Positions 1 to 64,000 of a stretch of DNA of 64,000 nucleotides are shown one piece after another. Below the pieces are notes generated by a model. It was not told where the DNA came from, searched no databases, and saw nothing but the letters and a program-made list of their open reading frames with translations. Position 1 is the stretch's first letter; each line of letters begins with the position of its first letter. This stretch comes from Eubacterium sp. (lineage in GTDB: Bacteria > Bacillota > Clostridia > Lachnospirales > Lachnospiraceae), in contig JAFRHL010000037.1 in assembly GCA_017433295.1 (NCBI GenBank), forward strand, positions 62,001 to 126,000, in the 5' to 3' direction. A program made the position numbers and the translations under genes.

Positions 1-106
1 CATGTGCAAAGGACGTGTGACAGGCTGTCTTGATGTGGCGGATGCCACCCAGGAGAAGATCCTGGAGCTTGCCATGGAGAAATCTGACAAGGAGGTGGAA
101 GCATGA
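1..106 (+). CDS. C-terminal end of a sugar ABC transporter ATP-binding protein (partial)
   Basis: Only the last 34 codons are present, reading in the frame that begins at base 2 and stopping with TGA at 104-106. The visible tail (KGRVTGCLDVADATQEKILELA) with its DATQEKI.ELA signature matches the very end of RbsA/XylG/RhaT-type double-cassette ATPases of carbohydrate-uptake family 2. The stop overlaps the start of the first permease gene by the ATGA arrangement, so the genes are translationally coupled. From context it should be the energy-supplying subunit of the putative rhamnose importer. The Walker motifs lie outside the window, so the call rests on the tail and on gene order. Confidence 0.8.
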   Translation, partial: MCKGRVTGCLDVADATQEKILELAMEKSDKEVEA

Positions 107-1086
107 AAAAGAATAAATCCCTGATCAAACAGATAACGGGATCACGTGAGGCCAGTCTGGTAATCGTACTGGTGGTGCTGCTGGCAGTGATCTCCATCAT
201 GAGTCCCTCCTTCTTATCCCCCACAAATATTTCACAGATTTTCAGAAATAACGCATTAACCATGCTGATGGCTCTGGGTATGCTCTGCGTCATGCTTACG
301 GCAGGCATCGACATTTCCATCACATCTACACTGGCTTTTTCAGGTATGATCATCGGACTTTTACAGAAGTACGATGTAATACATAATACGTTTCTCCTCT
401 TCATAATTGGTACCCTGATCGGTGCGGTCTGCGGTCTGATCAACGGTCTGATCATCTCGAAAGGGAAGGTTGCGCCGATCATCTGTACCATGGGTGCCAT
501 GTACATATGGAGAGGAATGGCCTATGTAATTTCAAATAACGCGTGGGCCTCGGGAGCCGACGTTTCCGGCTTCTCGGATTTCGGTAAGGATGGTGCTCCG
601 GGACCTTATATTATCCTGATCATCGCCTACATTCTGTTCTTTGTAATGATGAAATGGACAAAATTCGGACGGAAGATCTACGCGGTCGGTTCGAATACAG
701 AAGCGGCGGAAATCTCCGGTATCAATGTGGGACGGACCATCATATCCGTTTACATGATCATGGGAATCCTGGCCGGTCTGGCCGGTGTCCTCTCAGTTGC
801 CATCTATGCCTCAGCCCAGCCTGATATGCAGTATGGCATGGAAATGGATGTAATCGCTGCCTGCGTAATCGGCGGTGTCAGCATGAGCGGCGGCCGGGGC
901 ACAGTATTGGGAACCTTCCTGGGTGCCCTGATCATGGCCATCATCGCCAAGGCACTTCCTCTGGTAGGAATCAACGCACTTGCCCAGAACCTGGTAAAGG
1001 GAGTGATCATCCTTGCGGTCGTAGTACTTAATGTTATCACACAGAGAATGATGGATAAACAGGCTCTGTCAAGGAGGGAGATGTAA
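103..1086 (+). CDS. Sugar ABC transporter permease (RbsC/RhaP type)
   Basis: A 327-residue, very hydrophobic protein of the branched-chain/ribose permease family (BPD_transp_2). It has eight or more predicted membrane segments, the glycine-rich GTLIGAVCGLINGLIISKG stretch near residues 103-121, and the typical cytoplasmic loop GSNTEAAEISGINV near residue 200 that contacts the ATPase. The start ATG lies 7 bases after an AAGGAGG site that sits inside the upstream ATPase gene, and the two genes overlap by 4 bases. It forms the translocation path with the second permease. Rhamnose as substrate is inferred from the downstream receptor and catabolic genes; the family itself also handles ribose, xylose and AI-2. 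Confidence 0.9.
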   Translation: MKKNKSLIKQITGSREASLVIVLVVLLAVISIMSPSFLSPTNISQIFRNNALTMLMALGMLCVMLTAGIDISITSTLAFSGMIIGLLQKYDVIHNTFLLFIIGTLIGAVCGLINGLIISKGKVAPIICTMGAMYIWRGMAYVISNNAWASGADVSGFSDFGKDGAPGPYIILIIAYILFFVMMKWTKFGRKIYAVGSNTEAAEISGINVGRTIISVYMIMGILAGLAGVLSVAIYASAQPDMQYGMEMDVIAACVIGGVSMSGGRGTVLGTFLGALIMAIIAKALPLVGINALAQNLVKGVIILAVVVLNVITQRMMDKQALSRREM

Positions 1087-1088
1087 GT

Positions 1089-2099
1089 ATGGCTGGTAAA
1101 TCTGGTAGAACAATATCTGCCACTCCCCAGGGTGGCATGAAAGAAAAAATCTTCAGCTGGGAAGGCGCAATGGTCCTCCTGCTGATCGTGGTAAATATTT
1201 TCGGCATGATCCTGTCTCCCAACTATAATCTGACAAATATTTTAAGAGAAAGTCCCAGATATCTGGCAGAGATCTTCATGCTTTTCGGAATGGCCTTTAT
1301 CCTGGTGCTGGGTGACATTGATATCTCCGTAGGTTCCATTGTCTGCCTGGCAACCACCGTAGGGTGTATGGTCAGCAATGCCGGCTCACCGCTTATCGTA
1401 GTGGTTCTGGCCTGCCTGGGGACAGGACTTGTCTGCGGTATGTTGAACGGTTTTATCGCCACACAGTTTACAGAGCTGCCCACCATGATCATTACCCTGG
1501 GTACCCAGATCATTTTCCGGGGCATCGCCGAGGTGGCTCTGGGCAGCGGAGGCTCCGCTTCCATGGAAAATATCCAGGGTGTAGCCCCCTTAAGGACGAT
1601 GGTGGGACCGGTTCCCCTGTCCTTCTTCATCGTAATAATCTGTGCGGTCATCTTTATCACGGTGCTCAACAGGACAACCTTCGGCCGCAAGCTTTATGCC
1701 ATCGGTTCCAACAGCACCACCGCCTATTATACAGGTATTGAAGTACAGAAGATTCGCTTTTTCAGCTTTTCACTGATCGGTTTCCTGGCAGGACTTTGCG
1801 GCCTCTTCCTCCTGGCCTCCACCTATGGAGCCAATACCACCACAGGTAATGGTTTTGAGATGGAAGTAATCGCCATGTGCGTATTCGGCGGCATTGCCAC
1901 CACAGGAGGTAAAGGAAACATCATCGGCGGCTTCATCGCAGCCTTCATCATTGTCTGCCTGAGGATCGCCTTTGGCCAGATCAACATGAATACACAGCTG
2001 ATCCTGGTTATCATCGGCGCAATGCTGATCATATCCGTTCTGATCCCCGCCATCACAAATGCGGTAAAAAGGAGCGGAAAGAAAAAGGGAGCAGTATAG
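1089..2099 (+). CDS. Sugar ABC transporter permease (RbsC/RhaQ type)
   Basis: A 336-residue paralogue of the preceding permease. It shows the same family marks: a membrane segment carrying DIDISVGSIVCL near residue 76, the GLVCGMLNGFIATQF stretch, and the loop GSNSTTAYYTGIEV near residue 205. The start is 2 bases after the previous stop, with an AAGGAGG site about 10 bases upstream, so the pair is co-translated. Two different permeases per transporter is the arrangement known for RhaP/RhaQ and LsrC/LsrD systems, unlike ribose transporters, which use one. This supports a rhamnose-type importer. A stem-loop follows before the receptor gene. Confidence 0.9.
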   Translation: MAGKSGRTISATPQGGMKEKIFSWEGAMVLLLIVVNIFGMILSPNYNLTNILRESPRYLAEIFMLFGMAFILVLGDIDISVGSIVCLATTVGCMVSNAGSPLIVVVLACLGTGLVCGMLNGFIATQFTELPTMIITLGTQIIFRGIAEVALGSGGSASMENIQGVAPLRTMVGPVPLSFFIVIICAVIFITVLNRTTFGRKLYAIGSNSTTAYYTGIEVQKIRFFSFSLIGFLAGLCGLFLLASTYGANTTTGNGFEMEVIAMCVFGGIATTGGKGNIIGGFIAAFIIVCLRIAFGQINMNTQLILVIIGAMLIISVLIPAITNAVKRSGKKKGAV

Positions 2100-2147
2100 G
2101 CCCTCCGGTGACTTACAGGTAGTAACCGGTTAACCCATGAAGTTAGT

Positions 2148-2214
2148 TAAGCCCGGGAAAGGCTTACCATAAAAAAATAACGGTTCGCTCCCCATATCCG
2201 GGAGCCGGCCGTTA
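2148..2214 (+). promoter_or_regulatory. Tandem stem-loops between permease and receptor genes
   Basis: Two hairpins lie in the 136-base gap. The first is TAAGCC (2148-2153) with GGCTTA (2161-2166). The second is longer: TAACGG (2178-2183) with CCGTTA (2209-2214), enclosing GCTCCC (2187-2192) with GGGAGC (2200-2205). No T-run follows, so they are unlikely to be plain terminators. Such stem-loops just before a binding-protein gene often protect or process the transcript so that receptor mRNA exceeds permease mRNA. That role is inference here. A palindrome around GTAACCGGTTAAC lies just upstream, near 2122. Confidence 0.5.
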
Positions 2215-2235
2215 CATTAAGAAAGGAGAAGTAAC

Positions 2236-3300
2236 ATGAAAAAGAAAATCATAAGCTTACTTATGTGCACAGCTCTTGCAGCAACAATGCTGGCAGGCTG
2301 CGGCGGAGGCTCAGGAAGCAGTGAAAGCACCGGCAGCGGAGCATCCGGCGGAAAGACCTACGCCATCGTAACAAAATCAGCAGGCAACCCCTACAATGAG
2401 AAGGAAGCGGAAGGCTTCAAGGAGGTTGTTGAGGCAGCCGGCGGTACCTGCATCGTCCAGAACCCGGAATCTGCCACAGCAGATGCCCAGATGACAGTTA
2501 TCCGTTCCCTGATCTCCCAGGGCGTGGATTCCATTGCCATTGCCGCAAATGATGCCAATGCTCTTGCATCCGTATGCCAGGAAGCCATTGACGCCGGAAT
2601 TCAGGTAGTAACCCTTGACTCCGATGTAAACTCCGCCACCCGTGCCACCTTCTGTAACCAGGCAGGTGTCCAGGAAGTTGGACAGGCCCTCATTGATGCT
2701 GTTTATGACATTTCCGGCGGAGAAGGCCAGTACGCGATCCTGTCTGCCACCTCTCAGGCTACCAATCAGAACGCATGGATCGATGCCATGAAGTCTATCC
2801 AGGAAAGCGATCCCAAATACTCCAAGCTGGAGCTGGTAGCTGTAGAATACGGCGATGATAAGCCTCAGAAATCCACAGATAAGACCCAGGCCCTTCTTCA
2901 GAACTATCCTGACCTGAAAGTGATCTGCGCCCCCACCACCGTTGGTATCAGCGCCGCCGCAAAAGTTCTTCAGGACCAGGGCTCTAAAGTGAAGCTGACA
3001 GGTCTCGGACTTCCTTCCGAGATGGCTGAGTACATCGGCAATGACGATGCCCACAGCTGTCCTTATATGTTCCTCTGGAACCCCATCGACCTTGGAAAGC
3101 TTGCCGGATATGCAAGTATCGCTCTGGTAGACGGAACCATCACAGGAAAAGTCGGCGAAACATTTGAAGCAGGGGACATGGAAAACAGCCCTTATACATT
3201 AACAGAGCTTGCTGACGGCAGCGGAGCATCCGAGATCATCCTTGGACCTCCCTTCCAGTTCAATCCTGACAACATTGACGAGTGGAAGAGTATCTACTAA
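2236..3300 (+). CDS. rhaS: Rhamnose ABC transporter substrate-binding lipoprotein
   Basis: A 354-residue periplasmic-binding-protein-like receptor (Peripla_BP_4 family). The N-terminus has a lipoprotein signal with lipobox LAGC, giving lipid-modified Cys22, followed by a Gly/Ser-rich linker. The mature part resembles RhaS/LsrB receptors: SAGNPYNEKEAEGF near residue 50, the conserved SATSQATNQNAWIDAM near residue 170, and CAPTTVGISAAAKV near residue 230. The start has a GAAAGGAG site about 8 bases upstream. It is the extracytoplasmic sugar-capturing part of the importer encoded just upstream. Rhamnose specificity comes from family resemblance plus the rhamnose catabolic genes nearby; AI-2 is the main alternative ligand for this family. 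Confidence 0.85.
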   Translation: MKKKIISLLMCTALAATMLAGCGGGSGSSESTGSGASGGKTYAIVTKSAGNPYNEKEAEGFKEVVEAAGGTCIVQNPESATADAQMTVIRSLISQGVDSIAIAANDANALASVCQEAIDAGIQVVTLDSDVNSATRATFCNQAGVQEVGQALIDAVYDISGGEGQYAILSATSQATNQNAWIDAMKSIQESDPKYSKLELVAVEYGDDKPQKSTDKTQALLQNYPDLKVICAPTTVGISAAAKVLQDQGSKVKLTGLGLPSEMAEYIGNDDAHSCPYMFLWNPIDLGKLAGYASIALVDGTITGKVGETFEAGDMENSPYTLTELADGSGASEIILGPPFQFNPDNIDEWKSIY

Positions 3301-3330
3301 AATATATTATATCTACCTCATAACATAAAA

Positions 3331-3365
3331 AGGGGGGGCTGCGACAGCCCCCCCTGACTGCTTTT
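3331..3365. terminator. Bidirectional terminator between rhaS and the histidine kinase gene
   Basis: A perfect 11-bp G/C-rich stem: 3331-3341 (A, seven G, CTG) pairs with 3345-3355 (CAG, seven C, T) around the 3-base loop CGA. On the minus strand it is followed at once by TTTTTATG, which makes it a good terminator for the kinase gene ending at 3365. On the plus strand a T-run (CTTTTTATAT) comes 6 bases later, enough to serve the receptor gene as well. Confidence 0.88.
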
Positions 3366-5188
3366 TATATCTTCGGCAGATGTACCATAACCTCTGTTCC
3401 CTCCCCCGGGCTGCTCTTATAGGACAGGCCGTAATCCGGACCGTAAAGGAGCTGGAGGCGGTGGTGGACATTATAGATGGCGATGTTGGTGCCCCTGGTA
3501 TACGGGTTCATTCCCTCTTTACTGAGGATCTTCGGCAGGTATTCTTCCTCGATACCCACACCGTCATCGGATATCAGGAGGAAGATATCCTTTTCATCCT
3601 CCCAGCCGGTCACCACAATACAGCCTGTCTGACTTTCCTTCTCCCGGATACCGTGAAGAATGGCATTCTCAACAATGGGCTGGAGGGTAAGCCGGGGGAT
3701 CCTGTGGGGAAGAAGCTCCTCCGGGATATCCACAATAAAATCCACAGCATTGTCAAAGCGGATATTTTGCAAATCTACATAAATCGATGCATGATCGATC
3801 TCCTTTTCAAGGGTAGTATTGGTCATGTCTTTTCCGAGAGTCAGCTTGTAGAAGCGGGAAAGCTTCTGGACGGTTTCACTGACCTGGCTTTCCTTTCCTG
3901 TCATGGCCATCCACTGAATGGTGTCCAAAGTATTGTAAAGAAAATGGGGATTGATCTGGGCCTGCAGGGCATTGACTTCTGCCACCCTCAGTTCATCGGC
4001 GGTCTGCTTCAGATCGTCTGTCAGTTTTTTCTGGCGGGCAGTCATGTAGTTATAGGTGGAGATCAGGTCTCCGATCTCATCCTTTATATCAGGCTCTTCC
4101 ATAGGAACCAGGTTGCCTTCGCGTATCTTGCCCATGGTGGATATGACGCTGGAAATTCGTTTTGCCAGAGAAGATGACACCCGGGTGGTAAAAAGCATGG
4201 AGGCGGAGAGAATCAGGGCCGCCAGTAAAAAGTAGCGGGTAAGTACCTTCCTGGTCTCCTTTTTTATCACGCTGTCAGGAACCACGTTTACCAGGAACCA
4301 GCCTGGTTTCTGAATGTTTTTAAAGGTCAGATACACGGTTTGTCCCAGAACATCCTTTTTCATATAGTTATTTGAAGAGAACATATACTGGTAAATGTCT
4401 TCATAACTGAAATGATATATGCCGGACAGGGTTCCGTCAGTGGAGGTCACGATGGAATCCCGGTCTGTGATCAGGTAGGATACAGTACCGTCTTCGTTCG
4501 AGATCTCTGTAAGAATATCCTTTAATATGTCAGAGGAATAGTAAAGACACAGGTAGCATTTACAGATCCGGTCATTTACATTACAGATAAAGGGCAGCAT
4601 ATAGGCAAGATCACCCAGATGATCCTTTTCCCAGCCTGTAAGATAAAAGGAAGGGCAGAAGAGTTCTTTATATCCGGTTCCTTCAAATATGCCGTGCCAG
4701 TAGCTGCCCCGGACCCGGTCCATGGGCAGGAGCAGGTCTTTCGTGGAAGAAAGAGAGAAAATACCGTCCGAGGATGGAGCGTCAATATAGATCCGGATAT
4801 GATCCAGGTGGGTGTGGCCGGCTTCAATCTGCCGGGTGCCGCGTAAAAAAGCTTCTCCCTCCCTGGATTGCAGCAGGGAGGGAGTAAGCTCCTGGCCCTT
4901 ATATGTAAAAACGGACTGAAAAAAGCTCTGGGCCTTTACCTGGTTGGCATGGATGGTCGCCTCTGAGATCTTTTTCTCTATCATGGGTTCCATCCGGGAG
5001 ATCTCGGTCTGCTTTTTCTGGATAGTCTGGGTCAGGATGGCGTCATAGATATTTCCATAGAAGAAAATGGAAATTACCAGAAAAGGCGCGATGGCCGCAA
5101 AAATGACGATAGACCTGATCTTCTGACCGATCTTTAAAGTGTCCAGCTTTGTTTTTATGGTTCTGTAAAAAAGCATCATCATATTCAC
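3365..5188 (-). CDS. Sensor histidine kinase, YesM family
   Basis: A 607-residue membrane sensor. Segments in order: a membrane helix at about residues 24-46; a large extracytoplasmic region to about 310 (Cache-like, by position); a second helix at about 318-338; a HAMP linker; the His_kinase box near residue 415 with AQINPHFLYNTLDTIQW, whose His is the phosphorylation site; and a HATPase domain with VENAILHG and DDGVGI. This is the YesM class that pairs with AraC-type regulators for carbohydrate uptake genes. It follows its regulator by 13 bases. The longest start is GTG at 5188 with a weak ribosome site; ATG at 5182 is equally possible. Sensing rhamnose, or a rhamnose-containing glycan, is inferred from position. 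Confidence 0.88.
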   Translation of the reverse strand: MNMMMLFYRTIKTKLDTLKIGQKIRSIVIFAAIAPFLVISIFFYGNIYDAILTQTIQKKQTEISRMEPMIEKKISEATIHANQVKAQSFFQSVFTYKGQELTPSLLQSREGEAFLRGTRQIEAGHTHLDHIRIYIDAPSSDGIFSLSSTKDLLLPMDRVRGSYWHGIFEGTGYKELFCPSFYLTGWEKDHLGDLAYMLPFICNVNDRICKCYLCLYYSSDILKDILTEISNEDGTVSYLITDRDSIVTSTDGTLSGIYHFSYEDIYQYMFSSNNYMKKDVLGQTVYLTFKNIQKPGWFLVNVVPDSVIKKETRKVLTRYFLLAALILSASMLFTTRVSSSLAKRISSVISTMGKIREGNLVPMEEPDIKDEIGDLISTYNYMTARQKKLTDDLKQTADELRVAEVNALQAQINPHFLYNTLDTIQWMAMTGKESQVSETVQKLSRFYKLTLGKDMTNTTLEKEIDHASIYVDLQNIRFDNAVDFIVDIPEELLPHRIPRLTLQPIVENAILHGIREKESQTGCIVVTGWEDEKDIFLLISDDGVGIEEEYLPKILSKEGMNPYTRGTNIAIYNVHHRLQLLYGPDYGLSYKSSPGEGTEVMVHLPKI

Positions 5189-5201
5189 TTGCCTGACATG
5201 G

Positions 5202-6806
5202 TCATCTTACGTTCTTATTCTTATACTCTTTTGGAGATAAGCCCGTCTGTTTTTTAAATATTTTCGCAAAATAATTGCTGTCACGATAGCCGACTTCACC
5301 GGCGACATCCACGATCTTCATATTGGTATCGGACAAAAGATGCTGGGCCTTCTTTATACGGTAATCCGTAATATACTGATTCAGCGTGGTCCTCGTCTCA
5401 TTCTTGAAATAGGTACAGAGGTAAGATACAGAAAGGAAAACGCTTTCGCTGATGGATTTCACGGAGAGGGCCGGATCCTTATAATGGCTGTTGATATACT
5501 CCTTGATACGATAGATCGTATTGTCTTCTTCTTTGTTATGGGAAAGATGGTAAAAGAATTCCCTTGTCCTCTTATGAAGCAGTTCATCGACCTCCAGGAA
5601 GGTAAAAGCGGAATCTATGGCATCGATGATCATTCCGGGATGCTCCATGGCGGCATCCGCATTAATATGGGATGCCTGATACATCTGGTTTATCGTGATG
5701 AGCATGGAATAACAGGAAGATTTTATCATACTTTCCCTGCATTTAGAATGATACCACATTCTGCGGAATTCTTCCAGTAGGGAGATGGCCTTCTCTTCGT
5801 CACCGTCCTCCAGGGCTGTTCTGAAGGATCTTGGTAATTCAGAAATCCGTTGATTGATTTTTTCCGTTTCCGTAAAGCCTGACCGGGTTTCTGAGGGAAG
5901 GCCCGTCATTTCCCCTTCCCGGGGAGGGTCTGTCAGTACAGTATCGGCTTCATAAAATCTGGCGTATCTGAGCCTTTCTCTGGCTGTTTCGCAGGAATGC
6001 CAGGCATTTTGGATCCCCTTTACCACACTTCCCACAGAGACAAAGCATCTGGTATGACTTTTATAATAGGAAAGGATAATGTCGCCGATCATTTTCAGGG
6101 TGCCGCAGGAGGGCTCTATGGATCCATAGATTTGATAGATGATATCCCGGGGGGACCGGTCAGTGTAAATGATGTGGTAGTGCCCGGGAAGAAGCCTGTC
6201 GTGGAGCTTCTGTCCGATGGTATAAAGGAGCGTGGAATCGTTGGAAAAATGTTCCGGCAGCACAATGATGGTGGTAACATAGCGGAATTTATCTGTACCA
6301 TAGTGATCCAGAAAATCCTTATACAGGGAGTCGATCACCGGCTTGCAGGATTCATAGGGAAAAGTCATCTGGTAGGCCAGCCTGGATGCCACGACAGTAG
6401 AGTGGATCTGGGCGGATTCCTGCTGGCGGTTATATGAGATGACCCTTTCCACAGACTTTTTCAGGGCATCTGTCAGGTCCGGGATATTGATCGGTTTTTC
6501 TATAAAAGAGACTACATTTAAGGTGATAGCCCTTTTCAGATAATCTATTTCAGCATGTCCGGTCAGAAGAACAAACACGGTCTCAGGATAGACGGCATGG
6601 ACCCGTTCAAGCATGGTAAGGCCGTCCATTTTTGGCATACGGATATCACACAGGATGATGGCCGGATGTTCTTTTTTTGCCTTTTTAAGTCCGGCGGCCC
6701 CGTCCTTTTCCTGAATGATTTCCGTTATACCGATTTCTTCCCAGGGCAGGGACTGTATCAACCCTTCTCTGGTCATTTCTTCATCTTCTACCAGTAGAAG
6801 CTTCAT
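5202..6806 (-). CDS. Response regulator, YesN/AraC type
   Basis: A 534-residue regulator. The N-terminal receiver domain (1-120) has acidic pocket E7/D8, phospho-acceptor Asp54 (CDIRMPKMDG) and the conserved Lys in FIEKPIN. A long middle region without a recognised enzyme domain leads to a C-terminal AraC double helix-turn-helix (about 430-530) with FKNETRTTLNQYI and GYRDSNYFAKIFKKQTGLSPKEY. The start ATG has AGGAGG about 7 bases upstream. It is transcribed with the histidine kinase and away from the isomerase-kinase-aldolase genes. It very likely activates the transporter and/or catabolic operon across the 281-base divergent gap. Confidence 0.9.
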   Translation of the reverse strand: MKLLLVEDEEMTREGLIQSLPWEEIGITEIIQEKDGAAGLKKAKKEHPAIILCDIRMPKMDGLTMLERVHAVYPETVFVLLTGHAEIDYLKRAITLNVVSFIEKPINIPDLTDALKKSVERVISYNRQQESAQIHSTVVASRLAYQMTFPYESCKPVIDSLYKDFLDHYGTDKFRYVTTIIVLPEHFSNDSTLLYTIGQKLHDRLLPGHYHIIYTDRSPRDIIYQIYGSIEPSCGTLKMIGDIILSYYKSHTRCFVSVGSVVKGIQNAWHSCETARERLRYARFYEADTVLTDPPREGEMTGLPSETRSGFTETEKINQRISELPRSFRTALEDGDEEKAISLLEEFRRMWYHSKCRESMIKSSCYSMLITINQMYQASHINADAAMEHPGMIIDAIDSAFTFLEVDELLHKRTREFFYHLSHNKEEDNTIYRIKEYINSHYKDPALSVKSISESVFLSVSYLCTYFKNETRTTLNQYITDYRIKKAQHLLSDTNMKIVDVAGEVGYRDSNYFAKIFKKQTGLSPKEYKNKNVR

Positions 6807-7087
6807 GGGTGTCCTCCTTAAGAGAGTTAAAAATGTATTATAAAAAATGATAACGTAATATTTGTCACAAAGTCAAGGAACAAATACCTGCTGCTGTCAC
6901 TTCCCAGGAGAGGAATAAAGGATAAGGAAAAATATCTCCTTTTGTTCTAAAAATATTACTCTTTTTCCTCAATTTTCAGGATGCTACTATCCCATTAAAA
7001 CAGGTTTTGCTCTGTTTTATTTAAAAAAACTGTTGATAACTGCCGGGGTTCCGGCAGGGATGATCTTTGAATGACAGGAGGGTCCGT
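6807..7087. promoter_or_regulatory. Divergent control region of the two-component pair and the rhamnose catabolic operon
   Basis: This 281-base AT-rich gap separates divergent operons. The clearest element is an inverted repeat TAAAACAG (6996-7003) / CTGTTTTA (7012-7019) about 70-90 bases before the isomerase start, which could be a regulator site or a leader hairpin. A consensus promoter is not obvious on either strand, as expected for an activator-dependent AraC-type target. No clear catabolite-responsive element was found by eye. Confidence 0.4.
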
Positions 7088-8506
7088 ATGTTAGTAAATA
7101 CTAAAGCAAAGGTAGGCGTATTTTCCATCGCTCTGGGAGCATATCTGCCCCAGTTTCCATCTCTGGTGCCGGAATTTGAGGCACAATATGACGCATTTAA
7201 AAAGACACTTCCCGATACGGTGGAGATTATTGACGGCGGGATGGTGACCACCAAGGAAGGCTCCCAGGCAGCCGGAGATCTTTTCCGTGCCGCAGATGTT
7301 GACCTGGTATTTTTACAGCTTCTTACCTATGCCACATCCTATAATATGCTTCCGGCGGTAAAGGATCTGGATGTTCCGGTTGTTCTGGTAAATGTCCAGA
7401 AGCTGAAAGCCCTTGACTATGATCATACAGATATCGCTTCCTGGCTTGGGGAAGGCTATGCCTGCGGAGCAGTTGGCGAGATGGTGGCGGACCTGAACCG
7501 TTACGGAAAGAGGTCTGCGGTGATCACCGGTGTTGTGGAAGGCGGAGACCCGGCAGTCCAGGCAGAGATTGAGGACTGGTGCCGCGCCGCTCAGGTAAGA
7601 AGAAGATTCCGTGATACCAATATTGCCCAGATTGGAAGACCCTATCCTGGTATGATGGATCTTTACATAGATGAGTCCAACCTTTACAGAAGAATGCACC
7701 TTTATACCAAGCAGTTTGACTGGGAAAAGATGTGGGATATTGCCGATGATATCACGGATGAGGAAGTTATCCGGGAAAAAGCCCAGGATATTCTTGACAC
7801 CTTTGATATTGAAGGCGGCGGAAGCATCGAGGAAGTCTGGGAGATGGCAAAACATGTGGTTGCCTTTGAGCAGTGGGTAAAGGATGAGCAGCTGGGTCTG
7901 ATCGCCTCCCATTATGACGGATATGCCAGAGGAAAGGCGGGCGTCCTTGACAGTATGCTGATCCCGGCCTTCTCCATGCTCATCAAGCAGGGAACGGCCT
8001 GCGCGGTGGAGGGAGACATGAAGGTGGCCATGGCCATGAGCATCTTAAAGACCATCTCCGGAACCGGACAGCTGGCTGAGATGTACTCCATAGATTTTAA
8101 TGATGATATCGCCATCATCGGCCACAGTGGCTCCGGTGATGCGGACATTTCTGAGAAAAAACCGACCATGAAGATCGTGGAGGTCTTCCACGGAAAGACC
8201 GGCGGCGGATACCTGACCCAGTTCTATCCTTATCTGGGGCAGGTAACATATCTGGCAATTACCCAGGACGGCGATGGACATTTCAAGTTTATTGCTGCCG
8301 AAGGCATTAATGAGGAGGGCAAGATCCTCTCCATCGGTGATACCAACATGAGAACCCGTTTCACCTGCGGTGCCAGAGACTTTGTGACAAAGTGGAGCGA
8401 GGCAGGCCCCACCCATCACTTCGCCGCGGCCACAGGAAGGCATATTGATACAATCCTTAAAGTAGCAAAGATCTTTAATGTACCGGTTGAGATTGTGACA
8501 AGATAG
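7088..8506 (+). CDS. L-fucose/L-arabinose isomerase family protein, probable L-rhamnose isomerase substitute
   Basis: A 472-residue protein of the FucI/AraA-like fold. The ATG at 7088 is preferred because AGGAGG (7077-7082) sits just before it; an upstream ATG at 7067 would lie before the ribosome site. Family marks are an N-terminal Rossmann-like part with EFEAQYDAF and DLVFLQLLTYATS, and a C-terminal part with AVEGDMKVAMAM, whose Glu is the probable metal/catalytic acid, and HSGSGDADIS. It is the first gene of a mutarotase-kinase-aldolase rhamnose operon that has no canonical RhaA, so it most likely catalyses L-rhamnose to L-rhamnulose. Family members are only distantly similar to characterised FucI, so the substrate is inferred from context. 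Confidence 0.78.
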   Translation: MLVNTKAKVGVFSIALGAYLPQFPSLVPEFEAQYDAFKKTLPDTVEIIDGGMVTTKEGSQAAGDLFRAADVDLVFLQLLTYATSYNMLPAVKDLDVPVVLVNVQKLKALDYDHTDIASWLGEGYACGAVGEMVADLNRYGKRSAVITGVVEGGDPAVQAEIEDWCRAAQVRRRFRDTNIAQIGRPYPGMMDLYIDESNLYRRMHLYTKQFDWEKMWDIADDITDEEVIREKAQDILDTFDIEGGGSIEEVWEMAKHVVAFEQWVKDEQLGLIASHYDGYARGKAGVLDSMLIPAFSMLIKQGTACAVEGDMKVAMAMSILKTISGTGQLAEMYSIDFNDDIAIIGHSGSGDADISEKKPTMKIVEVFHGKTGGGYLTQFYPYLGQVTYLAITQDGDGHFKFIAAEGINEEGKILSIGDTNMRTRFTCGARDFVTKWSEAGPTHHFAAATGRHIDTILKVAKIFNVPVEIVTR

Positions 8507-8516
8507 GGGACAAAAT

Positions 8517-8828
8517 ATGATCAAAGGTTTTAAAATGAAGGTATTTAAAGGCTGCGAGGAAGAATACGAGAGACGGCATAACCTCCTCTGGCCTGAGATG
8601 AAGGATATGATCCATGAATACGGCGGGAAAAACTATACGATTTTTCTGGATCAGGAGACCCTGACCCTGTTCGGATACATCGAGATCGAAGATGAAGAAA
8701 AGTGGGCCGCCGGGGCAGACACTGCCATCAACCGCAAATGGTGGGATTTTATGGCTGATATCATGGAGACCAATCCTGACAACAGTCCCGTGAGTGTGGA
8801 TCTTAAGAAAGTTTTTCATCTGGACTGA
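8517..8828 (+). CDS. rhaM: L-rhamnose mutarotase
   Basis: A 103-residue protein matching RhaM in full length. It interconverts the alpha and beta anomers of L-rhamnose so that the isomerase receives the right form. Hallmarks are Tyr17 and the catalytic His21 in YERRHNLLWPEM, the NYTIFLDQETLTLFGYIE strand, the paired Trp in KWWDFMADIM and the C-terminal NPDNSP..VFHLD. It begins 10 bases after the isomerase stop. Its presence is the strongest single clue that the operon substrate is L-rhamnose and not L-fucose, because fucose loci carry the unrelated-looking FucU. Confidence 0.95.
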   Translation: MIKGFKMKVFKGCEEEYERRHNLLWPEMKDMIHEYGGKNYTIFLDQETLTLFGYIEIEDEEKWAAGADTAINRKWWDFMADIMETNPDNSPVSVDLKKVFHLD

Positions 8829-8916
8829 TGGTTCCCGACCGGAGCTTCACAGAGGATCAGGAGATGCCGGATCCGGGCAGTGAAAGGGCTGGACCCGTAA
8901 GAAGGGAGGAGTTATT

Positions 8917-10311
8917 TTGAACTATTATCTGGCAATTGATATCGGTGCTTCCAGCGGCCGCCATATGCTGGGACACCTTGAAGACGGGAAGATGGTACTG
9001 GAGGAAATGTATCGTTTTCCGAATGGCATGGAGAAGGTGGACGGCTCCCTTTGCTGGGATGTGGAGAAGCTTTTCTTCCACATAAAGGAGGGAATGAAGG
9101 TCTGCAAGGCGGCCGGCAAGGTGCCGGTTTCCATGGGAATCGATACCTGGGCGGTGGACTATGTCCTCCTTGACGAAAAGGATGAGATCCTCGGGAAGAC
9201 CTATGGATACCGGGATGCCCGTACAGAAGGCGCTGATCTGGAGGTATATAAGTATGTTTCCCGTCAGAACCTGTATGCAAAGACCGGGATCCAGAAGCAG
9301 ATCTTTAACACAATCTACCAGCTGATGGCTGTGAAAATGCAGGAACCGGAGCTTCTTGAACAGGCCCGGACCCTGTTGATGATTCCCGATTATTTTAACT
9401 TCCGCCTGACGGACGTAAAAATGACGGAGTATACCAATGCCACCACGACCCAGCTGGTTAGTCCCCTGACAAAGGACTGGGATCCTTATCTGATAGACCT
9501 GCTTGGTTATCCGGGAAAAATCTTTACAGAAATAAAAGAACCCGGCACCCTGGTGGGAGACCTGAGGCAGGATATCATCGACGAAGTGGGATTTGACACC
9601 AAAGTGGTGCTGCCGGTCACCCATGATACCGGCTCCGCCGTCGTGGCTGTACCCACAGAAGACGATTCCTGCATGTACATAAGCTCCGGCACCTGGTCGC
9701 TGATGGGGACAGAGCTTATGAAGGCGGACTGCTCCTCCGCTTCCCGGGAGGCAAACCTCACCAATGAAGGCGGATATAACTACCGTTTCCGCTACCTGAA
9801 AAACATTATGGGTCTGTGGATGATCCAGTCGGTAAAGAAGGAATTTAAGGAAGACCATACCTTTGCGGAGATCTGCGATGAGGCCTCAAAGCAGAAGATC
9901 CTCTCCATTGTGGACTGTAATGACAGCTGCTTCCTGGCTCCCGAAAGCATGATCGACGCAGTGAGGGATTACTGCGAGAGAACCGGCCAGCAGGTTCCGG
10001 AGACCGACTGGGAGATCGCTGCCGTAATCTACAACAGCCTGGGTGAATGCTATGCAAAGACCATAGAGGAGATCGAGGCCCTTACCAAGAAGAAATATAA
10101 TACCATTCATGTGGTGGGTGGAGGGTCCAACGCGGAATATTTAAACCAGGTAACGGCGGACCGCACCGGAAGAACAGTCATTGCCGGCCCCGGAGAAGCC
10201 ACAGCCATCGGCAATGTGGCAGTTCAGATGATTGCCGCAGAAGAGCTGACGGATCTTAAGGACGCCAGAAGGTGCATCAGGGATTCCTTCCCCCTGCGTC
10301 ATTATAGCTGA
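8917..10311 (+). CDS. rhaB: Rhamnulokinase
   Basis: A 464-residue FGGY-family sugar kinase. The N-terminal lobe begins AIDIGASSGRHMLG (phosphate-binding turn). Then come WAVDYVLLDEKDEILG, the FGGY_N/C junction THDTGSAVVAVP near residue 231 (catalytic Asp in HDTGSA), SSGTWSLMG, and the C-terminal adenosine motif VVGGGSNAEYLNQVTAD near residue 394. Length and motifs match RhaB. Translation starts at TTG (8917) with GGAGGA at 8905-8910, 6 bases away; no in-frame ATG is better placed. It phosphorylates L-rhamnulose at C1. A start at TTG suggests modest translation relative to its neighbours. Confidence 0.93.
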   Translation: MNYYLAIDIGASSGRHMLGHLEDGKMVLEEMYRFPNGMEKVDGSLCWDVEKLFFHIKEGMKVCKAAGKVPVSMGIDTWAVDYVLLDEKDEILGKTYGYRDARTEGADLEVYKYVSRQNLYAKTGIQKQIFNTIYQLMAVKMQEPELLEQARTLLMIPDYFNFRLTDVKMTEYTNATTTQLVSPLTKDWDPYLIDLLGYPGKIFTEIKEPGTLVGDLRQDIIDEVGFDTKVVLPVTHDTGSAVVAVPTEDDSCMYISSGTWSLMGTELMKADCSSASREANLTNEGGYNYRFRYLKNIMGLWMIQSVKKEFKEDHTFAEICDEASKQKILSIVDCNDSCFLAPESMIDAVRDYCERTGQQVPETDWEIAAVIYNSLGECYAKTIEEIEALTKKKYNTIHVVGGGSNAEYLNQVTADRTGRTVIAGPGEATAIGNVAVQMIAAEELTDLKDARRCIRDSFPLRHYS

Positions 10312-10391
10312 TGAAACAGAGGCGGCAACGAAATCGGGCAACCTAATGTAATTGTTAAATTATATGATTGAATTATAGAGGAGAAAAAAGA

Positions 10392-11219
10392 ATGAAGGTA
10401 TTAGATGCAAAATTTGTCCAGGGTTTTATTAGGATGTGCAATGACGGCTGGGAACAGGGCTGGCATGAGAGAAACGGCGGAAACCTGTCCTACCGTATCA
10501 AAGATGAAGAGATCGCGGAGATCAGAGACGAGCTTAAAGTAACAGATAACTGGCAGGAAATCGGGACAGAAGTTCCGAAGCTTGCGGGCCAGTATTTCAT
10601 GGTGACCGGCAGCGGGAAATATTTCAGAAATGTGATCCTGGATCCGGAAGATTCCTGCTCGATTATTGAGATCGATGAGACAGGAAGCAGGTACCGTATT
10701 CTCTGGGGTATGGTAAATGGCGGGAGACCCACCAGCGAACTGCCCTCCCATCTTATGAACCATGAGGTAAAGATGGCCGCTTCCGGCGGAACCCACAGGG
10801 TCATCTACCATGCCCATACAACCAATACCATCGCCCTGACCTTTGTCCTCCCTCTGGAAGACGAAGTATTTACCAGAGAGCTCTGGGAGATGGCGACCGA
10901 ATGCCCGGTGGTATTCCCCTCCGGCATCGGCGTGGTGGGCTGGATGGTGCCCGGCGGCAGGGATATCGCCGTGGCAACCAGTGAGCTGATGAAGAAATAC
11001 GATGTGGCAATCTGGGCACATCATGGTATGTTCTGCTCCGGTGAAGATTTCGACCTGACCTTCGGCCTTATGCACACCGTTGAAAAGTCCGCGGAGATCC
11101 TGGTGAAGACCCTTTCCATGACATCCGAAAAGCGCCAGACCATCACGCCGGATGAATTCAGGGCACTGGCTAAAGACTTCAAGGTTGAACTTCCTGAAGA
11201 GTTTCTTTACGAAAAATAA
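10392..11219 (+). CDS. rhaD: Rhamnulose-1-phosphate aldolase
   Basis: The ATG at 10392 (after AGAGGAG at 10377-10383) gives 275 residues, against 274 in E. coli RhaD; a longer TTG reading from 10368 would run through the ribosome site. It is a class II aldolase with zinc ligands His140 and His142 in IYHAHTTN and a third His in the IWAHHGMFCSG stretch, plus the substrate loop NGGNLSYR near residue 28. It cleaves L-rhamnulose-1-phosphate to dihydroxyacetone phosphate and L-lactaldehyde. The lactaldehyde is the natural substrate of the FucO enzyme encoded 1.6 kb downstream. Confidence 0.95.
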   Translation: MKVLDAKFVQGFIRMCNDGWEQGWHERNGGNLSYRIKDEEIAEIRDELKVTDNWQEIGTEVPKLAGQYFMVTGSGKYFRNVILDPEDSCSIIEIDETGSRYRILWGMVNGGRPTSELPSHLMNHEVKMAASGGTHRVIYHAHTTNTIALTFVLPLEDEVFTRELWEMATECPVVFPSGIGVVGWMVPGGRDIAVATSELMKKYDVAIWAHHGMFCSGEDFDLTFGLMHTVEKSAEILVKTLSMTSEKRQTITPDEFRALAKDFKVELPEEFLYEK

Positions 11220-11245
11220 TCCGGATTCGAAATCCTTTTTCTGAT

Positions 11246-11824
11246 ATGAATGAGAATTTAGAACAGATGGCCCGGGATCTTACAGGCCGGAAAGAAAAAA
11301 ATCTGATCCTTTTTATTGAAGCATTGAAGCGTTGCCTGAAAAAAGACTCATTTGAAAGGATCTCCGTCGGTGATATAGTGGAGGCTGCCGGCAAAAGCCG
11401 GCAGACCTTCTATCGCTGCTGCGATAACAAATATGATCTGGTAAACCGCTATCTGGGTATGATTATTTTAAAAAGCTACCGCCGTATGGAAAGAGGAATG
11501 TCCCTTAAAGAGGCGCTGACCCTGAAGTTTAAGATCATGGAGCCGGAGAAGGACCTGTTTGCCCAGACCTTCCGTTCCAATGATTATGAGAGCCTGCACA
11601 GCTTCACCCACAGGCTGATCTACTCAATCTATCTGGACCTTTATAAGAAAATCAGCAAAAAAGAACCCGGAAAAGAAGAACAGATCCTGCTTGATATGCA
11701 CTGCGAAGAGTCCATTTATGCCACTGTCAAATGGTCCTGCCGGGAGATCAATAACACTCCCGAGGAAATGGCAGACCTTCTTATGGAGGCCATGCCCGCA
11801 AAACTGAAGAAAATGTATGTTTAA
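11246..11824 (+). CDS. TetR-like transcriptional regulator
   Basis: A 192-residue protein. The N-terminal helix-turn-helix at about residues 22-60 has the TetR signature: ISVGDIVEAAGKSRQTFYRCCDNKYDLV, with the typical TFYR.F..K turn. The C-terminal 130 residues are helical and resemble the ligand/dimer domain of the small DhaS-like TetR subgroup. It lies 26 bases after rhaD and has no convincing ribosome site, so it is probably read through from the rhamnose operon. Its target is unknown. The gene ends at a REP-like palindrome. Confidence 0.8.
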   Translation: MNENLEQMARDLTGRKEKNLILFIEALKRCLKKDSFERISVGDIVEAAGKSRQTFYRCCDNKYDLVNRYLGMIILKSYRRMERGMSLKEALTLKFKIMEPEKDLFAQTFRSNDYESLHSFTHRLIYSIYLDLYKKISKKEPGKEEQILLDMHCEESIYATVKWSCREINNTPEEMADLLMEAMPAKLKKMYV

Positions 11825-11834
11825 GGGAGACAGG

Positions 11835-11860
11835 GAGACAGGGGACGGTTCTCTGTCTCT
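11835..11860. repeat. REP-like palindrome R1
   Basis: One copy of the GAGACAGGGGACGGTTCTCT palindrome family, continuing GTCTCT. The 7-bp arms GAGACAG/CTGTCTC flank a centre that pairs with G-U wobbles in RNA form. A partial extra arm (GGGAGACAG, 11825-11833) precedes it. Four more copies occur at 14863, 14934, 44502 and 44551. Here it lies just after the TetR stop codon, where it could act as a transcript-end hairpin. Confidence 0.85.
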
Positions 11861-11864
11861 CATC

Positions 11865-11893
11865 TTGTTTGGGTGAGATTATTATGTTATAGT
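11865..11893 (+). promoter_or_regulatory. Predicted sigma-A promoter upstream of the Nudix gene
   Basis: TTGTTT (11865-11870) and TATAGT (11888-11893) are separated by 17 bases. It would start transcription near 11900, ahead of a broken small ORF and the Nudix gene. Confidence 0.5.
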
Positions 11894-11917
11894 AATAATA
11901 CAGTGACAGTATTAAAA

Positions 11918-12027
11918 ATGGTGGCTATGATCCTTGATGGGTGTAAAGACCTGGATGAAGCCAGGACAAGCTGGCTGAGTTTATGGATGATGAGAAGAAG
12001 GAAAGAGACAGCCGTCTGCCCGATTAA
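11918..12027 (+). pseudogene. Possible broken small ORF
   Basis: From ATG 11918 one frame reads MVAMILDGCKDLDEAR. After about 45 bases coding character passes to another frame, reading DKLAEFMDDEKKERDSRLPD up to TAA at 12025-12027, an acidic/basic helical tail of natural composition. A single indel near 11962 would join them. I do not recognise the family. It may be a remnant or simply chance. Confidence 0.25.
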
Positions 12028-12059
12028 GATTGGTCGTATATAGTCAGGAGGACAAACTT

Positions 12060-12557
12060 ATGAAGTATTGCATGGAATGCGGCACAAAGCTGGAAGAGCG
12101 TTTCCTCAAAAATGAGGGAATGGTTCCTTATTGTAAGACCTGTGAGGCATACCGGTTTCCGGTGTTTTCCACAGCGGTCAGTATGGAGGTGCTTAGTCCC
12201 GGGAGAGATAAGATACTCCTGATCAAGCAGTATGGGAAAGACAGGTATATTCTGGTAGCCGGATATGTAAATAAAGGGGAGAATGCCGAGGATACTGTGG
12301 TAAGGGAAGTGAAGGAGGAGCTGGGACTCACCGTGACGGACCTGCATTTTGAAAAAAGCGAGTATTTTGCCCCCAGCAACACCCTGATGCTGAATTTTTC
12401 CTGTGTGGTGGATTCCGAGAGCCTGTCACATATTTCGGAGGAGGAGATCGACTCCTGCCGGTGGTTTACCCTGGAGGAGGCTGCGGAAAATATCGCTGAG
12501 GGGAGTCTTGCGGGGATATTTTTGACCAGGTTTATTTCAAAGCAGAAGTCAGTTTAA
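12060..12557 (+). CDS. Nudix hydrolase with N-terminal zinc ribbon (NudC-like)
   Basis: The ATG at 12060 follows CAGGAGGAC (from 12047); the longer TTG reading from 12030 would include that site. The product has 165 residues. Residues 4-28 form a four-cysteine zinc ribbon (C4, C7, C25, C28), and the Nudix box is perfect: G-YVNKG-E-NAEDTVV-REVKEELGL. This layout resembles the second half of NADH pyrophosphatase NudC, but the protein is much shorter, so the substrate (NADH, a nucleotide sugar or capped RNA) is open. It stands as a single gene between the rhamnose operon and fucO. Confidence 0.85.
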   Translation: MKYCMECGTKLEERFLKNEGMVPYCKTCEAYRFPVFSTAVSMEVLSPGRDKILLIKQYGKDRYILVAGYVNKGENAEDTVVREVKEELGLTVTDLHFEKSEYFAPSNTLMLNFSCVVDSESLSHISEEEIDSCRWFTLEEAAENIAEGSLAGIFLTRFISKQKSV

Positions 12558-12628
12558 TATATTCTTGGGGGACAGAGAAATCTTTGTGGTTGGTGTTGTA
12601 TATTGTTCACAAAAGTTTCATGTCTCTG

Positions 12629-12642
12629 GTACAAATTTGTAC
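12629..12642. promoter_or_regulatory. 14-bp palindrome upstream of fucO
   Basis: GTACAAATTTGTAC is a perfect palindrome lying 20 bases before the -35 element of the fucO promoter. A related half (TTTGTACAA) recurs inside the promoter spacer at 12671-12679. This placement fits a regulator site for fucO. No factor can be named from the sequence. Confidence 0.45.
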
Positions 12643-12661
12643 GAATATACCATAATTCACC

Positions 12662-12691
12662 TTGACAGTATTTGTACAATTTTTGTATAAT
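12662..12691 (+). promoter_or_regulatory. Strong predicted promoter of fucO
   Basis: TTGACA (12662-12667) and TATAAT (12686-12691) are both exact consensus, with an 18-base spacer. The leader is about 100 bases long and ends in AAGGAGGT before the ATG at 12800. This predicts high expression of the alcohol dehydrogenase. Confidence 0.85.
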
Positions 12692-12799
12692 ATAAAAAAT
12701 ATAGTTATTCCGCAGGAAATATTTTGCCGGAATCTGCCGCCGGGCAGGGGCATTTTCTATGCGGGAGCACATGTTTATTTTTAAGGAGGTACATTTATT

Positions 12800-13945
12800 A
12801 TGGCTGTTAATCGTTTTGTCCTCAATGGAATTTCTTATCACGGACATGGCGCAATCAACGAGATTCCCGGAATCGTAAAAGCGAAAGGTTTCAAGAAGGC
12901 CTTTGTAGCTTCCGATCCTGATCTGGTTAAGTTTGGCGTAACCGCTAAAGTTACAGATCTTCTTGCTGAGAATGGTATTGAGTTTGAAGTTTATTCCGAT
13001 ATTAAGCCAAACCCGACAATCGAGAACGTTCAGCACGGTGTTGACGCTTACAAGGCTTCCGGCGCTGACTTCATGATCACTATCGGTGGTGGTTCCTCCA
13101 TGGATACCGGTAAAGGTATTGGTATCATCGTTAACAATCCTGACTTCTACGATGTTCGCTCCCTTGAGGGACTTTCTCCCACAACAAACCGTACTGTATT
13201 TACCATCGCTGTTCCCACCACAGGCGGTACAGGTGCAGAGTCCACCATCAACTACGTTATCACAGACGTTGAGAAAAAACGTAAATTCGTGTGCGTAGAC
13301 CCTAACGACATTCCTGACGTTGCAGTAGTAGATCCCGATATGATGGCTTCCATGCCCAAGGGCCTTACCGCTTCCACAGGTATGGACGCTCTTACCCATG
13401 CAATCGAGGGTTACACCACAGCAGCTGCCTGGGAGCTGGCTGACTGCCTGAACCTTGAGTCCATCCAGCTGATCGCAAAGAATCTCCGCGCAGCAGTTGA
13501 GAATGATCCCGACGGACGTGAGGGCATGGCTCTGGCTCAGTATGTAACAGCTATGGCTTACTCCAATGTTGGTCTTGGTATCGCTCATTCCATGGCTCAT
13601 ACACTTGGCGCTGTATATGACACACCTCATGGTGTTGCATGTGCTATGATGCTTCCTATCGTTATGGAGTTCAACCAGGAATACACAGGCGAGAAGTTCA
13701 AATATATCGCCGAGGCATTTGGTGTTGATACCACAGGTATGGATCAGGCAGCTTATCGTAAGGCAGCTATTGATGCCGTTCAGCAGCTTTCTGTTGATGT
13801 TGGAATCCCGACCAAGCTTGAGAAGTTAAAAGAAGAGGATCTTCCCTTCCTTTGCGAATCCGCTGCAGCTGATGCCTGTGCTCCCGGTAACCCGAGACAG
13901 GCTACTCTCGAAGAGTTCGAGGCTATGTTCCGCAAGCTGATGTAA
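12800..13945 (+). CDS. fucO: Lactaldehyde reductase (propanediol oxidoreductase)
   Basis: A 381-residue iron-containing alcohol dehydrogenase, nearly co-linear with E. coli FucO. The metal ligands fall at the same numbers: Asp196, His200 (GMDALTHAIEGY), His263 (AHSMAH) and His277 (DTPHG). The NAD-binding GGGSSMDTGKGIGII motif is near residue 96, and the FucO-specific YDVRSLEGLSPT and KRKFVCVDPNDIP stretches are present. It reduces L-lactaldehyde from the RhaD reaction to (S)-1,2-propanediol, regenerating NAD+ during anaerobic growth. It is monocistronic with its own strong promoter and a strong terminator, and its codon use looks optimised. No propanediol dehydratase or microcompartment genes are in view, so excretion of propanediol is likely. 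Confidence 0.93.
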   Translation: MAVNRFVLNGISYHGHGAINEIPGIVKAKGFKKAFVASDPDLVKFGVTAKVTDLLAENGIEFEVYSDIKPNPTIENVQHGVDAYKASGADFMITIGGGSSMDTGKGIGIIVNNPDFYDVRSLEGLSPTTNRTVFTIAVPTTGGTGAESTINYVITDVEKKRKFVCVDPNDIPDVAVVDPDMMASMPKGLTASTGMDALTHAIEGYTTAAAWELADCLNLESIQLIAKNLRAAVENDPDGREGMALAQYVTAMAYSNVGLGIAHSMAHTLGAVYDTPHGVACAMMLPIVMEFNQEYTGEKFKYIAEAFGVDTTGMDQAAYRKAAIDAVQQLSVDVGIPTKLEKLKEEDLPFLCESAAADACAPGNPRQATLEEFEAMFRKLM

Positions 13946-14024
13946 TCAGTACAGCATCAAAAAGTTTTTAATTCATCAAATTGGATGATATGACCGGGCT
14001 GTGAAACAGTCCGGTGACAGTAAG

Positions 14025-14055
14025 GCCTCCGGGGGAAAACCCCCGGGGGCTTTTT
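14025..14055 (+). terminator. Terminator of fucO
   Basis: GCCTCCGGGGG (14025-14035) pairs with CCCCCGGGGGC (14040-14050) around AAAA, one pair being T-G, followed by TTTTTG. A weaker hairpin, ACCGG-CTGT/ACAG-CCGGT, lies just upstream near 13992-14014. Confidence 0.9.
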
Positions 14056-14078
14056 GTTTGTATTGACAGTTATATGTA

Positions 14079-14107
14079 TTGACAATATTTCATATTTCCT
14101 GTATAGT
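14079..14107 (+). promoter_or_regulatory. Promoter of the TrmB-like regulator gene
   Basis: TTGACA (14079-14084), a 17-base spacer and TATAGT (14102-14107) give a near-consensus promoter. A second TTGACA lies at 14063. Because transcription must start near 14114, the protein cannot begin at the upstream TTG at 14054. Confidence 0.8.
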
Positions 14108-14125
14108 AGTACAGAAATGTACTAC
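14106..14125. promoter_or_regulatory. Operator-like inverted repeat at the TrmB-family gene promoter
   Basis: GTAGTACA GAAA TGTACTAC: perfect 8-bp arms with a 4-base centre, overlapping the last bases of the -10 box and the start site. This is the classical position for autorepression by the regulator encoded 50 bases downstream. The factor assignment is inference. Confidence 0.65.
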
Positions 14126-14176
14126 GCATCATTTGGCCCCCGGTTAGACATGATCAGCATGATCAGGAGAACAGAT

Positions 14177-14923
14177 ATGAGAGACCAGATTGAATTACTG
14201 ATGAATTTTGGCCTGTCAAGGCAGGAAGCTAAAATATACTATCTGCTTCTTACGGAGGGGATCATGAGCGGTTACGAGGCGGCCAAGCGGGCAGGTATGT
14301 CCAGGTCCAATGTTTACGGCGCCCTGGCAGGCCTGACGGAAAAGGGAGCGGCCTGTGTTCTGGAGGAACAATCGGTCCGCTATCAGCCGGTTCCCATTAA
14401 GGAGTTCTGTGATAATAAGCTCCGGGCTTTTGCTGACATGGCCAGGGAGCTTGAAGAGCATATTCCGGGATTTATTCCTGACAGCCAGAATTATATTACC
14501 ATCCACGGCAGGCAGAATATTGAGGATAAATGCCGTAATATGCTCACCCAGGCCGAATTCAGGGTATATTTTTCCCTGTCCTCCAGGCTGATGCCCCTGT
14601 ATCAGGAGGAACTCTCCGGACTGATTCGGGAAGGGAAAAAGGTCGTGCTGCTGACAGAAGAAGATTATCACCTTGAAGGTTGTATTCATTATGGACAGCG
14701 CCATGAGGACTGCCGGTTTCATCTGATCACAGATTCCAGATATGCCCTGACCGGTGAGTTTCAGGATCAGGTACATTCCACGGGGCTTTTTTCAGCCAAT
14801 CCCAACCTGGTCAAGCTCTTAAAGACAGCTCTGGCCAATGAGATCAAGCTCATAAGACTGAAGGAGACAGGGGACGGTTCTCTGTCTCCTCAGTTGACGG
14901 ATTTCCCTCGGATTTCCCCGTAA
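14177..14923 (+). CDS. TrmB-family transcriptional regulator
   Basis: The ATG at 14177 has AGGAG (14165-14169) 7 bases upstream and gives 248 residues. Residues 1-70 are the TrmB winged helix: LLMNFGLSRQEAKIYYLLLTEG, then the recognition helix AAKRAGMSRSNVYGALAGLTEKG. The C-terminal half looks like the TrmB/phospholipase-D-like effector domain (GRQNIEDKCRNML, FSLSSRLMPLY). The last 20 residues (ETGDGSLSP...) are encoded by an inserted REP-like palindrome and match the FtsH tail in this window. An inverted repeat at the promoter suggests autoregulation. The neighbour lysA may be a target, but that is a guess. Confidence 0.82.
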   Translation: MRDQIELLMNFGLSRQEAKIYYLLLTEGIMSGYEAAKRAGMSRSNVYGALAGLTEKGAACVLEEQSVRYQPVPIKEFCDNKLRAFADMARELEEHIPGFIPDSQNYITIHGRQNIEDKCRNMLTQAEFRVYFSLSSRLMPLYQEELSGLIREGKKVVLLTEEDYHLEGCIHYGQRHEDCRFHLITDSRYALTGEFQDQVHSTGLFSANPNLVKLLKTALANEIKLIRLKETGDGSLSPQLTDFPRISP

Positions 14924-14960
14924 GAGACAGGGAGGAGACAGAGAACCGTCCCCTGTCTCC
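14863..14960. repeat. Inverted pair of REP-like palindromes (R2, R3)
   Basis: R2 (14863-14889, GGAGACAGGGGACGGTTCTC then TGTCTCC) and R3 (14934-14960, the reverse complement) face each other across 44 bases. R2 lies inside the 3' end of the TrmB-like gene and R3 just before lysA. The pair can fold as two small hairpins or one large one, like a BIME in enterobacteria. No REP-associated transposase gene is in the window. Confidence 0.9.
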
Positions 14961-14998
14961 TTTTCCACAGATCAAATATAAAAGGAGAACATAGTACC

Positions 14999-16252
14999 AT
15001 GGAGAAAATACCATTTGTAACAAAGGAACAGTTAGAAGAGATAACAATGCAGTACCCAACTCCATTTCACCTGTATGATGAGAAGGGAATCCGCCGGACA
15101 GCCCGTGATCTTTATGAGGCGTTTTCCTGGAATGAGGGTTTTAATGAGTATTTTGCTGTCAAGGCAACACCTACTCCGGCAATCCTGAAAATATTAAAGG
15201 AAGAAGGCTGTGGAGTGGACTGTTCTTCCCTGACAGAGCTTATGATGAGTGAACGCTGCGGTTTTGCAGATGGCAGCTCCATTATGTTTTCTTCCAATGA
15301 GACTCCGGTCGAAGAGTATATCCTGGCCAAAAAGCTTGGCGCCATCATCAATCTCGATGACATCACACATATTGATTTTCTGAAGGAAACCTGCGGCATT
15401 CCCGAGAGGATCTGCTGCCGCTACAATCCCGGCGGAATCTTTTCCCTGGGTACCGATATTATGGACAACCCCGGCGATGCCAAGTATGGCATGACAAAAC
15501 CCCAGCTCTTTGAAGCTTTTAAAAGACTGAAAGCAGAAGGCGTAAAAGAGTTCGGGATCCATTCCTTTCTGGCCAGCAATACGGTATCCAATGAATACTA
15601 CCCGGTGCTGGCGGCCATTATGTTCAGCCTGGCCGTCGAGCTGAAAGAAGCCCTAGATGTAAACATCACCTTTGTAAATCTATCCGGCGGTATCGGAATC
15701 CCCTATAGCCCGGACCAGGAGCCCAATGACATATTTGCCATCGGACAGGGTGTGCGGGAAGCCTTTGAGGAAATTCTTGTCCCCGCAGAAATGGGTCATG
15801 TGAGCATCTTTGCGGAACTTGGCCGTTATATGCTGGCGCCCCACGGACATCTGGTAGTAAGAGCCATTCATGAAAAGCATATTTACAAGGAATATATCGG
15901 TGTGGATGCCTGTGCCGCCCATCTCATGCGGCCCGCCATGTACGGAGCATATCACCATATTACAGTAATGGGAAAAGAAAATGAACCCTGCGACCATGTA
16001 TATGATGTGGTGGGTTCACTTTGTGAGAACAATGATAAATTTGCCATCGACCGGAAGCTGCCGAAGATTGATAAGGGAGACCTGCTGGTTATTCATGATA
16101 CAGGGGCACACGGCTATGCCATGGGCTATAATTATAACGGAGCCTTAAGGAGCGCCGAGATCCTGCTTCAGGAGGACGGCACCGGCAGAATGATCCGCAG
16201 GGCGGAAACACCGGAGGATTACTTTGCCACACTGGAAGGCTTTGATTTTTAA
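14999..16252 (+). CDS. lysA: Diaminopimelate decarboxylase
   Basis: A 417-residue PLP enzyme of fold type III (Orn/DAP/Arg decarboxylase group 2). The PLP lysine is Lys55 in YFAVKATP. The glycine loop is LSGGIGIPY near residue 226, the phosphate-binding stretch is AELGRYMLAPHG near residue 277, and the second-subunit catalytic Cys is in VGSLCENNDKFA near residue 344. It makes L-lysine from meso-diaminopimelate. The start has AAGGAG 11 bases upstream, just after a REP-like palindrome. It differs in detail from classical LysA (HSFLASN in place of the usual HIGSQ), as is common in this clostridial subgroup. Carboxynorspermidine decarboxylase is a less likely alternative. Confidence 0.85.
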   Translation: MEKIPFVTKEQLEEITMQYPTPFHLYDEKGIRRTARDLYEAFSWNEGFNEYFAVKATPTPAILKILKEEGCGVDCSSLTELMMSERCGFADGSSIMFSSNETPVEEYILAKKLGAIINLDDITHIDFLKETCGIPERICCRYNPGGIFSLGTDIMDNPGDAKYGMTKPQLFEAFKRLKAEGVKEFGIHSFLASNTVSNEYYPVLAAIMFSLAVELKEALDVNITFVNLSGGIGIPYSPDQEPNDIFAIGQGVREAFEEILVPAEMGHVSIFAELGRYMLAPHGHLVVRAIHEKHIYKEYIGVDACAAHLMRPAMYGAYHHITVMGKENEPCDHVYDVVGSLCENNDKFAIDRKLPKIDKGDLLVIHDTGAHGYAMGYNYNGALRSAEILLQEDGTGRMIRRAETPEDYFATLEGFDF

Positions 16253-16280
16253 AAGGCCAGATTTTGAATAAATAACCAGC

Positions 16281-16404
16281 CGGGATGGGCATGGATATCT
16301 CCCCGGGTTCCGTTGCTCCTCGGAAACCCAGGACACATGGCGATTGTGTGTCTCTATTTCCTGCGGTGCAAAGTCACCCGGAGAGATATCCATGCCCGTT
16401 CCGG
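16281..16404 (-). repeat. Structured interspersed repeat, core copy A
   Basis: A 124-base near-perfect hairpin between the convergent lysA and HAD genes. Read on the minus strand it has conserved block 1 (GTGACTTTGCACCGCAGGAA, 16358-16377) and block 2 (16307-16326, TTTCCGAGGAGCAACGGAAC, one change from the other copies), separated by a 31-base loop whose GACACA/TGTGTC arms form a hairpin. The outer arms (GGGCATGGATATCTC / GAGATATCCATGCCC) differ from copies B and C but are fully complementary. No terminal inverted repeats flank it. On the plus strand it is followed by GTTTTTTATAT, so it may also end lysA transcription. Confidence 0.9.
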
Positions 16405-16415
16405 TGTTTTTTATA

Positions 16416-17225
16416 TTAAATCAGCCCAAAATGCTTCATCGCTATCATGATTCCCTTCCTGTTAACGGGAGTGGTGACATAAGAAACCTCTTTAAAAATC
16501 TCCCGGGACGAGTTCCCCATGGCTATACTGTTTTTCACATGCTTCAGCATGGGAAGATCGTTCGCCCCATCTCCAAACACATAACAATCATCCAGTGATT
16601 TTCCCAGATAGTTTGTCACATAATCAATCCCGCTGGCCTTGGAACACTGTCTGGGCACAATTTCCAGAAAGCGGCAGGAAAGCCCTCTTTTTTCTTCTCT
16701 TAATATCTCCAGCTCTCCGGGCAATAATTCCCTGAACAGAGAAAGGTTGCTATTTTCATCCGCAAATGCAGAGAATTTATCATAATCCAGTTTGGGGTCA
16801 TCGAAGGTACGCACAAGATCATTACTTCTTTGAAGAGAAGCGCGATAGACAGCTTCTACAGGAGGGATCATTGTTTCAGAAGTGTTGTAATAAAGATGCT
16901 TTCGCCCCTCCAGGACTCCCTGGATCCGGCACTGCCCAAGGATATCCTTTATAGAAAAGCGTGTTTCCGGTGAGAGCTGATAATGAAATATTTCCTCACC
17001 ATAAAGAACGATTTCCGTCCCGCATCCGCATATATAACCGTCAAAAGGGAAATGCATTACCTGAGCGGGCAGGTAGGACAGGGACCTTCCGGTGTTGATA
17101 AACAGAAGATGTCCGTTTTCCCGGGCTGCCAGCAGAGATTCGGCAGCGCTTTCAGGAATGGTACCATCTATCCCCCCGCTTAATAATGTGCCGTCTATAT
17201 CAAGGAATATCAGCTTATGAGTCAT
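16416..17225 (-). CDS. Cof-type HAD-superfamily sugar-phosphate/phosphoribosyl phosphatase
   Basis: A 269-residue HAD hydrolase with a C2B cap. Motif I is LDIDGTLL (residues 8-15, nucleophile Asp9), motif II NTGRS near residue 44, motif III Lys in KASGIDYVTNYLG near 201, and motif IV GDGANDLPMLK near 219. It acts on small phosphorylated metabolites in the cytosol; the Cof/YwpJ group is promiscuous, so the substrate is unknown. It converges on lysA and is transcribed divergently from the cyclophilin gene. Confidence 0.88.
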   Translation of the reverse strand: MTHKLIFLDIDGTLLSGGIDGTIPESAAESLLAARENGHLLFINTGRSLSYLPAQVMHFPFDGYICGCGTEIVLYGEEIFHYQLSPETRFSIKDILGQCRIQGVLEGRKHLYYNTSETMIPPVEAVYRASLQRSNDLVRTFDDPKLDYDKFSAFADENSNLSLFRELLPGELEILREEKRGLSCRFLEIVPRQCSKASGIDYVTNYLGKSLDDCYVFGDGANDLPMLKHVKNSIAMGNSSREIFKEVSYVTTPVNRKGIMIAMKHFGLI

Positions 17226-17477
17226 TTGTGTATCCTTTCCGCAGTGCAGGTTTCCCGGGAAGAGCCTGTTTCCCGCTTCGCTCGTGCTTGTTTTGCTTCC
17301 GATAAATCATATTATAGTAAATAATATCAAAAAAAACAATGAGAAGTTATTAAACACTGGAAAATACACACAAAGTATACTATACTCTGAAGTGGACGGC
17401 CCGCACTTTCATCGGGCGGATATACCCTTTTTTGAAACGGGGTTTCAGATCAAATAACAGAAAGGACGAATCATATT

Positions 17478-17999
17478 ATGTCACATCCAATTGTAACCTT
17501 TACCATGGACAATGGTGATATCATTAAAGCCGAATTATATCCGGAGATTGCTCCCAATACGGTAAATAACTTTATTTCTCTTGTTAAAAAAGGATTTTAT
17601 GACGGCCTGATCTTCCATCGCGTGATCAGGGGATTCATGATCCAGGGAGGATGCCCGAACGGAAACGGCATGGGCAATCCCGGCTATAGTATTAAGGGAG
17701 AGTTCACTCATAATGGTTTTCCGAACCAGTTAAAGCACGACGCAGGCGTACTTTCCATGGCCCGTTCCATGATGCCTGATTCAGCCGGCTCCCAGTTCTT
17801 TATTATGCATAAACCGGCCCCCCATCTGGATGGCGAATATGCGGCATTTGGAAAGGTGACGGAAGGCATGGAGGTGGTTGACCGCATTGCCTGCGAAAAA
17901 ACCTTTATGGACAAGCCCTATCATGACCAGATCATGAAAACCGTAACGGTCGATACTTTAGGTGTCGAGTACCCGGAACCGGAAATTATAGCCAGATAA
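17478..17999 (+). CDS. Peptidyl-prolyl cis-trans isomerase, cyclophilin type
   Basis: A 173-residue single-domain cyclophilin without signal peptide, so cytosolic. The active-site strand FHRVIRGFMIQGG near residue 46 carries the catalytic Arg, followed by the GNPGYSIKGEF insertion, SMARSMMPDSAGSQFFIMHKPAPHLDGEYAAFGKV, and the final VTVDTLG strand. AGAAAGGACG precedes the ATG by about 10 bases. It accelerates prolyl isomerisation in protein folding. It is a single gene bounded downstream by a terminator. Confidence 0.93.
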   Translation: MSHPIVTFTMDNGDIIKAELYPEIAPNTVNNFISLVKKGFYDGLIFHRVIRGFMIQGGCPNGNGMGNPGYSIKGEFTHNGFPNQLKHDAGVLSMARSMMPDSAGSQFFIMHKPAPHLDGEYAAFGKVTEGMEVVDRIACEKTFMDKPYHDQIMKTVTVDTLGVEYPEPEIIAR

Positions 18000-18051
18000 T
18001 TCCTAAACCAGATAATAGATATTATCAGATAAGTATCATAGCAGACGATTT

Positions 18052-18086
18052 AAAAAAGGCCATCCTGAAAAAGGACGGTCTTTTTT
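18052..18086. terminator. Bidirectional terminator between the cyclophilin and HPr-like genes
   Basis: AAAAAAGGCC-A-TCCT pairs with AGGA-C-GGTCTTTTTT around GAAAA, leaving runs of A and T at both ends so that it can serve both converging genes. Confidence 0.88.
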
Positions 18087-18098
18087 AAATACCCTGAC

Positions 18099-18344
18099 TC
18101 ACGCCTGGTTATTGCTGACGATATAGGCGGAAATCGCTTTAAGTACATAGTCCGCGTATTCATCATTGTAAATATAAAAATCCAGGGGACGGGAAATATC
18201 AAGACTGAAAATTCCCATCATTGACCTGGCATTAACCCGGCTGCAGCCACAGCACAGGTCAAAATGGCCTGAAAACCGGTTGATAATTTTGACAAACGAC
18301 TGGAGCTTTTCCATAGAATCAATGCTGACCTTTTTAGTAACCAT
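18099..18344 (-). CDS. HPr-like protein lacking the phosphorylatable histidine
   Basis: The ATG whose complement is at 18342-18344 has AAAGGAG 9 bases upstream and gives 81 residues; a longer upstream reading to 18518 has no such support. Residues 36-50 (RVNARSMMGIFSLDI) match the regulatory Ser46 helix of HPr, with Ser41 in that place. The GLHARPA active-site loop is missing, with SMEKLQSF in its place, so phosphoenolpyruvate-dependent phosphorylation is impossible. A cluster Cys31-Cys32-Gly-Cys34 is unusual. The fold is likely HPr-like, and the role probably regulatory or unknown. A second HPr paralogue lies at 50494. Confidence 0.7.
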   Translation of the reverse strand: MVTKKVSIDSMEKLQSFVKIINRFSGHFDLCCGCSRVNARSMMGIFSLDISRPLDFYIYNDEYADYVLKAISAYIVSNNQA

Positions 18345-18562
18345 GCTGATTTTCTCCTTTGAATGTAAATACCCTCTGTTGTTATCGTCTGACAAAAAAT
18401 GATAATGTATATCTGATATCCAAAAAATATGAGCTTCAAGCCGCTGATTAAATTTTATTAGTATCTTAACATCTACGGATAAAAAATCAAGATGTAAAAT
18501 TGCTATATTTTTTTCCATTATTGCATAGACTAACAGGAAAAGGTGACGGAAATTAGCAGGTT

Positions 18563-20239
18563 ATGGTTAATCTTTTTAGACAATTTAAAGACAACACATA
18601 TAATAGCATCCAGAAATGCTATGGTCTCATGGCCACAGCAGAGCTTGAGGAGATGGGATTATTAAAACTGGTGCGATATCCTCAGCTGGCCCTGAGGGGC
18701 CGGGGGTCCCTGGTGGCAGTGATAGATACCGGCGTAAATCTAGGGAGCCCCCTTTTTTTGTATGAGAACGGAACCAGTAAGGTGGCGGCATTGTGGGACC
18801 AGAATGATTCCGGGGGGCCAGCTCCGGAAGGTTTCTCCTACGGGCGTGAATGGACCAGGGAGGAGATCAGCCGGGCACTGAGCATGTCGGAGGAGGCCGG
18901 AATATCAGAGACAGCAGGGATACCGGAACCAGCAGAAATCCCGGAAGGAGTTGGAATCCCGGAGGGAGCTGGAATCCCGGAGACAGCAGAAATCCCGGAA
19001 GGAGCGGCTCCGATGGGGAGGCGGTCTGTGCTTCCAACTGACGAGGAGGGGCACGGCAGTTTTCTGGCTGCGATAGCAGCCGGAAGGGAGGATGCTGCCT
19101 CCGGGTTCATGGGAGCTGCCCCTGACAGCGACCTGCTGATAGTAAAGCTGCGCCAGGCGGATCCCTATTTTAGAGATTATTACTCTATTCCGGAAAATGT
19201 CTGGGCCTGCCAGGAGGAGGACGTGATCCACGGGATACAGTATGTGCTGGAAGCTGGCAGGAAAATGAATCGTCCCGTGTCGATCTGTTTGGGTATCGGA
19301 ACCAATATGGGCGGACATGACGGTACCGCCGCTCTGGACCGGTTTATTTCGGAAACCTCATTGATGACGGGGATTTCTGTCCATGTTCCGGCTGGAAATG
19401 AGGAGATCTCCGCCCACCATTTTCACGGCATAATTGAAGAGGGAAAGCCCTACACTTCTGTCAATTTCAATGTGGCGGATAAAGAGAACGGCTTTGTTAT
19501 GGAACTGTGGGGGAGACCGCCTTTTATATATACAGTTTCCTTCACCTCTCCGGGAGGAGAGAATGTGGACCGGCTCCAACTCAAACAGGGCGAGCTTCGC
19601 AGGGTAGAATTTTTTCCGGAGGAAACAATACTGGAGATCCAATCCTTTCTGGGCGAGAGCATCAGCGGCGATCAGGTGATAAGGATGCGTTTTATAAATC
19701 CGGCTCCGGGAGCCTGGCAGCTTCGGGTCCACCCGGACCCGGCGGGAGGCAGGCAGCCTTTTGACCTGTGGATGCCCATCAGCAACTTCCTGCGGGATGA
19801 AACATTTTTTCTCAATGCCAGTGCGGATGAAACCGTAACTTCTCCCGGCAATGCAGTATACAGTATTACCTATACTCCCTATGATATTAATAATAACAGC
19901 CTCTATCTCAGGGCCGGCCGGGGATTTACCAGAGACGGCAGGGTCAAACCGGACCTGGCCGCCCCCGGTGTCTCTGTCTCCGTACCATCAGACATTCCCG
20001 GCGGCCGGCCAGTCACCAGAAGCGGCAGCAGTATAGCGGCAGCCTATGGAGCAGGACTGGGAGCCCTGGTGGGAGAGTGGGCGATAGTGAAAGGAAATGA
20101 TCCTTATTATAATGGGCAGAAGCTGCGCTATTATCTGATTCAGGGGGCGGAACGCACCGGGGCCTTCCAATATCCCAACCGGGAATGGGGTTACGGGATG
20201 GTTAACATATATAATGCATTTTTGTCCCTGAGGAGATAA
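18563..20239 (+). CDS. Subtilisin-family (S8) serine peptidase with tandem GIPEGA repeats
   Basis: A 558-residue protein without a signal peptide. The catalytic triad is intact: Asp55 (AVIDTGV), His164 (EEGHGSFLAA) and Ser490 (SGSSIAAAYG). A long jelly-roll-like insert (about 280-430) separates His and Ser, as in clostridial Csp-type S8 peptidases that process germination or spore proteins. Between Asp and His, residues 111-150 are six-residue repeats of GIPEGA type (18-bp units, 18893-19012), predicted to be a flexible surface loop. The start codon is ATG with only a weak ribosome site. The stop codon coincides with the left end of a MITE-like element. The substrate is unknown. Confidence 0.85.
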   Translation: MVNLFRQFKDNTYNSIQKCYGLMATAELEEMGLLKLVRYPQLALRGRGSLVAVIDTGVNLGSPLFLYENGTSKVAALWDQNDSGGPAPEGFSYGREWTREEISRALSMSEEAGISETAGIPEPAEIPEGVGIPEGAGIPETAEIPEGAAPMGRRSVLPTDEEGHGSFLAAIAAGREDAASGFMGAAPDSDLLIVKLRQADPYFRDYYSIPENVWACQEEDVIHGIQYVLEAGRKMNRPVSICLGIGTNMGGHDGTAALDRFISETSLMTGISVHVPAGNEEISAHHFHGIIEEGKPYTSVNFNVADKENGFVMELWGRPPFIYTVSFTSPGGENVDRLQLKQGELRRVEFFPEETILEIQSFLGESISGDQVIRMRFINPAPGAWQLRVHPDPAGGRQPFDLWMPISNFLRDETFFLNASADETVTSPGNAVYSITYTPYDINNNSLYLRAGRGFTRDGRVKPDLAAPGVSVSVPSDIPGGRPVTRSGSSIAAAYGAGLGALVGEWAIVKGNDPYYNGQKLRYYLIQGAERTGAFQYPNREWGYGMVNIYNAFLSLRR

Positions 20240-20529
20240 AATGCTAAGTTGTGGGGTCGGGTTTTCCTTCTATAGCCAGCATACAGCCGGGAGGGAGCAT
20301 ACTTCTTTCATTGGTAAAGAGCAGTGGAGGAAGGGGGATATCTCTGCAAGTGACTTTGCACCGCAGGAAATCAGAAAACAGCAATCGCCACATAGCTTCT
20401 TTTTCCGAGGAGGAACGGAACTTGCAGAGATATCCCCCTCACCCCACTGCGTCAAACCTGTGGAGATCGATATGTCCCTTCCGGCGTCTCCCTGGCCATA
20501 CAAAAACCTGCCCCCACAAATCACCATTT
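20239..20529. mobile_element. MITE-like element B carrying the structured core (20321-20450)
   Basis: The ends are 18-bp imperfect inverted repeats: AAATGCTAAGTTGTGGGG at 20239-20256 and CCCCACAAATCACCATTT at 20512-20529. The same termini occur on element C at 40423. Inside is core copy B with block 1 at 20350-20369 and block 2 at 20402-20421, a 32-base loop, and a 19-bp perfect arm, GGGGGATATCTCTGCAAGT against its complement, extended by GCAGTGG/CCACTGC. There is no ORF of substance and no obvious target duplication. It fills most of the gap between the peptidase stop and the glcD-like promoter. Confidence 0.75.
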
Positions 20530-20590
20530 GTGAAAAAACACCAAAAATTACGAATCAATTTATGAAAATTTACGAAAATAAATAAAATAC

Positions 20591-20618
20591 TTGTATTTTT
20601 CAGATAATGGGGTAAAAT
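20591..20618 (+). promoter_or_regulatory. Promoter of the glcD-like gene
   Basis: TTGTAT (20591-20596) and TAAAAT (20613-20618) are 16 bases apart, with a GntR-type operator immediately downstream. Confidence 0.55.
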
Positions 20619-20630
20619 AAAGGCATAAGA

Positions 20631-20647
20631 AATTGGTTCACCCAATT
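20631..20647. promoter_or_regulatory. GntR/FCD-type operator upstream of the glcD-like gene
   Basis: AATTGGTTCACCCAATT fits the PdhR/LldR-type consensus AATTGGTnnnACCAATT with one change. It lies 13 bases after the -10 box, where binding would block transcription. An FCD-domain GntR regulator is encoded immediately after the target gene, so local control is likely. Confidence 0.7.
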
Positions 20648-20696
20648 TAGCGATAATGAACGTAAATATGTGATTTAAGAAAACGGAGGGCGAAAG

Positions 20697-22109
20697 ATGT
20701 ACAATCAGCTGACACCGGATATCATTGACCAGATTAAAGCAGTTTCTGATCATGTTTCACTGGGCGATGATATCAACAGGGATTATGAGAAGGATGAGAT
20801 GCCGATATACGGGACTCATATGCCGGATCTGGCAGTTCAGCCCCGGTCTACACAGGAAGTTGCGGATGTAGTAAAGATTTGTTACGATAATAACATTCCT
20901 GTTACTCCCCGTGGTGCAGGCACCGGACTGGCAGGAGGCTGTGTTCCGCTGTATGGAGGAGTTCTTATTGACCTTTCCCGTATGAACAGGATTCTCTCCT
21001 ATGATATGGAAAACTTTGTAGTTAATATTGAAGCAGGTGTCCTGCTGAACGATCTTGCAGCGGACTGTCTGACCAGGGGCATGATGTACCCGCCGGATCC
21101 GGGTGAAAAGTTTGCCTGTGTCGGCGGCAATGTGGCTACCAATGCCGGTGGTATGAGAGCAGTTAAGTATGGCGCTACCCGCGAGTACGTAAGAGCTATG
21201 ACAGTAGTTCTGCCGACCGGTGAGATCACACACCTTGGCGCCACCGTAACCAAGACTTCCTCGGGATATTCCCTGCTGAACCTCATGGTTGGTTCCGAAG
21301 GTACCCTGGGCATCATCACAGAGCTTACCCTGAAGATCATTCCGGCTCCCGGATTTGCGGCATCCCTGATCATTCCCTTCGAAGATCTTAAGACTGCCCT
21401 GTCCACAGTGCCGAAGTTTAAGATGGCCCATATGGATCCCCAGGCGATTGAGTTCATGGAGAGGGAGATCGTTCTTGTATCAGAGCGTTATGTAGGCAAG
21501 TCCGTATTCCCGCAGGAGCTGGAGGGACAGCAGATTGGCGCTTATCTTCTGGTTACTCTTGATGGTAAGGATGAGGATGAGGTTTATGGCCTGATCGAGC
21601 AGGCTGCCGAGCTGGTGCTTGAAGCAGGCGCCATGGATGTACTGGTGGCAGATACCCCCGATAAGATGAAGGATGCATGGGCTGCCCGGTCCTCTTTCCT
21701 GGAAGCTATCATGGAAGAGACAAAGCTCCTCGATGAGTGTGATGTGGTTGTGCCTGTCAACAAGATCGCGGACTACCTGGAATTTGTGAATAAAGTCGGA
21801 AAAGAATGCGAACTGGAGATCAAGTCCTTCGGTCATGCCGGAGATGGCAACCTGCACATTTACCAGTGCTCCAATACCCTTTCAGAAGATGTATTCAAAG
21901 AGCGCGTAGATAAGTTCTTTGACATTATTTATAAAGAAGCAACTGATATAGGCGGACTTGTGTCCGGTGAACACGGAATCGGTTCCGGCAAGATCAAATA
22001 TCTGGTAGATTCCGTAGGCGAAACCAATATGGCAATTATGGAAGGTATCAAACGAGTATTTGACCCGAAGATGATCCTTAATCCGGGAAAGGTTTGCTAC
22101 CGTCTGTAA
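20697..22109 (+). CDS. FAD-binding oxidoreductase, GlcD/D-lactate dehydrogenase type
   Basis: A 470-residue flavoprotein. The N-terminal PCMH-type FAD domain has PRGAGTGLAGGCVP near residue 72, PPDPGEKFACVGGNVATNAGG near 128 and GSEGTLGIITELTL near 205. The C-terminal GlcD/LDH cap has SFGHAGDGNLH near 375, VSGEHGIGSGK near 420 and a final FDPKMILNPGKV. It oxidises a 2-hydroxy acid such as D-lactate or glycolate to the keto acid. In anaerobes this family often works with electron-transfer flavoproteins (electron-confurcating lactate dehydrogenase), but no etfAB genes adjoin it here. GGAGGG precedes the ATG. It is probably controlled by the next gene. Confidence 0.88.
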   Translation: MYNQLTPDIIDQIKAVSDHVSLGDDINRDYEKDEMPIYGTHMPDLAVQPRSTQEVADVVKICYDNNIPVTPRGAGTGLAGGCVPLYGGVLIDLSRMNRILSYDMENFVVNIEAGVLLNDLAADCLTRGMMYPPDPGEKFACVGGNVATNAGGMRAVKYGATREYVRAMTVVLPTGEITHLGATVTKTSSGYSLLNLMVGSEGTLGIITELTLKIIPAPGFAASLIIPFEDLKTALSTVPKFKMAHMDPQAIEFMEREIVLVSERYVGKSVFPQELEGQQIGAYLLVTLDGKDEDEVYGLIEQAAELVLEAGAMDVLVADTPDKMKDAWAARSSFLEAIMEETKLLDECDVVVPVNKIADYLEFVNKVGKECELEIKSFGHAGDGNLHIYQCSNTLSEDVFKERVDKFFDIIYKEATDIGGLVSGEHGIGSGKIKYLVDSVGETNMAIMEGIKRVFDPKMILNPGKVCYRL

Positions 22110-22138
22110 TGCTTTAGAAGAACAGAGGACCAGGACAG

Positions 22139-22870
22139 GTGACAGCCTGTTGGAATGATATTATGGAAAATGTTTCAGCAGACCACAAAAAAACCTATGA
22201 ATATGTATTTGAGTATTTTTCCGATATGATATTGTCGGGGGAACTCAAGCTAAATGATAAAATTCCCCCGGAACGCGATATTGCGGCCCGTCTTGGTGTC
22301 AGCCGTAATTCCGTCCGGGAGGTCATCCACATACTGGAGATCAGCGGGCTGGTCGAAAGTGTTCAGGGCAGCGGCAATTATATACGCTGCAGGCCCCAGG
22401 ACTATATGGTGAAATCAATAAATATGTTCATGGCTTTACAGCAGATCGGGTACCGGGAGATATTTGATCTGCGCTGCGCCTATGAATATACAGCTTTAAG
22501 ACTGGCTATGGATAACATTACTTCGGAGGAGCTTGACGAGATGAGGGCAATTCTCGTCAAAATGGATGAGACAGAGCAGGCAAAGGACAGCGCAGTCCTG
22601 GATGTCCAGTTTCACCAGAAGATATTATATGCTTCCCGAAACCGTCTGCTGCTTATGTATACGCAGATGATCGGCAGTCTGTTAGACCATTTCGTTGAGG
22701 ATTTCAGGGCAAAAATCCTGATGGTTGAGGAACGGGCTGACCTGCTGAGATCCTCCCACTGGGATATTTATGAAGCTCTGGTCCGCAAAGATTTTGAGAC
22801 AGGAGTGCTTGCCATGAACCGGCATTTCAAAGTGGTGGGGGAGGAGCTGGACCGGATGGAACAGTCTTAA
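22139..22870 (+). CDS. GntR-family regulator with FCD effector domain
   Basis: A 243-residue regulator (235 if the ATG at 22163 is used; the GTG at 22139 follows a fair GAGGA site). Residues 20-85 form the GntR winged helix: LKLNDKIPPERDIAARLGVSRNSVREVIHILEISGLVE. The C-terminal FCD domain has DLRCAYEYTALRLA and metal/ligand His residues in VQFHQKILYAS and the late AMNRHFKV. This is the FadR/LldR/GlcC class that senses 2-hydroxy acids or related ligands. It lies 29 bases after the glcD-like gene and should bind the AATTGGT-type operator in front of it. Confidence 0.87.
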   Translation: MTACWNDIMENVSADHKKTYEYVFEYFSDMILSGELKLNDKIPPERDIAARLGVSRNSVREVIHILEISGLVESVQGSGNYIRCRPQDYMVKSINMFMALQQIGYREIFDLRCAYEYTALRLAMDNITSEELDEMRAILVKMDETEQAKDSAVLDVQFHQKILYASRNRLLLMYTQMIGSLLDHFVEDFRAKILMVEERADLLRSSHWDIYEALVRKDFETGVLAMNRHFKVVGEELDRMEQS

Positions 22871-22942
22871 AGAGTAGTTGTTCGGAAGTATGAATGGATG
22901 GACAGCTGTATAGTAACTAATTTAACAGGGGATTAAAAACAG

Positions 22943-23001
22943 CAGGCTGCCTTCGGACCATGGTTACTTCATTTAGTGAAGACCGGTGGGGAGGCAGCCT
23001 G
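22943..23001. terminator. Large Y-shaped hairpin between convergent GntR and DeoR genes
   Basis: CAGGCTGCCT (22943-22952) pairs with AGGCAGCCTG (22992-23001). Inside, CTTCA/TGAAG and flanking CGG/CCG segments form a second stem. No long T-run follows on either side, so it may be a transcript-end structure more than a classical terminator. Confidence 0.6.
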
Positions 23002-23005
23002 TCTG

Positions 23006-23764
23006 TTATTCTGCGATCTCAACTTTGATATTGTTTTTCTTTAATATGTTCAGCGCTTCCTCGGATATACCCGGGTCGGTACACACAGTATCGATCTCAT
23101 CGAAGGTGGACTGGATAACAACGCCCTTTTGTTCAAACTTGCTGGAATCTGCCAGAATGATCATCCGGTTGGCTGAATCCGCCATGTATTTCATGGTCTC
23201 CACTCTCATCAGATCGTCACAGGTAAAGCCGGCGTTGGGAATAAAGCCGTCGGTTCCCACAAAAAACTTATCCACATAGAATTCCCTGGCGCACTTGCGG
23301 ATGAGAGGGCCCACCATCCCCTGGTATTCCTTCTGATAATCACCTCCCAGAAGGATAACCTTCCTTAAGGGAAGATCCCTTACCCGTATGGCGATATAAG
23401 CAGAGTTGGTGATGATGGTGACGTCTTTTTTGATCTTGGCAAGTTCTTCCGCCATAAGGGCACATGTGGAACCGGATTCCAGCATAACGGTCTCTCCGTT
23501 ATTTACCATCTCGGCAGCTTTAATGGCTATCTTCAGTTTGGTCTCATAGTTTATGGTCAGGCGGGTATTGATATCATTGGCGTTTTTAATCAGGGCATAG
23601 CCGTGTTCTCTTGAGAGCAGTCCTTCGGATTCCAGAAAATCCAGATCCTTACGGATGGTAACCTGGGAAACATTCAGGATCTCTGCCAGACGACTAACCT
23701 CGATTTTCTGATACTGGTTTACTAATTTTATGATTCTGGATTGTCGTTCTGTCATTTGAAACAC
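23006..23764 (-). CDS. DeoR-family transcriptional repressor
   Basis: A 252-residue protein. The N-terminal DeoR helix-turn-helix (residues 5-57) reads RQSRIIKLVNQYQKIEVSRLAEILNVSQVTIRKDLDFLE. The C-terminal DeoRC sugar-phosphate sensor has MLESGSTC near residue 95, ITNS near 115, LLGGDYQKEYQGMVGP near 138 and FVGTDGF near 169. Such repressors are usually relieved by a phosphorylated sugar. No sugar operon adjoins it; the nearest PTS operon (fructose) is 28 kb away, so its target is unknown. The start has AGGAAGAGGTG upstream. Confidence 0.88.
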   Translation of the reverse strand: MFQMTERQSRIIKLVNQYQKIEVSRLAEILNVSQVTIRKDLDFLESEGLLSREHGYALIKNANDINTRLTINYETKLKIAIKAAEMVNNGETVMLESGSTCALMAEELAKIKKDVTIITNSAYIAIRVRDLPLRKVILLGGDYQKEYQGMVGPLIRKCAREFYVDKFFVGTDGFIPNAGFTCDDLMRVETMKYMADSANRMIILADSSKFEQKGVVIQSTFDEIDTVCTDPGISEEALNILKKNNIKVEIAE

Positions 23765-23830
23765 CTCTTCCTTTCTAACAGAAGTATATCACAAATCAAA
23801 AAAGAAAAGAAGGAAAAAAATCAGTTTTCA

Positions 23831-23859
23831 TTGAAAATATGACAGGTTTCTGATATTAT
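23831..23859 (+). promoter_or_regulatory. Promoter of the small membrane protein-dnaE transcript
   Basis: TTGAAA (23831-23836), a 17-base spacer and TATTAT (23854-23859). It lies just after the DeoR gene start on the other strand and drives the genes that follow. Confidence 0.6.
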
Positions 23860-23947
23860 TAGACGTGGTTTTAAAAGAAAAAGGCGCTGTCTTAAGGCAA
23901 AACCCGCCTCGGGCATGCCCGAATATACAGAAAGTGAGTTGATGATA

Positions 23948-24199
23948 ATGAGCCAGGAAAAGGTTGACCGTAGAAAAGAATATAAGAAGAATCGTAAACA
24001 GATCCTTGCCAGAGAGAAGAGAAACAGCCAGATCAGTAAGTTTATTGCCTATATCTGCTTTATCGCAATTATCGGCGGCGTAGGCTTCTCTTTCTACAAG
24101 AAGGTCAATCCGACGCCGGAGCCGGACCCCAGCACCTTTTATGCACTGACCGCATCCGACAGCTATGGTATCCTTACCCCGTCCCTGCCGGAAAAATAA
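23948..24199 (+). CDS. Small conserved basic single-pass membrane protein
   Basis: The ATG at 23948 gives 83 residues starting MSQEKVDRRKEYKKNRKQ; an in-frame ATG at 23942 is also possible. The first 35 residues are highly basic, residues 37-57 form one membrane segment (FIAYICFIAIIGGVGFSF), and the outer tail is short and proline-rich (NPTPEPDPSTF). Similar proteins starting MSQEKVDRYKE sit before dnaE in other Lachnospiraceae as I remember them, so this is a conserved family of unknown function. The basic N-terminus should lie in the cytoplasm. Confidence 0.75.
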   Translation: MSQEKVDRRKEYKKNRKQILAREKRNSQISKFIAYICFIAIIGGVGFSFYKKVNPTPEPDPSTFYALTASDSYGILTPSLPEK

Positions 24200-24279
24200 C
24201 GGTGTGTAATGAGAACTGCTGCGGCGGTTCAGCTAATATCCGGCCGGGAACCGTTCAGGCGGTTCGCAGCATGGTGTTT

Positions 24280-24316
24280 AAGACCTTTTCTGACTTACCT
24301 CAGGACGGGTCTTTTT
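24280..24316 (+). terminator. Terminator/attenuator immediately before the dnaE ribosome site
   Basis: AAGACC (24280-24285) pairs with GGTCTT (24308-24313), with an inner CTGA/TCAG stem, and is followed by TTTTT. AAAAGGAG of dnaE comes straight after. An upstream hairpin GAACCG (24248-24253) / CGGTTC (24260-24265) might compete. It either ends the small-protein transcript or tunes dnaE expression. Confidence 0.55.
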
Positions 24317-24330
24317 AAAAGGAGAATTGC

Positions 24331-27300
24331 ATGGCATTTACACATTTGCACGTCCATACAGAATACAGCCTGCTGGATGGCTCCGGCAAGATCAATGAGC
24401 TGGTCCCCAGGGCAAAGGAGCTGGGAATGGACAGTCTTGCCATCACGGACCATGGCGTGATGTACGGCGTGATCGACTTTTATAAAAAAGCAAAAGAAGT
24501 GGGCATAAAACCCATCCTGGGCTGTGAGATCTATGTGGCCCCGGGTTCCAGGTTCGACCGGGAGCAGTCCAAAGGGGATGACCGATATTATCACATGGTG
24601 CTGCTGGCAGAGAATAACCAGGGATATAAGAATCTTATGAAGATTGTTACCAGGGGCTTTACCGAGGGCTATTATTATAAGCCCCGGGTAGATTATGAGA
24701 TCCTTGAAAAATACCATGAGGGTATCATTGCCCTGAGCGCCTGTCTGGCAGGGGAAATACCTAACAAGCTTCTCAAGGATGACTATGAAGGGGCCAGGGC
24801 GGCCGCCCTTCATATGCAGGATATTTTCGGGGAGGGGAATTTCTTCCTGGAGCTGCAGGACCACGGTATCCGGGAGCAGAAGCTGGTCAATACCAGCCTG
24901 CTGCGCCTGCACAGGGAGCTGGGTATTCCCCTGGTGGTCACCAATGATGTCCATTACATCATGGAAGATGACGCGGTTCCCCATGATCTGCTGCTCTGCA
25001 TCCAGACCGGGAAACTGGTTTCCGACGAGGACAGGATGCGCTATGAGGGAGGCCAGTTTTACTTAAAGTCAGAGGAGGAGATGGCCAGGCTCTTTCCCTA
25101 TGCGAAAGAGGCCATGGAGAACACCCACAGGATCGCCGAGCGGTGCAATGTGGAGATCGTATTCGGCCAGCAGAAGGTGCCCAGGTTCGACGTGCCGGAG
25201 GGATTTGATGCTCCATCCTATCTCAGGGCCCTGTGTGAGGAGGGCCTGGTAAGACGCTATGGGGATCCGCCTTCCCGGGAACTGGTCGAACGTCTTTCCC
25301 ATGAATTATCCACCATCCAGTCCATGGGATATGTGGATTACTTCCTTATTGTGTGGGATTTCATACGTTTCGCGAAAAGCAGAGGCATCGCAGTGGGGCC
25401 GGGAAGGGGGTCGGCGGCAGGCAGCATCGTTTCCTACTGCCTGGAAATCACTGACATCGATCCCATCCGATACCAGCTGATCTTTGAGCGTTTCCTGAAT
25501 CCGGAGCGGGTCTCCATGCCGGATATTGATATTGATTTCTGCTACGAGAGACGCCAGGAAGTCATAGACTACGTATACAGGAAATACGGAAGAGACAAGG
25601 TGGTTCAGATCATCACCTTCGGAACCATGGCAGCCAGAATGGCAGTCCGGGACGTGGGCAGGGTGCTGGCTATTCCCTATGCCCAGGTGGACCGGGTGGC
25701 CAAAATGATCCCCATGGAACTGGGGATCACCATAGAGAAGGCCCTGAAGAATAACCCGGATCTTAAGGCAGACTATGAAAGTAATGAGACAACGAAAAAC
25801 CTGATCGACATGTCCATACGTCTGGAGGGACTTCCCAGACACACCTCCATCCACGCGGCCGGTGTGGTGATCGGCTCTCAGCCCCTGGATGAATTCGTGC
25901 CCCTGTCCCGGGGAGCGGATAATGTCATCACGACCCAGTTTACCATGACCACCATCGAGGAGCTGGGCCTTCTGAAAATGGACTTTCTGGGTCTGCGGAC
26001 CCTGACGGTGATCCAGGATGCCGTCCGGATGATCGAAAAGCAGATGGACCGGTCATTTTCCATAAATGATATCAGTTACGATGACCCCGGCGTCTACGAG
26101 ATGATCGGCCAGGCTAAGACAGAAGGTGTATTCCAGCTGGAAAGCGCCGGGATGAAAAGCTTCATGCGGGAGCTGAGGCCGGAAAACCTGGAGGATATCA
26201 TCGCCGGTATCTCCCTGTACCGGCCGGGCCCCATGGATTTTATCCCCAAATATATCAGGGGAAAGAAGAATAAGGATTCTGTGCAGTACAGCTGCCCGGA
26301 GCTTGAGGAGATCCTGGCCCCCACCTATGGATGTATTGTTTACCAGGAGCAGGTCATGCAGATCGTAATGAAGCTGGCCGGCTATACCCTCGGAAGAAGT
26401 GACCTGGTCCGCCGGGCCATGTCCAAGAAAAAGGGCGATGTGATGGCCAGAGAGAGGGCCAACTTTGTTTACGGCAATGAAGAAGAAGGGGTGGAAGGCT
26501 GTATAAAGCGGGGGATTTCAGAGCAGGTGGCCAACCAGGTCTTCGATGAAATGATCGATTTCGCCAAATATGCCTTTAACAAATCCCATGCCGCAGCCTA
26601 TGCGGTGGTGGCCTACCAGACTGCCTGGCTCAGGTACTATTATCCGGTGGAGTTTATGGCAGCCCTCCTTACCTCGGTCATTACAAATACGAAGAAGATC
26701 ACGGAGTATATCAATACCTGCCGCGGCATGGGCATTCAGATCCTGCCCCCAGACATTAACGAAGGGGAAGGCAGCTTTTCCGTCTCGGACGGCCGCATCC
26801 GCTACGGCATGGCGGCTATAAAAAGTCTCGGACGAAGCGTCATTGATGAGATGGTCTCCGAGAGGGAGGCCCACGGTCCCTACCAGAATCTCAAGGATTT
26901 CATGACCCGCTTAAGCAGCAGAGAGATCAACAAACGGACCCTGGAGAGCCTCATCAAAGCAGGAGCCCTTGACAGCCTGGGAAATACCAGAAAGCAGCTG
27001 ATGATGGTCTACAGCCGGGTGCTTGACGAGGTGAACCGGGAGAAGAAAGAAAATGTCACCGGACAAATGTCCATGTTTGACTTCTTCACCGAGGAGCAGA
27101 AAAAGGAATACGAAGTAAAATATCCTGATGTGGGAGAATATGACCAGGCTCAGAAGCTGGCCTTCGAAAAGGAGGTTCTGGGAATCTATGTCAGCGGCCA
27201 TCCCCTGGAACAGTACAGTGCTTCCATCAAAAAACAGGTCACAGCCAAAAGCACCGATTTCGAGCCCGATGAAGATACCGGAAGGTCAGTGGTCAGGGAC

Positions 27301-27819
27301 GGACAGCATTACGCAGTGGGAGGCCTGATTACAGATATCACTGTCAAGCTGACAAAAACCGGTCAGAATATGGCCTTTCTTAGCATTGAAGATATGTACG
27401 GCACTCTGGAGATCATCCTCTTCCCCAGAAACTATCAGGAATGCCGGGATAAGTTTGCCATGGACCGGCCGGTATATGTTACGGGAAGAGCTTCCGTATC
27501 TGAGGAGAGCGGAAAGCTCATTGCCGACCAGCTGATCCCCATGGATGAGGTCCCCCGGGAAATATGGATCCGGGTGGAGGATCTGGAGACATTCCACCGG
27601 AAACAGGAAGAACTGTTTACCATTATCCGCTCCCACCCCGGTGACAGCAGTATCGTTGTATATCTCAACGATATCAGGCAGTATAAAAGGCTTCCGGCCT
27701 ATCAGAATATTCTTGGAGATGAAGAAAGCATTATGGCCCTGAAAGAATGTTTCGGTGAAAAAAATGTTGCCTTCAAAGAGAAGAGTATTGAAAAAAAGAC
27801 AAAAAAAGGGTACAATTAA
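24331..27819 (+). CDS. dnaE: DNA polymerase III alpha subunit
   Basis: 1162 residues, the usual DnaE1/DnaE3 length. An N-terminal PHP domain begins HLHVHTEYSLLDGSGK and continues ITDHGVMYG. The catalytic palm has GPGRGSAAGSIVSYCL near residue 354 and the metal-binding Asp residues in MPDIDIDFCYERR near 397. The fingers follow, then helix-hairpin-helix and C-terminal OB-fold segments (YAVGGLITDITVKLTKTGQNMAFLSIED near 995). It copies DNA at the fork in the cytoplasm; Gram-positives also carry PolC. AAAAGGAG precedes the ATG. The next gene is pfkA, a common clostridial order. Confidence 0.97.
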   Translation: MAFTHLHVHTEYSLLDGSGKINELVPRAKELGMDSLAITDHGVMYGVIDFYKKAKEVGIKPILGCEIYVAPGSRFDREQSKGDDRYYHMVLLAENNQGYKNLMKIVTRGFTEGYYYKPRVDYEILEKYHEGIIALSACLAGEIPNKLLKDDYEGARAAALHMQDIFGEGNFFLELQDHGIREQKLVNTSLLRLHRELGIPLVVTNDVHYIMEDDAVPHDLLLCIQTGKLVSDEDRMRYEGGQFYLKSEEEMARLFPYAKEAMENTHRIAERCNVEIVFGQQKVPRFDVPEGFDAPSYLRALCEEGLVRRYGDPPSRELVERLSHELSTIQSMGYVDYFLIVWDFIRFAKSRGIAVGPGRGSAAGSIVSYCLEITDIDPIRYQLIFERFLNPERVSMPDIDIDFCYERRQEVIDYVYRKYGRDKVVQIITFGTMAARMAVRDVGRVLAIPYAQVDRVAKMIPMELGITIEKALKNNPDLKADYESNETTKNLIDMSIRLEGLPRHTSIHAAGVVIGSQPLDEFVPLSRGADNVITTQFTMTTIEELGLLKMDFLGLRTLTVIQDAVRMIEKQMDRSFSINDISYDDPGVYEMIGQAKTEGVFQLESAGMKSFMRELRPENLEDIIAGISLYRPGPMDFIPKYIRGKKNKDSVQYSCPELEEILAPTYGCIVYQEQVMQIVMKLAGYTLGRSDLVRRAMSKKKGDVMARERANFVYGNEEEGVEGCIKRGISEQVANQVFDEMIDFAKYAFNKSHAAAYAVVAYQTAWLRYYYPVEFMAALLTSVITNTKKITEYINTCRGMGIQILPPDINEGEGSFSVSDGRIRYGMAAIKSLGRSVIDEMVSEREAHGPYQNLKDFMTRLSSREINKRTLESLIKAGALDSLGNTRKQLMMVYSRVLDEVNREKKENVTGQMSMFDFFTEEQKKEYEVKYPDVGEYDQAQKLAFEKEVLGIYVSGHPLEQYSASIKKQVTAKSTDFEPDEDTGRSVVRDGQHYAVGGLITDITVKLTKTGQNMAFLSIEDMYGTLEIILFPRNYQECRDKFAMDRPVYVTGRASVSEESGKLIADQLIPMDEVPREIWIRVEDLETFHRKQEELFTIIRSHPGDSSIVVYLNDIRQYKRLPAYQNILGDEESIMALKECFGEKNVAFKEKSIEKKTKKGYN

Positions 27820-27932
27820 TTCAAGTTTTGCGGTTGTCCGGGTTGCCACGGAATTTCCTCAGGCCAACCCGTGCGACCCGGCGATAAAAACTAACACTTT
27901 AATCACAGGGAATTTCAAGGGAGGTACATTTC

Positions 27933-28925
27933 ATGAGCAGTGCAGTGAAAACCATCGGCATTCTTACCAGTGGCGGCGATGCTCCCGGCATGAACGCGGC
28001 AATCCGTGCCGTAGCCAGGACAGCCTGGGGACTGGGCATTAACGTAAAGGGCATTTACCGGGGCTATAAGGGCATCTTGGATGAAGAGATCTTTGAGATG
28101 GATCATCATTTTACCCGCAATATCATCACAAAAGGTGGAACAGCTCTGCTGACAGCCAGATGCCTGGAATTTAAAGAAGAAGAATATCAGAAGAAGGCAG
28201 CTGACATCCTGAAAGACCATGGTATTGACGGTCTGGTAGTTGTAGGTGGAGACGGTTCCTTCCGGGGAGCCCAGGCCATTGCCAGACAGGGTATCAACAC
28301 AGTAGCCATGCCGGGAACCATCGACCTGGATATCGCCTGCACCGAGTACACCATCGGATTTGATACCGCGGTAAATACCGCCATGGAAGCTATTGATAAG
28401 ATTCGTGACACAGCATCATCTCACGATCGCTGTTCCATCATCGAGGTTATGGGCCGGGATGCCGGTTACATCGCCCTCTGGTGCGGACTTGCCTGCGGCG
28501 CCGAGAACATCCTGATTCCCGAGCGTTTTGACGGGAACCGTCCAAAACTGGTATACCAGCTGATCAACGAAATTGACAGCCAGAAGAGCAGCTCCAAGAA
28601 GCATCACATGATCGTGAATGCAGAAGGTATCGGACATTCCTACGGTATGGCCAAAGATATCGAGGCAGCCACAGGCGTTGAGACCCGTGCCACCATCCTC
28701 GGATACATGCAGCGTGGAGGCAGCCCCACAGCCAAGGACAGAGTATATGCCACATACATGGGATCCCTTTGTGTAGATCTTCTGGCCGCCGGAGCTACCA
28801 ACCGTGTTGTAGGCTTCAGGAACGGCAAGTTTGTGGATGACGATATTGAAGATGCTCTGTCAATGCCCAAGAAGGACATCGATGAGTACGAACTTGAGAT
28901 GGCCAGAAGGCTTGGAAGAAGATAA
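27933..28925 (+). CDS. pfkA: ATP-dependent 6-phosphofructokinase
   Basis: 330 residues with the PfkA fold. ATP site: GILTSGGDAPGMNAAIRA at the N-terminus and GGDGSFRGA near residue 104. Catalytic loop: PGTIDLDI near residue 127, where the catalytic Asp is kept but the following residue is Leu in place of the common Asn. Substrate loops: EVMGRDAGYIALW and GYMQRGGSPTAKDR. The Gly after GGD argues for ATP and not pyrophosphate as donor. GGGAGG precedes the ATG. It catalyses the committed step of glycolysis. Unlike many Firmicutes, pyk does not follow; an accessory region starts here. Confidence 0.95.
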   Translation: MSSAVKTIGILTSGGDAPGMNAAIRAVARTAWGLGINVKGIYRGYKGILDEEIFEMDHHFTRNIITKGGTALLTARCLEFKEEEYQKKAADILKDHGIDGLVVVGGDGSFRGAQAIARQGINTVAMPGTIDLDIACTEYTIGFDTAVNTAMEAIDKIRDTASSHDRCSIIEVMGRDAGYIALWCGLACGAENILIPERFDGNRPKLVYQLINEIDSQKSSSKKHHMIVNAEGIGHSYGMAKDIEAATGVETRATILGYMQRGGSPTAKDRVYATYMGSLCVDLLAAGATNRVVGFRNGKFVDDDIEDALSMPKKDIDEYELEMARRLGRR

Positions 28926-28944
28926 CACAGTGATAAATTCTTAT

Positions 28945-28997
28945 AATAAACAGAAGCCGGGAGGTGGTACTTTATCACCTCCCGGCTTCTGTTTATT
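28945..28997. terminator. 22-bp perfect stem terminator shared by pfkA and the XRE gene
   Basis: 28945-28966 pairs without mismatch with 28976-28997 around a 9-base loop (GTACTTTAT). The core is CAGAAGCCGGGAGGTG / CACCTCCCGGCTTCTG with AATAAA/TTTATT outside. The stop codon of the minus-strand XRE gene (28993-28995) lies within the stem, so both convergent genes use it. Confidence 0.9.
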
Positions 28998-29325
28998 GCA
29001 TTTCCTTTATCAGTGAAGCCACTAGTTCCTTCTGGTAAACAGAAAGCCTGTGCCACTGTTCCAGATGGATCTTGTCCTCCGCTGTCACAATATCTACATT
29101 GTCATCCTTTTTGTAGAAGAATTCTGATAAAGATATACCGAAAACACGGCAGATCGATTCAAGCTTATCTATGGGCGGGTAATAGTTTTTCTGGTACCAG
29201 GTGGAGATGGTGGACTGGGGAATCTCCGAAAGCCTGGATAGCTTGTAAGTGGACAAATTATTGAGTTTTCTGAGTTCAGTGATGCGGTCGAGTACATTAA
29301 AAGAAGGTTCGTTCTTGCTTATCAT
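28993..29325 (-). CDS. XRE-family helix-turn-helix regulator
   Basis: A 110-residue protein. Residues 10-68 are a Cro/CI-type helix-turn-helix: RITELRKLNNLSTYKLSRLSEIPQSTISTWYQKNYYPPIDKLESICRVFGISLSEFF. The last 35 residues are charged and helical (EQWHRLSVYQKELVASLIKEMQ), a dimerisation tail common in clostridial regulators of this type. The second XRE protein of the region (31147) has a similar closing helix. Large nested inverted repeats lie upstream, suggesting autoregulation. Confidence 0.85.
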   Translation of the reverse strand: MISKNEPSFNVLDRITELRKLNNLSTYKLSRLSEIPQSTISTWYQKNYYPPIDKLESICRVFGISLSEFFYKKDDNVDIVTAEDKIHLEQWHRLSVYQKELVASLIKEMQ

Positions 29326-29345
29326 AAGTATTCCTCCCTGTCTTT

Positions 29346-29408
29346 ACGGTGCTTAATTGGGGTGGTATAACAGTTATTTCGCGACTGTTATACAAATACC
29401 TGCACCGT
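29346..29408. promoter_or_regulatory. Nested inverted repeats upstream of the XRE regulator gene
   Basis: Outer arms ACGGTGC (29346-29352) / GCACCGT (29402-29408) enclose inner arms GTATAACAGT (29365-29374) / ACTGTTATAC (29384-29393) with a 9-base centre. They lie 21-83 bases before the XRE start codon (minus strand), so they are a probable operator region or leader structure. Confidence 0.55.
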
Positions 29409-29490
29409 AATTATAGTTCGGAAATTCGATATAATGTAGGGAGTGATTGACGAACATATATATCGAATTATCGTTATGTTCCATCTGCTG

Positions 29491-30660
29491 TCAAAGCCAG
29501 GACTCTCTCATAATTAACTCTGCTTTCGATTTATCCAGAAGAAATATTTTTATCAAGGCTTCCAGTACCTCCGATTCGCTTTTCCCTTCTGCTTTATTTT
29601 GCACAATAAAATGGGTTAAAGCATCATTTAATATCTTTTCAGCTTTATCGGCCCTGGCCTTTTCTTCCTCAGCCCTGGCCTTTTCTTCCTCGGCCCTGGC
29701 TCTTTCCATGGCAGCGCGTTCTCTTTCTCTGTCTGCAATGAGCCTTGCCTGATTTGTTTCTTCTTTTATCTTTTTCATCTCTTCTCTTGTGGCCTGGACG
29801 TCAATTCCTTTTAAATTCTCAAAAAGTATTCCCATATTCTCTCCTTTCTTTACATCGGTCAGCATATCGGAAGCTTCATCTTGTGGTACATTCATTTTCA
29901 TCAGCAAACCCCACAAAACTCTGATGATAAGATCCTGAATAACAGGTGATGTTTTTTTGTAAATGGAGTCCATATAATCTTTTGCGGTTTCACGAAATTC
30001 CTTAAAATCTTCCGGCCCCTGGATCTTGTTGATCATCATGAACAGTGACATTTCATTGTTGTTAAGACGTAATTCGTCGTTTTCATAATCCTGGAGATAG
30101 ACAACATGATATGTTAAATCAGGAATATAATCCATAGCCAGTTCTGCATGTGCAATACGGTCTGACAGGTGCGTCCCTGCGGTCCACTTTCTGCTTCCCT
30201 CATAATAGACAACGGGTATGATCAGAGGATAACGGAACTGCTTTGACTTGCTGATCTTGTTATTCTTTTCATTTTCCTTATCAGCGTAATCCTTCCAGAT
30301 TAAAGACATATACATGAGCAGCTGCATGGCCACATCGTAATCCACCAGACTTTTGTGTTCAACCAGTGCGATCACATATACATCCTGGTTCAGGTAGGGT
30401 AATCTGAGGTGTACCTTTTTAATTGTATCACCTTCGACTTCAATGCCCAGCATTGCTCTGAACTTTTCCGTCTGGTCTTCCAGATCCTCCGGCTTCAGGT
30501 CTGAAAAAAGAGTGATGCCTGAATAATCCTTTAAGAACTGGCTCGCCAGAAGATTATTACTAAAGATCTCTCTGCTGTTGACATCTCTGATATGCATTAC
30601 TTTTCCAACGATATCATTGGAGTTACTTTCCCTATTCAAATAATGCCTGTTATCACTCAT
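29491..30660 (-). CDS. Rpn-family PD-(D/E)XK nuclease (transposase-31-like) with C-terminal coiled coil
   Basis: A 389-residue protein of the Rpn/YhgA-like family. The nuclease core is in the first 150 residues: FLKDYSGITLFSDLKPEDL, then the strand VIALVEHKSLVDYDVAMQLLMYM, where E-x-K is the catalytic signature (usually EHQS in relatives, here EHKS), and YPLIIPVVYYEG. Residues 300-345 form a strongly charged coiled coil with MERARAEEEKARAEEEKARA repeats. Rpn proteins promote RecA-independent recombination in E. coli and are expanded in gut Firmicutes; the natural role is unsettled. AGGAGG precedes the ATG. A predicted promoter (AAGCAA/ATTATA on the plus strand, 30698-30728) lies upstream. Confidence 0.85.
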   Translation of the reverse strand: MSDNRHYLNRESNSNDIVGKVMHIRDVNSREIFSNNLLASQFLKDYSGITLFSDLKPEDLEDQTEKFRAMLGIEVEGDTIKKVHLRLPYLNQDVYVIALVEHKSLVDYDVAMQLLMYMSLIWKDYADKENEKNNKISKSKQFRYPLIIPVVYYEGSRKWTAGTHLSDRIAHAELAMDYIPDLTYHVVYLQDYENDELRLNNNEMSLFMMINKIQGPEDFKEFRETAKDYMDSIYKKTSPVIQDLIIRVLWGLLMKMNVPQDEASDMLTDVKKGENMGILFENLKGIDVQATREEMKKIKEETNQARLIADRERERAAMERARAEEEKARAEEEKARADKAEKILNDALTHFIVQNKAEGKSESEVLEALIKIFLLDKSKAELIMRESWL

Positions 30661-30773
30661 ATGCTCAACCTCCTATAAATGTAAATAAATGGCAACTATT
30701 ATATATCATAAATCGAGCGCATAAGCAATAATATTTTTCATAAAAGTATAAAGAATAGTCAGATTCTTTCCTC

Positions 30774-30802
30774 TTGCCTTATTCCCCGCATTACATTATA
30801 AT
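30774..30802 (+). promoter_or_regulatory. Promoter of a candidate small RNA
   Basis: TTGCCT (30774-30779), a 17-base spacer and exact TATAAT (30797-30802). No protein gene follows on this strand; the transcript would meet two hairpins and a T-run within 100 bases. Confidence 0.6.
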
Positions 30803-30808
30803 ATAGAT

Positions 30809-30898
30809 GCGATGTGGGGATGGCAGCAAGCCTTCCATCCCCGTTGTTTCAATTTGTGAAAGTCTTATTTATTTAATAAGGCTTCCACTTTTTATTTT
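30809..30898 (+). ncRNA. Candidate orphan small RNA (about 90 nt)
   Basis: After the promoter at 30774-30802 come hairpin 1 (GGGGATGG 30816-30823 / CCATCCCC 30835-30842) and hairpin 2 (30856-30869 / 30875-30888, 13 of 14 positions paired), followed by TTTTTATTTT, a textbook terminator. The loop of hairpin 1 holds AAGCCTT (30828-30834), the exact complement of AAGGCTT (30878-30884) in the 3' arm of the terminator, so the RNA could form a pseudoknot or switch. I recognise no known RNA family. It lies between the Rpn nuclease and the second XRE gene. Confidence 0.5.
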
Positions 30899-31002
30899 AA
30901 TTCCTCAAGTGATTCGCTCTCACTTATCATCAGGAGAAATCTGCAGAGCATTTTCTGTTCTGTTTCTTCTCTGGCAACCTCTGCCTGATTCATTTCTTCC
31001 AT
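30892..31002 (-). pseudogene. Possible remnant of a charged helical ORF
   Basis: A 36-codon reading frame, MEEMNQAEVAREETEQKMLC and onward to ELK, ends opposite the candidate small RNA terminator. GGGAAAAG precedes the ATG. The charged coiled-coil-like composition recalls the tail of Rpn-family proteins, so it may be what is left of a second copy. It could also be a real microprotein; nothing decides. Confidence 0.3.
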
Positions 31003-31146
31003 CTTTTCCCTTTTCCGACTGCTTGCCTGCCTTACTTGTTTAGATCACTCTTAACTATTATTATAATAGTTTTTGATAATAAGAAAGTCAATATAATTTG
31101 CAATATTTTACAATTCTATTTAAAGTGATCTTTTTTAATTATGATA

Positions 31147-31455
31147 TCAGCTTACGAGATCTTTCACAAGTTCTGAAATGTATTCAAGCTGTTTTGGTGT
31201 AAGCTTTTTGATATTATTCATCAGATTACCGACTTTATCAGGCTGCTGGAGTTCCAGATCGAAAAAATCCTTGGGAGACACTTTAAGGTAATCACATATA
31301 TAAAAGAAGCCTGACATGGAAGGCAGTGATTTACCGGTCTCGATACTGTTGATATATCCCGGATTCTGGCCTATTGAAAGGCTCATATCCCTGGCGGAAA
31401 CCGATTTTTCCATTCTCAACTGAGTCAGTCTTTCAGAAAACTCCTTTTCATACAT
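31147..31455 (-). CDS. XRE-family helix-turn-helix regulator
   Basis: A 102-residue Cro/CI-like protein. Residues 8-64: RLTQLRMEKSVSARDMSLSIGQNPGYINSIETGKSLPSMSGFFYICDYLKVSPKDFFD. A short C-terminal helix (LTPKQLEYISELVKDL) resembles that of clostridial regulators in mobile regions. GGGAGG precedes the ATG. It is a single gene in AT-rich surroundings; its target is unknown. Confidence 0.87.
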   Translation of the reverse strand: MYEKEFSERLTQLRMEKSVSARDMSLSIGQNPGYINSIETGKSLPSMSGFFYICDYLKVSPKDFFDLELQQPDKVGNLMNNIKKLTPKQLEYISELVKDLVS

Positions 31456-31782
31456 TCTAATATGCCTCCCTTCTGTATAATATTGTATGCGATGACAACG
31501 TTTGAGGCAGTATCTTATATGTAATATTTGAGGAATAATATCAGATTTAAACTGATAGGAATGTCTCGTTAAGAAAACTAATAAAATGGTTACATTTATA
31601 GGTTTTTGTAATGAATTTGATATTGTAATAAATATGATATTAATGATAAAATGATATATATAATCTGATAATCATAAAACATTTTTATAATAAATTTAGA
31701 TTTTTTTATCCTGATTGAATTCCAGAACAGGATTTCAAAGAATGGGACAGAAAGATGGAATTATGCTATTAGGAGAAAAATT
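31456..31782. other. AT-rich intergenic stretch
   Basis: 327 bases, very AT-rich, between the divergent XRE and LytTR genes. I see no ORF, clear promoter consensus or stable hairpin. It must contain both promoters. AGGAGAAA just before 31783 is the ribosome site of the LytTR gene. Confidence 0.5.
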
Positions 31783-32502
31783 ATGACAGTTGCGATTTGT
31801 GATGATGAAAAAACCTGGCTGGAATATGCTTCCCGTGTGCTGGATGATTATGGGAGACGTGCCGCGGTTTCGATAGATATTGTTCCTTTTTCCAGTGGAA
31901 AGGCTCTTCTTTCTTATGGTGAAAAACCAATAGATGCTGTTTTCATTGATATAGAGATGGAAGACGAAAACGGAATTGAGATTGTGAGTCAGCTTAATGA
32001 ACAGTGGCCGGACTGTCAGGTGGCCTACTGCACAGATTACCTGCACTATGCCATGGATGTATATGAAACCAGGCATAGCTATTTTATTGTCAAATCTCAT
32101 TTTCAAGAACGCATTGACACCATTATGAGCAGGCTGATCACCATAAATAATATGAAAAAGCAGGAAGTCTTTTATCATGTGATCAAAACCGGCATGACCA
32201 GATTCGCCGTGAACGATATCTTATATTTTGAGAGAAAGACCAGGATGACCACTCTGACGACAGTCAATGGAGCCTGCAACATCCGCGAGAAGATCACCGA
32301 GGTTATCCGAACCCTCCCGGAAGGTGAGTTCACAAGGAGTCATGCCAGCTTTGTGGTAAATCTGGCCCATATTGTCCGGAAAAATGGATCTGTTTATGAG
32401 CTTGATTCCGGTGCTTCCGTTCCCATAAGCCGGAGCTTTTCGAAGGTTACCAGAGAGGATTATCTTAGATGGTGTTCTGCCCGGCTGGAGGATAGGAAGT
32501 GA
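31783..32502 (+). CDS. LytTR-family response regulator without an adjacent sensor kinase
   Basis: A 239-residue AgrA/ComE-type regulator. The receiver domain (1-120) has acidic pocket D7/D8, phospho-acceptor Asp56 (VFIDIEMEDENG) and YFIVKSHF with the conserved Lys. The LytTR DNA-binding domain (135-235) has VNDILYFERKTRMTTLTT, GEFTRSHASFVVNLAHI and VPISRSFSK. Such regulators activate promoters through ACAGTTAA-like boxes, and three of those lie between this gene and the surface-protein gene. The usual HPK10-type sensor is not present; a 44-codon ORF overlaps the stop. It was perhaps part of a complete quorum-type locus. Confidence 0.9.
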   Translation: MTVAICDDEKTWLEYASRVLDDYGRRAAVSIDIVPFSSGKALLSYGEKPIDAVFIDIEMEDENGIEIVSQLNEQWPDCQVAYCTDYLHYAMDVYETRHSYFIVKSHFQERIDTIMSRLITINNMKKQEVFYHVIKTGMTRFAVNDILYFERKTRMTTLTTVNGACNIREKITEVIRTLPEGEFTRSHASFVVNLAHIVRKNGSVYELDSGASVPISRSFSKVTREDYLRWCSARLEDRK

Positions 32503-32633
32503 GCGGGCATGCCCTGATTAAACCATGTTTTTACAAAGATGTTAACGGATTTATCAATCGAATTGCCTCAGCGATTGGAGCAATATATGGTGTCGGTCGG
32601 GAGGATTATAGGCGATATTTTGGGGTTATGTAA
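32499..32633 (+). CDS. 44-residue ORF translationally coupled to the LytTR gene
   Basis: GTG at 32499 overlaps the LytTR stop (GTGA) and has GGAGGA (32486-32491) 7 bases upstream, an excellent start. The frame reads VSGHALIKPCFYKDVNGFIN, then RIASAIGAIYGVGREDYRRY and FGVM, ending with TAA at 32631. The centre is hydrophobic and the end basic. I do not recognise it. It could be a peptide component of the LytTR system or the stub of a lost sensor gene. The coupling and ribosome site are direct observations; function is unknown. Confidence 0.45.
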   Translation: MSGHALIKPCFYKDVNGFINRIASAIGAIYGVGREDYRRYFGVM

Positions 32634-32749
32634 AAGTGGTAAGTTTTTTGGTAATATTGGCAGGGAGGCTTTGTTGAAGGGGATTTAAAGAAAATGTAAA
32701 ATGTATATATGAGTTATGTAACTATCGGAGGACCAGGTAATTGCGAAAC

Positions 32750-32921
32750 ACAGTTAATCTTTTTATATGAAAGAAGTTTAAAGAATTGAGGTTTATCTGA
32801 CTCAAAAATTTCTTTGCAATGTTCAAAACGATCTATCAAATTTTAACTGTTTATATGTTGTCATATAGATGCAGTTCCTTTGTGAGATATGATAGGTTGG
32901 GACTTAGTACACCTTAACTGT
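32750..32921. promoter_or_regulatory. Three LytTR-type boxes upstream of the surface-protein gene
   Basis: The octamer ACAGTTAA occurs at 32750-32757 (plus) and as TTAACTGT at 32843-32850 and 32914-32921. It is the core of the AgrA-class direct repeat. The last copy ends 20 bases before a weak -35 (TTGTTT 32941-32946), with GATAAT at 32962-32967. The 71-base distance between the last two is not the usual 21-22-base spacing, so cooperative binding is uncertain. The rest of the 32634-33092 gap holds no ORF. Confidence 0.5.
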
Positions 32922-33092
32922 ACCATAAATCACTGAGGAGTTGTTTTATTTTCTGACAATAGATAATGTTTATTTAAGCCAGTTTTAGTGTTTTGCAAAC
33001 ACCTAAATACGGAATGCGCATTGAAAGGAGGAATTACAAGAGAGAAAAGGACGATTGGAACTTATAAGAATCAGTATTCAAGGAGGTACAGT

Positions 33093-36000
33093 ATGCACAG
33101 ATATTACAAAGTGGTAATTACGGCGCTTCTTTCTTTAATCATGCTGTTCGGATATGCTTCCTTTCCTTCAGAAGGGGGAGAAGTATATGCGGCAGCAAAG
33201 AAAGTGATGGCGGATAAAGTTACTTTGAATCACGCAAATTACACACTGAAAAAGGGTAAGGTTATCCAGTTGAAGGCGAAAGTCTTCCCTGTAAAAGCAG
33301 CTAAGAACGCCAAGCTGGTATGGAAGTCTGGTAACAAGAAGGTTGCCTTAGTATCGGCAAAGGGGAAGGTCAAAGCTCTGAAAAATGGTAAGACCAAGAT
33401 TACCGTTTCAGTAAAAGGAACAAAGAAAAAAGCTTCCTGCATGATTTATGTGGGTACTCCGCTTAAGCAAGTGAAGCTGAATAAAACATCTCTAACGCTT
33501 GAAGTGGGCGAGAGTTTCACACTGAAGCCTGCCTACACTCCAAAGAAATCGACGCTGAAAGGTGTCAAATATACGAGTAGCAATGAGAAAGTCGCTACAG
33601 TGACAGCAAAAGGTGTCATTAAAGCGGTTGAAGCGGGCAAGACTGTCATTACAGTCAAGCCTAAGGACGAAGCTGCAAAAGCAGTAAAATGTACCGTTAC
33701 TGTTAAGGCAAAGACAATAGAAAAGCCGGAACCTGCGAAAGAGGATGAAACTAAAAAAGTGGTTAGTACTTTGGATTGGACTGGCGACAATGCAGATCTT
33801 AAGAGTCTTCTTGACAGTGAAACGAAGAAACTTGAGATCAAAGCGGATCCTAAGGAGGCAGTAGATAAGGTTCTTTGGGAATCTTCGGACAAAGCATTGA
33901 CGGTCTCCCAGGATGGTACACTGACACCGAAATCCGGCACAAACGGAACATTTATTATCACAGTTTCTGTAACGGATAAAGCCGGCAATGTCAAAAAACT
34001 GACCAAAGAAATTAAAGTTACATGCACAGAGGCGACAGTCGGGACGGAAGAGGCTGTAAAGAAGGCTCTTCAGAACGAGAATCTTTGTAAACTCACGATC
34101 AGCACAAATGAGAATGTGAATATCAATATTCCTGAGGGAGAATATCCCGATGTCGACCTTGTCATCGATATGCCGAAAGGTCACGTTGAGAATCACGCAA
34201 ATTTTAAAAGCGTGACGGTCAAGTCGATTAGTGGATCTACGTATGTGGAATATGCTCTCGGCAATACGATCATCTTCATTGCAGACAACGGGCGCATTCA
34301 GATTGCGACCGGTGCAAATGCTGTTGTCATCATCGAGCAGGGGGCAGGCAATTTAGATCTTGTAAACGATGGTAACATTTCTGCTCTCAATATTGAGACG
34401 AAGGTTACCATCAATATCAGCGGTGAGTCGAATAATGACATTAAGACCACGGTGGATGAGGCGGCAGCTGCATCAAAGATTGTCACGTCGATCGAACTCG
34501 ATATGATTGTGAAGTCGAAGGTTGAACTGGAAGTAAGGGGCGGTGCTGAGCGTACCACTGTAGTTGCTGTGAACCCGGATACGGCTCCTGATGTTAGCGG
34601 GCTTGGAGTGGTCCGTGTCACATATTCTGACGGAACGAAAACAGAGGACTATATCGTTGCAAAGAATGATGGATCTGCTGCAGAGGATAACAGTGTAATC
34701 ATAAATGGCAAGGTGCTCGATACGAATGGTCAGCCTTTACCAGGAGTAGAGATCGCATTGATTCTTTATAATGGTGAGATGTCAGTCGCTGAGGCAGAAA
34801 ACAATGCCAATACCGATAGAAAAGTCACCTCATCAAATACAGGTGTTTATAGTATCGAAAATGTGCCAGCCGGCAACTATTATCTGCTCGCACGGTGCGT
34901 TGGATATGTCTCTTCTTTGACAAAAGTAAACATCGAGGGGAATACGTCACAGGAGCACACTGTCTCAGATATCCGGATGATTCAAAAGACCGACGAAGTA
35001 AAAACTGGAAGTCTTAGTGGAAAACTGATTGATGCTGTGTCAGGGAATCCTGCTGTATCCGAACTGACCGTTCTGATTCGCACAGGATCAAATAATGTGA
35101 CCGGCACCGCTTTCAAGGAGACAAGTACAGATAATGCAGGTAATTACACATTTGAGAAGTTGCCCTATGGTCAATACACTGTGCAGGTTCTTGACAAAAG
35201 AGGTGATGAGGAGTTGCTGTATGCCACAGCTTCATTCGGAGTCACCGTTTCACAGGAAAATGTAATAGCACCAGAAACAGGTCTTTCACCAGTTGTGAGT
35301 TCCGACCAGGTGCGATTTGTCCTGAGTTGGGGAAATGAGGCGAGCGGAGCTTCCTCAGACCTTGATTCGCATCTCGTGGGACCATCAGCCAACGGCAAAT
35401 TCAGATTCCACACATGGTATAGTGATAAGAAATATTATGAAGGAGATATCCTCCAGGCTGATCTCGACCTGGATGACACTGAATGGGAGGGACCGGAGAC
35501 AACCACTATCCGTATCAAGGCACCCGGAGTATATAGTTTTTATGTGCATGATTACACCAACCGTGGAAATAATAAGAGTACACAGATGGCGGCTTCTTCC
35601 GCAGTAGTCAATGTGTATTCAGGTACCAAGACAATTGGGACATTTACCATGCCCAATAAAGCGGGTGTACTCTGGTATGTTTGTGATTTCGATGCCAGAT
35701 CCAATAAAATCATTCCCAGGAATGAGATCAAGTTAATGAGTGGCAAAGAGGATGATATCGGACTCAGTGATGAAGATATCCTTAACCGGGCCATCACAAG
35801 GCTTGAGGACCTCGTGGAAGAGGCTGAAGGGATTTGGAATTGTCTGAGCGATGGTGCTTACAAGACGGAAGGTAAAGGCCTTATCGATACTGCGAAGGCT
35901 ACTCTGAATAATAGAGATTTGGCGACGATCACTGACTCTTATGATGCATTATCTGATTGGGTTAATAAGACCAGGAATGCATTAAGTATTGACAACGTAT

Positions 36001-37424
36001 ATACAGGCTCTGGAGAAGAAGATAATATTATCACCGACTATGACACGAATTCTGTTTGGGACGATGATGACACGAGTGTATTGTATAAGGTCCTTTACCT
36101 GAAGGGAACACAAGCACAGCTCCCGGATGATCTGCATATTGTATTTAGAAATGAAGAAGCGGAATATACGATCGACGGATCTGACCGGACGGGATTTGAT
36201 AAGATGGTCAGAGCCTCCTTTGGAGGAAAGGTGGAGACATATTACATCAGCTATGGAGTTGATGAGGAATACCTGCTTGGAATAGGAGAAGTCAGAGCCA
36301 CCGTTGCAGCCCAGTCAGAAGATGAAGGAGACATCAACCAGGTTACCAGCTGGTGGACCAGCAGTAAATGGATCGGAGAAGGGGAAGACGAAACCCAGAT
36401 CCACACGCTCGAAGTCGAGGGAATGACAGCAGACATTCCGGAGCAGTTAGAGGTGACCGCCGCAAGAGAAGGAGCGACAGCAGAACTGAAAGCGTCAGAC
36501 CGGGATGGATATGACAAGATGGCAGTTGTGACAAACGGCAATCTAAGCAGGAACTACTATGTCAACTATAGGGCTGATGAGGGATACCTGCTTGGAATAG
36601 GAGAAGTCAGAGCCACCGTTGCAGCCCAGTCAGAAGATGAAGGAGACATCAACCAGGTTACCAGCTGGTGGACTAACAGTGAATGGATAGGAGAAGGGGA
36701 AGACGAAACCCAGATCCACACGCTCGAAGTCGAGGGAATGACGGCAGACATTCCTGAGCAGTTAGAGGTGACCGCCGCAAGAGAAGGAGCGACAGCGGAA
36801 CTGAAAGCGTCAGACCGGGATGGATATGACAAGATGGCAGTTGTGACAAACGGCAATCTAAGCAGGAACTACTATGTTAAGTATTGCGCCGATCCTAACT
36901 ATATGGCTGATTACGAAGATCAGGATAATTCGCCAGAAGACCTGGCCAATCCGTCAGAAGATCCAGAAGACCTGGCCAATCCGTCAGAAGATCCAGAAGA
37001 CCCGGCTAATCCGTCAGAAGATCCAGAAGATCAAAGGGATCTTTTAGAAGAGGCTGAAGATCTGGGAACGATAGAGTCAATCGATTGTGAGGGTATCGAG
37101 GTTCCTTCAGGAGGTATTGCATTTAAGTTCTATCCCAAGACGACTGCAACTTATCGACTCTCTAGTAGCGGAGTTGAAGATTGTGTTGGTGAATTATATG
37201 ATAGCAACAGAAACTTGATTAATCAAAATAATGGGGAGAATTTTGAAATCATTCAAGAATTGAACATCAATGAAGAATACTTCATTTTGATGCGAGCTTC
37301 TGATAGCGAGGCACCTTTAACAGCTGATCTCCATATCGCTTTATATGAGACTCCTGATGATTCCCTAGAAGATCCTGCGGAAGTTCTCTCAGAAGATCCG
37401 AAAGAACCAGCAGATGAGGGTTAA
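33093..37424 (+). CDS. Large secreted multi-domain Ig-like surface protein
   Basis: The ATG at 33093 follows AAGGAGG by 7 bases and opens a signal peptide (YYKVVITALLSLIMLFGYA, cleavage after VYAAA); the TTG reading from 32988 is not credible. 1443 residues. Domain order: BIG2 Ig-like domains (about 40-115, 120-200, 225-310), a beta-rich part, two carboxypeptidase-regulatory/Cna-B-like domains (about 530-690), a DLDSHLVGP domain (about 745-870), a helical segment, one diverged and two near-identical 105-residue repeats, acidic PEDLANPSED repeats, and a PPC-like end domain. No LPXTG, membrane anchor or SLH is present. Past the stop the same frame encodes a CAP domain remnant, so this C-terminus is probably truncated. 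Likely cell-envelope or adhesion role. Confidence 0.8.
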   Translation: MHRYYKVVITALLSLIMLFGYASFPSEGGEVYAAAKKVMADKVTLNHANYTLKKGKVIQLKAKVFPVKAAKNAKLVWKSGNKKVALVSAKGKVKALKNGKTKITVSVKGTKKKASCMIYVGTPLKQVKLNKTSLTLEVGESFTLKPAYTPKKSTLKGVKYTSSNEKVATVTAKGVIKAVEAGKTVITVKPKDEAAKAVKCTVTVKAKTIEKPEPAKEDETKKVVSTLDWTGDNADLKSLLDSETKKLEIKADPKEAVDKVLWESSDKALTVSQDGTLTPKSGTNGTFIITVSVTDKAGNVKKLTKEIKVTCTEATVGTEEAVKKALQNENLCKLTISTNENVNINIPEGEYPDVDLVIDMPKGHVENHANFKSVTVKSISGSTYVEYALGNTIIFIADNGRIQIATGANAVVIIEQGAGNLDLVNDGNISALNIETKVTINISGESNNDIKTTVDEAAAASKIVTSIELDMIVKSKVELEVRGGAERTTVVAVNPDTAPDVSGLGVVRVTYSDGTKTEDYIVAKNDGSAAEDNSVIINGKVLDTNGQPLPGVEIALILYNGEMSVAEAENNANTDRKVTSSNTGVYSIENVPAGNYYLLARCVGYVSSLTKVNIEGNTSQEHTVSDIRMIQKTDEVKTGSLSGKLIDAVSGNPAVSELTVLIRTGSNNVTGTAFKETSTDNAGNYTFEKLPYGQYTVQVLDKRGDEELLYATASFGVTVSQENVIAPETGLSPVVSSDQVRFVLSWGNEASGASSDLDSHLVGPSANGKFRFHTWYSDKKYYEGDILQADLDLDDTEWEGPETTTIRIKAPGVYSFYVHDYTNRGNNKSTQMAASSAVVNVYSGTKTIGTFTMPNKAGVLWYVCDFDARSNKIIPRNEIKLMSGKEDDIGLSDEDILNRAITRLEDLVEEAEGIWNCLSDGAYKTEGKGLIDTAKATLNNRDLATITDSYDALSDWVNKTRNALSIDNVYTGSGEEDNIITDYDTNSVWDDDDTSVLYKVLYLKGTQAQLPDDLHIVFRNEEAEYTIDGSDRTGFDKMVRASFGGKVETYYISYGVDEEYLLGIGEVRATVAAQSEDEGDINQVTSWWTSSKWIGEGEDETQIHTLEVEGMTADIPEQLEVTAAREGATAELKASDRDGYDKMAVVTNGNLSRNYYVNYRADEGYLLGIGEVRATVAAQSEDEGDINQVTSWWTNSEWIGEGEDETQIHTLEVEGMTADIPEQLEVTAAREGATAELKASDRDGYDKMAVVTNGNLSRNYYVKYCADPNYMADYEDQDNSPEDLANPSEDPEDLANPSEDPEDPANPSEDPEDQRDLLEEAEDLGTIESIDCEGIEVPSGGIAFKFYPKTTATYRLSSSGVEDCVGELYDSNRNLINQNNGENFEIIQELNINEEYFILMRASDSEAPLTADLHIALYETPDDSLEDPAEVLSEDPKEPADEG
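36261..36890 (+). repeat. Two near-identical tandem 315-bp repeats inside the surface-protein gene
   Basis: Unit 1 is 36261-36575 and unit 2 is 36576-36890; each encodes 105 residues beginning EYLLGIGEVRATV or GYLLGIGEVRATV. They differ at only about a dozen bases, including silent ones. A strongly diverged third unit precedes them (about 36000-36260). Such long identical repeats allow copy-number change by recombination and are prone to assembly error. Confidence 0.92.
36938..37030 (+). repeat. 30-bp tandem repeats encoding PEDLANPSED
   Basis: Three copies of a 30-bp unit (CCAGAAGACCTGGCCAATCC and onward) encode acidic, proline-containing decapeptides. The repeat links the 105-residue repeats to the last domain and is likely an extended wall-spanning or spacer segment. 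Confidence 0.9.
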
Positions 37425-37656
37425 CAGCTTGAGGTTTTAGAAGTATACGCTCTTCTAAACTATTTCCGTGCTGACGTGAATGAATGCTGGTACTGGTATG
37501 AAGACAACGAGACGAAAACAGAAGTCAGAAATCTTGAGGCTCTCGCATATGATGCGTATTTTTAAGAAACTGCGAAGCTTCGAGCTCAGGAAGCTAAATT
37601 CAGTATCGATTTGCGACAACACATAATGGAATACTCAGCATTCGGTCATCGCATCG
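37425..37656 (+). pseudogene. Decayed CAP/SCP domain in frame with the surface-protein gene
   Basis: Directly after the TAA at 37422-37424 the same frame reads QLEVLEVYALLNYFRADVNE, then CWYWYEDNETKTEVRNLEAL and AYDAYF, a second TAA at 37563-37565, then ETAKLRAQEAKFSIDLRQHI and a TGA near 37653. ALLNxFR, L.YD..L.ETAKLRAQE and a following His are the opening of a CAP (SCP/PR-1) domain as found at the C-terminus of clostridial surface proteins. The remaining half of the domain is not recognisable downstream. Two nonsense codons (each one change from CAA or GAA) plus loss of the end indicate decay. Confidence 0.65.
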
Positions 37657-37891
37657 GATGCTGAGTATGGGTATCATTCAATCTCAGACGCAGGAATCTC
37701 GTGATCTTCAGTCATGAGAGGAATACGCAAAGTTCGCTTCTCTCTGATGTGGGACACAAACCCGCGTCTGAGCCCCCGCCTCGCGCGAAATCGTCGAGGC
37801 AATTTCGATTGATAAATGAGGCATAGTCATAAATGGATAAGTTTTATGCTGATATTCTGATGCATGGTAACTATTATGACCCGCACATTGT

Positions 37892-37927
37892 CCCATGGAG
37901 AGATTTCCTTCTCTCCATGGGATTATT
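37892..37927 (+). terminator. Terminator after the surface-protein region
   Basis: CCCATGGAGAGA (37892-37903) pairs perfectly with TCTCTCCATGGG (37910-37921), followed by ATTATTTTT. The 37657-37891 stretch holds no supportable gene. Confidence 0.85.
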
Positions 37928-37962
37928 TTTCCCTCCAGCCTGACCCTGACAGGGATTCCACC

Positions 37963-37991
37963 TTGATTCCAAATCAGCCAGGCTGTATAAT
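37963..37991 (+). promoter_or_regulatory. Promoter of the MmcQ-alkyltransferase gene
   Basis: TTGATT (37963-37968), a 17-base spacer and exact TATAAT (37986-37991). Confidence 0.75.
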
Positions 37992-38040
37992 TCAGGTAAG
38001 TAGGAAGGAATCCTATAAATGAAGAGAACAGGACAAAAGA

Positions 38041-38670
38041 ATGATGAAAACCAGACAGGAAGCATTAGCATACGGACTTTCCTTTCCGGATACCCGGCAG
38101 GATGCCCCATTTCATGATGAAAACTGGCAGCTTGTCCGATATAACGGGAATAATAAGGCTTTTCTCTGGACCTATGAGAAGGACGGCTTTATCAATCTGA
38201 ATGTCAAGACGGACCCGGATAAGGCATGGTTCTGGAGAGACATCTACAAGTCAGTTATACCGGGGTATCACCAGAATAAGAGACACTGGAACACCATTAT
38301 CCTTGACGGGACTGTGCCCGATAAAGACGTGAAAATGATGATTGCCGAGAGTTATGACCTGATCAGCGACAGTCCTTCAAAACGAATCTATGAAGCAGTA
38401 AAAAAGATACCATATGGTCACGTCGCCACCTACGGACAGGTGGCAGCCCTGGCCGGTGACAGGAAAATGGCCCGGGCAGTGGGAAACGCCCTGCATAAAA
38501 ATCCAGATCCCGAGCATATCCCCTGTTATCGGGTGGTGAATGCAAAGGGAGAGCTTGCCGGAGCATTTGCTTTTGGAGGCGCAGGCGTCCAGGCCGGATT
38601 ACTGGAGGCCGAGGGAATTGAAGTAAAAAACGGAAAGGTGGATCTGGACAGGTACCAGTGGAAGGAATGA
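38041..38670 (+). CDS. Fusion of an MmcQ/YjbR domain with a DNA alkyltransferase-like domain
   Basis: A 209-residue two-domain protein. Residues 1-112 are MmcQ/YjbR-like (RQEALAYGLSFPDTRQDAPFHDENWQLVRY, WTYEKDGFINLNVKTDPDKAWFWRD). Residues 118-205 are the MGMT/ATL DNA-binding domain with PYGHVATYGQVAALAG and the acceptor motif IPCYRVV, where Cys is kept but the usual PCHRV His is Tyr. It therefore may repair O6-alkylguanine or act as a damage sensor; the His-to-Tyr change could weaken Cys activation. The MmcQ half is a wHTH-like fold of unclear role. It ends 18 bases before the GNAT gene, in one operon. Confidence 0.85.
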   Translation: MMKTRQEALAYGLSFPDTRQDAPFHDENWQLVRYNGNNKAFLWTYEKDGFINLNVKTDPDKAWFWRDIYKSVIPGYHQNKRHWNTIILDGTVPDKDVKMMIAESYDLISDSPSKRIYEAVKKIPYGHVATYGQVAALAGDRKMARAVGNALHKNPDPEHIPCYRVVNAKGELAGAFAFGGAGVQAGLLEAEGIEVKNGKVDLDRYQWKE

Positions 38671-38687
38671 TACCAGTGGAAGGAATT

Positions 38688-39212
38688 ATGAATATCAGAA
38701 AAGCAGATAAAGATGATCTGGACCAGATCATCAGAATATATGAGCACATCCATGATGAGGAGGAGTCGGGAAATGTATCCATCGGATGGATCAGGGATGT
38801 TTATCCGACAAAAGGAACAGCTGAAGAATCCCTGAAAAGGGGAGACCTTTTTGTGTTGGAGGAGAACGGCCGCATCCTCGCCGCCGCAATCATTAACCGG
38901 ATACAGGTTCCCGAATACCGGTATGCCGGCTGGAAACACGAGGCAGGGGAAGACGAGGCCATGATACTTCATACCCTGGTTGTGGATCCCCGGCAGAGCG
39001 CAAGGGGATATGGGAAGGCATTTGTTTTCTTTTATGAAGACTATGCCGGCAGGCAGGGCTGTCATGAATTGCGTATGGATACTAATGCTACTAATATAAG
39101 AGCCAGAAAGATGTATCAGAGGCTTGGCTATGAAGAAGTCGGTATTGTTCCCTGTATATTTAATGGGATTCCCGATGTAAAGCTTGTTTGTCTGGAGAAA
39201 TACCTGGGTTGA
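38688..39212 (+). CDS. GNAT-family N-acetyltransferase
   Basis: 174 residues from the ATG at 38688, preceded by GGAAGGAAT; a GTG reading from 38658 would overlap the previous gene. The GNAT core is clear: MNIRKADKDDLDQIIRIYEHIH at the start, ILHTLVVDPRQSARGYGKAFV for motif A (the Q/RxxGxG/A-like pyrophosphate loop is RQSARGYGKA), and MDTNATNIRARKMYQRLGYEEVG for motif B. The acceptor substrate is unknown. The ribosome site lies in the second of two tandem TACCAGTGGAAGGAAT copies straddling the upstream stop codon. Confidence 0.85.
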   Translation: MNIRKADKDDLDQIIRIYEHIHDEEESGNVSIGWIRDVYPTKGTAEESLKRGDLFVLEENGRILAAAIINRIQVPEYRYAGWKHEAGEDEAMILHTLVVDPRQSARGYGKAFVFFYEDYAGRQGCHELRMDTNATNIRARKMYQRLGYEEVGIVPCIFNGIPDVKLVCLEKYLG

Positions 39213-39241
39213 GTTAAATAGTAGTCGAGAAGTAGAAAAGT

Positions 39242-39273
39242 GGAGCCGTGCCAATGTGATTTGGAACGGCTCC
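39242..39273. terminator. Hairpin between convergent GNAT and alcohol dehydrogenase genes
   Basis: GGAGCCGT-CCA pairs with TGG-ACGGCTCC across a short loop. On the minus strand it is followed by ACTTTTCTACTTCT, so it can end the dehydrogenase transcript. Confidence 0.65.
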
Positions 39274-39293
39274 GCATTGCGTTGTAATATATT

Positions 39294-40397
39294 CTATTCC
39301 ACTACAAGTGATTTTGTAAGGATTCGTATTAATCCATCCCGTCCTATCTCAAAGGGATAAGTTGCGAGCTTTCCTGCATTTGCAGCCATTTTTTCAGCAA
39401 TGTCTGTAAGCTTTCCGGCTTCAATGGACTGCGGACCCAGCAGGTCTTTAAGCAGGGCACCGAATTCATCCGTTCCGGGAAGTCCAAGCAGGGAAAGGAT
39501 CCTGTTTACGTCTTCCGGTTTATTCTTTGCATATTCTTCCATATAAGCTGCCAGAGTCAGGCCGCAGGCCCGTCCATGGGGAACATCATAGGTCAGAGTG
39601 ATCGGATAGCTCAGTGCGTGTGGCAGGGAGGTTCCGGTCTGGGCGATGGCCATGCCGGCCACAGTGGATGTCAGCATGAGATGTTCATATGCTATCTCGT
39701 CCGCTTCTTTCTCCCCCCGCAGGTAAGGAATTACACCTGCCCAGAGCTTGATGCCATATTCCGAAAACATCTGATTATAAATATTTGATTTGCGGTGCAG
39801 GCGGCTTTCCACCAGGTGGGCCAGGGCATCCACAGCAGTATTGATCAGGAGCTTCCTGCTGGCGGATGCCAGATATTTGCCATCCACCAGGGCCAGTCTG
39901 GGATAGATGTTGTAGCTGATACTTCCTTTAGCTCCGATGGCATGCCTGGTAAGAACGGCATTGGGAGTAACCTCGGAACCTGTACCACAGGTGGTGGGTA
40001 CAGCCGCAAAAGGCAGTGGAGCCGCGAGATCTTTTTTCTTATAGAGACATTCTTCTGTCTCAGCGGGGTTGGCCACCAGCAAGGCGATGGCTTTGCCCGC
40101 ATCCAAAGGAGACCCGCCTCCGATTCCGATAACAAAATCAACCTGTTCATCTATTCCGGTTTTTGCCGCTCTGGCAACTGTTTCTGTGGAAGGATTCTCC
40201 TCTATTTCATTGAATATTACATAGGGTACGGACGCTTCAGCAAGAACTGCAGTGACATCATCCAGAGAACCGTTGGCAGCCGCCGAATGTCTGCCGGTGA
40301 TAATGAAAGCCTTTGTTCCCAGGGAAGTCAGTTCCTGTTTGTGTGATTTGACACAATCCTTTTCTATATATACGTTTGTAGGGGCGAAAAATCGCAT
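39294..40397 (-). CDS. Iron-containing (group III) alcohol dehydrogenase
   Basis: A 367-residue metal alcohol dehydrogenase, distinct from the FucO at 12800. The NAD(P) motif is GIGGGSPLDAGKAIA near residue 91. Metal ligands follow the D...H...H...H pattern: NTAVDALAHLVES near residue 186, SLPHALSYPI and YDVPHGRAC. The specificity is unknown; relatives reduce aldehydes to alcohols such as 1,3-propanediol or butanol. The start has AGAAAGGAG 10 bases upstream, and only 10 bases beyond that lies the end of MITE-like element C, so its promoter is probably inside or beyond the element. Confidence 0.88.
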   Translation of the reverse strand: MRFFAPTNVYIEKDCVKSHKQELTSLGTKAFIITGRHSAAANGSLDDVTAVLAEASVPYVIFNEIEENPSTETVARAAKTGIDEQVDFVIGIGGGSPLDAGKAIALLVANPAETEECLYKKKDLAAPLPFAAVPTTCGTGSEVTPNAVLTRHAIGAKGSISYNIYPRLALVDGKYLASASRKLLINTAVDALAHLVESRLHRKSNIYNQMFSEYGIKLWAGVIPYLRGEKEADEIAYEHLMLTSTVAGMAIAQTGTSLPHALSYPITLTYDVPHGRACGLTLAAYMEEYAKNKPEDVNRILSLLGLPGTDEFGALLKDLLGPQSIEAGKLTDIAEKMAANAGKLATYPFEIGRDGLIRILTKSLVVE

Positions 40398-40422
40398 ATT
40401 AAATACTCCTTTCTTATATTGT

Positions 40423-40909
40423 AAATGTTAGGTTGTGGGGCTGTGTTTTGTATGGTCCGTCTCTTCTGATGTTTACTGGAAGTAAAGGAAACCCATCCCG
40501 ATTTTCCCATTTTGGTAAACAGGGGTAAATATGGTTCATGTGGTTCGTAAATTCCGGATGCAGGCAGATATATTTATAAGTTTGCTGATTTTATCTGCCC
40601 AAAGCCAGAATTATGAGTAAACCTTACGGATAAAAAAGGATAATTAGTAATTATATCTGCTATGATTCATTATCTTTTTCCAGATGCTTACAAAAATGAA
40701 AAAATCGGTCTGGGTTTCCCTGTGACAGCCGATAAACAGCAGAGAACGAGGGGGACTATGTCTGAAAGTGACTTTGCACCGCAGGAAATCACGGACAAAA
40801 AATGCCAAATAACTCCAATTTCCGAGGAGGAACGGAACTTGCAGCCATAGTCCCCCTCGTTCTCTGCGTCTATCCGGTCAAACAAACACACCCCCACAAA
40901 CCAACATTT
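40423..40909. mobile_element. MITE-like element C carrying the structured core (40739-40867)
   Basis: The ends are AAATGTTAGGTTGTGGGG (40423-40440) and CCCCACAAACCAACATTT (40892-40909), inverted repeats matching those of element B at 20239. Core copy C has block 1 at 40768-40787, block 2 at 40819-40838, a 31-base loop, and a 22-bp perfect outer arm (GCAGAGAACGAGGGGGACTA plus TG) whose sequence is unlike A and B. The remaining 300 bases hold no ORF. The element occupies most of the gap between the divergent dehydrogenase and rpe genes. Confidence 0.75.
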
Positions 40910-41000
40910 AGTAAACAGCCGATACAAATTAAGTATATCTTTTTTCTCCCTTTATGTAAACAGCACCTGTGAATATTTTGTTACTTACTGTATTTTCCAC

Positions 41001-41028
41001 TTGAAGTCTTACACTTTTGTGTTATGAT
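41001..41028 (+). promoter_or_regulatory. Promoter of rpe
   Basis: TTGAAG (41001-41006) and TATGAT (41023-41028), 16 bases apart, lie between element C and rpe. Confidence 0.55.
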
Positions 41029-41078
41029 ATTAAAGCGAAAGTGTCTGAAATTATAGAAAGATTAAGGAGAATATGAGA

Positions 41079-41732
41079 ATGAAGATGATAGCCCCGTCTA
41101 TTTTATCGGCTGATTTTACAAGGCTGGGAGAAGATGTGCTGACTGCTGTACGGGCCGGAGTACGTTATATTCATCTTGATGTGATGGATGGAATGTTTGT
41201 GCCGCAGATTTCCTTCGGGAACCCGGTGATCGGGTCACTTCGTCCTATTACGGATGCGATTTTTGATGTTCACATGATGGTGGAGGAACCCGGACGCTAT
41301 GTGGATGAGATTGCTGAACTGGGTGCGGATATTATCACCGTTCACACGGAAGCCTGCACCCATCTTGACCGTGTAGTGCAGCAGATCAAAAGCTGTGGCA
41401 AGAAAGCCGGCGTGGTGCTGAACCCTGCCACCCCCCTGGAGACTCTTGAATATGTGCTGGATGATCTGGATATGGTCCTGCTCATGTCGGTGAATCCGGG
41501 TTATGGAGGACAGAAGTATATCCCCTATATTGACGAAAAGATCCGGCGTCTCCGGAAGATGATCGATGAAAAGGGACTTTCCACCCTGATTGAAGTGGAC
41601 GGTGGTGTAAATGTATCCAATATCCGGCGTATTGCCGACTGCGGAGCAGATGTCCTGGTCTGCGGCTCTGCCGCTTTTAAGGGGGATATTACCCGCAATA
41701 TTACAGAGCTCCAGGAGCAGCTGATGAAGTAG
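41079..41732 (+). CDS. rpe: Ribulose-phosphate 3-epimerase
   Basis: The ATG at 41079 lies 9 bases after AAGGAG (41064-41069); the ATG at 41073 would be only 3 bases away. 217 residues, a (beta/alpha)8 barrel. Motifs: APSILSADFTRLGED (catalytic Ser), HLDVMDGMFVPQISFG (metal His and Asp), DVHMMVEEPGRY, MSVNPGYGGQKY and EVDGGVN with the second metal Asp. It interconverts ribulose-5-phosphate and xylulose-5-phosphate in the pentose phosphate pathway. Confidence 0.95.
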   Translation: MKMIAPSILSADFTRLGEDVLTAVRAGVRYIHLDVMDGMFVPQISFGNPVIGSLRPITDAIFDVHMMVEEPGRYVDEIAELGADIITVHTEACTHLDRVVQQIKSCGKKAGVVLNPATPLETLEYVLDDLDMVLLMSVNPGYGGQKYIPYIDEKIRRLRKMIDEKGLSTLIEVDGGVNVSNIRRIADCGADVLVCGSAAFKGDITRNITELQEQLMK

Positions 41733-41807
41733 ATAATAGAGTTGTAAAGGAATTAAATGTCCAAAATATACTGTAAAATTATAAATTTGAAAGTGAGGAT
41801 TTAAGAA

Positions 41808-42653
41808 ATGAGTGAATGTACACAGGATTGCAGCACATGTAGTGAAAATTGTGCAGAAAGAAGAACAAATCCGGAGGATTTCAGAGTTGCATTAAGTGCC
41901 GGCAGCTCTGTAAAAAAGTTGATTGGCGTTGTTTCTGGTAAAGGCGGCGTGGGTAAGTCCCTGGTGACATCTCTCCTGGCCTGCGCTTCCATGCGGGAAG
42001 GATATAAAACAGCCATTCTGGATGGGGATATCACAGGACCTTCTATTCCCAAAGCCTTCGGAGTAAAGGAAAACCTGGTGGGTAATATTGACGGGTTAAT
42101 CCTGCCGGCCACCACGACCATGGGAATTGATATGGTATCAGTAAACCTGATGCTGGCCAATGAAACGGACCCTGTGATCTGGAGAGGCCCGGTCCTTGGC
42201 GGCGTTATAAAGCAGTTCTGGGGTGAGACCCTCTGGAAGAATATTGATTATATGTTTGTGGATATGCCGCCCGGAACCGGCGATGTGCCGCTGACCATTT
42301 TCCAGTCCCTTCCCCTGGACGGTATTATTATAGTAGCTTCTCCTCAGGAGCTGGTGGGCATGATCGTGGAGAAGGCGGCCAATATGGCCCGCATGATGCA
42401 GGTCCCCATTCTCGGTCTGGTGGAGAATATGAGTTACGTGGAATGTCCTGACTGCGGCAGAAAGATTGAGATTTTCGGCAAGAGCCATATAGAAGAGATT
42501 GCTGCCCAGTACCAGGTGCCCGTGCTGGCCAGAATTCCCGTTGACCCGAAGCTGGCGGCTGCCTGCGATGAAGGCAAGATAGAATTCACAGAGAATGATT
42601 ATATGAAAGATGCAATGGAAGCATTAATAGACAATGGAGAAATGAATGGATAA
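41808..42653 (+). CDS. Mrp/NBP35-type iron-sulfur carrier ATPase
   Basis: A 281-residue ParA/MinD-like P-loop ATPase. The deviant Walker A is GVVSGKGGVGKSLVTS near residue 40; DGDITGPSIPKAFG, FVDMPPGTGDVPLT and the central CPDC motif (VECPDCGRKIEIFG) follow. The N-terminus adds a Cys cluster (Cys4, 8, 11, 15), like the extra ferredoxin-like site of NBP35 proteins. It carries and delivers Fe-S clusters in the cytosol. Its stop overlaps the ftsH start by 8 bases, so the two are co-translated. Confidence 0.9.
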   Translation: MSECTQDCSTCSENCAERRTNPEDFRVALSAGSSVKKLIGVVSGKGGVGKSLVTSLLACASMREGYKTAILDGDITGPSIPKAFGVKENLVGNIDGLILPATTTMGIDMVSVNLMLANETDPVIWRGPVLGGVIKQFWGETLWKNIDYMFVDMPPGTGDVPLTIFQSLPLDGIIIVASPQELVGMIVEKAANMARMMQVPILGLVENMSYVECPDCGRKIEIFGKSHIEEIAAQYQVPVLARIPVDPKLAAACDEGKIEFTENDYMKDAMEALIDNGEMNG

Positions 42654-44592
42654 TAATAATCAGAATAAAGATCCGAACAAAAGAAAAAGGATTCAGTCAG
42701 CGATTATCATGCTGGTAATCTGTCTGGGACTTACTGTTCTTTTTACTCAGGTGATGAACCATTATAAGAATGGAGAGCAGAAAGAAATCGGGTATGATGA
42801 GTTTTTAACCATGCTGGATAAGAAGCAGGTGAAGAAAATTACTCTGACGGATAATAAGATTCTCATTGAGCCGAAGGAGCAGAGCAATCCTCTGATGAAG
42901 ACGGTCTATTATACGGTGATGATCTCTGATTACAAGCTGGTGGACCGCCTGAATGATGCCGGGGTCGAGTTCGGCAAGGAGGATAACAGCGGTTCCTCCA
43001 TGCTGATATCCGTCCTGGCCGGGTATGTCCTTCCCTTTGCGCTGATCTATGGCATGGGTTATTTCATCATGCGCAATATCGGAAGAGGAGGTGGCATGCT
43101 GGGCAGCGTGGGTAAAAGCAATGCCAAGGTTTATGTGGAGAAGAAAACCGGTGTGACATTTGCTGATGTTGCGGGTCAGGATGAGGCCAAGGAAACTCTG
43201 ACCGAGATGGTGGATTTCCTCCATAACCCCGACAAATATGTAAAGATCGGCGCCAAGCTTCCCAAGGGAGCCCTCCTGGTGGGGCCTCCCGGCACGGGAA
43301 AAACGCTGCTGGCCAAGGCCGTAGCAGGAGAGGCAAATGTACCGTTCTTTTCCCTGAGCGGATCCGATTTTGTTGAAATGTTTGTGGGTGTCGGCGCTTC
43401 CAGAGTTCGTGACCTGTTCAAGCAGGCCCAGTCCATGGCGCCATGTATCATTTTTATTGATGAAGTGGATGCCATCGGAAAAAGCCGTGACAGCCGTTAT
43501 GGCGGCGGTAATGATGAAAGAGAACAGACCCTCAATGCCCTGCTGGCGGAGATGGATGGTTTCGATTCCTCAAAGGGTCTTATCATTCTGGCGGCAACCA
43601 ACCGGCCGGATGTTCTGGATAAAGCATTGCTCAGGCCCGGACGTTTTGACCGCCGTGTTATCGTGGAGCGTCCTGACCTGAAAGGCCGGATAGAGACCCT
43701 CAAGGTTCATGCAAAGAATGTTCTTATGGATGACTCGGTGGATTTCGAAGAGATCGCTCTGGCAACATCAGGAGCCGTCGGATCGGATCTTGCCAATATG
43801 ATCAATGAAGCTGCCCTGGGCGCCGTTAAGGCCGGCCGTAAGGTGGTGACCCAGAAGGACCTGCTGGAGGCAGTGGAGGTAGTTATTGCCGGTAAAGAGA
43901 AGAAGGACCGGATCCTGGGAGACGAGGAGAAAAGGATCGTGGCCTATCATGAAGTGGGTCACGCCATCTGTACTGCTGTCCAGAAGCATACGGATCCTGT
44001 TCAAAAGATCACCATTGTGCCCAGGACCATGGGTGCTCTGGGATATACCATGCAGGTTCCCGAAGAAGAGCGGTACCTGATGAGCAAGGATCAGATCAAG
44101 AATGACCTGATAACATTTTTCGGAGGAAGGGCTGCCGAGGAAGTGGTCTTCAATTCGGTTACCACCGGTGCTTCCAATGATATAGAAAGAGCGACCAAGC
44201 TGGCAAGGGCCATGGTCACCCAGTATGGCATGTCCGACACCTTCGGGCTTATGGGACTGGAGTCCATTGAGAGCCGCTACCTGGACGGCAGACCGGTGCT
44301 TAACTGCTCCGACGCCACCGGCGCCATGATCGATAATGAGGTAAAGAACATCCTTAAGGATGCCTATGACAAAGCAGTATCCATTATCCGGGACAACCGC
44401 GGGGCCATGGACGAGATCGCAGACTTTCTGATTGAACGGGAAACGATAACCGGGAAAGAATTTATGGAAATATACAATAAGTATCAGAAGCCTCAGGAGG
44501 AGGAGACAGGGGACGGTTCTCTGTCTCCTCTGGAGGCGGAACTCCCAGGAGGAGACAGAGAACCGTCCCCTGTCTCCTCGGGGGATAGTTAA
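42646..44592 (+). CDS. ftsH: ATP-dependent zinc metalloprotease FtsH
   Basis: A 648-residue membrane AAA+ protease. Membrane segments at about residues 17-36 and 108-132 flank a small external domain. Walker A is GPPGTGKT near residue 212, Walker [12 protein letters not shown], followed by the SRH with RPGRFDR. The zinc site is HEVGHA near 433 with a downstream acidic ligand. It degrades unassembled membrane proteins and short-lived regulators. Unusually, residues from about 619 on (TGDGSLSP...[11 protein letters not shown]) are encoded by an inverted pair of REP-like palindromes. The stop overlaps the uvrC start (TAATG). Confidence 0.96.
44502..44577. repeat. Inverted pair of REP-like palindromes (R4, R5) in the ftsH 3' end
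   Basis: R4 (44502-44528) has the same orientation and sequence as R2, and R5 (44551-44577) the same as R3; 22 bases separate them. Both lie within the ftsH reading frame, in the same frame as R2 in the TrmB-like gene. The pair ends 15 bases before the uvrC start codon and may fold over its ribosome site. Confidence 0.92.
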
Positions 44593-46463
44593 TGTTCGAT
44601 TTTCAGGAAGAACTGAAGAAGCTGCCGGCAAAGCCGGGGGTGTACCTCATGCATAATGAGCGGGATGAGATCATTTATGTGGGAAAGGCCCGGGTACTCA
44701 AGAACAGGGTGAGGTCTTATTTTCAAAAGGGATATAAGCGAAGTGTCAAGATAGAGCATATGGTTTCTCATATCGCATATTTTGAATATATTATCACCGA
44801 CTCGGAAATGGAGGCCCTTGTTCTGGAGTGCAACCTGATTAAAGAGCACCGGCCCCATTATAATACAATGCTCAAGGATGACAAGAGTTATCCTTATATC
44901 CGCGTGACCATGCAGGAGGATTATCCCAGGGTCCTTTTCTGCCGCAATGATAAACGGGACAAATCCAGATATTTCGGGCCCTATACCAGTGCGGGTGCTG
45001 TAAAAGAAACTCTTGAGCTGATGCATAAGATTTACAGGATCCGCAACTGCAACCGTATTCTTCCCAGAGATATGGGCAAGGAAAGGCCCTGCCTTTATCA
45101 TCAGATCCACCAGTGCGATGCCCCCTGCCAGGGCTGGATCAGCAGGGAGGATTACAGGAAACATATCGATGATGCCATTGATTTCCTGAATGGAAATAAC
45201 AAAAAGATCCTTGAGGAGCTGGAATCCAGGATGATGGCAGCGGCAGCGGAGATGGAGTTTGAGGAAGCTGCCCTCTACCGGGACCTGATGGAAAGCGTAA
45301 GAAGGATAGAAGAGAAGCAGAAGATAAATCAGGGAGACGGTGACGACAGAGATATCATAGCCATTGCCAAAGAAAATGATGAGGCAATCATCTCAGTCTT
45401 TTTTGTCCGGAACGGAAAAATGCTGGGCAGGGACCATTTCCACATGACAGGAATCGGTGACAGCGAGAAGGGTGAGATCATAATGGATTTCATCAAACAG
45501 TTCTACGTCAGCAATCCATTTATCCCAAAGGAGGTCCTGACCCAGGAGGAGGTCCCAGACAGGGAGATCCTGGAAAAATGGCTTTCTGACAAGCGGGGCG
45601 GGAGGGTTTCCTTCCTGGTTCCCAAAAAGGGAAGCAAATACCGGATGATGCAGCTGGCCTACCAGAATGCCAGTAATGTTCTGATCAAGGACACCGAGAA
45701 GATAAAGAGGGAGGAACAGCGGACGACAGGTGCGGTCCGTGAACTGGAGCAGCTTCTGGGGATCAGAGACCTTACCCGGATGGAAGCCTTCGATATCTCC
45801 AATACAAATGGATACCAGAATGTTGCGTCCATGGTAGTGTTCGAGAAGGGAAAGGCCAAAAGAAGCGATTACAGGAAGTTTAAGATCCGGACCGTGGCCG
45901 GCCCTGATGATTACCGCTGCATGGAAGAGGCACTTACAAGGCGGTTTACTCATGGTTTAAAAGAGCGGGAGGAGAGAAAGCAAAAAGGGGAGGATCCTTC
46001 CCTGGGCAGTTTTACAAGATTTCCTGATATCCTTATGATGGATGGAGGAAAGGGGCAGGTGAACGTGGCCCTTAAGGTTCTTGGTGACCTGGGACTGTCT
46101 GTTCCGGTCTGCGGTATGGTCAAAGATGATTTCCACAGAACGAGGGGGCTGTATTATAATAATGAAATAATTCACTTCCCCAGAAACTCAGAAGCCTTCC
46201 GGATGATCACCAGGCTTCAGGATGAAGCCCACCGTTTTGCCATTGAGTACCATAAGAGTCTGAGAACCAAAGGCCAGGTCCATTCGGTTCTCGATGATAT
46301 TAAAGGAGTCGGCCCCGCCCGCCGCAAAGCTCTGATGAAGCATTTTAAGGATATCGGGATGATACGGGATGCAGATGTGGAGGAGCTGGTTTCAGTTCCC
46401 GGTATAACAGAAGGTGTCGCGAAAGAAATCTATGCCTTTTTTCACAGGGATGACGAAAAGTAG
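44592..46463 (+). CDS. uvrC: Excinuclease ABC subunit C
   Basis: 623 residues. The N-terminal GIY-YIG nuclease ([20 protein letters not shown], residues 14-33) makes the 3' incision. A UVR helical hairpin lies near 200-235, the RNase-H-like endonuclease centre is near 370-480 ([36 protein letters not shown]), and the C-terminal helix-hairpin-helix ([26 protein letters not shown]) binds DNA. It acts with UvrAB in nucleotide excision repair. The ATG overlaps the ftsH stop by one base. hprK follows after 75 bases, the usual Firmicute order. Confidence 0.96.
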
Positions 46464-46538
46464 TTTTTGTTTCCTGAAAAGTATGATAGAATATAGCTGT
46501 CATTATTGGGGGATTAACAGCATAAAGGAGCGGCACTT

Positions 46539-47471
46539 ATGTATAAAGTGAAACTAACCAAGTTTATAAATAAGATGGAGCTCAGGAGCCTTCTGCCGGA
46601 CCTGGACATTGATGATATAAATATCAACAAGTCCGGGGTAAACAGACTGGCCTTGCAGCTTACGGGATTTTTTGAGCATTTTGACGCAGACCGTATCCAG
46701 GTCATCGGGAAGGTGGAGTATGCCTACTGCCAGCAGATAGATAAGAAGCGCATGAAGCCCATCCTGGAGAATATTTTTGACAGGAAGATTCCCTGTATTG
46801 TATATTGCTGGGGACTTGAGCCGTCGGAGCTGATTCTGGATCTGGCGGAAGAATATGGCATTCCCATTTTTTCCACCAGTATCAGGACATCTGATTTTAT
46901 CGCTGAATCTGTACGCTGGCTCAGCGAGGAGCTGGCGCCCCGCATCTCGATCCATGGCGTTCTGGTAGATATCTATGGTGAGGGCGTCCTGATTATGGGC
47001 GAGAGCGGAATAGGGAAAAGCGAGGCGGCCCTGGAGCTTATTCGAAGGGGGCACCGGCTTGTGTCGGATGATGTGGTGGAGATCCGGAAGGTGAGCCACG
47101 ACACCCTGATCGGTACATCGCCGGATATTACCAGGCATTTTATTGAACTGCGCGGAATCGGGATCGTCGACGTAAAAAGTCTCTTTGGTGTTGAGAGTGT
47201 TATGATCAACCAGACCATAGACATGGTGATCAGGCTGGAGGACTGGAACCGGGAAGGAAATTACGACAGGCTGGGTCTGGACGAAGAATATATCGAATTT
47301 CTTGGAACTAAAGTGGTCTGCTTCTCCATTCCGATCCGGCCGGGCCGGAACCTGGCGGTCATCGCGGAATCAGCAGCCATCAATTATCGTGCCAAAAAGA
47401 TGGGATATAATGCAGCCCAGGAATTATATAACAGGGTAACCGGCAACCTGCAGCAGAAGGAGGAAGTTTAG
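46539..47471 (+). CDS. hprK: HPr kinase/phosphorylase
   Basis: 310 residues. The N-terminal domain (1-130) is followed by the kinase core with Walker A GESGIGKSE near residue 154, the catalytic VSDDVVEI with the general-base Asp near 178, and the HprK signature ELRGIGIVDVKSLFG near 203. It phosphorylates Ser46 of HPr or Crh with ATP and reverses this with phosphate, linking glycolytic state to CcpA-mediated catabolite control. A Crh-like protein with Ser46 is encoded 3 kb downstream. GGAG precedes the ATG. Confidence 0.95.
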   Translation: MYKVKLTKFINKMELRSLLPDLDIDDININKSGVNRLALQLTGFFEHFDADRIQVIGKVEYAYCQQIDKKRMKPILENIFDRKIPCIVYCWGLEPSELILDLAEEYGIPIFSTSIRTSDFIAESVRWLSEELAPRISIHGVLVDIYGEGVLIMGESGIGKSEAALELIRRGHRLVSDDVVEIRKVSHDTLIGTSPDITRHFIELRGIGIVDVKSLFGVESVMINQTIDMVIRLEDWNREGNYDRLGLDEEYIEFLGTKVVCFSIPIRPGRNLAVIAESAAINYRAKKMGYNAAQELYNRVTGNLQQKEEV

Positions 47472-47473
47472 TC

Positions 47474-48409
47474 ATGAAGAAATATGTAATAGGAGCAGAT
47501 GTGGGAGGAACAACAGTAAAGCTTGGTTTTTTCACTTCTGAGGGAGAGCTTCTGGATAAATGGGAGATTCCCACGGACACAGCTCCCGGCGGCAATATCC
47601 TGAAGGATATCTCAGATTCCTGCCGGGAGAAGATGCAGTCCATGAAACTGGCCGTGGAGGATTTTGCCGGGATAGGGATCGGAGTGCCCGGTCCCGTGCT
47701 GCAGGACGGCTCGGTGGATACCTGTGTGAACCTCGGCTGGGGCAGGAAGCAGGTCAGGAAGGAGATGGAAGAGATCCTGGGGATTCCGGCAGCCGTTGGA
47801 AATGACGCGAATATGGCGGCCCTCGGTGAAGCCTGGAAGGGCAGCGCCGGCGGTTATAAAGACGTGGTCATGGTCACCCTCGGCACAGGAGTCGGAGGCG
47901 GAATCATCATTAACGGGAAAATGGTTTCAGGCGCCCACGGTTATGGCGGCGAGATCGGCCATATGGTGGTGAACTCCCATGAAACGGTAAAATGCAACTG
48001 TGGAAAATCGGGATGTCTTGAACAGTACTGCTCTGCCACAGGCATAGTAAATGAAACCAAAAAAGCCCTGGAAAGATGTGATTCATGGACCACTCTGAAA
48101 GGATGCAGGCCTCTTACCTCCAAGTATATATTCGACGCTGCCAAGGCGGGAGATACATTTTCCAAAACCCAGGTGGATGTCTTCTGTAAACGCCTGGCCA
48201 AAGCCTTATCCCATATCTCGGCTGTTGTGGATCCTGAGGTGTTTGTAATCGGAGGAGGAGTCTCCAAAGCCGGTGAGATCATTACTGAAAATGTGTCAAA
48301 ACATTTTGATGAATTTTCCTTCGGAGCCCAGAAAAATACCAGGTTCGTACTGGCATCTCTGGGGAACGATGCGGGCATCTACGGCTGCGCGAAAGCCGTC
48401 CTGGAATGA
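47474..48409 (+). CDS. glcK: ROK-family glucokinase
   Basis: A 311-residue ROK kinase. The phosphate loop is GADVGGTTVKLGFF at the N-terminus; VGNDANMAALGEAWKG has the catalytic Asp; GTGVGGGIIINGKMVSGAHGYGGEIGHM follows; and the zinc motif CNCGKSGCLEQYCS is near residue 175. It phosphorylates glucose (possibly other hexoses) with ATP. It starts 2 bases after hprK and its transcript ends at the strong terminator at 48437. Confidence 0.92.
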   Translation: MKKYVIGADVGGTTVKLGFFTSEGELLDKWEIPTDTAPGGNILKDISDSCREKMQSMKLAVEDFAGIGIGVPGPVLQDGSVDTCVNLGWGRKQVRKEMEEILGIPAAVGNDANMAALGEAWKGSAGGYKDVVMVTLGTGVGGGIIINGKMVSGAHGYGGEIGHMVVNSHETVKCNCGKSGCLEQYCSATGIVNETKKALERCDSWTTLKGCRPLTSKYIFDAAKAGDTFSKTQVDVFCKRLAKALSHISAVVDPEVFVIGGGVSKAGEIITENVSKHFDEFSFGAQKNTRFVLASLGNDAGIYGCAKAVLE

Positions 48410-48436
48410 ACAAAATTTAATTTTGACGATTTCCCT

Positions 48437-48467
48437 AAAAGGAAGCACAAAGCTTCCTTTTTTTTTG
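48437..48467 (+). terminator. Terminator after the glucokinase gene
   Basis: AAAAGGAAGC (48437-48446) / GCTTCCTTTT (48452-48461) around ACAAA, continuing into a long T-run. It marks the end of the ftsH-uvrC-hprK-glcK block. Confidence 0.93.
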
Positions 48468-48480
48468 TTTTTTTTCAATA

Positions 48481-48509
48481 TTGTGCTTCTTACAAAAGTA
48501 GGGTATTAT
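48481..48509 (+). promoter_or_regulatory. Promoter of murB-whiA
   Basis: TTGTGC (48481-48486), a 17-base spacer and TATTAT (48504-48509), directly after the glcK terminator. Confidence 0.6.
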
Positions 48510-48576
48510 ATGAAATATATTGCAACAGACTTGAAATCGATAGGTTTTTTTAATCGTTGTATCAGCAGGAGTTAAC

Positions 48577-49485
48577 ATGAAACAGGATTTTATCCGGAAA
48601 TTGAAAGAACATATCACAGAGGGAGTTGTTTTGGAACTTGAGCCTATGGGCAGGCATACCACCTTCCAGGTTGGCGGTCCGGCGGATCTATTCGTTGAGC
48701 CGGCCGGCAGAGAAGAGTTACAATATGCTGTTGAGACCGCCCGGGGAGATCATGTTCCATTTTTTGTGGCAGGCAACGGAAGCAATCTGCTTGTTTCCGA
48801 CGACGGATACAGGGGAATGATCCTCCATATCGGAAAGGGAATGTCACAAATTGTTGTCACAGACACAGTAGTTGAAGCTGAAGCAGGAGCTTCTCTTGCC
48901 AGGATCGCCAAAGCGGCATTGGAGAAGGGACTTACAGGTATGGAGTTCGCGGCCGGGATTCCCGGATCTCTGGGGGGAGCCGTAGTCATGAACGCCGGGG
49001 CATACGGAGGAGAGATGAAGGATATTCTTACCGAGGTGGATGTGCTGACGGCGGACGGAAGGTTTCTTACCATAGCGGCATGCGACCTGGATCTGTCATA
49101 CAGGCACAGCTGTATCCCCCATAAGGATTATATCGTCCTGGGAGCCAGGATGCTTCTTGACAGGGGAGACCCGGAAAAGATCAGGGCCAGGATGAATGAA
49201 CTCGCTCTCTTAAGAAGGCAGAAGCAGCCTCTGGAGTATCCCAGCGCCGGCAGCACCTTTAAGCGCCCGGAAGGATATTTTGCGGGAAAGCTGGTGCAGG
49301 ATGCCGGGTTAAAGGGATATACGGTGGGAGATGCCCAGGTCTCGGAAAAGCACAGCGGTTTTGTCATCAACCGGGGTCATGCCGATGCGGCGGAGATTTA
49401 TTTCCTGATTCAGCAGGTTCAGAAAAAGGTCAATAAGAAGTTTGGAGTGATGTTGGAGCCGGAAGTACGGTTTATAGGTTTTTAG
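48577..49485 (+). CDS. murB: UDP-N-acetylenolpyruvoylglucosamine reductase
   Basis: A 302-residue type II MurB. FAD-binding domain: TTFQVGGPADLF and AGNGSNLLVSDDG. Then EFAAGIPGSLGGAVVMNAGAYGGEM near residue 124, the catalytic Ser in YPSAGSTFKRPEG near 226, and the last active-site Glu in VMLEPEVRFIG. It reduces the enolpyruvyl ether in UDP-MurNAc synthesis with NADPH. It precedes whiA by only 10 bases; RapZ and YvcK genes, often found here in Firmicutes, are absent. Confidence 0.95.
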   Translation: MKQDFIRKLKEHITEGVVLELEPMGRHTTFQVGGPADLFVEPAGREELQYAVETARGDHVPFFVAGNGSNLLVSDDGYRGMILHIGKGMSQIVVTDTVVEAEAGASLARIAKAALEKGLTGMEFAAGIPGSLGGAVVMNAGAYGGEMKDILTEVDVLTADGRFLTIAACDLDLSYRHSCIPHKDYIVLGARMLLDRGDPEKIRARMNELALLRRQKQPLEYPSAGSTFKRPEGYFAGKLVQDAGLKGYTVGDAQVSEKHSGFVINRGHADAAEIYFLIQQVQKKVNKKFGVMLEPEVRFIGF

Positions 49486-49495
49486 GAGTTTTTTT

Positions 49496-50452
49496 ATGTC
49501 TTTTTCTTCTGAGGTAAAAGAAGAATTGTCCCACCTTTCATGTCAGGAGGAGCATTGCCTGAAGGCTGAGCTGGCCGCCATCATATGTCTTTGCAGCGAC
49601 ATTACCCGGTTTGCCCGGGGAGAATACAGTCTGGACCTGCGGACAGAGAACGCGGCTGTGGCAAGAAGGTTTTATACTCTGATAAAGACAGCCTTTGATA
49701 TCCAGCCCGGAGTATCCTCCGGGAAACATAATTACCTGAAGAAATCCAGATCCTTCTGTATTTCTTTAAACCGGTCTTCAGATGTACTGACAGTATTAAG
49801 AGCAGTGGGACTGATCAATAATCTTGGTCAGATAGACGAATACAACAGCAGGATCTATCATCCTCTGTTACAGAGGACATGCTGCAGAAGAGCCTTCCTT
49901 CGGGGTGCCTTTCTCGCCTCCGGTTCCGTGACAGATCCGGAGAAGAATTATCATTTTGAGATCACATGCGCTGACGATGAGACAGCACAGCAGATCTGCG
50001 GGTTGCTCCAGTATTTCGGACTCGAAGCAAAATGCGTCCTGCGTAAGAAATATTATGTGGTATATTTGAAAGAAGGCACGATGATCTCAGACGCGCTGAA
50101 TATCATCGGTGCCCATGTTTCCATGATGAAGTTTGAGAATGTCCGGATCGTAAAGGACGTCCGGAACTCTGTAAACAGACGCGTAAACTGTGAAACTGCC
50201 AATATCAGCAAGACAGTTTCCGCAGCCCGGAAACAGATAGAAGATATTGAATATATTAAAAAGACCATCGGACTTGATAAATTGCCGGATAACCTCAGGG
50301 ACGTGGCGGGAGCCAGACTTGAGGAGCCGGAGGCTTCTTTAAAGGAGCTAGGCCAGATGTTGAGTCCGCCGGTCGGAAAGTCGGGTGTGAACCATCGGCT
50401 TAGAAAGCTTTCCCAGATGGCCCAGCAACTAAAGGACCATGGACGCATCTGA
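49496..50452 (+). CDS. whiA: DNA-binding protein WhiA
   Basis: 318 residues. The N-terminal LAGLIDADG-type (homing-endonuclease-like) domain covers about 1-210 with CCRRAFLRGAFLASGSVTDPEKNYHFEI. The C-terminal helix-turn-helix has LPDNLRDVAGARLEEPEASLKELGQML and SKSGVNHRLRKL-like residues (GKSGVNHRLRKLSQMA). WhiA affects cell division and chromosome segregation in Firmicutes and sporulation in actinobacteria. It is followed after 41 bases by an HPr-like gene, as in B. subtilis, where whiA (yvcL) precedes crh. Confidence 0.95.
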   Translation: MSFSSEVKEELSHLSCQEEHCLKAELAAIICLCSDITRFARGEYSLDLRTENAAVARRFYTLIKTAFDIQPGVSSGKHNYLKKSRSFCISLNRSSDVLTVLRAVGLINNLGQIDEYNSRIYHPLLQRTCCRRAFLRGAFLASGSVTDPEKNYHFEITCADDETAQQICGLLQYFGLEAKCVLRKKYYVVYLKEGTMISDALNIIGAHVSMMKFENVRIVKDVRNSVNRRVNCETANISKTVSAARKQIEDIEYIKKTIGLDKLPDNLRDVAGARLEEPEASLKELGQMLSPPVGKSGVNHRLRKLSQMAQQLKDHGRI

Positions 50453-50493
50453 GATTGATATTATTTAAATATTTATAATAAACGGAGGTTATT

Positions 50494-50751
50494 ATGATAT
50501 CGAAGTCAATGGAGATAAGAATTCCTGCAGGGCTTGACCCCAGTACCATCGCATTGTTCATACAGACAGCCAGCCAATATGACAGCAGAGTGTATGTTCA
50601 GTCTGAGAATAAAAGGGTGAATGCGAAAAGTCTTATGGGTATGATGTCCCTGGGACTTCCCAAAGGAGCCAGCCTTACCATCGTTGCCGAAGGAAGTGAC
50701 GAGGACGAGGCAATAGAAGAAATTGAGAAATATTTAAATAATGAGAAATAA
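50494..50751 (+). CDS. Crh-like HPr paralogue (Asp15, Ser46)
   Basis: 85 residues with the full HPr fold. The position of the phosphorylatable His15 holds Asp (GLDPSTIALFIQ), so it cannot take phosphate from enzyme I. The regulatory Ser46 and its helix are intact (VNAKSLMGMMSLGLP). This is the logic of B. subtilis Crh, which has Gln15 and also follows whiA. It should be a Ser46 substrate of the HprK encoded in the same cluster and a CcpA cofactor. A true HPr for the fructose PTS must be encoded elsewhere. GGAGG precedes the ATG. Confidence 0.85.
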   Translation: MISKSMEIRIPAGLDPSTIALFIQTASQYDSRVYVQSENKRVNAKSLMGMMSLGLPKGASLTIVAEGSDEDEAIEEIEKYLNNEK

Positions 50752-50825
50752 AACAAAGCGTCACAGTTACGATCCGCCCATTCTTTTATAAACAGGCAGG
50801 AAGGTTACTGTGACGCTTGTTTTGT
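50752..50825. terminator. Hairpin repeat copy D, terminator after the Crh-like gene
   Basis: GCGTCACAGT (50758-50767) pairs with ACTGTGACGC (50807-50816), extended by AAACAA / TTGTTT. The 5' arm and adjoining bases (CAGTTACGATCCGCCCATTC) recur, inverted, in the hairpin after fruA at 54835. T-rich ends on both sides suit the convergent genes. A shared GGATCCGCTG lies downstream of both copies. Confidence 0.8.
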
Positions 50826-50886
50826 GCGCATTTTTAACAATCGACACGATAACACACGCGCGGCTCGCTGCGCCGGGATCCGCTGA

Positions 50887-51720
50887 TCACTGGTCCACCA
50901 GATTGCTGATGCCGTAAAAGGCCAGGAACAATTCTTCATCCATATCCGTTATTGTCCAGGAACCACCTTTAAAAGCGAATGTGATGCTGCCTGTGGCAGT
51001 CACTTTGTCAGCGTCCGCCTTTGCTTCTTTGTAGATTTCCTCAATCTGCTCGGAGAGTCCCGAATTCTCATCGTCATCCTCTCCGCCGATCAGGGAGGAA
51101 AAGAAAGAGCCGATGGATTCCCATATGCTTTTATCGTCTGTCAGTTGGCTGTACAGGTTCTGATAGATAGAATCCGCCACCTGGGCAAAGTCTGTATTTT
51201 CAGTGCGGACAGTAACTTTGCAGGTATGGTAATCAGCCTCCACATCAATGATCTCATAGGAAGCTGATTCTGTTATGTCATCGCAGAGCTTATCCACATC
51301 CAGGATATCGCCGAGAAATTCGGAGCTGATCTCTTCGACCTGCTCGTATCCGGGGATTTCCTGAAGTCTGCTTTTAATATAATCCCGAATATTCGGATTT
51401 TCCCGGATCTCTTCCGGAAGATATTCCGGGTCCACCTCGGAGAAATCCAGTTTCCGGGCCATTTCAAATATCTGATCCGTCGCCTGCCGGCATTGAGTCT
51501 TTATAACCTGTATATAAGCATAATATCCTGCAAAGGCAGCCATAATAAGTACAAAGCATATGGAAAGGGCAATGATGATAATATGGGCCGGCTTTTTTTC
51601 TTTATGACGCCTGCCGGGCAAAGATTTATAATCCGCATTGCCCAGAGGATGACCGCACTCCGGACAATAGAGCCTGTCCGGATCGTGATCATAGTTTGTA
51701 TTGCAATTAGGACACTTCAT
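50887..51720 (-). CDS. Zinc-ribbon single-pass membrane protein of unknown function
   Basis: The ATG at 51720 (complement) follows AAAGGAGG; the longer reading to 51789 lacks a site. 277 residues: a zinc ribbon (Cys3, Cys6, Cys19, Cys22), a basic linker, one membrane helix at about 45-68, and an acidic external region of 200 residues with no recognised domain, ending in a beta-strand pair around ATGSITFAFKGGSWTITDMD. The design resembles other clostridial zinc-ribbon lipoprotein-like sensors. Function unknown. Confidence 0.8.
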   Translation of the reverse strand: MKCPNCNTNYDHDPDRLYCPECGHPLGNADYKSLPGRRHKEKKPAHIIIIALSICFVLIMAAFAGYYAYIQVIKTQCRQATDQIFEMARKLDFSEVDPEYLPEEIRENPNIRDYIKSRLQEIPGYEQVEEISSEFLGDILDVDKLCDDITESASYEIIDVEADYHTCKVTVRTENTDFAQVADSIYQNLYSQLTDDKSIWESIGSFFSSLIGGEDDDENSGLSEQIEEIYKEAKADADKVTATGSITFAFKGGSWTITDMDEELFLAFYGISNLVDQ

Positions 51721-51856
51721 ATGATAACCTCCTTTCACAACTCCATATCTTAGACTGAGTATAATAGCATTATTGAAAAGTGTCAACATTTGGGGTTTTT
51801 CAATTTTTCCGGCCGCCGACCATGCTATATATTTTTTGACATTTTCTTAAAATTTA

Positions 51857-51885
51857 TTGTCATTTTTGAAAAGATAAGGTATACT
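51857..51885 (+). promoter_or_regulatory. Promoter of fruK-fruA
   Basis: TTGTCA (51857-51862), a 17-base spacer and TATACT (51880-51885). The -35 is also the right half of an interrupted TGACA/TGTCA inverted repeat starting near 51837. No fructose repressor gene adjoins. Confidence 0.65.
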
Positions 51886-51928
51886 TATAAATACAAATTT
51901 TATAATACTAAAAAAGGAGGATTGCGCA

Positions 51929-52831
51929 ATGATCTACACAGTGACCTTTAATCCGGCCCTGGATTATGTGGTGTTTCTGGACGAGTTCAAGGCAGGCGAT
52001 ATTAACCGCGCCACCCGGGAATCCATTTACTACGGCGGCAAAGGTATCAACGTATCGAATGTTTTGAATACGCTTGGTTTTGAGACCACCGCCCTCGGTT
52101 TCCTTGCAGGATTTACCGGAAAAGCCATTGAAGAAGGCCTGGCTGCCATGGGGATCAAAGCAGAGTTTGTACATCTGCCGGAAGGGAATTCCCGGATCAA
52201 TGTCAAGCTGAAACATGGTGATGAAACTGAGATCAACGGCCAGGGACCGGTGATTACAAAAGAGGCTATTGACGAGCTGTTTGCTAAACTGGATACTCTG
52301 ACATCCGAGGATATCCTGGTTCTGGCAGGAAGTATTCCCAATACCCTTCCGGATGATATCTATGAGAAGATCATGGCCAGACTGGAAGGCAAGGGGATAA
52401 AGATCGTGGTGGATGCAACAAAGGATCTGCTGTTGAATGTGCTGAAATATCATCCCTTCCTGATCAAACCCAATAACCACGAGCTGGGCGAGATGTTCGG
52501 TACCGTATGCAAGACCAGAGAAGAGATCGAGTATTATGCAAAAGAGCTTCAGAAGAAGGGTGCCGGGAATGTCCTGATCTCCATGGCGGGAGATGGAGCT
52601 ATCCTGATTCCGGAGGGTGGAGATGCCATCCAGATCGGAACACCGAAGGGCAAGGTAGTTAATTCCGTAGGAGCAGGCGACTCCATGGTTGCCGGATTTG
52701 TGGCCGGCTACCTGAAGAGCGGAAGCTATGAAGAAGCCTTAAGAAGCGGAACAGCAGCCGGAAGCGCCACGGCGTTTTCCGAGGGACTGGCATCTTTGGA
52801 AATGTACAATGCAATGCTGGAACAGATTTAG
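51929..52831 (+). CDS. fruK: 1-phosphofructokinase
   Basis: A 300-residue PfkB-family kinase. It begins IYTVTFNPALDYVVFLDEF, then YYGGKGINVSNVLNTLG near residue 33, LAGSIPNTLPDDIYEKI and the catalytic GAGDSMVAGFVAG near 248 (Asp as base). Length and motifs fit FruK, with tagatose-6-phosphate kinase as the alternative. It converts fructose-1-phosphate from the adjacent PTS into fructose-1,6-bisphosphate. AAGGAGG lies 9 bases before the ATG, and fruA follows after 12 bases. Confidence 0.93.
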   Translation: MIYTVTFNPALDYVVFLDEFKAGDINRATRESIYYGGKGINVSNVLNTLGFETTALGFLAGFTGKAIEEGLAAMGIKAEFVHLPEGNSRINVKLKHGDETEINGQGPVITKEAIDELFAKLDTLTSEDILVLAGSIPNTLPDDIYEKIMARLEGKGIKIVVDATKDLLLNVLKYHPFLIKPNNHELGEMFGTVCKTREEIEYYAKELQKKGAGNVLISMAGDGAILIPEGGDAIQIGTPKGKVVNSVGAGDSMVAGFVAGYLKSGSYEEALRSGTAAGSATAFSEGLASLEMYNAMLEQI

Positions 52832-52843
52832 AGAGGAAAAGAA

Positions 52844-54805
52844 ATGAGAATAGTTGATTTACTGAAAAAAGATGCGGTCATCTTAAATGCCGGTGTCAGC
52901 AGCAAGGAAGAGATGCTGGACACTCTGATCGACCTGCATGAGAAGGTTGGAAATATTTCCGACAGAGCTGAATTTAAGAAGGGTATTCTTCAAAGGGAAT
53001 CAGAAGGTGCCACTGCCATCGCAGAGGGAATCTGTATTCCTCACTCCAAGAATGCAGCAGTTAAAACACCCGGAATTGCCTCCATTACAGTTCCCGCGGG
53101 AATTGACTGTAACGCCCTGGACGGCCAGCCGTCTAACCTGTTTTTCATGATCGCCGCTCCGGCTACAGGGGCAGACCTTCATCTGGAAGCACTTGCCAGA
53201 TTGTCCTCCATCCTGATGGACGGAAGCTTCAGGGAAAAGCTTTTTGCCGCTAAAAATGTGGATGAGTATCTGAAAGCCATCGACGAGAAAGAGACAGAGA
53301 AGTTCGGAAAAGAAGACGCCGCACAAGAGGCAGCTCCTGCTCCGGCAGCTTCCGGATCAGGCTACCGCATCCTGGCAGTTACTGCCTGTCCCACAGGTAT
53401 AGCCCATACCTACATGGCTGCCGAGGCGCTTGAAGAAAAGGGTAAGGAACTGGGGATTCCCGTAAAGGTTGAAACCAATGGATCCGGCGGTGCCAAGAAT
53501 GTGCTTACAGCGGAAGAAATCGCCAACTGCGAAGGTATCATCATCGCAGCCGACAAGAATGTCGAGATGGCCCGTTTTGACGGAAAGCCCCTGATCAAGA
53601 CCAAGGTTCAGGACGGTATCCATAAATCACAGGAACTGATCGAAAAGGTTGTCAATGGTGAAGCCCCGATCTACCATCATACCGGTGAAGTTGCCGCGGA
53701 CGAGGGCGGAGATGAGTCCTTCGGACATCAGCTCTACAAGCACCTGATGAACGGTGTATCCCACATGCTTCCCTTCGTAATCGGTGGAGGTATCCTTATC
53801 GCCCTGGCTTTCCTGTTTGATGATTATAGTATTGATCCATCAAACTTCGGTATGAACACACCCCTTGCTGCAGTGCTTAAGACTGCCGGCGGTGTTGCCT
53901 TCGGCTTTATGCTTCCCATCCTTGCCGGATACATTGCCATGAGTATTGCTGACCGTCCCGGTCTGATGCCCGGTTTCGTCGGCGGAGCCATCGCTGCTTC
54001 CGGTACTTCCTTCAGCAGTATCATCGCTCCCTTTAACGGAGTAGAGCCCAACGTGGTTTCCGGTGGTTTCATCGGTGCCCTGTTTGCAGGTTTTGCTGCA
54101 GGTTATATGGTGCTCTTCCTTAAGAAGATCACTGAGAAGATGCCAGCTGCCATGGATGGTTTAAGGCCCATGCTGATCTATCCGGTAGGCGGTCTTGCCC
54201 TTATCATGGTTGTAATGTTTGCCGTTAACCCCTTCTTCGCATGGCTGAACACCCTCCTTGCCAACGCCCTCGGCTCCCTCGGCGGTGCCAACGCTGTGGT
54301 ACTCGGAGCAGTGGTAGGCGGTATGATGTCCATCGATATGGGTGGCCCCTTCAACAAGGCATCCTATGTATTCGGAACAGCAGCTCTTGCAACTGCCACA
54401 GAGGCAAGTCCCCAGGGCTTCATGATCATGGCTGCTGTTATGGTCGGCGGAATGGTTCCTCCGATTGCCATCGCTATTTCATCCTGGGCATTTAAAACCA
54501 AGTTTACAGATAATGACCGGGCAAATGCTCCTGTAAATGCCATCATGGGATTATGCTTCATTTCTGAGGCTGCCATTCCTTATGCGGCAGGAGATCCGGG
54601 ACACGTTATCCCATCCTGTGTTGTCGGTTCCGCAGTGGCCGGAGCACTTTCCATGGCATTCAAATGTACCCTCAGAGCACCCCACGGCGGAGTATTCGTT
54701 ATTCCTACCATCGGTAATCCGTTCATGTATCTTGTAGCTCTTCTTGTGGGCTCCGTGGTCGGAGCGGTTCTTCTGGGCGTACTCAGAAAGCCTGTAGCCA
54801 AATAA
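52844..54805 (+). CDS. fruA: Fructose-specific PTS transporter, EIIABC
   Basis: 653 residues in the order EIIA-EIIB-EIIC. EIIA (1-150) has the phosphorylated His67 in GICIPHSKN. After an Ala/Pro linker (160-170), EIIB (172-270) has Cys182 in TACPTGIAHTYMAAEAL. EIIC (about 300-650) has ten or so membrane segments with GGGILIALAF, ADRPGLMPGFVGG and DMGGPFNKASY. It imports fructose and phosphorylates it at C1 using HPr-phosphate. Mannose-type or 2-O-mannosylglycerate PTS of the same family are less likely because fruK is adjacent. Confidence 0.94.
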   Translation: MRIVDLLKKDAVILNAGVSSKEEMLDTLIDLHEKVGNISDRAEFKKGILQRESEGATAIAEGICIPHSKNAAVKTPGIASITVPAGIDCNALDGQPSNLFFMIAAPATGADLHLEALARLSSILMDGSFREKLFAAKNVDEYLKAIDEKETEKFGKEDAAQEAAPAPAASGSGYRILAVTACPTGIAHTYMAAEALEEKGKELGIPVKVETNGSGGAKNVLTAEEIANCEGIIIAADKNVEMARFDGKPLIKTKVQDGIHKSQELIEKVVNGEAPIYHHTGEVAADEGGDESFGHQLYKHLMNGVSHMLPFVIGGGILIALAFLFDDYSIDPSNFGMNTPLAAVLKTAGGVAFGFMLPILAGYIAMSIADRPGLMPGFVGGAIAASGTSFSSIIAPFNGVEPNVVSGGFIGALFAGFAAGYMVLFLKKITEKMPAAMDGLRPMLIYPVGGLALIMVVMFAVNPFFAWLNTLLANALGSLGGANAVVLGAVVGGMMSIDMGGPFNKASYVFGTAALATATEASPQGFMIMAAVMVGGMVPPIAIAISSWAFKTKFTDNDRANAPVNAIMGLCFISEAAIPYAAGDPGHVIPSCVVGSAVAGALSMAFKCTLRAPHGGVFVIPTIGNPFMYLVALLVGSVVGAVLLGVLRKPVAK

Positions 54806-54834
54806 TTGCATAATCATTAGGATTCTTTTGAAAG

Positions 54835-54899
54835 GCGTCTCAGTAACGCTTTTGCCCATTCAGGTTTGAATGGGCAGATCGTAACTGCGACGCGTTTTT
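54835..54899. terminator. Hairpin repeat copy E, terminator of fruK-fruA
   Basis: Outer arms GCGTC-CAGT-AC (54835-54847) / GT-ACTG-GACGC (54881-54893) and a perfect inner stem GCCCATTC (54854-54861) / GAATGGGC (54868-54875), followed by GTTTTTATG. It is an inverted relative of copy D at 50752. Confidence 0.88.
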
Positions 54900-55066
54900 A
54901 TGCGTATTTTCAGCAGGATCCGCTGTCCCCGGCTTACATTTATGGCCATCGCACTGCTGAAAAAGCGCACCCGGCCTTGCTTTCACTTTTTGATTGACAA
55001 TCTCTGTCAGAAAATTTATAATTATTAACAGATAATTATTACAACAATCACAGGAGATGGGAGTAT

Positions 55067-55942
55067 ATGAGCAGCAGATTACCATTGACCGGAATGCCCA
55101 ATACCAGGGACCTGGGAGGGATCAGGACCCGGGACGGACACACGATCCGGAATAAAAAGCTTATCAAGAGCGGTATGTTATACCGGGCTACAGAGGAGGA
55201 CCTCTGTATATTGAAGGATGATTACAATGTAAAGATGATCGTTGACCTTCGTACCAGGAAGGAACGTATGATGATGCCCAATCCCCGCATCAAGGGTATT
55301 TCCGAGATCTGGAACCCATTGTTTATGGAGGACATTCACGGCCTTGGTGTCTTCAAGCCCGACGAGAGGGATGTTCTGGAGAACAGACTTAAGTCTCTCT
55401 TCATTTTAAACCACAGGGCGGATGAGAAGACCGATGATGCCATGGACCAGATCCGGGATATGATCAGGACAGAGGATCTTAATCCCGAGCGCTACATGAA
55501 GCGTCTGTATCAGAAGTTCATTAATAATCAGATCATTCAGAAGCAGGTTAAGCAGTTCTTCTCCCTCCTGGCCAACAACAGGGACGGGGCCATCCTCTGG
55601 CACTGCGCTGCCGGCAAGGACAGGGCCGGAATGTGTGCTGCCCTTCTCCTTTATGCCCTGGGAGTCGATAAGGCAGCCATCATAGATAATTACATGGAAT
55701 CTGCCGAATCATCCGAGGATGCCGTGGAGTATCTTCTTAATAAGCTGTTCCCGGGCTGCAGCGAAGAGAGCGAGAAGTACCGCAGCCTGGCCAGAAGATT
55801 TTTCGATGTTAAGCCTTGTTACATTGAAACCTTCTTTGATGCCATTGAGAGGGACTATGTCAGTGTGGACAATTATCTCCAGAAAGCCCTGGAGCTCCAC
55901 GTAGATAATATTGTCCGGCTTAAAACCTTATATCTTGCCTGA
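55067..55942 (+). CDS. Tyrosine-protein phosphatase (Y_phosphatase3 family)
   Basis: A 291-residue cytosolic phosphatase. It begins PLTGMPNTRDLGGIRTRDG, the usual opening of this family, with VDLRTRKER near residue 65. The P-loop is HCAAGKDRAG near residue 178, with the nucleophilic Cys and the Arg of the CX5R motif. Members hydrolyse phosphotyrosine or phosphoinositides; some are secreted virulence factors, but no signal peptide is present here. A GGAG site precedes the ATG. It is a single gene with a downstream terminator. Confidence 0.88.
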   Translation: MSSRLPLTGMPNTRDLGGIRTRDGHTIRNKKLIKSGMLYRATEEDLCILKDDYNVKMIVDLRTRKERMMMPNPRIKGISEIWNPLFMEDIHGLGVFKPDERDVLENRLKSLFILNHRADEKTDDAMDQIRDMIRTEDLNPERYMKRLYQKFINNQIIQKQVKQFFSLLANNRDGAILWHCAAGKDRAGMCAALLLYALGVDKAAIIDNYMESAESSEDAVEYLLNKLFPGCSEESEKYRSLARRFFDVKPCYIETFFDAIERDYVSVDNYLQKALELHVDNIVRLKTLYLA

Positions 55943-56040
55943 CACAGCAGGACACAGGTGATTCTGGCCGGTAGAACAGTCAGGATCATAAACCATATCA
56001 GATGAGATATTATAACAGACGAGAGTATAAATCATTATTT

Positions 56041-56077
56041 ACAAAAGCCGGGATCAATCTGTTTTCCTGGCTTTTGT
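56041..56077 (+). terminator. Terminator between the phosphatase and GlgB-like genes
   Basis: ACAAAAGCC pairs with GGCTTTTGT across a 19-base loop, followed by TATATAT; an inner GG/CC adds to the stem. Confidence 0.7.
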
Positions 56078-56104
56078 TATATATCTATTAGGAGGCTTTG
56101 TTTT

Positions 56105-58219
56105 ATGCGGTTTGAGATAAGCGAGATCATAAAACAGGACCAGGTGATGGATCTGGTATATGGGAATAACAGTGTGCCAAAACAGATACTGGGCCGCCAT
56201 TATGTAAAGACCGGACAGGTGATCACGGCCTATCATCCGGAGGCTGTCAATATGGAGATAGTTCTGGACAGCGGAGAATGCTTTCCCATGGACCAGATAG
56301 AAAGACAGCCTCTTTACGCCGTGTATCTTCAGGATAAGGAACCCTTTCATTACCTTTTGCGGATGTCTTTCCTCGATGGCAATAGCTTTATTACAGAAGA
56401 CCCCTACAGCTTCCCCTGTCAGATCACGGCAGATGAGGAGAAGAGCTTTACGGAGGGTGAATGGGTAAATGCTTATCAAAAGATAGGATGTCACCAGATG
56501 ACCATCAACGGTATCCCCGGCATGTATTTTGCGGTTTGGGCCCCTTCTGCCAGGCGGGTCAGCCTGGTGGGGGATTTTAACTACTGGAACGGTCTGATAT
56601 ATCCCATGAACCGTCTTGACAAGTCCGGAATATATGAGCTCTTTCTTCCGGGTCTTACTTCTGACTACAATTACAAGTTTGAGGTCAAGACAATGCAGGG
56701 GGACATCTCCCTGAGATCAGACCCCTTCGGCCGTATGGAGGAGGATGGGAAGGGAGACGCATCTAAAACAATAGATATAAATGCTTTCCGCTGGACCGAC
56801 CAGACCTGGATGGAGAACAGAAGCAGCAAAAAGATCATTGATCTTCCTATGGCAGTATGCAGCGTGGGGGACGGTGAGCAGCTGTCCGACGATACGATCT
56901 ATGACGGGAACTTCACTCACCTTCTGTTTGGCAGGCACATTGACCGGAGATTTTCGGGAGTAAGTGATTACAGCGACCACAGGTTCAACTTCCAGCCGCC
57001 CTTCTGCGGTGGAGGGGCGGACAGCTTCCGTTCGGTCATCGATAATGCCCACCGCCACGGTATTGGAGTGCTCATGGAGATCTCCCTGGGATTTCACGGG
57101 GCGGATGGGAATAATCTTGGGTATTTTGACGGGACGGTTCTATACGGATATTCTGACAGAAGGATCGGTTTCGATTCTGAAAGAGGTATGTGGCGGTTCT
57201 GCTTTGAGAAACCGGAGGTCAGGAGCCTGATCCTGTCATCTCTGGTATTCTGGATACAGAGATACCATATAGACGGCTTTGTCTTTGAGGGTATCACAGA
57301 CATGATCTGCCCTGATATCAATACATCTAATAATTTAGATTCATATATTATGGAGGAAACAGGGAAGCTTTCTTATGCCAATACGGAGTTTCTTAAGCAG
57401 GCTGTTGTGACGGTCCGCAATGAGGACAGGAGTGTTATGCTGATCGCGGATGAGCGTCCCGGACCCGGCTCTGTTAAGGGAGGAATGTTCTCACTTCAGC
57501 ATGGATTTGATCTCTACTGGGACTATAAGGTCAGGAAGAACATAAATAAGTATTATAACCGGGATGCAAAGAAGAGGTGGAAGGATCATTTCAGGATCAC
57601 ATCTCCCATTCAGGACCGGCAGATGGAGTCTTCCCTGCTCCTGATCAATCCTGTGAAAACAGAAGACCTCTATCATGGAGACATAGATAACGGTATGACG
57701 CCTGAAGAGCAGGCTGAAAAGAAGATGGCATTAGTCAGGATGACGGCTGCCTATCTTTTGGGTGTGCCGGGGAAAAAAGCCTGGTCCATCAGGGATAACA
57801 CCAGGGAGACGGGAATATACATCAGGAGACTTTTGGATATTTACAGTAAATATCCGGCCCTGTATGATATGAACGAGGAGAATATGTCCTTTGAATGGAT
57901 CAACTGTGTTGACGCCGCAAGCTCCGTGGTGAGCTTTATCAGGAAACCGGCCGGAGATGGCGCTGCACTGGTTTTCGCAGCCAATTTCAGTGATAAGGAA
58001 AAGGAAAACTGGCGGCTGGGTGTTTCGGCGCCGGGACGTTACCGGCTGATCTTCAGCAGCGATGACAGGGAATTCGGGGGAAAAGGTCTCTACCGGGACC
58101 AGGATATCATAGCCGAAAGGAAACGATGTGATTTCCGTCCCTATTCCATAAAGATATCATTGCCCCCCGGGGCAACCCTGATATTTGAATACATTACAGA
58201 AAGAGGTGCAAAAAGATGA
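56105..58219 (+). CDS. GlgB-like GH13 protein with degenerate active site
   Basis: 704 residues with the layout of a 1,4-alpha-glucan branching enzyme: an N-terminal extension, CBM48 (about 125-210, GMYFAVWAPSARRVSLVGDFNYWNG), a barrel (about 240-590) and an all-beta end. The backbone aligns well with GlgB (NNLGYFDGTVLYGYSDRRIG, then EVRSLILSSLVFWIQRYHIDG). The catalytic positions do not: the nucleophile segment G-R-V-D is G-F-V-F-E (Glu395), the acid/base A-E is A-D (Asp449), and the LSHDE motif is missing. It is probably not a branching enzyme and may bind glycogen or alpha-glucan. The stop overlaps the next start (ATGA). AGGAGG precedes the ATG. Confidence 0.75.
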   Translation: MRFEISEIIKQDQVMDLVYGNNSVPKQILGRHYVKTGQVITAYHPEAVNMEIVLDSGECFPMDQIERQPLYAVYLQDKEPFHYLLRMSFLDGNSFITEDPYSFPCQITADEEKSFTEGEWVNAYQKIGCHQMTINGIPGMYFAVWAPSARRVSLVGDFNYWNGLIYPMNRLDKSGIYELFLPGLTSDYNYKFEVKTMQGDISLRSDPFGRMEEDGKGDASKTIDINAFRWTDQTWMENRSSKKIIDLPMAVCSVGDGEQLSDDTIYDGNFTHLLFGRHIDRRFSGVSDYSDHRFNFQPPFCGGGADSFRSVIDNAHRHGIGVLMEISLGFHGADGNNLGYFDGTVLYGYSDRRIGFDSERGMWRFCFEKPEVRSLILSSLVFWIQRYHIDGFVFEGITDMICPDINTSNNLDSYIMEETGKLSYANTEFLKQAVVTVRNEDRSVMLIADERPGPGSVKGGMFSLQHGFDLYWDYKVRKNINKYYNRDAKKRWKDHFRITSPIQDRQMESSLLLINPVKTEDLYHGDIDNGMTPEEQAEKKMALVRMTAAYLLGVPGKKAWSIRDNTRETGIYIRRLLDIYSKYPALYDMNEENMSFEWINCVDAASSVVSFIRKPAGDGAALVFAANFSDKEKENWRLGVSAPGRYRLIFSSDDREFGGKGLYRDQDIIAERKRCDFRPYSIKISLPPGATLIFEYITERGAKR

Positions 58220-58632
58220 GCAAGGATAATTGTATTTTCTGCAAAATCGCCAAAGGGGAGATCCCATCAGCTACGATTTACGAAGATAGTCATTTCCGGG
58301 TTATGATGGACATCAACCCCGCCACAAAGGGACATTGTCTCATCATTCCCAGGGAGCATTTTGATAATATTTATGATCTGGACGGGGAGACTGCCGGAAA
58401 GATCTTCTCCCTGGCCACATGCATTGCCAGGGCCCTTAAGGACGCACTGGGATGCGAAGGAATGAACATCGTGCAGAACAACGGGGAGATAGCCGGCCAG
58501 ACAGTCATGCATTTTCACCTGCACCTGATTCCCAGGTATAAGGATGATGAAGTGAAAGTGGGCTGGGTGCCCCATGCGTCCGATGAGAAGGAGCTTGAGG
58601 AGCTTAGAAGAGCCATAAAGGCGGCAATCTGA
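58216..58632 (+). CDS. HIT-family protein (HINT-like nucleotide hydrolase)
   Basis: 138 residues. It begins NCIFCKIAKGEIPSATIYED, where the Cys pair belongs to the HinT zinc-like site, then ATKGHCLIIPREHFDNIYDL, and the histidine triad is HFHLHLIPRY near residue 96. It hydrolyses nucleoside phosphoramidates and related adenylates in the cytosol. The ATG overlaps the upstream stop by 4 bases. Confidence 0.93.
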   Translation: MSKDNCIFCKIAKGEIPSATIYEDSHFRVMMDINPATKGHCLIIPREHFDNIYDLDGETAGKIFSLATCIARALKDALGCEGMNIVQNNGEIAGQTVMHFHLHLIPRYKDDEVKVGWVPHASDEKELEELRRAIKAAI

Positions 58633-58694
58633 TCCTGATGGAGCAACCGGCCGCATTAGTCAGACATAATCATTGGTTTATAGAGGAGTAAAAG

Positions 58695-59285
58695 GTGAGC
58701 ATGGGTAAGATTGATTTTAAACCGGGGAATATGCTGTATCCCCTGCCGGCAGTCCTGGTGACAGTCAGAACGCCAGGCGGAGAGGACAATATCATTACCG
58801 TGGCATGGACGGGGACGGTATGTACCAATCCACCCATGCTCTATATTTCTGTCCGGCCTGAAAGATATTCCTATCAGGCCCTGAAGGAAACAGGTGAGTT
58901 CGTGATAAACCTGACCACCGGCCCGATGGCAAAGGCTGTTGATTATTGCGGTGTCCGGTCCGGAAGAGATGTGGATAAATTTGCCCGGACGGGTCTTACG
59001 AAGATGGAAGCCTCGAAGGTTCGGGCTGCCCTCATCTGTGAAAGCCCCGTCAATATTGAATGCAGAGTTAAGGAAGTTCTTCCGCTGGGATCCCATCATA
59101 TGTTCCTGGCTGAGGTGGTTCACGTTACCGTTGATGAGCGCTACATGGATGAAAAGGGGACCTTCCATCTGGAAGGCTCTGATCCCATTGTCTACTCTCA
59201 TGGGACTTATTTTAACCTTGGAAATGCAATAGGAACATTTGGATATTCAGTAAGAAAAAAGAAGAAAAGAAAAAAGAAAACCTGA
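58695..59285 (+). CDS. Flavin reductase-like FMN-binding protein
   Basis: 196 residues of the flavin-reductase-like (DIM6/NTAB) family. GAGGAG lies 6 bases before the GTG at 58695, so GTG is preferred over the ATG at 58701. Family marks: PAVLVTVRTPGGEDNIITVAWTGTVCTNPPMLYISVRPERYS (FMN site), TGEFVINLT near residue 70, and the late HHMFLAEVVHVTVDERY. The C-terminus is a lysine-rich tail (KKKKRKKKT). It is related to Flr-type flavoredoxins that pass electrons through FMN. The partner is unknown. Confidence 0.85.
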   Translation: MSMGKIDFKPGNMLYPLPAVLVTVRTPGGEDNIITVAWTGTVCTNPPMLYISVRPERYSYQALKETGEFVINLTTGPMAKAVDYCGVRSGRDVDKFARTGLTKMEASKVRAALICESPVNIECRVKEVLPLGSHHMFLAEVVHVTVDERYMDEKGTFHLEGSDPIVYSHGTYFNLGNAIGTFGYSVRKKKKRKKKT

Positions 59286-59322
59286 AGGAAGAAAGAATTC
59301 ATACATTTTTTGATTTTTTTAT

Positions 59323-59351
59323 TTTACAAACGGAAAGTTTCTTGTTATAAT
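59323..59351 (+). promoter_or_regulatory. Promoter in the long leader upstream of murA
   Basis: TTTACA (59323-59328), a 17-base spacer and exact TATAAT (59346-59351). It implies a leader of about 330 bases before murA. Confidence 0.65.
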
Positions 59352-59354
59352 GAA

Positions 59355-59370
59355 ATGACTGTTCAGTCAT
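59355..59370. promoter_or_regulatory. TetR-type operator-like palindrome
   Basis: A perfect ATGACTG TT CAGTCAT-type palindrome sits at the transcription start of the promoter above. Its form (TGACTG-nn-CAGTCA) is typical of TetR-family sites. No TetR gene adjoins. The rest of 59380-59688 contains a 25-codon ORF (59546-59623) with a fair ribosome site and no clear gene. Confidence 0.5.
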
Positions 59371-59688
59371 GCTGAACACCTGCGAAAAAAGAGCATATAA
59401 TATTTAGATATTGAGAGGTTTCTCCACGGTTTTTATATCCTTTATCCTGCGGTAAATCATTCTGATGTGATTCCGGAGGATATTTGCCTGAGGTCCCGCG
59501 CGGGGCTTTTCAGCTGCATATATGTGAAAGAATATCGGGGGATATATGGCCTGTCCTGAAGTCCGTACTATGAACTTCATGATTGTCTGGTTTGAATATT
59601 TTGAGGTGAGAGACCTGTTTTAGTGGGATAATTTGTCTTGTATGATCGTCGCGGGCGGTCATACTCTTGTTTGATATAGAGGTGCAAT

Positions 59689-61002
59689 ATGGAACAGTAT
59701 ATTATGAAGGGCGGCAGTCCTCTGGTTGGCGAGGTAGTTATTGGCGGCGCGAAGAATGCGGCTTTGGGTATTCTGGCATCTGCCATCATGACGGATGGAG
59801 AGTGTCTTATTGATAATATGCCCGATGTCAGAGATATTAACGTTCTCCTTCATGCCATGGAGGGAATCGGAGCGCGGGTCGTAAGGAAAGGACTCCATGA
59901 AGTACTGATCAGCGGAAAGAGTATTGACTCCGGCGGCGGCCTGGTGGTCGATAATGAGTATATAAGAAAGATAAGAGCTTCCTATTACCTGATAGGAGCT
60001 TTGCTTGGAAAGTATAAGAAGGCCCAGGTGGTCCTCCCCGGAGGCTGTGATATCGGAAGCAGACCCATAGACCAGCATCTGAAGGGATTTCGGGCTCTGG
60101 GAGCCAATGTTAAGATCGAACATGGAATGATCATTGCCCAGGCAGACCACCTGAGGGGAAACCACATATATCTGGATGTAGTCTCCGTAGGTGCCACCAT
60201 CAACATCATGATGGCGGCTTCCATGGCGGACGGGAATACCATCATTGAGAATGCCGCCAAGGAGCCCCATATCGTTGACGTGGCCAACTTTTTGAACAGC
60301 ATGGGGGCCAATATCAAGGGCGCCGGTACAGATGTTATCCGGATCAAAGGGGTTACCCGTTTCCACAACACGGAGTATTCGATTATTCCGGACCAGATCG
60401 AGGCGGGAACCTTTATGATGGCTGCGGCGGCTACTCATGGAGATATTCTTGTGAAGAATGTCATTCCCAAGCATCTTGAGGCCATTTCTGCCAAGCTCAC
60501 TGAGATCGGGGCAGAGGTGGAGGAATCGGACGACGCTGTCCGGGTCGTGGCCACCAGAAGGCTCAAGCACACCCAGATCAAGACCCTTCCCTATCCGGGA
60601 TTTCCTACGGATATGCAGCCCCAGATGGCCATAACTCTGGGCCTGTCCAAGGGCACAAGTATTATTACCGAGAGCATCTTTGAGAACCGATTCCGCTATG
60701 TGGAGGAGCTTCGGCGCATGGGTGCGAATTTTAAAGTGACCGACGGCAACACGGCCATTATTACGGGCGTGGAGAGATATACAGGCGCCGTGGTGGCGGC
60801 ACCGGATCTGCGGGCCGGAGCAGCCCTGGTAATCGCGGGACTTGCCGCGGAAGGCTATACCACCGTAACCCAGATCGGTTATATTCAAAGAGGCTATGAG
60901 CGCTTTGATGAGAAGCTCAGGGAACTGGGGGGCATGATCGAGAAGGTCGATTCCGAGAAGGATGCCAACAAGTTCCGTTTTAAAACAGGAACAGCCAACT
61001 GA
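59689..61002 (+). CDS. murA: UDP-N-acetylglucosamine 1-carboxyvinyltransferase
   Basis: 437 residues, an EPSP-synthase-fold protein. The N-terminus is GGSPLVGEVVIGGAKNAALGILASAIM with the substrate Lys-Asn. The fosfomycin-sensitive active Cys is in LPGGCDIGSRPID near residue 118. FPTDMQPQMAITL and ERYTGAVVAAPDLRAGAALVIAGL follow. It makes UDP-GlcNAc-enolpyruvate, the first committed peptidoglycan step. AGAGGTG precedes the ATG. Confidence 0.96.
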   Translation: MEQYIMKGGSPLVGEVVIGGAKNAALGILASAIMTDGECLIDNMPDVRDINVLLHAMEGIGARVVRKGLHEVLISGKSIDSGGGLVVDNEYIRKIRASYYLIGALLGKYKKAQVVLPGGCDIGSRPIDQHLKGFRALGANVKIEHGMIIAQADHLRGNHIYLDVVSVGATINIMMAASMADGNTIIENAAKEPHIVDVANFLNSMGANIKGAGTDVIRIKGVTRFHNTEYSIIPDQIEAGTFMMAAAATHGDILVKNVIPKHLEAISAKLTEIGAEVEESDDAVRVVATRRLKHTQIKTLPYPGFPTDMQPQMAITLGLSKGTSIITESIFENRFRYVEELRRMGANFKVTDGNTAIITGVERYTGAVVAAPDLRAGAALVIAGLAAEGYTTVTQIGYIQRGYERFDEKLRELGGMIEKVDSEKDANKFRFKTGTAN

Positions 61003-61075
61003 TCCATAAGAGGATTGCCGGACTGTTCCCAAGGATAAGAAACTATGTCACCGCCGGTGACGGATTGGAGAATAA

Positions 61076-62263
61076 ATGGAAAGAAAGTTATTTACATCAG
61101 AGTCTGTAACAGAGGGACATCCGGATAAGATGTGTGATCAGATCTCTGATGCCATATTAGATGCCCTGATGGAGAAGGACCCCATGAGCCGGGTTGCCTG
61201 TGAGACTTCCGTTACAACAGGCCTTGTCCTGGTCATGGGAGAAATCACCACCGATGCTTATGTGGATATTCAGAAGATCGTCCGGGATACAGTCCGGGAC
61301 ATTGGATATACCAGAGGCAAGTTCGGATTTGACGCGGACACCTGCGGCGTTCTGGTGGCTCTGGACGAACAGTCCTCGGATATTGCCATGGGCGTGGATA
61401 AGGCCCTGGAGGCAAAGGAAAACAAGATGTCAGATGAGGAGCTGGAGGCCATCGGAGCCGGTGACCAGGGAATGATGTTCGGATATGCCACCAACGAGAC
61501 CCAGGAGTATATGCCCTATCCCATCTGGCTGGCCCATAAGCTGTCAAGGCAGCTTACAAAGGTCAGAAAGGACGGCACGCTGCCCTATCTCCGTCCCGAC
61601 GGCAAAACCCAGGTCACCGTTGAGTATGACGTGGAAGGAAGACCCTCAAGGCTTGATGCCGTGGTCCTTTCCACCCAGCATGACCCGGATGTGACCCAGG
61701 AGCAGATCCGCCGGGATATAAAGAAGTATGTATTTGATGTCATCCTTCCTCCGGATATGGTGGATGAGGAGACCAGCTTTTTCATCAACCCCACAGGCCG
61801 GTTTGTCATCGGCGGCCCCCACGGGGACAGCGGCCTGACAGGCCGTAAGATCATTGTCGACACCTACGGCGGATATGCCCGCCACGGCGGCGGAGCCTTC
61901 TCGGGCAAGGACTGTACCAAGGTGGACAGAAGCGCTGCCTATGCAGCAAGATACGTTGCCAAGAACATTGTGGCGGCAGGACTTGCCGACAAGTGTGAGA
62001 TCCAGTTATCCTACGCCATAGGCGTTGCCCGTCCCACCTCCATCATGGTGGATACCTTCGGCACGGGAAAGATCTCTGAGGAAGATCTGGTAGCCATGAT
62101 CCGGGAACAGTTTGACCTGCGCCCGGCAGGCATCATAAAGATGCTTGACCTGCGCCGGCCCATCTATAAACAGACCGCAGCCTACGGACATTTCGGAAGA
62201 GACGATCTGGATCTTCCCTGGGAGAAGACCGATAAAGCGGAAGACCTGAAAAAGTATTTATAA
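61076..62263 (+). CDS. metK: S-adenosylmethionine synthetase
   Basis: 395 residues. [22 protein letters not shown] holds the ATP/metal site; the central [21 protein letters not shown] and the loop [21 protein letters not shown] follow. [23 protein letters not shown] lies near residue 280. It joins methionine and ATP to make SAM. GGAGAATA precedes the ATG. I found no SAM riboswitch in the short 73-base gap upstream. Confidence 0.97.
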
Positions 62264-62319
62264 TCAGATAGCTTCGATGGGGCTTGAAGATCCCTGTTGA
62301 ATTTGCTTAAAAGATGTAT

Positions 62320-62342
62320 CCTGGCGGCACAGCTGCCAGGAT
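62320..62342 (+). promoter_or_regulatory. Stem-loop upstream of coaBC
   Basis: TCCTGGC-GC pairs with GC-GCCAGGA around a short loop; no T-run follows. It could shape the metK-coaBC transcript. Confidence 0.35.
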
Positions 62343-62428
62343 TCTTCGATTATAGAAGGATTAAAAGCTGCCGGGCAATCGCCGGGAGGATTTCGATTGA
62401 TTGGAATAAGGAAGGTGGAGAAAAGATT

Positions 62429-63640
62429 ATGTTAAAGGGAAAGACCGTTGTCCTGGGTGTGACAGGAAGTATCGCGGCTTATAAGATTGCAGGTCTTGCC
62501 AGCATGCTGGTCAAGGCCCACGCTGATGTACATGTCATTATGACCAAAAACGCTGTGAATTTCATCAATCCCATTACCTTTGAGACATTGACCAGTCATA
62601 AATGTCTAGTGGATACATTTGACCGCAATTTTGAATTTCATGTAAGCCATGTGTCACTGGCCCAGAAGGCGGATATCATGATGATCGCCCCCGCCTCGGC
62701 CAATGTGATCGGAAAGGTGGCCCACGGGATCGCGGATGATATGCTCACCACAACCATTATGGCCTGTTCCGGCAAGGTGATGTTTTCCCCGGCCATGAAT
62801 GTGCATATGTACGAAAATCCCATATTACAGGATAACCTGAATACACTGCGCAGGTACGGCTATGAGGTCATTGAGCCGGCCGTGGGCTACCTGGCCTGCG
62901 GAGATACAGGAGCCGGAAAGATGCCCGAGCCGGAAGTCCTCTTCCAGTACATTTTAAGAGAGATTGCCTGTGAGAAGGATATGCAGGGCATCAGGCTGAT
63001 GGTGACCGCCGGACCCACCAGGGAGTCTCTGGACCCCGTCCGTTTTATCACAAATCATTCCACAGGGAAGATGGGATATGCCATCGCCAGGAGGGCCATG
63101 CTCAGGGGGGCGGAGGTCACCCTAATCTCCGGGCCCGTTTCCCTGGATCCGGTTCCCTTTGTAAAGATGGTGCCGATTGTCACGGCGGAGGACATGTTCC
63201 GGGCCGTGAGCGAGGATTTTGAAAAGCAGGATATACTGATCAAGTCAGCGGCGGTGGCCGATTACCGGCCGGCGGTGGTCAGTGATGAAAAGGTAAAGAA
63301 AAAAGATGGCGATATGTCCATCGCTCTTGAGAGGACAAAGGATATTCTCGGATACATCGGACAGAATCGCAGAGACGATCAGGTGATCTGCGGCTTCTCC
63401 ATGGAAACTCAGAACATGCTGGAGAATTCCCGTAAAAAACTCAAAAAGAAGAATTTAGATATGATCATCGCCAACAATCTGAAAGAGCAAGGCGCCGGAT
63501 TCGGTACGGACACCAACCGGGTGACCATCATCTCAGAAAAGGAAGAGAAGACCCCGGGCCTTCTGTCCAAGGAGGAAGTGGCGGATGTGATCCTTGATGA
63601 GATCCTGCTGCTGCTGAAAAAGAAACAGAGTTCTGAATAA
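62429..63640 (+). CDS. coaBC: Bifunctional phosphopantothenoylcysteine decarboxylase/phosphopantothenate-cysteine ligase
   Basis: The ATG at 62429 follows AAGGTGGAG and gives 403 residues, the normal length; a TTG reading from 62297 adds 44 unrelated residues. The CoaC flavoprotein half (1-180) has VTGSIAAYKIAGLASML, the active His in HVSHVSLAQKADIMMIAPASAN, PAMNVHMYENP and the Cys loop YLACGDTGAGKMPEP. The CoaB half (about 185-400) has VTAGPTRESLDPVRFITNHSTGKMG, AAVADYRP and the Lys-rich RKKLKKKNLDMIIANN. It carries out two consecutive steps of coenzyme A synthesis. Confidence 0.95.
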   Translation: MLKGKTVVLGVTGSIAAYKIAGLASMLVKAHADVHVIMTKNAVNFINPITFETLTSHKCLVDTFDRNFEFHVSHVSLAQKADIMMIAPASANVIGKVAHGIADDMLTTTIMACSGKVMFSPAMNVHMYENPILQDNLNTLRRYGYEVIEPAVGYLACGDTGAGKMPEPEVLFQYILREIACEKDMQGIRLMVTAGPTRESLDPVRFITNHSTGKMGYAIARRAMLRGAEVTLISGPVSLDPVPFVKMVPIVTAEDMFRAVSEDFEKQDILIKSAAVADYRPAVVSDEKVKKKDGDMSIALERTKDILGYIGQNRRDDQVICGFSMETQNMLENSRKKLKKKNLDMIIANNLKEQGAGFGTDTNRVTIISEKEEKTPGLLSKEEVADVILDEILLLLKKKQSSE

Positions 63641-63686
63641 GAGCTATGATCATCTTGATCATTCCGATTAAAGAAGGAATACTATA

Positions 63687-64000
63687 ATGGTTAAAAATAA
63701 GAAAATATCAGTTGTTTATGAAGACGAAGCTGTCATAGTGTGTGAGAAACCCGCCGGTATGCCTGTGCAGTCTGATAAAAGCAGGGATATGGATCTGCAG
63801 ACTTATCTGAAGCATAAGATCTATGAAAGGCAGGACTCCGGAGAGGAACCTTTCCTGGAGGCGGTCCACCGTCTTGACCGGCCTGTGGGGGGACTTATGG
63901 TATTTGCCAGGTCTAAAGAGGCGGCTGCGGCCCTGGGAAAACAGATCGAAAATAATGAATTTGAAAAGTGTTATCAGGCTGTGGTCTGCGGAAGTCCTGC
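63687..64000 (+). CDS. RluA-family pseudouridine synthase (partial, runs off the end)
   Basis: The first 104 codons are present, from the ATG at 63687 with AAGAAGGA about 9 bases upstream. It reads VVYEDEAVIVCEKPAGMPVQ, then the catalytic motif VHRLDRPVGGLMVFARS near residue 70, where Asp is the nucleophile. Without an N-terminal S4 domain it resembles the short RluA-like synthases that modify rRNA or tRNA uridines. The C-terminal half is outside the window, so the target cannot be judged. Confidence 0.88.
   Translation, partial: MVKNKKISVVYEDEAVIVCEKPAGMPVQSDKSRDMDLQTYLKHKIYERQDSGEEPFLEAVHRLDRPVGGLMVFARSKEAAAALGKQIENNEFEKCYQAVVCGSP

Follow-up and report, generated by a model that had tools for sequence, protein, structure and literature searches.

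Three hairpin elements in the window

The window, the whole 64,000-nucleotide stretch of DNA analysed here, contains three copies of an element built around two fixed 20-base blocks. Copy A lies between the 3' ends of converging ORFs 14999-16252 (plus strand) and 16416-17225 (minus strand), and copy C between divergent ORFs 39294-40397 (minus strand) and 41073-41732 (plus strand). The features are as follows.

16280..16404, minus strand: copy A, with arms at 16280-16306 and 16378-16404, block 2 at 16307-16326 and block 1 at 16358-16377
20246..20525, no strand assigned: ends around copy B that resemble terminal inverted repeats, TTGTGGGG...GGTTTT and AAACCTGCCCCCACAA, identified by eye
20284..20489, plus strand: arm remnants, from an older element, on either side of copy B, CAGCCGGGAGGG... 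at ~20284-20305 and ...TCCCTTCCGGCGTCT at ~20457-20489, read directly from the sequence
20321..20453, plus strand: copy B, with arms at ~20321-20349 and ~20422-20449, block 1 at 20350-20369, block 2 at 20402-20421 and a CGTC 3' foot at 20450-20453
40736..40870, plus strand: copy C, with an ACAG foot at 40736-40739, arms at ~40739-40767 and ~40839-40867 and a CGTC foot at 40867-40870
40768-40787 and 40819-40838, plus strand: blocks 1 and 2 of copy C, both exact matches

A scan of the window finds block 1 exactly in A (minus strand), B and C (both plus strand), against a chance expectation of 0.00 per window, while block 2 is exact in B and C and has one mismatch in A (GAGCAACG versus GAGGAACG; chance expectation, 0.01 per window). 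The blocks are 31 bases apart in A and C and 32 in B, and pairing is possible between GGAAA of block 1 and TTTCC of block 2. A sequence-only reading had proposed the three copies, their 31- to 32-base spacing and this pairing; these are confirmed, apart from the block 2 mismatch in A. It had further described arms that differ from copy to copy yet pair with their own partners, and this stands, although the arms extend over ~25-30 bp rather than 15-22 bp.

Copies A, B and C (L011, L012 and L013) are each predicted to fold into a hairpin, as is every complete copy identified, the fold being a single long imperfect hairpin of ~125 nt. A fixed, mismatch-rich core is flanked by arms of 25-30 bp that vary among copies yet remain complementary, with the portions close to the core partly conserved. 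The core blocks form a helix, not a loop, whose fixed mismatches are tandem G.A/A.G, U.C, A.A, G.A and a bulged A, and several core pairs covary between species. Tandem 5'-GA-3'/5'-GA-3' mismatches, read from the alignment, recur on the strand that the sequence-only reading had described. Such tandem mismatches are a typical RNA motif. A K-turn is ruled out from the alignment, as the 3-nt bulge is absent next to the tandem G.A.

In the window's genome, the spacer separating the core halves measures 33, 34, 39, 40, 41, 46 or 48 nt. As this 33- to 48-nt variation does not keep a reading frame, peptides such as DFAPQEI, encountered in six-frame translation, are rejected as coding products. The distance from foot to core is 24-31 nt for most copies. 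CGTC occurs 18-45 nt past the core in 33 of 59 elements, compared with 4 of 58 in the background; this 3' foot is absent from most copies in G411-G413, and CGT at the foot is conserved in part of the family.

Two further arrangements were considered. A GCAGATA...TATCTGC hairpin is not a constant upstream partner, being upstream of only part of the copies in the window's genome, among the matches listed. Insertion of the core into the loops of existing long terminators is disfavoured, as the core-proximal arms are partly conserved and core-less long hairpins are few (4 at loci of the window's genome and 12 at other loci, for loops of ≤40 nt in the part of the DNA covered by that count).

A similar hairpin with a different core, GTTGAATG...CATTCAAC, is present in G399 and G319. 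These second-core hairpins have 32-bp arms, mismatch-free in five of the seven measured, and seven of eight carry a GACG tag 51 nt ahead of the core.

Distribution and genomic setting

A search for further copies, suggested by the sequence-only reading, yielded ~38 in the window's genome, that of a gut bacterium (the window's three among them), spread over many contigs next to varied genes; of 24 genomes of the genus, nine carry related elements. In four of five groups, pairwise identity between copies drops to ~0.2-0.35 by 50-60 nt beyond the core; the units sit in unrelated surroundings. Within the single genome G411, closely similar copies occupy separate loci.

Outside the genus, a strict contig pattern search returned no matches. 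A looser pattern matched 16 contigs from four metagenome-assembled genomes, apparently the same as G401, G411, G412 and G413. A model search of 397 genomes of the family constitutes weak evidence, with nine candidates scored per genome and 9 of the 38 loci of the window's genome recovered. A more sensitive search, covering 40 genomes, the window's and 39 others, gave two weak outside matches, both in G007 (E = 0.003 and 0.007), which fold into hairpins with core-like halves; no further copies were found in 0.65 Mb more of that 2.8-Mb genome. Searches of plasmids, phages and viral contigs gave no matches for the element. The family is best read as lineage restricted, with clear members in one genus only, given limited searches beyond it. 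In agreement with the earlier statement that no named RNA family has these blocks, Rfam 15 gave no match in the window above the gathering cutoff; with an E-value threshold, the sole match in the stretch around copy B was the microRNA model mir-4484, at 21.2 of 90 bits. No description of the element was found in the open PMC literature searched.

Copy B seems nested inside an older copy, given the flanking remnant arms. By eye, ends resembling its terminal-inverted-repeat-like ends also flank several other copies in the window's genome. Several copies there sit inside larger repeats with TTGATTTGTGGGGG-like inverted-repeat ends, and eight pairs of copies face apart at ~170-380 bp. Both observations would suit an ordinary MITE, a short element bounded by terminal inverted repeats and moved by a resident insertion sequence, with the hairpin merely its interior. 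We regard this as very improbable: the ends are missing from the copies inspected in other species and from many in the window's genome, and target duplications are not established.

The elements lie mainly at the 3' ends of genes, with a preferred orientation. For 45 of 67, the 3' edge is ≤100 bp from the end of a converging gene, often a housekeeping gene. In the window's genome, such an end is found within this distance of the 3' edge in 22 of 36 elements, versus 4 of 36 for the 5' edge; in other species, the count is 15 of 23 for the 3' edge and also 15 of 23 for the 5' edge. All eight more diverged members have a gene end 5-69 bp from the 3' edge; for all eight second-core hairpins, the distance from a gene end to the upstream edge, as estimated, is 17-36 bp. 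The setting is convergent for 13 of 17 elements from other species and, in the window's genome, for 12 of the 33 copies with both neighbours visible; the figure for baseline gene pairs is 24 of 131. Six of those 33 copies, copy C included, sit between genes that diverge. Of the 40 adjoining genes scanned, from a total of 45, 29 have a family match, for example, to murC, thrS, folE, gltD, scpB and lysA-like genes.

A T-rich tail is present in 17 of 33 cases on the gene-sense strand but in 4 of 33 on the opposite one, and this enrichment suggests that the hairpin is a putative transcript 3' end; 16 of the 33 tails are not T-rich. The G.A motif lies on the strand antisense to the gene abutting the 3' edge, and in many copies this strand would not be transcribed from either neighbouring gene. 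The element is retained at some orthologous sites, at a LiaG-like gene, folE, thrS and murC. The murC and thrS sites in other genomes mostly have different hairpins or none that is clear. Like intrinsic terminators, the element lies behind stop codons, at sites that carry such hairpins in some other species. Unlike them, it is far longer and has a conserved internal core, with a T-tract that is weak or absent in roughly half the copies inspected.

Covariation and arm evolution

Covariation, also proposed as a check by the sequence-only reading, was detected at 22 of 29 pairs in 41 sequences from six genomes. Core columns 24-85 are U-A in 21 sequences and C-G in 20, without exception, and the pairing signal in arms and core is far above that of shuffled and slid controls. 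The earlier claim of a conserved core with compensating stems holds beyond these controls, but its reading as the hallmark of selected RNA is weakened by two observations; the other structure that it had named, single-stranded DNA, may still apply. First, G.U does not exceed A.C in the arms (25:36; P = 0.20 versus 1:1), whereas it does in terminator-like hairpins from the same DNA (28:13 in 66 hairpins, none of them removed by a filter for element copies; Fisher P = 0.0087, with control hairpins that are not all independent). Where genes converge, selection acting on each of the two strands could also produce parity of G.U and A.C. Second, differences between close copies are often double changes at paired positions, transversional ones included.

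The closest copies in the window's genome have 9 single and 12 double changes over eight pairs, some sharing copies, and the only close pair from other species differs by five single changes and by no double ones. Between the orthologous elements L077 and L080, the arms differ by single changes that lack a pairing counterpart, and at one orthologous site both arms show a matched 2-bp length difference. Arm-to-arm copying at the DNA level accounts for the paired changes and the matched 2-bp difference as well as, or better than, selection on RNA. Template switching is a known route to homogenised inverted-repeat arms, according to the available text of PMC8604942 and PMC7202029. Compared with the process as described there, it would here act repeatedly on a repeat family and spare the core mismatches.

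A selected structured RNA, either a regulatory 3' untranslated element or an independent noncoding RNA, with a core that serves protein binding or a tertiary motif and arms that covary for the fold, is possible though rather doubtful. The very strong covariation, core pairs included, the recurrent tandem G.A mismatches and the occupation of several orthologous sites are in its favour. The arms nevertheless lack a G.U excess, the G.A strand would in many copies be transcribed from neither neighbouring gene, Rfam offers no match, and clear members are confined to one genus within the limited searches beyond it.

Known repeats, mobility and the proposed origin

Judging from the available text of PMC3733652, GTAG- and CGTC-tagged REPs are palindromes dispersed downstream of genes, mostly in the gaps between ORFs that converge or run in one direction, and often paired; they are 20-40 bp long, with 5- to 13-bp stems and an unpaired tag at one end, and CGTC REPs are reportedly without a dedicated transposase. 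The element is likewise dispersed, palindromic and intergenic behind genes (the 45 of 67 above), but at ~125 nt, with variable arms of 25-30 bp and a long conserved core, it differs from REPs so described. Its CGTC lies at the 3' foot of the strand described earlier, and this polarity seems opposite to that of published CGTC REPs, as far as the available text conveys it. SPRITE, in the available text of PMC3049150, is a dispersed repeat that resembles Rho-independent terminators and is enriched between converging genes; SPRITE, BOX and RUP, repeats of pneumococcus and close relatives, are all predicted stem-loop formers, and neither "covariation" nor "compensat" occurs in that text. By description, not sequence, the element is likened to SPRITE as a terminator-like dispersed repeat and to all three as a stem-loop. 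Unlike integron attC sites, its copies in the window's genome are scattered and do not form cassette arrays.

No transposase partner or binding protein was found for the element. The Y1 transposase family PF01797 is matched in 16 of 24 genomes, several of them without the element, and has no match in element-bearing G410, G411 and G406, which are incomplete. Unlike REP/RAYT systems, then, the element has no associated Y1 transposase gene in these 24 genomes, several incomplete, and a RAYT or IS200-like partner is rejected, as PF01797 presence does not track the element across them. Contigs bearing the first-core element in the 24 genomes have no Y1 match; among contigs with a first-core or second-core hairpin, only C33 of G399 has one, and there the match and a second-core hairpin are ~14 kb apart.

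These results bear on a mobile single-stranded DNA hairpin comparable to REP/RAYT or IS200/IS605, in which a transposase or recombinase recognises one folded strand and any host function is incidental. Unrelated surroundings, closely similar copies at different G411 loci, nested copies, strand-specific core mismatches, a foot CGT conserved in part of the family and the lack of G.U preference are all consistent with it. We nonetheless consider it unlikely, as Y1 transposases do not track the element and a precise empty site or target duplication is not established.

Our best explanation, to which we give about an even chance, is that the window's three sites are members of a lineage-restricted family of giant hairpin repeats, dispersed and akin to REP and SPRITE, that occur mostly right after stop codons, at positions that ordinary terminator hairpins often occupy in other genomes. 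The hairpin would provide the transcript 3' end of the abutting gene, by termination or as an exonuclease barrier. Arm complementarity would be maintained largely at the DNA level, one arm being copied onto the other by template switching in the hairpin, together with selection for pairing. The core may be retained because a trans-acting factor, perhaps the spreading enzyme, recognises the folded strand displaying the tandem G.A mismatches. The DNA-level maintenance and the core-recognising factor are the least certain steps. Counting against this explanation are the tails that are not T-rich, divergent copies including C, the lack of a transposase, the antisense position of the G.A strand, the partial CGTC foot, the near-equal number of single changes and the G.U P value of 0.20.

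More speculatively, and with a low probability in our estimation, the family could represent a putative class of DNA hairpin in which the core, coded in mismatches and read from a single folded strand, is fixed by a dedicated enzyme. The arms would be rebuilt as mutual copies at each processing and so turn over almost freely, hosts would have adopted the hairpin as a housekeeping 3'-end signal, and the sister species G399 and G319 would have swapped the core on the same tagged scaffold.

The family looks new, fast evolving and terminator-like, and not like a known RNA. Two signals that are often equated, covariation and RNA function, part here: covariation is strong without a G.U preference, in repeats that fit palindrome maintenance at the DNA level. 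If this is true, covariation by itself may mislead RNA discovery within repeat families, and the genus would be a natural system for terminator-like repeats that replace host terminators, with cores changing between species.

Copies and structure of the element

The sequence-only reading had described three copies of an element built around two fixed 20-base blocks, here the two halves of its core. Both blocks are found at all three sites, and chance accounts for neither; their description as fixed stands except for block 2 of copy A, which carries one mismatch where all the others are exact. The window also holds other hairpin repeats.

Hairpin features in the window
16280..16404, minus strand: copy A
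20321..20453, plus strand: copy B
40736..40870, plus strand: copy C
14861-14962 and 44500-44579: 31-bp perfect inverted repeats with GGAGACAGGGGACGGTTCTCTGTCTCC, also at locus L037
~40564-40660: GCAGATA...TATCTGC hairpin repeat, also at loci L003, L016, L018 and L021
28945-28997: 25-bp hairpin AATAAACAGAAGCCGGGAGG..., core absent, foot similar

The source genome (G000; 2.9 Mb, 56 contigs) contains more copies than the three first noted. Thirty-eight sites match block 1 with at most three mismatches, and 31 of these matches are exact; a few sites, such as C53, C19 (truncated), and C43:25 (at the edge of a contig), are incomplete elements. A search with R2, the model of the element used for genome searches, likewise returned 38 loci, a set that only partly equals the block 1 sites.

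Nearly all complete copies fold into a single long hairpin. From the outside inward, an ACAG foot able to pair with CTGT leads into arms of ~25-30 bp, then into the core, and finally into an apical stem whose length varies; only some members of the family have an unpaired CGT on the 3' side. The core is a helix with fixed irregularities rather than a loop; by our reading of the alignments, tandem 5'-GA-3'/5'-GA-3' mismatches recur in elements with this core, on the strand used by the sequence-only reading. From 61 candidate copies, two were removed because fewer than 12 of their arm cells paired or because their arms were shortened. Among 36 copies from G000, both sides change at 28 of 40 pairs, and 91.9% of cells are paired. 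In a set of 41 sequences from six genomes, comprising 18 of these 36 (hand-picked for diversity) and all 23 from other species, both sides change at 22 of 29 pairs, with 90.0% of cells paired and shuffled and slid controls all far lower, which bears out the proposal of a conserved core with compensating stems. Of the 41, 21 have U-A and 20 have C-G as the core pair of columns 24-85.

The GGAGACAGGGGACGGTTCTCTGTCTCC repeats form another palindromic family, of REP type, which we presume to resemble RAYT-linked REPs. The GCAGATA...TATCTGC repeat lies upstream of only part of the G000 copies, and three near-tandem units of ~63 bp each occur at L021. The AATAAACAGAAGCCGGGAGG... hairpin may be an ordinary terminator whose arms resemble those of the element.

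Distribution, a second core, and dispersal

Across 24 genomes of the genus, the exact core pattern matches in G000 alone; it has no match in a genome contig collection, from which the window's own records are perhaps absent. A looser pattern matches 16 contigs in that collection, from four metagenome-assembled genomes labelled Lachnospiraceae or Eubacterium sp., and none among viral contigs, and copy B has no match among plasmids and phages. At E <= 0.01, R2 finds the element in 9 of the 24 genomes, including diverged members in G403, G406, and, weakly (E 0.001 and 0.003), G399. Several diverged members in these three genomes retain the outer core half, ACUUUG / CAACGGA or near, with the inner half shortened or swapped for a plain stem. 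Hairpins in G319 and G399 combine a similar tagged foot with a different core; counting these, either form occurs in 10 of 24 genomes.

This second family (L228 and L230-L234 in G399; L229 and L193 in G319) has a core of the type GTGACTTTAGTCGCGGC / TTTGCTCCGAGGCCAC, an apical GTTGAATG...CATTCAA, a GACG tag in 7/8, and arms that vary between copies; in 8/8 the distance between a gene end and the estimated upstream edge is 17-36 bp. Outside the genus, R2 gave weak matches in one of 39 genomes, G007. The two matches (L147 and L149) fold as hairpins with core-like halves, and an additional 0.65 Mb of that genome yielded no further copies; their membership in the family is a lead.

In four of five groups, ungapped mean identity between copies has dropped to ~0.2-0.35 at 50-60 nt beyond the core. 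The TATGTCTG-arm group of G000 remains at 0.32-0.47 as far as ~70 nt out on one or other flank, which agrees with larger repeats carrying that group. Copy B looks nested within arm remnants of an older copy; it and several other G000 copies are enclosed by longer inverted-repeat ends, and eight G000 pairs are oriented apart at spacings of ~170-380 bp. Among the 24 genomes, the distribution of Y1 transposases does not follow the element; CGTC REPs are likewise reported to be without a dedicated transposase (PMC3733652). The element comes closest to dispersed repeats that are palindromic or resemble terminators (REP, SPRITE), from which it differs in its size, its variable arms, a core common to several species, and an alternative core on a similar tagged scaffold.

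Arm changes and the RNA hypothesis

Close G000 copies were compared in eight pairs that have copies in common and differ at no more than four arm positions each. Double Watson-Crick changes number 12, of which 8 are transversional, alongside 9 single and 2 other changes; in the sole close pair from other species, 5 changes are single and none is double. At an orthologous site in G412 and G413, the core is identical and both sides of the inner arms have diverged; at a second orthologous site, that of L077/L080, the arm differences are single and unpaired. At the folE site of G403 and G406, we count differences at 8 of 19 aligned positions of the 5' arms and a matched 2-bp length difference in both arms.

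The element may be a selected RNA, one of the two options of the sequence-only reading (the other being single-stranded DNA structure), and the compensating stems agree with that claim. RNA selection, however, is expected to leave more G.U than A.C, and among the internal arm cells G.U and A.C number 25 and 36, against 28 and 13 in 66 terminator-like control hairpins (Fisher p 0.0087), drawn from the window and fetched loci without bias toward G.U; in this respect the claim is not upheld. Parity of G.U and A.C is predicted by template copying of the arms and equally by selection on both strands, of which converging transcription could be the source.

Gene ends and a possible stand-in for terminators

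With gene ends called by a simple ORF picker instead of annotation, 45 of 67 pooled elements have a converging gene that ends no more than 100 bp from their 3' edge. The G000 copies have one there in 22/36 and a gene end at the 5' edge in 4/36; for copies of other species the counts are 15/23 at the 3' edge and 15/23 at the 5' edge, and the 3' edge adjoins a gene end in 8/8 diverged members. Convergent intergenic settings account for 13/17 in other species (Fisher p 2.7e-6) and 12/33 in G000 (p 0.034), against 24/131 in a baseline of gene pairs from the window and 17 loci that includes some element sites. The scan of adjoining genes covered 40 of 45: 29 matched a family (E <= 1e-15, some below the curated cut-off) and 11 matched none, and many of those matched are housekeeping genes with no shared pathway. 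T-rich tails follow on the gene-sense strand in 17/33 and on the opposite strand in 4/33.

The regions downstream of murC (23 genomes, G411 and G413 being uninformative) and thrS (12 genomes) hold the element in G000, G403, and G406, the second core in G319, and ordinary hairpins, unrelated hairpins, or no clear hairpin in the remainder. Behind thrS in G406 (L204), a short-core element precedes another core-like stretch, which has no matching arms and resembles a decayed neighbouring copy. At the site of copy A, relatives G401 and G404 have, as judged by eye, unrelated hairpins, and at that of copy B the aligned flanks are ~75 bp apart in G401 versus ~331 in the window. Together, these sequence comparisons with relatives suggest that the element would take a terminator's place at gene ends.
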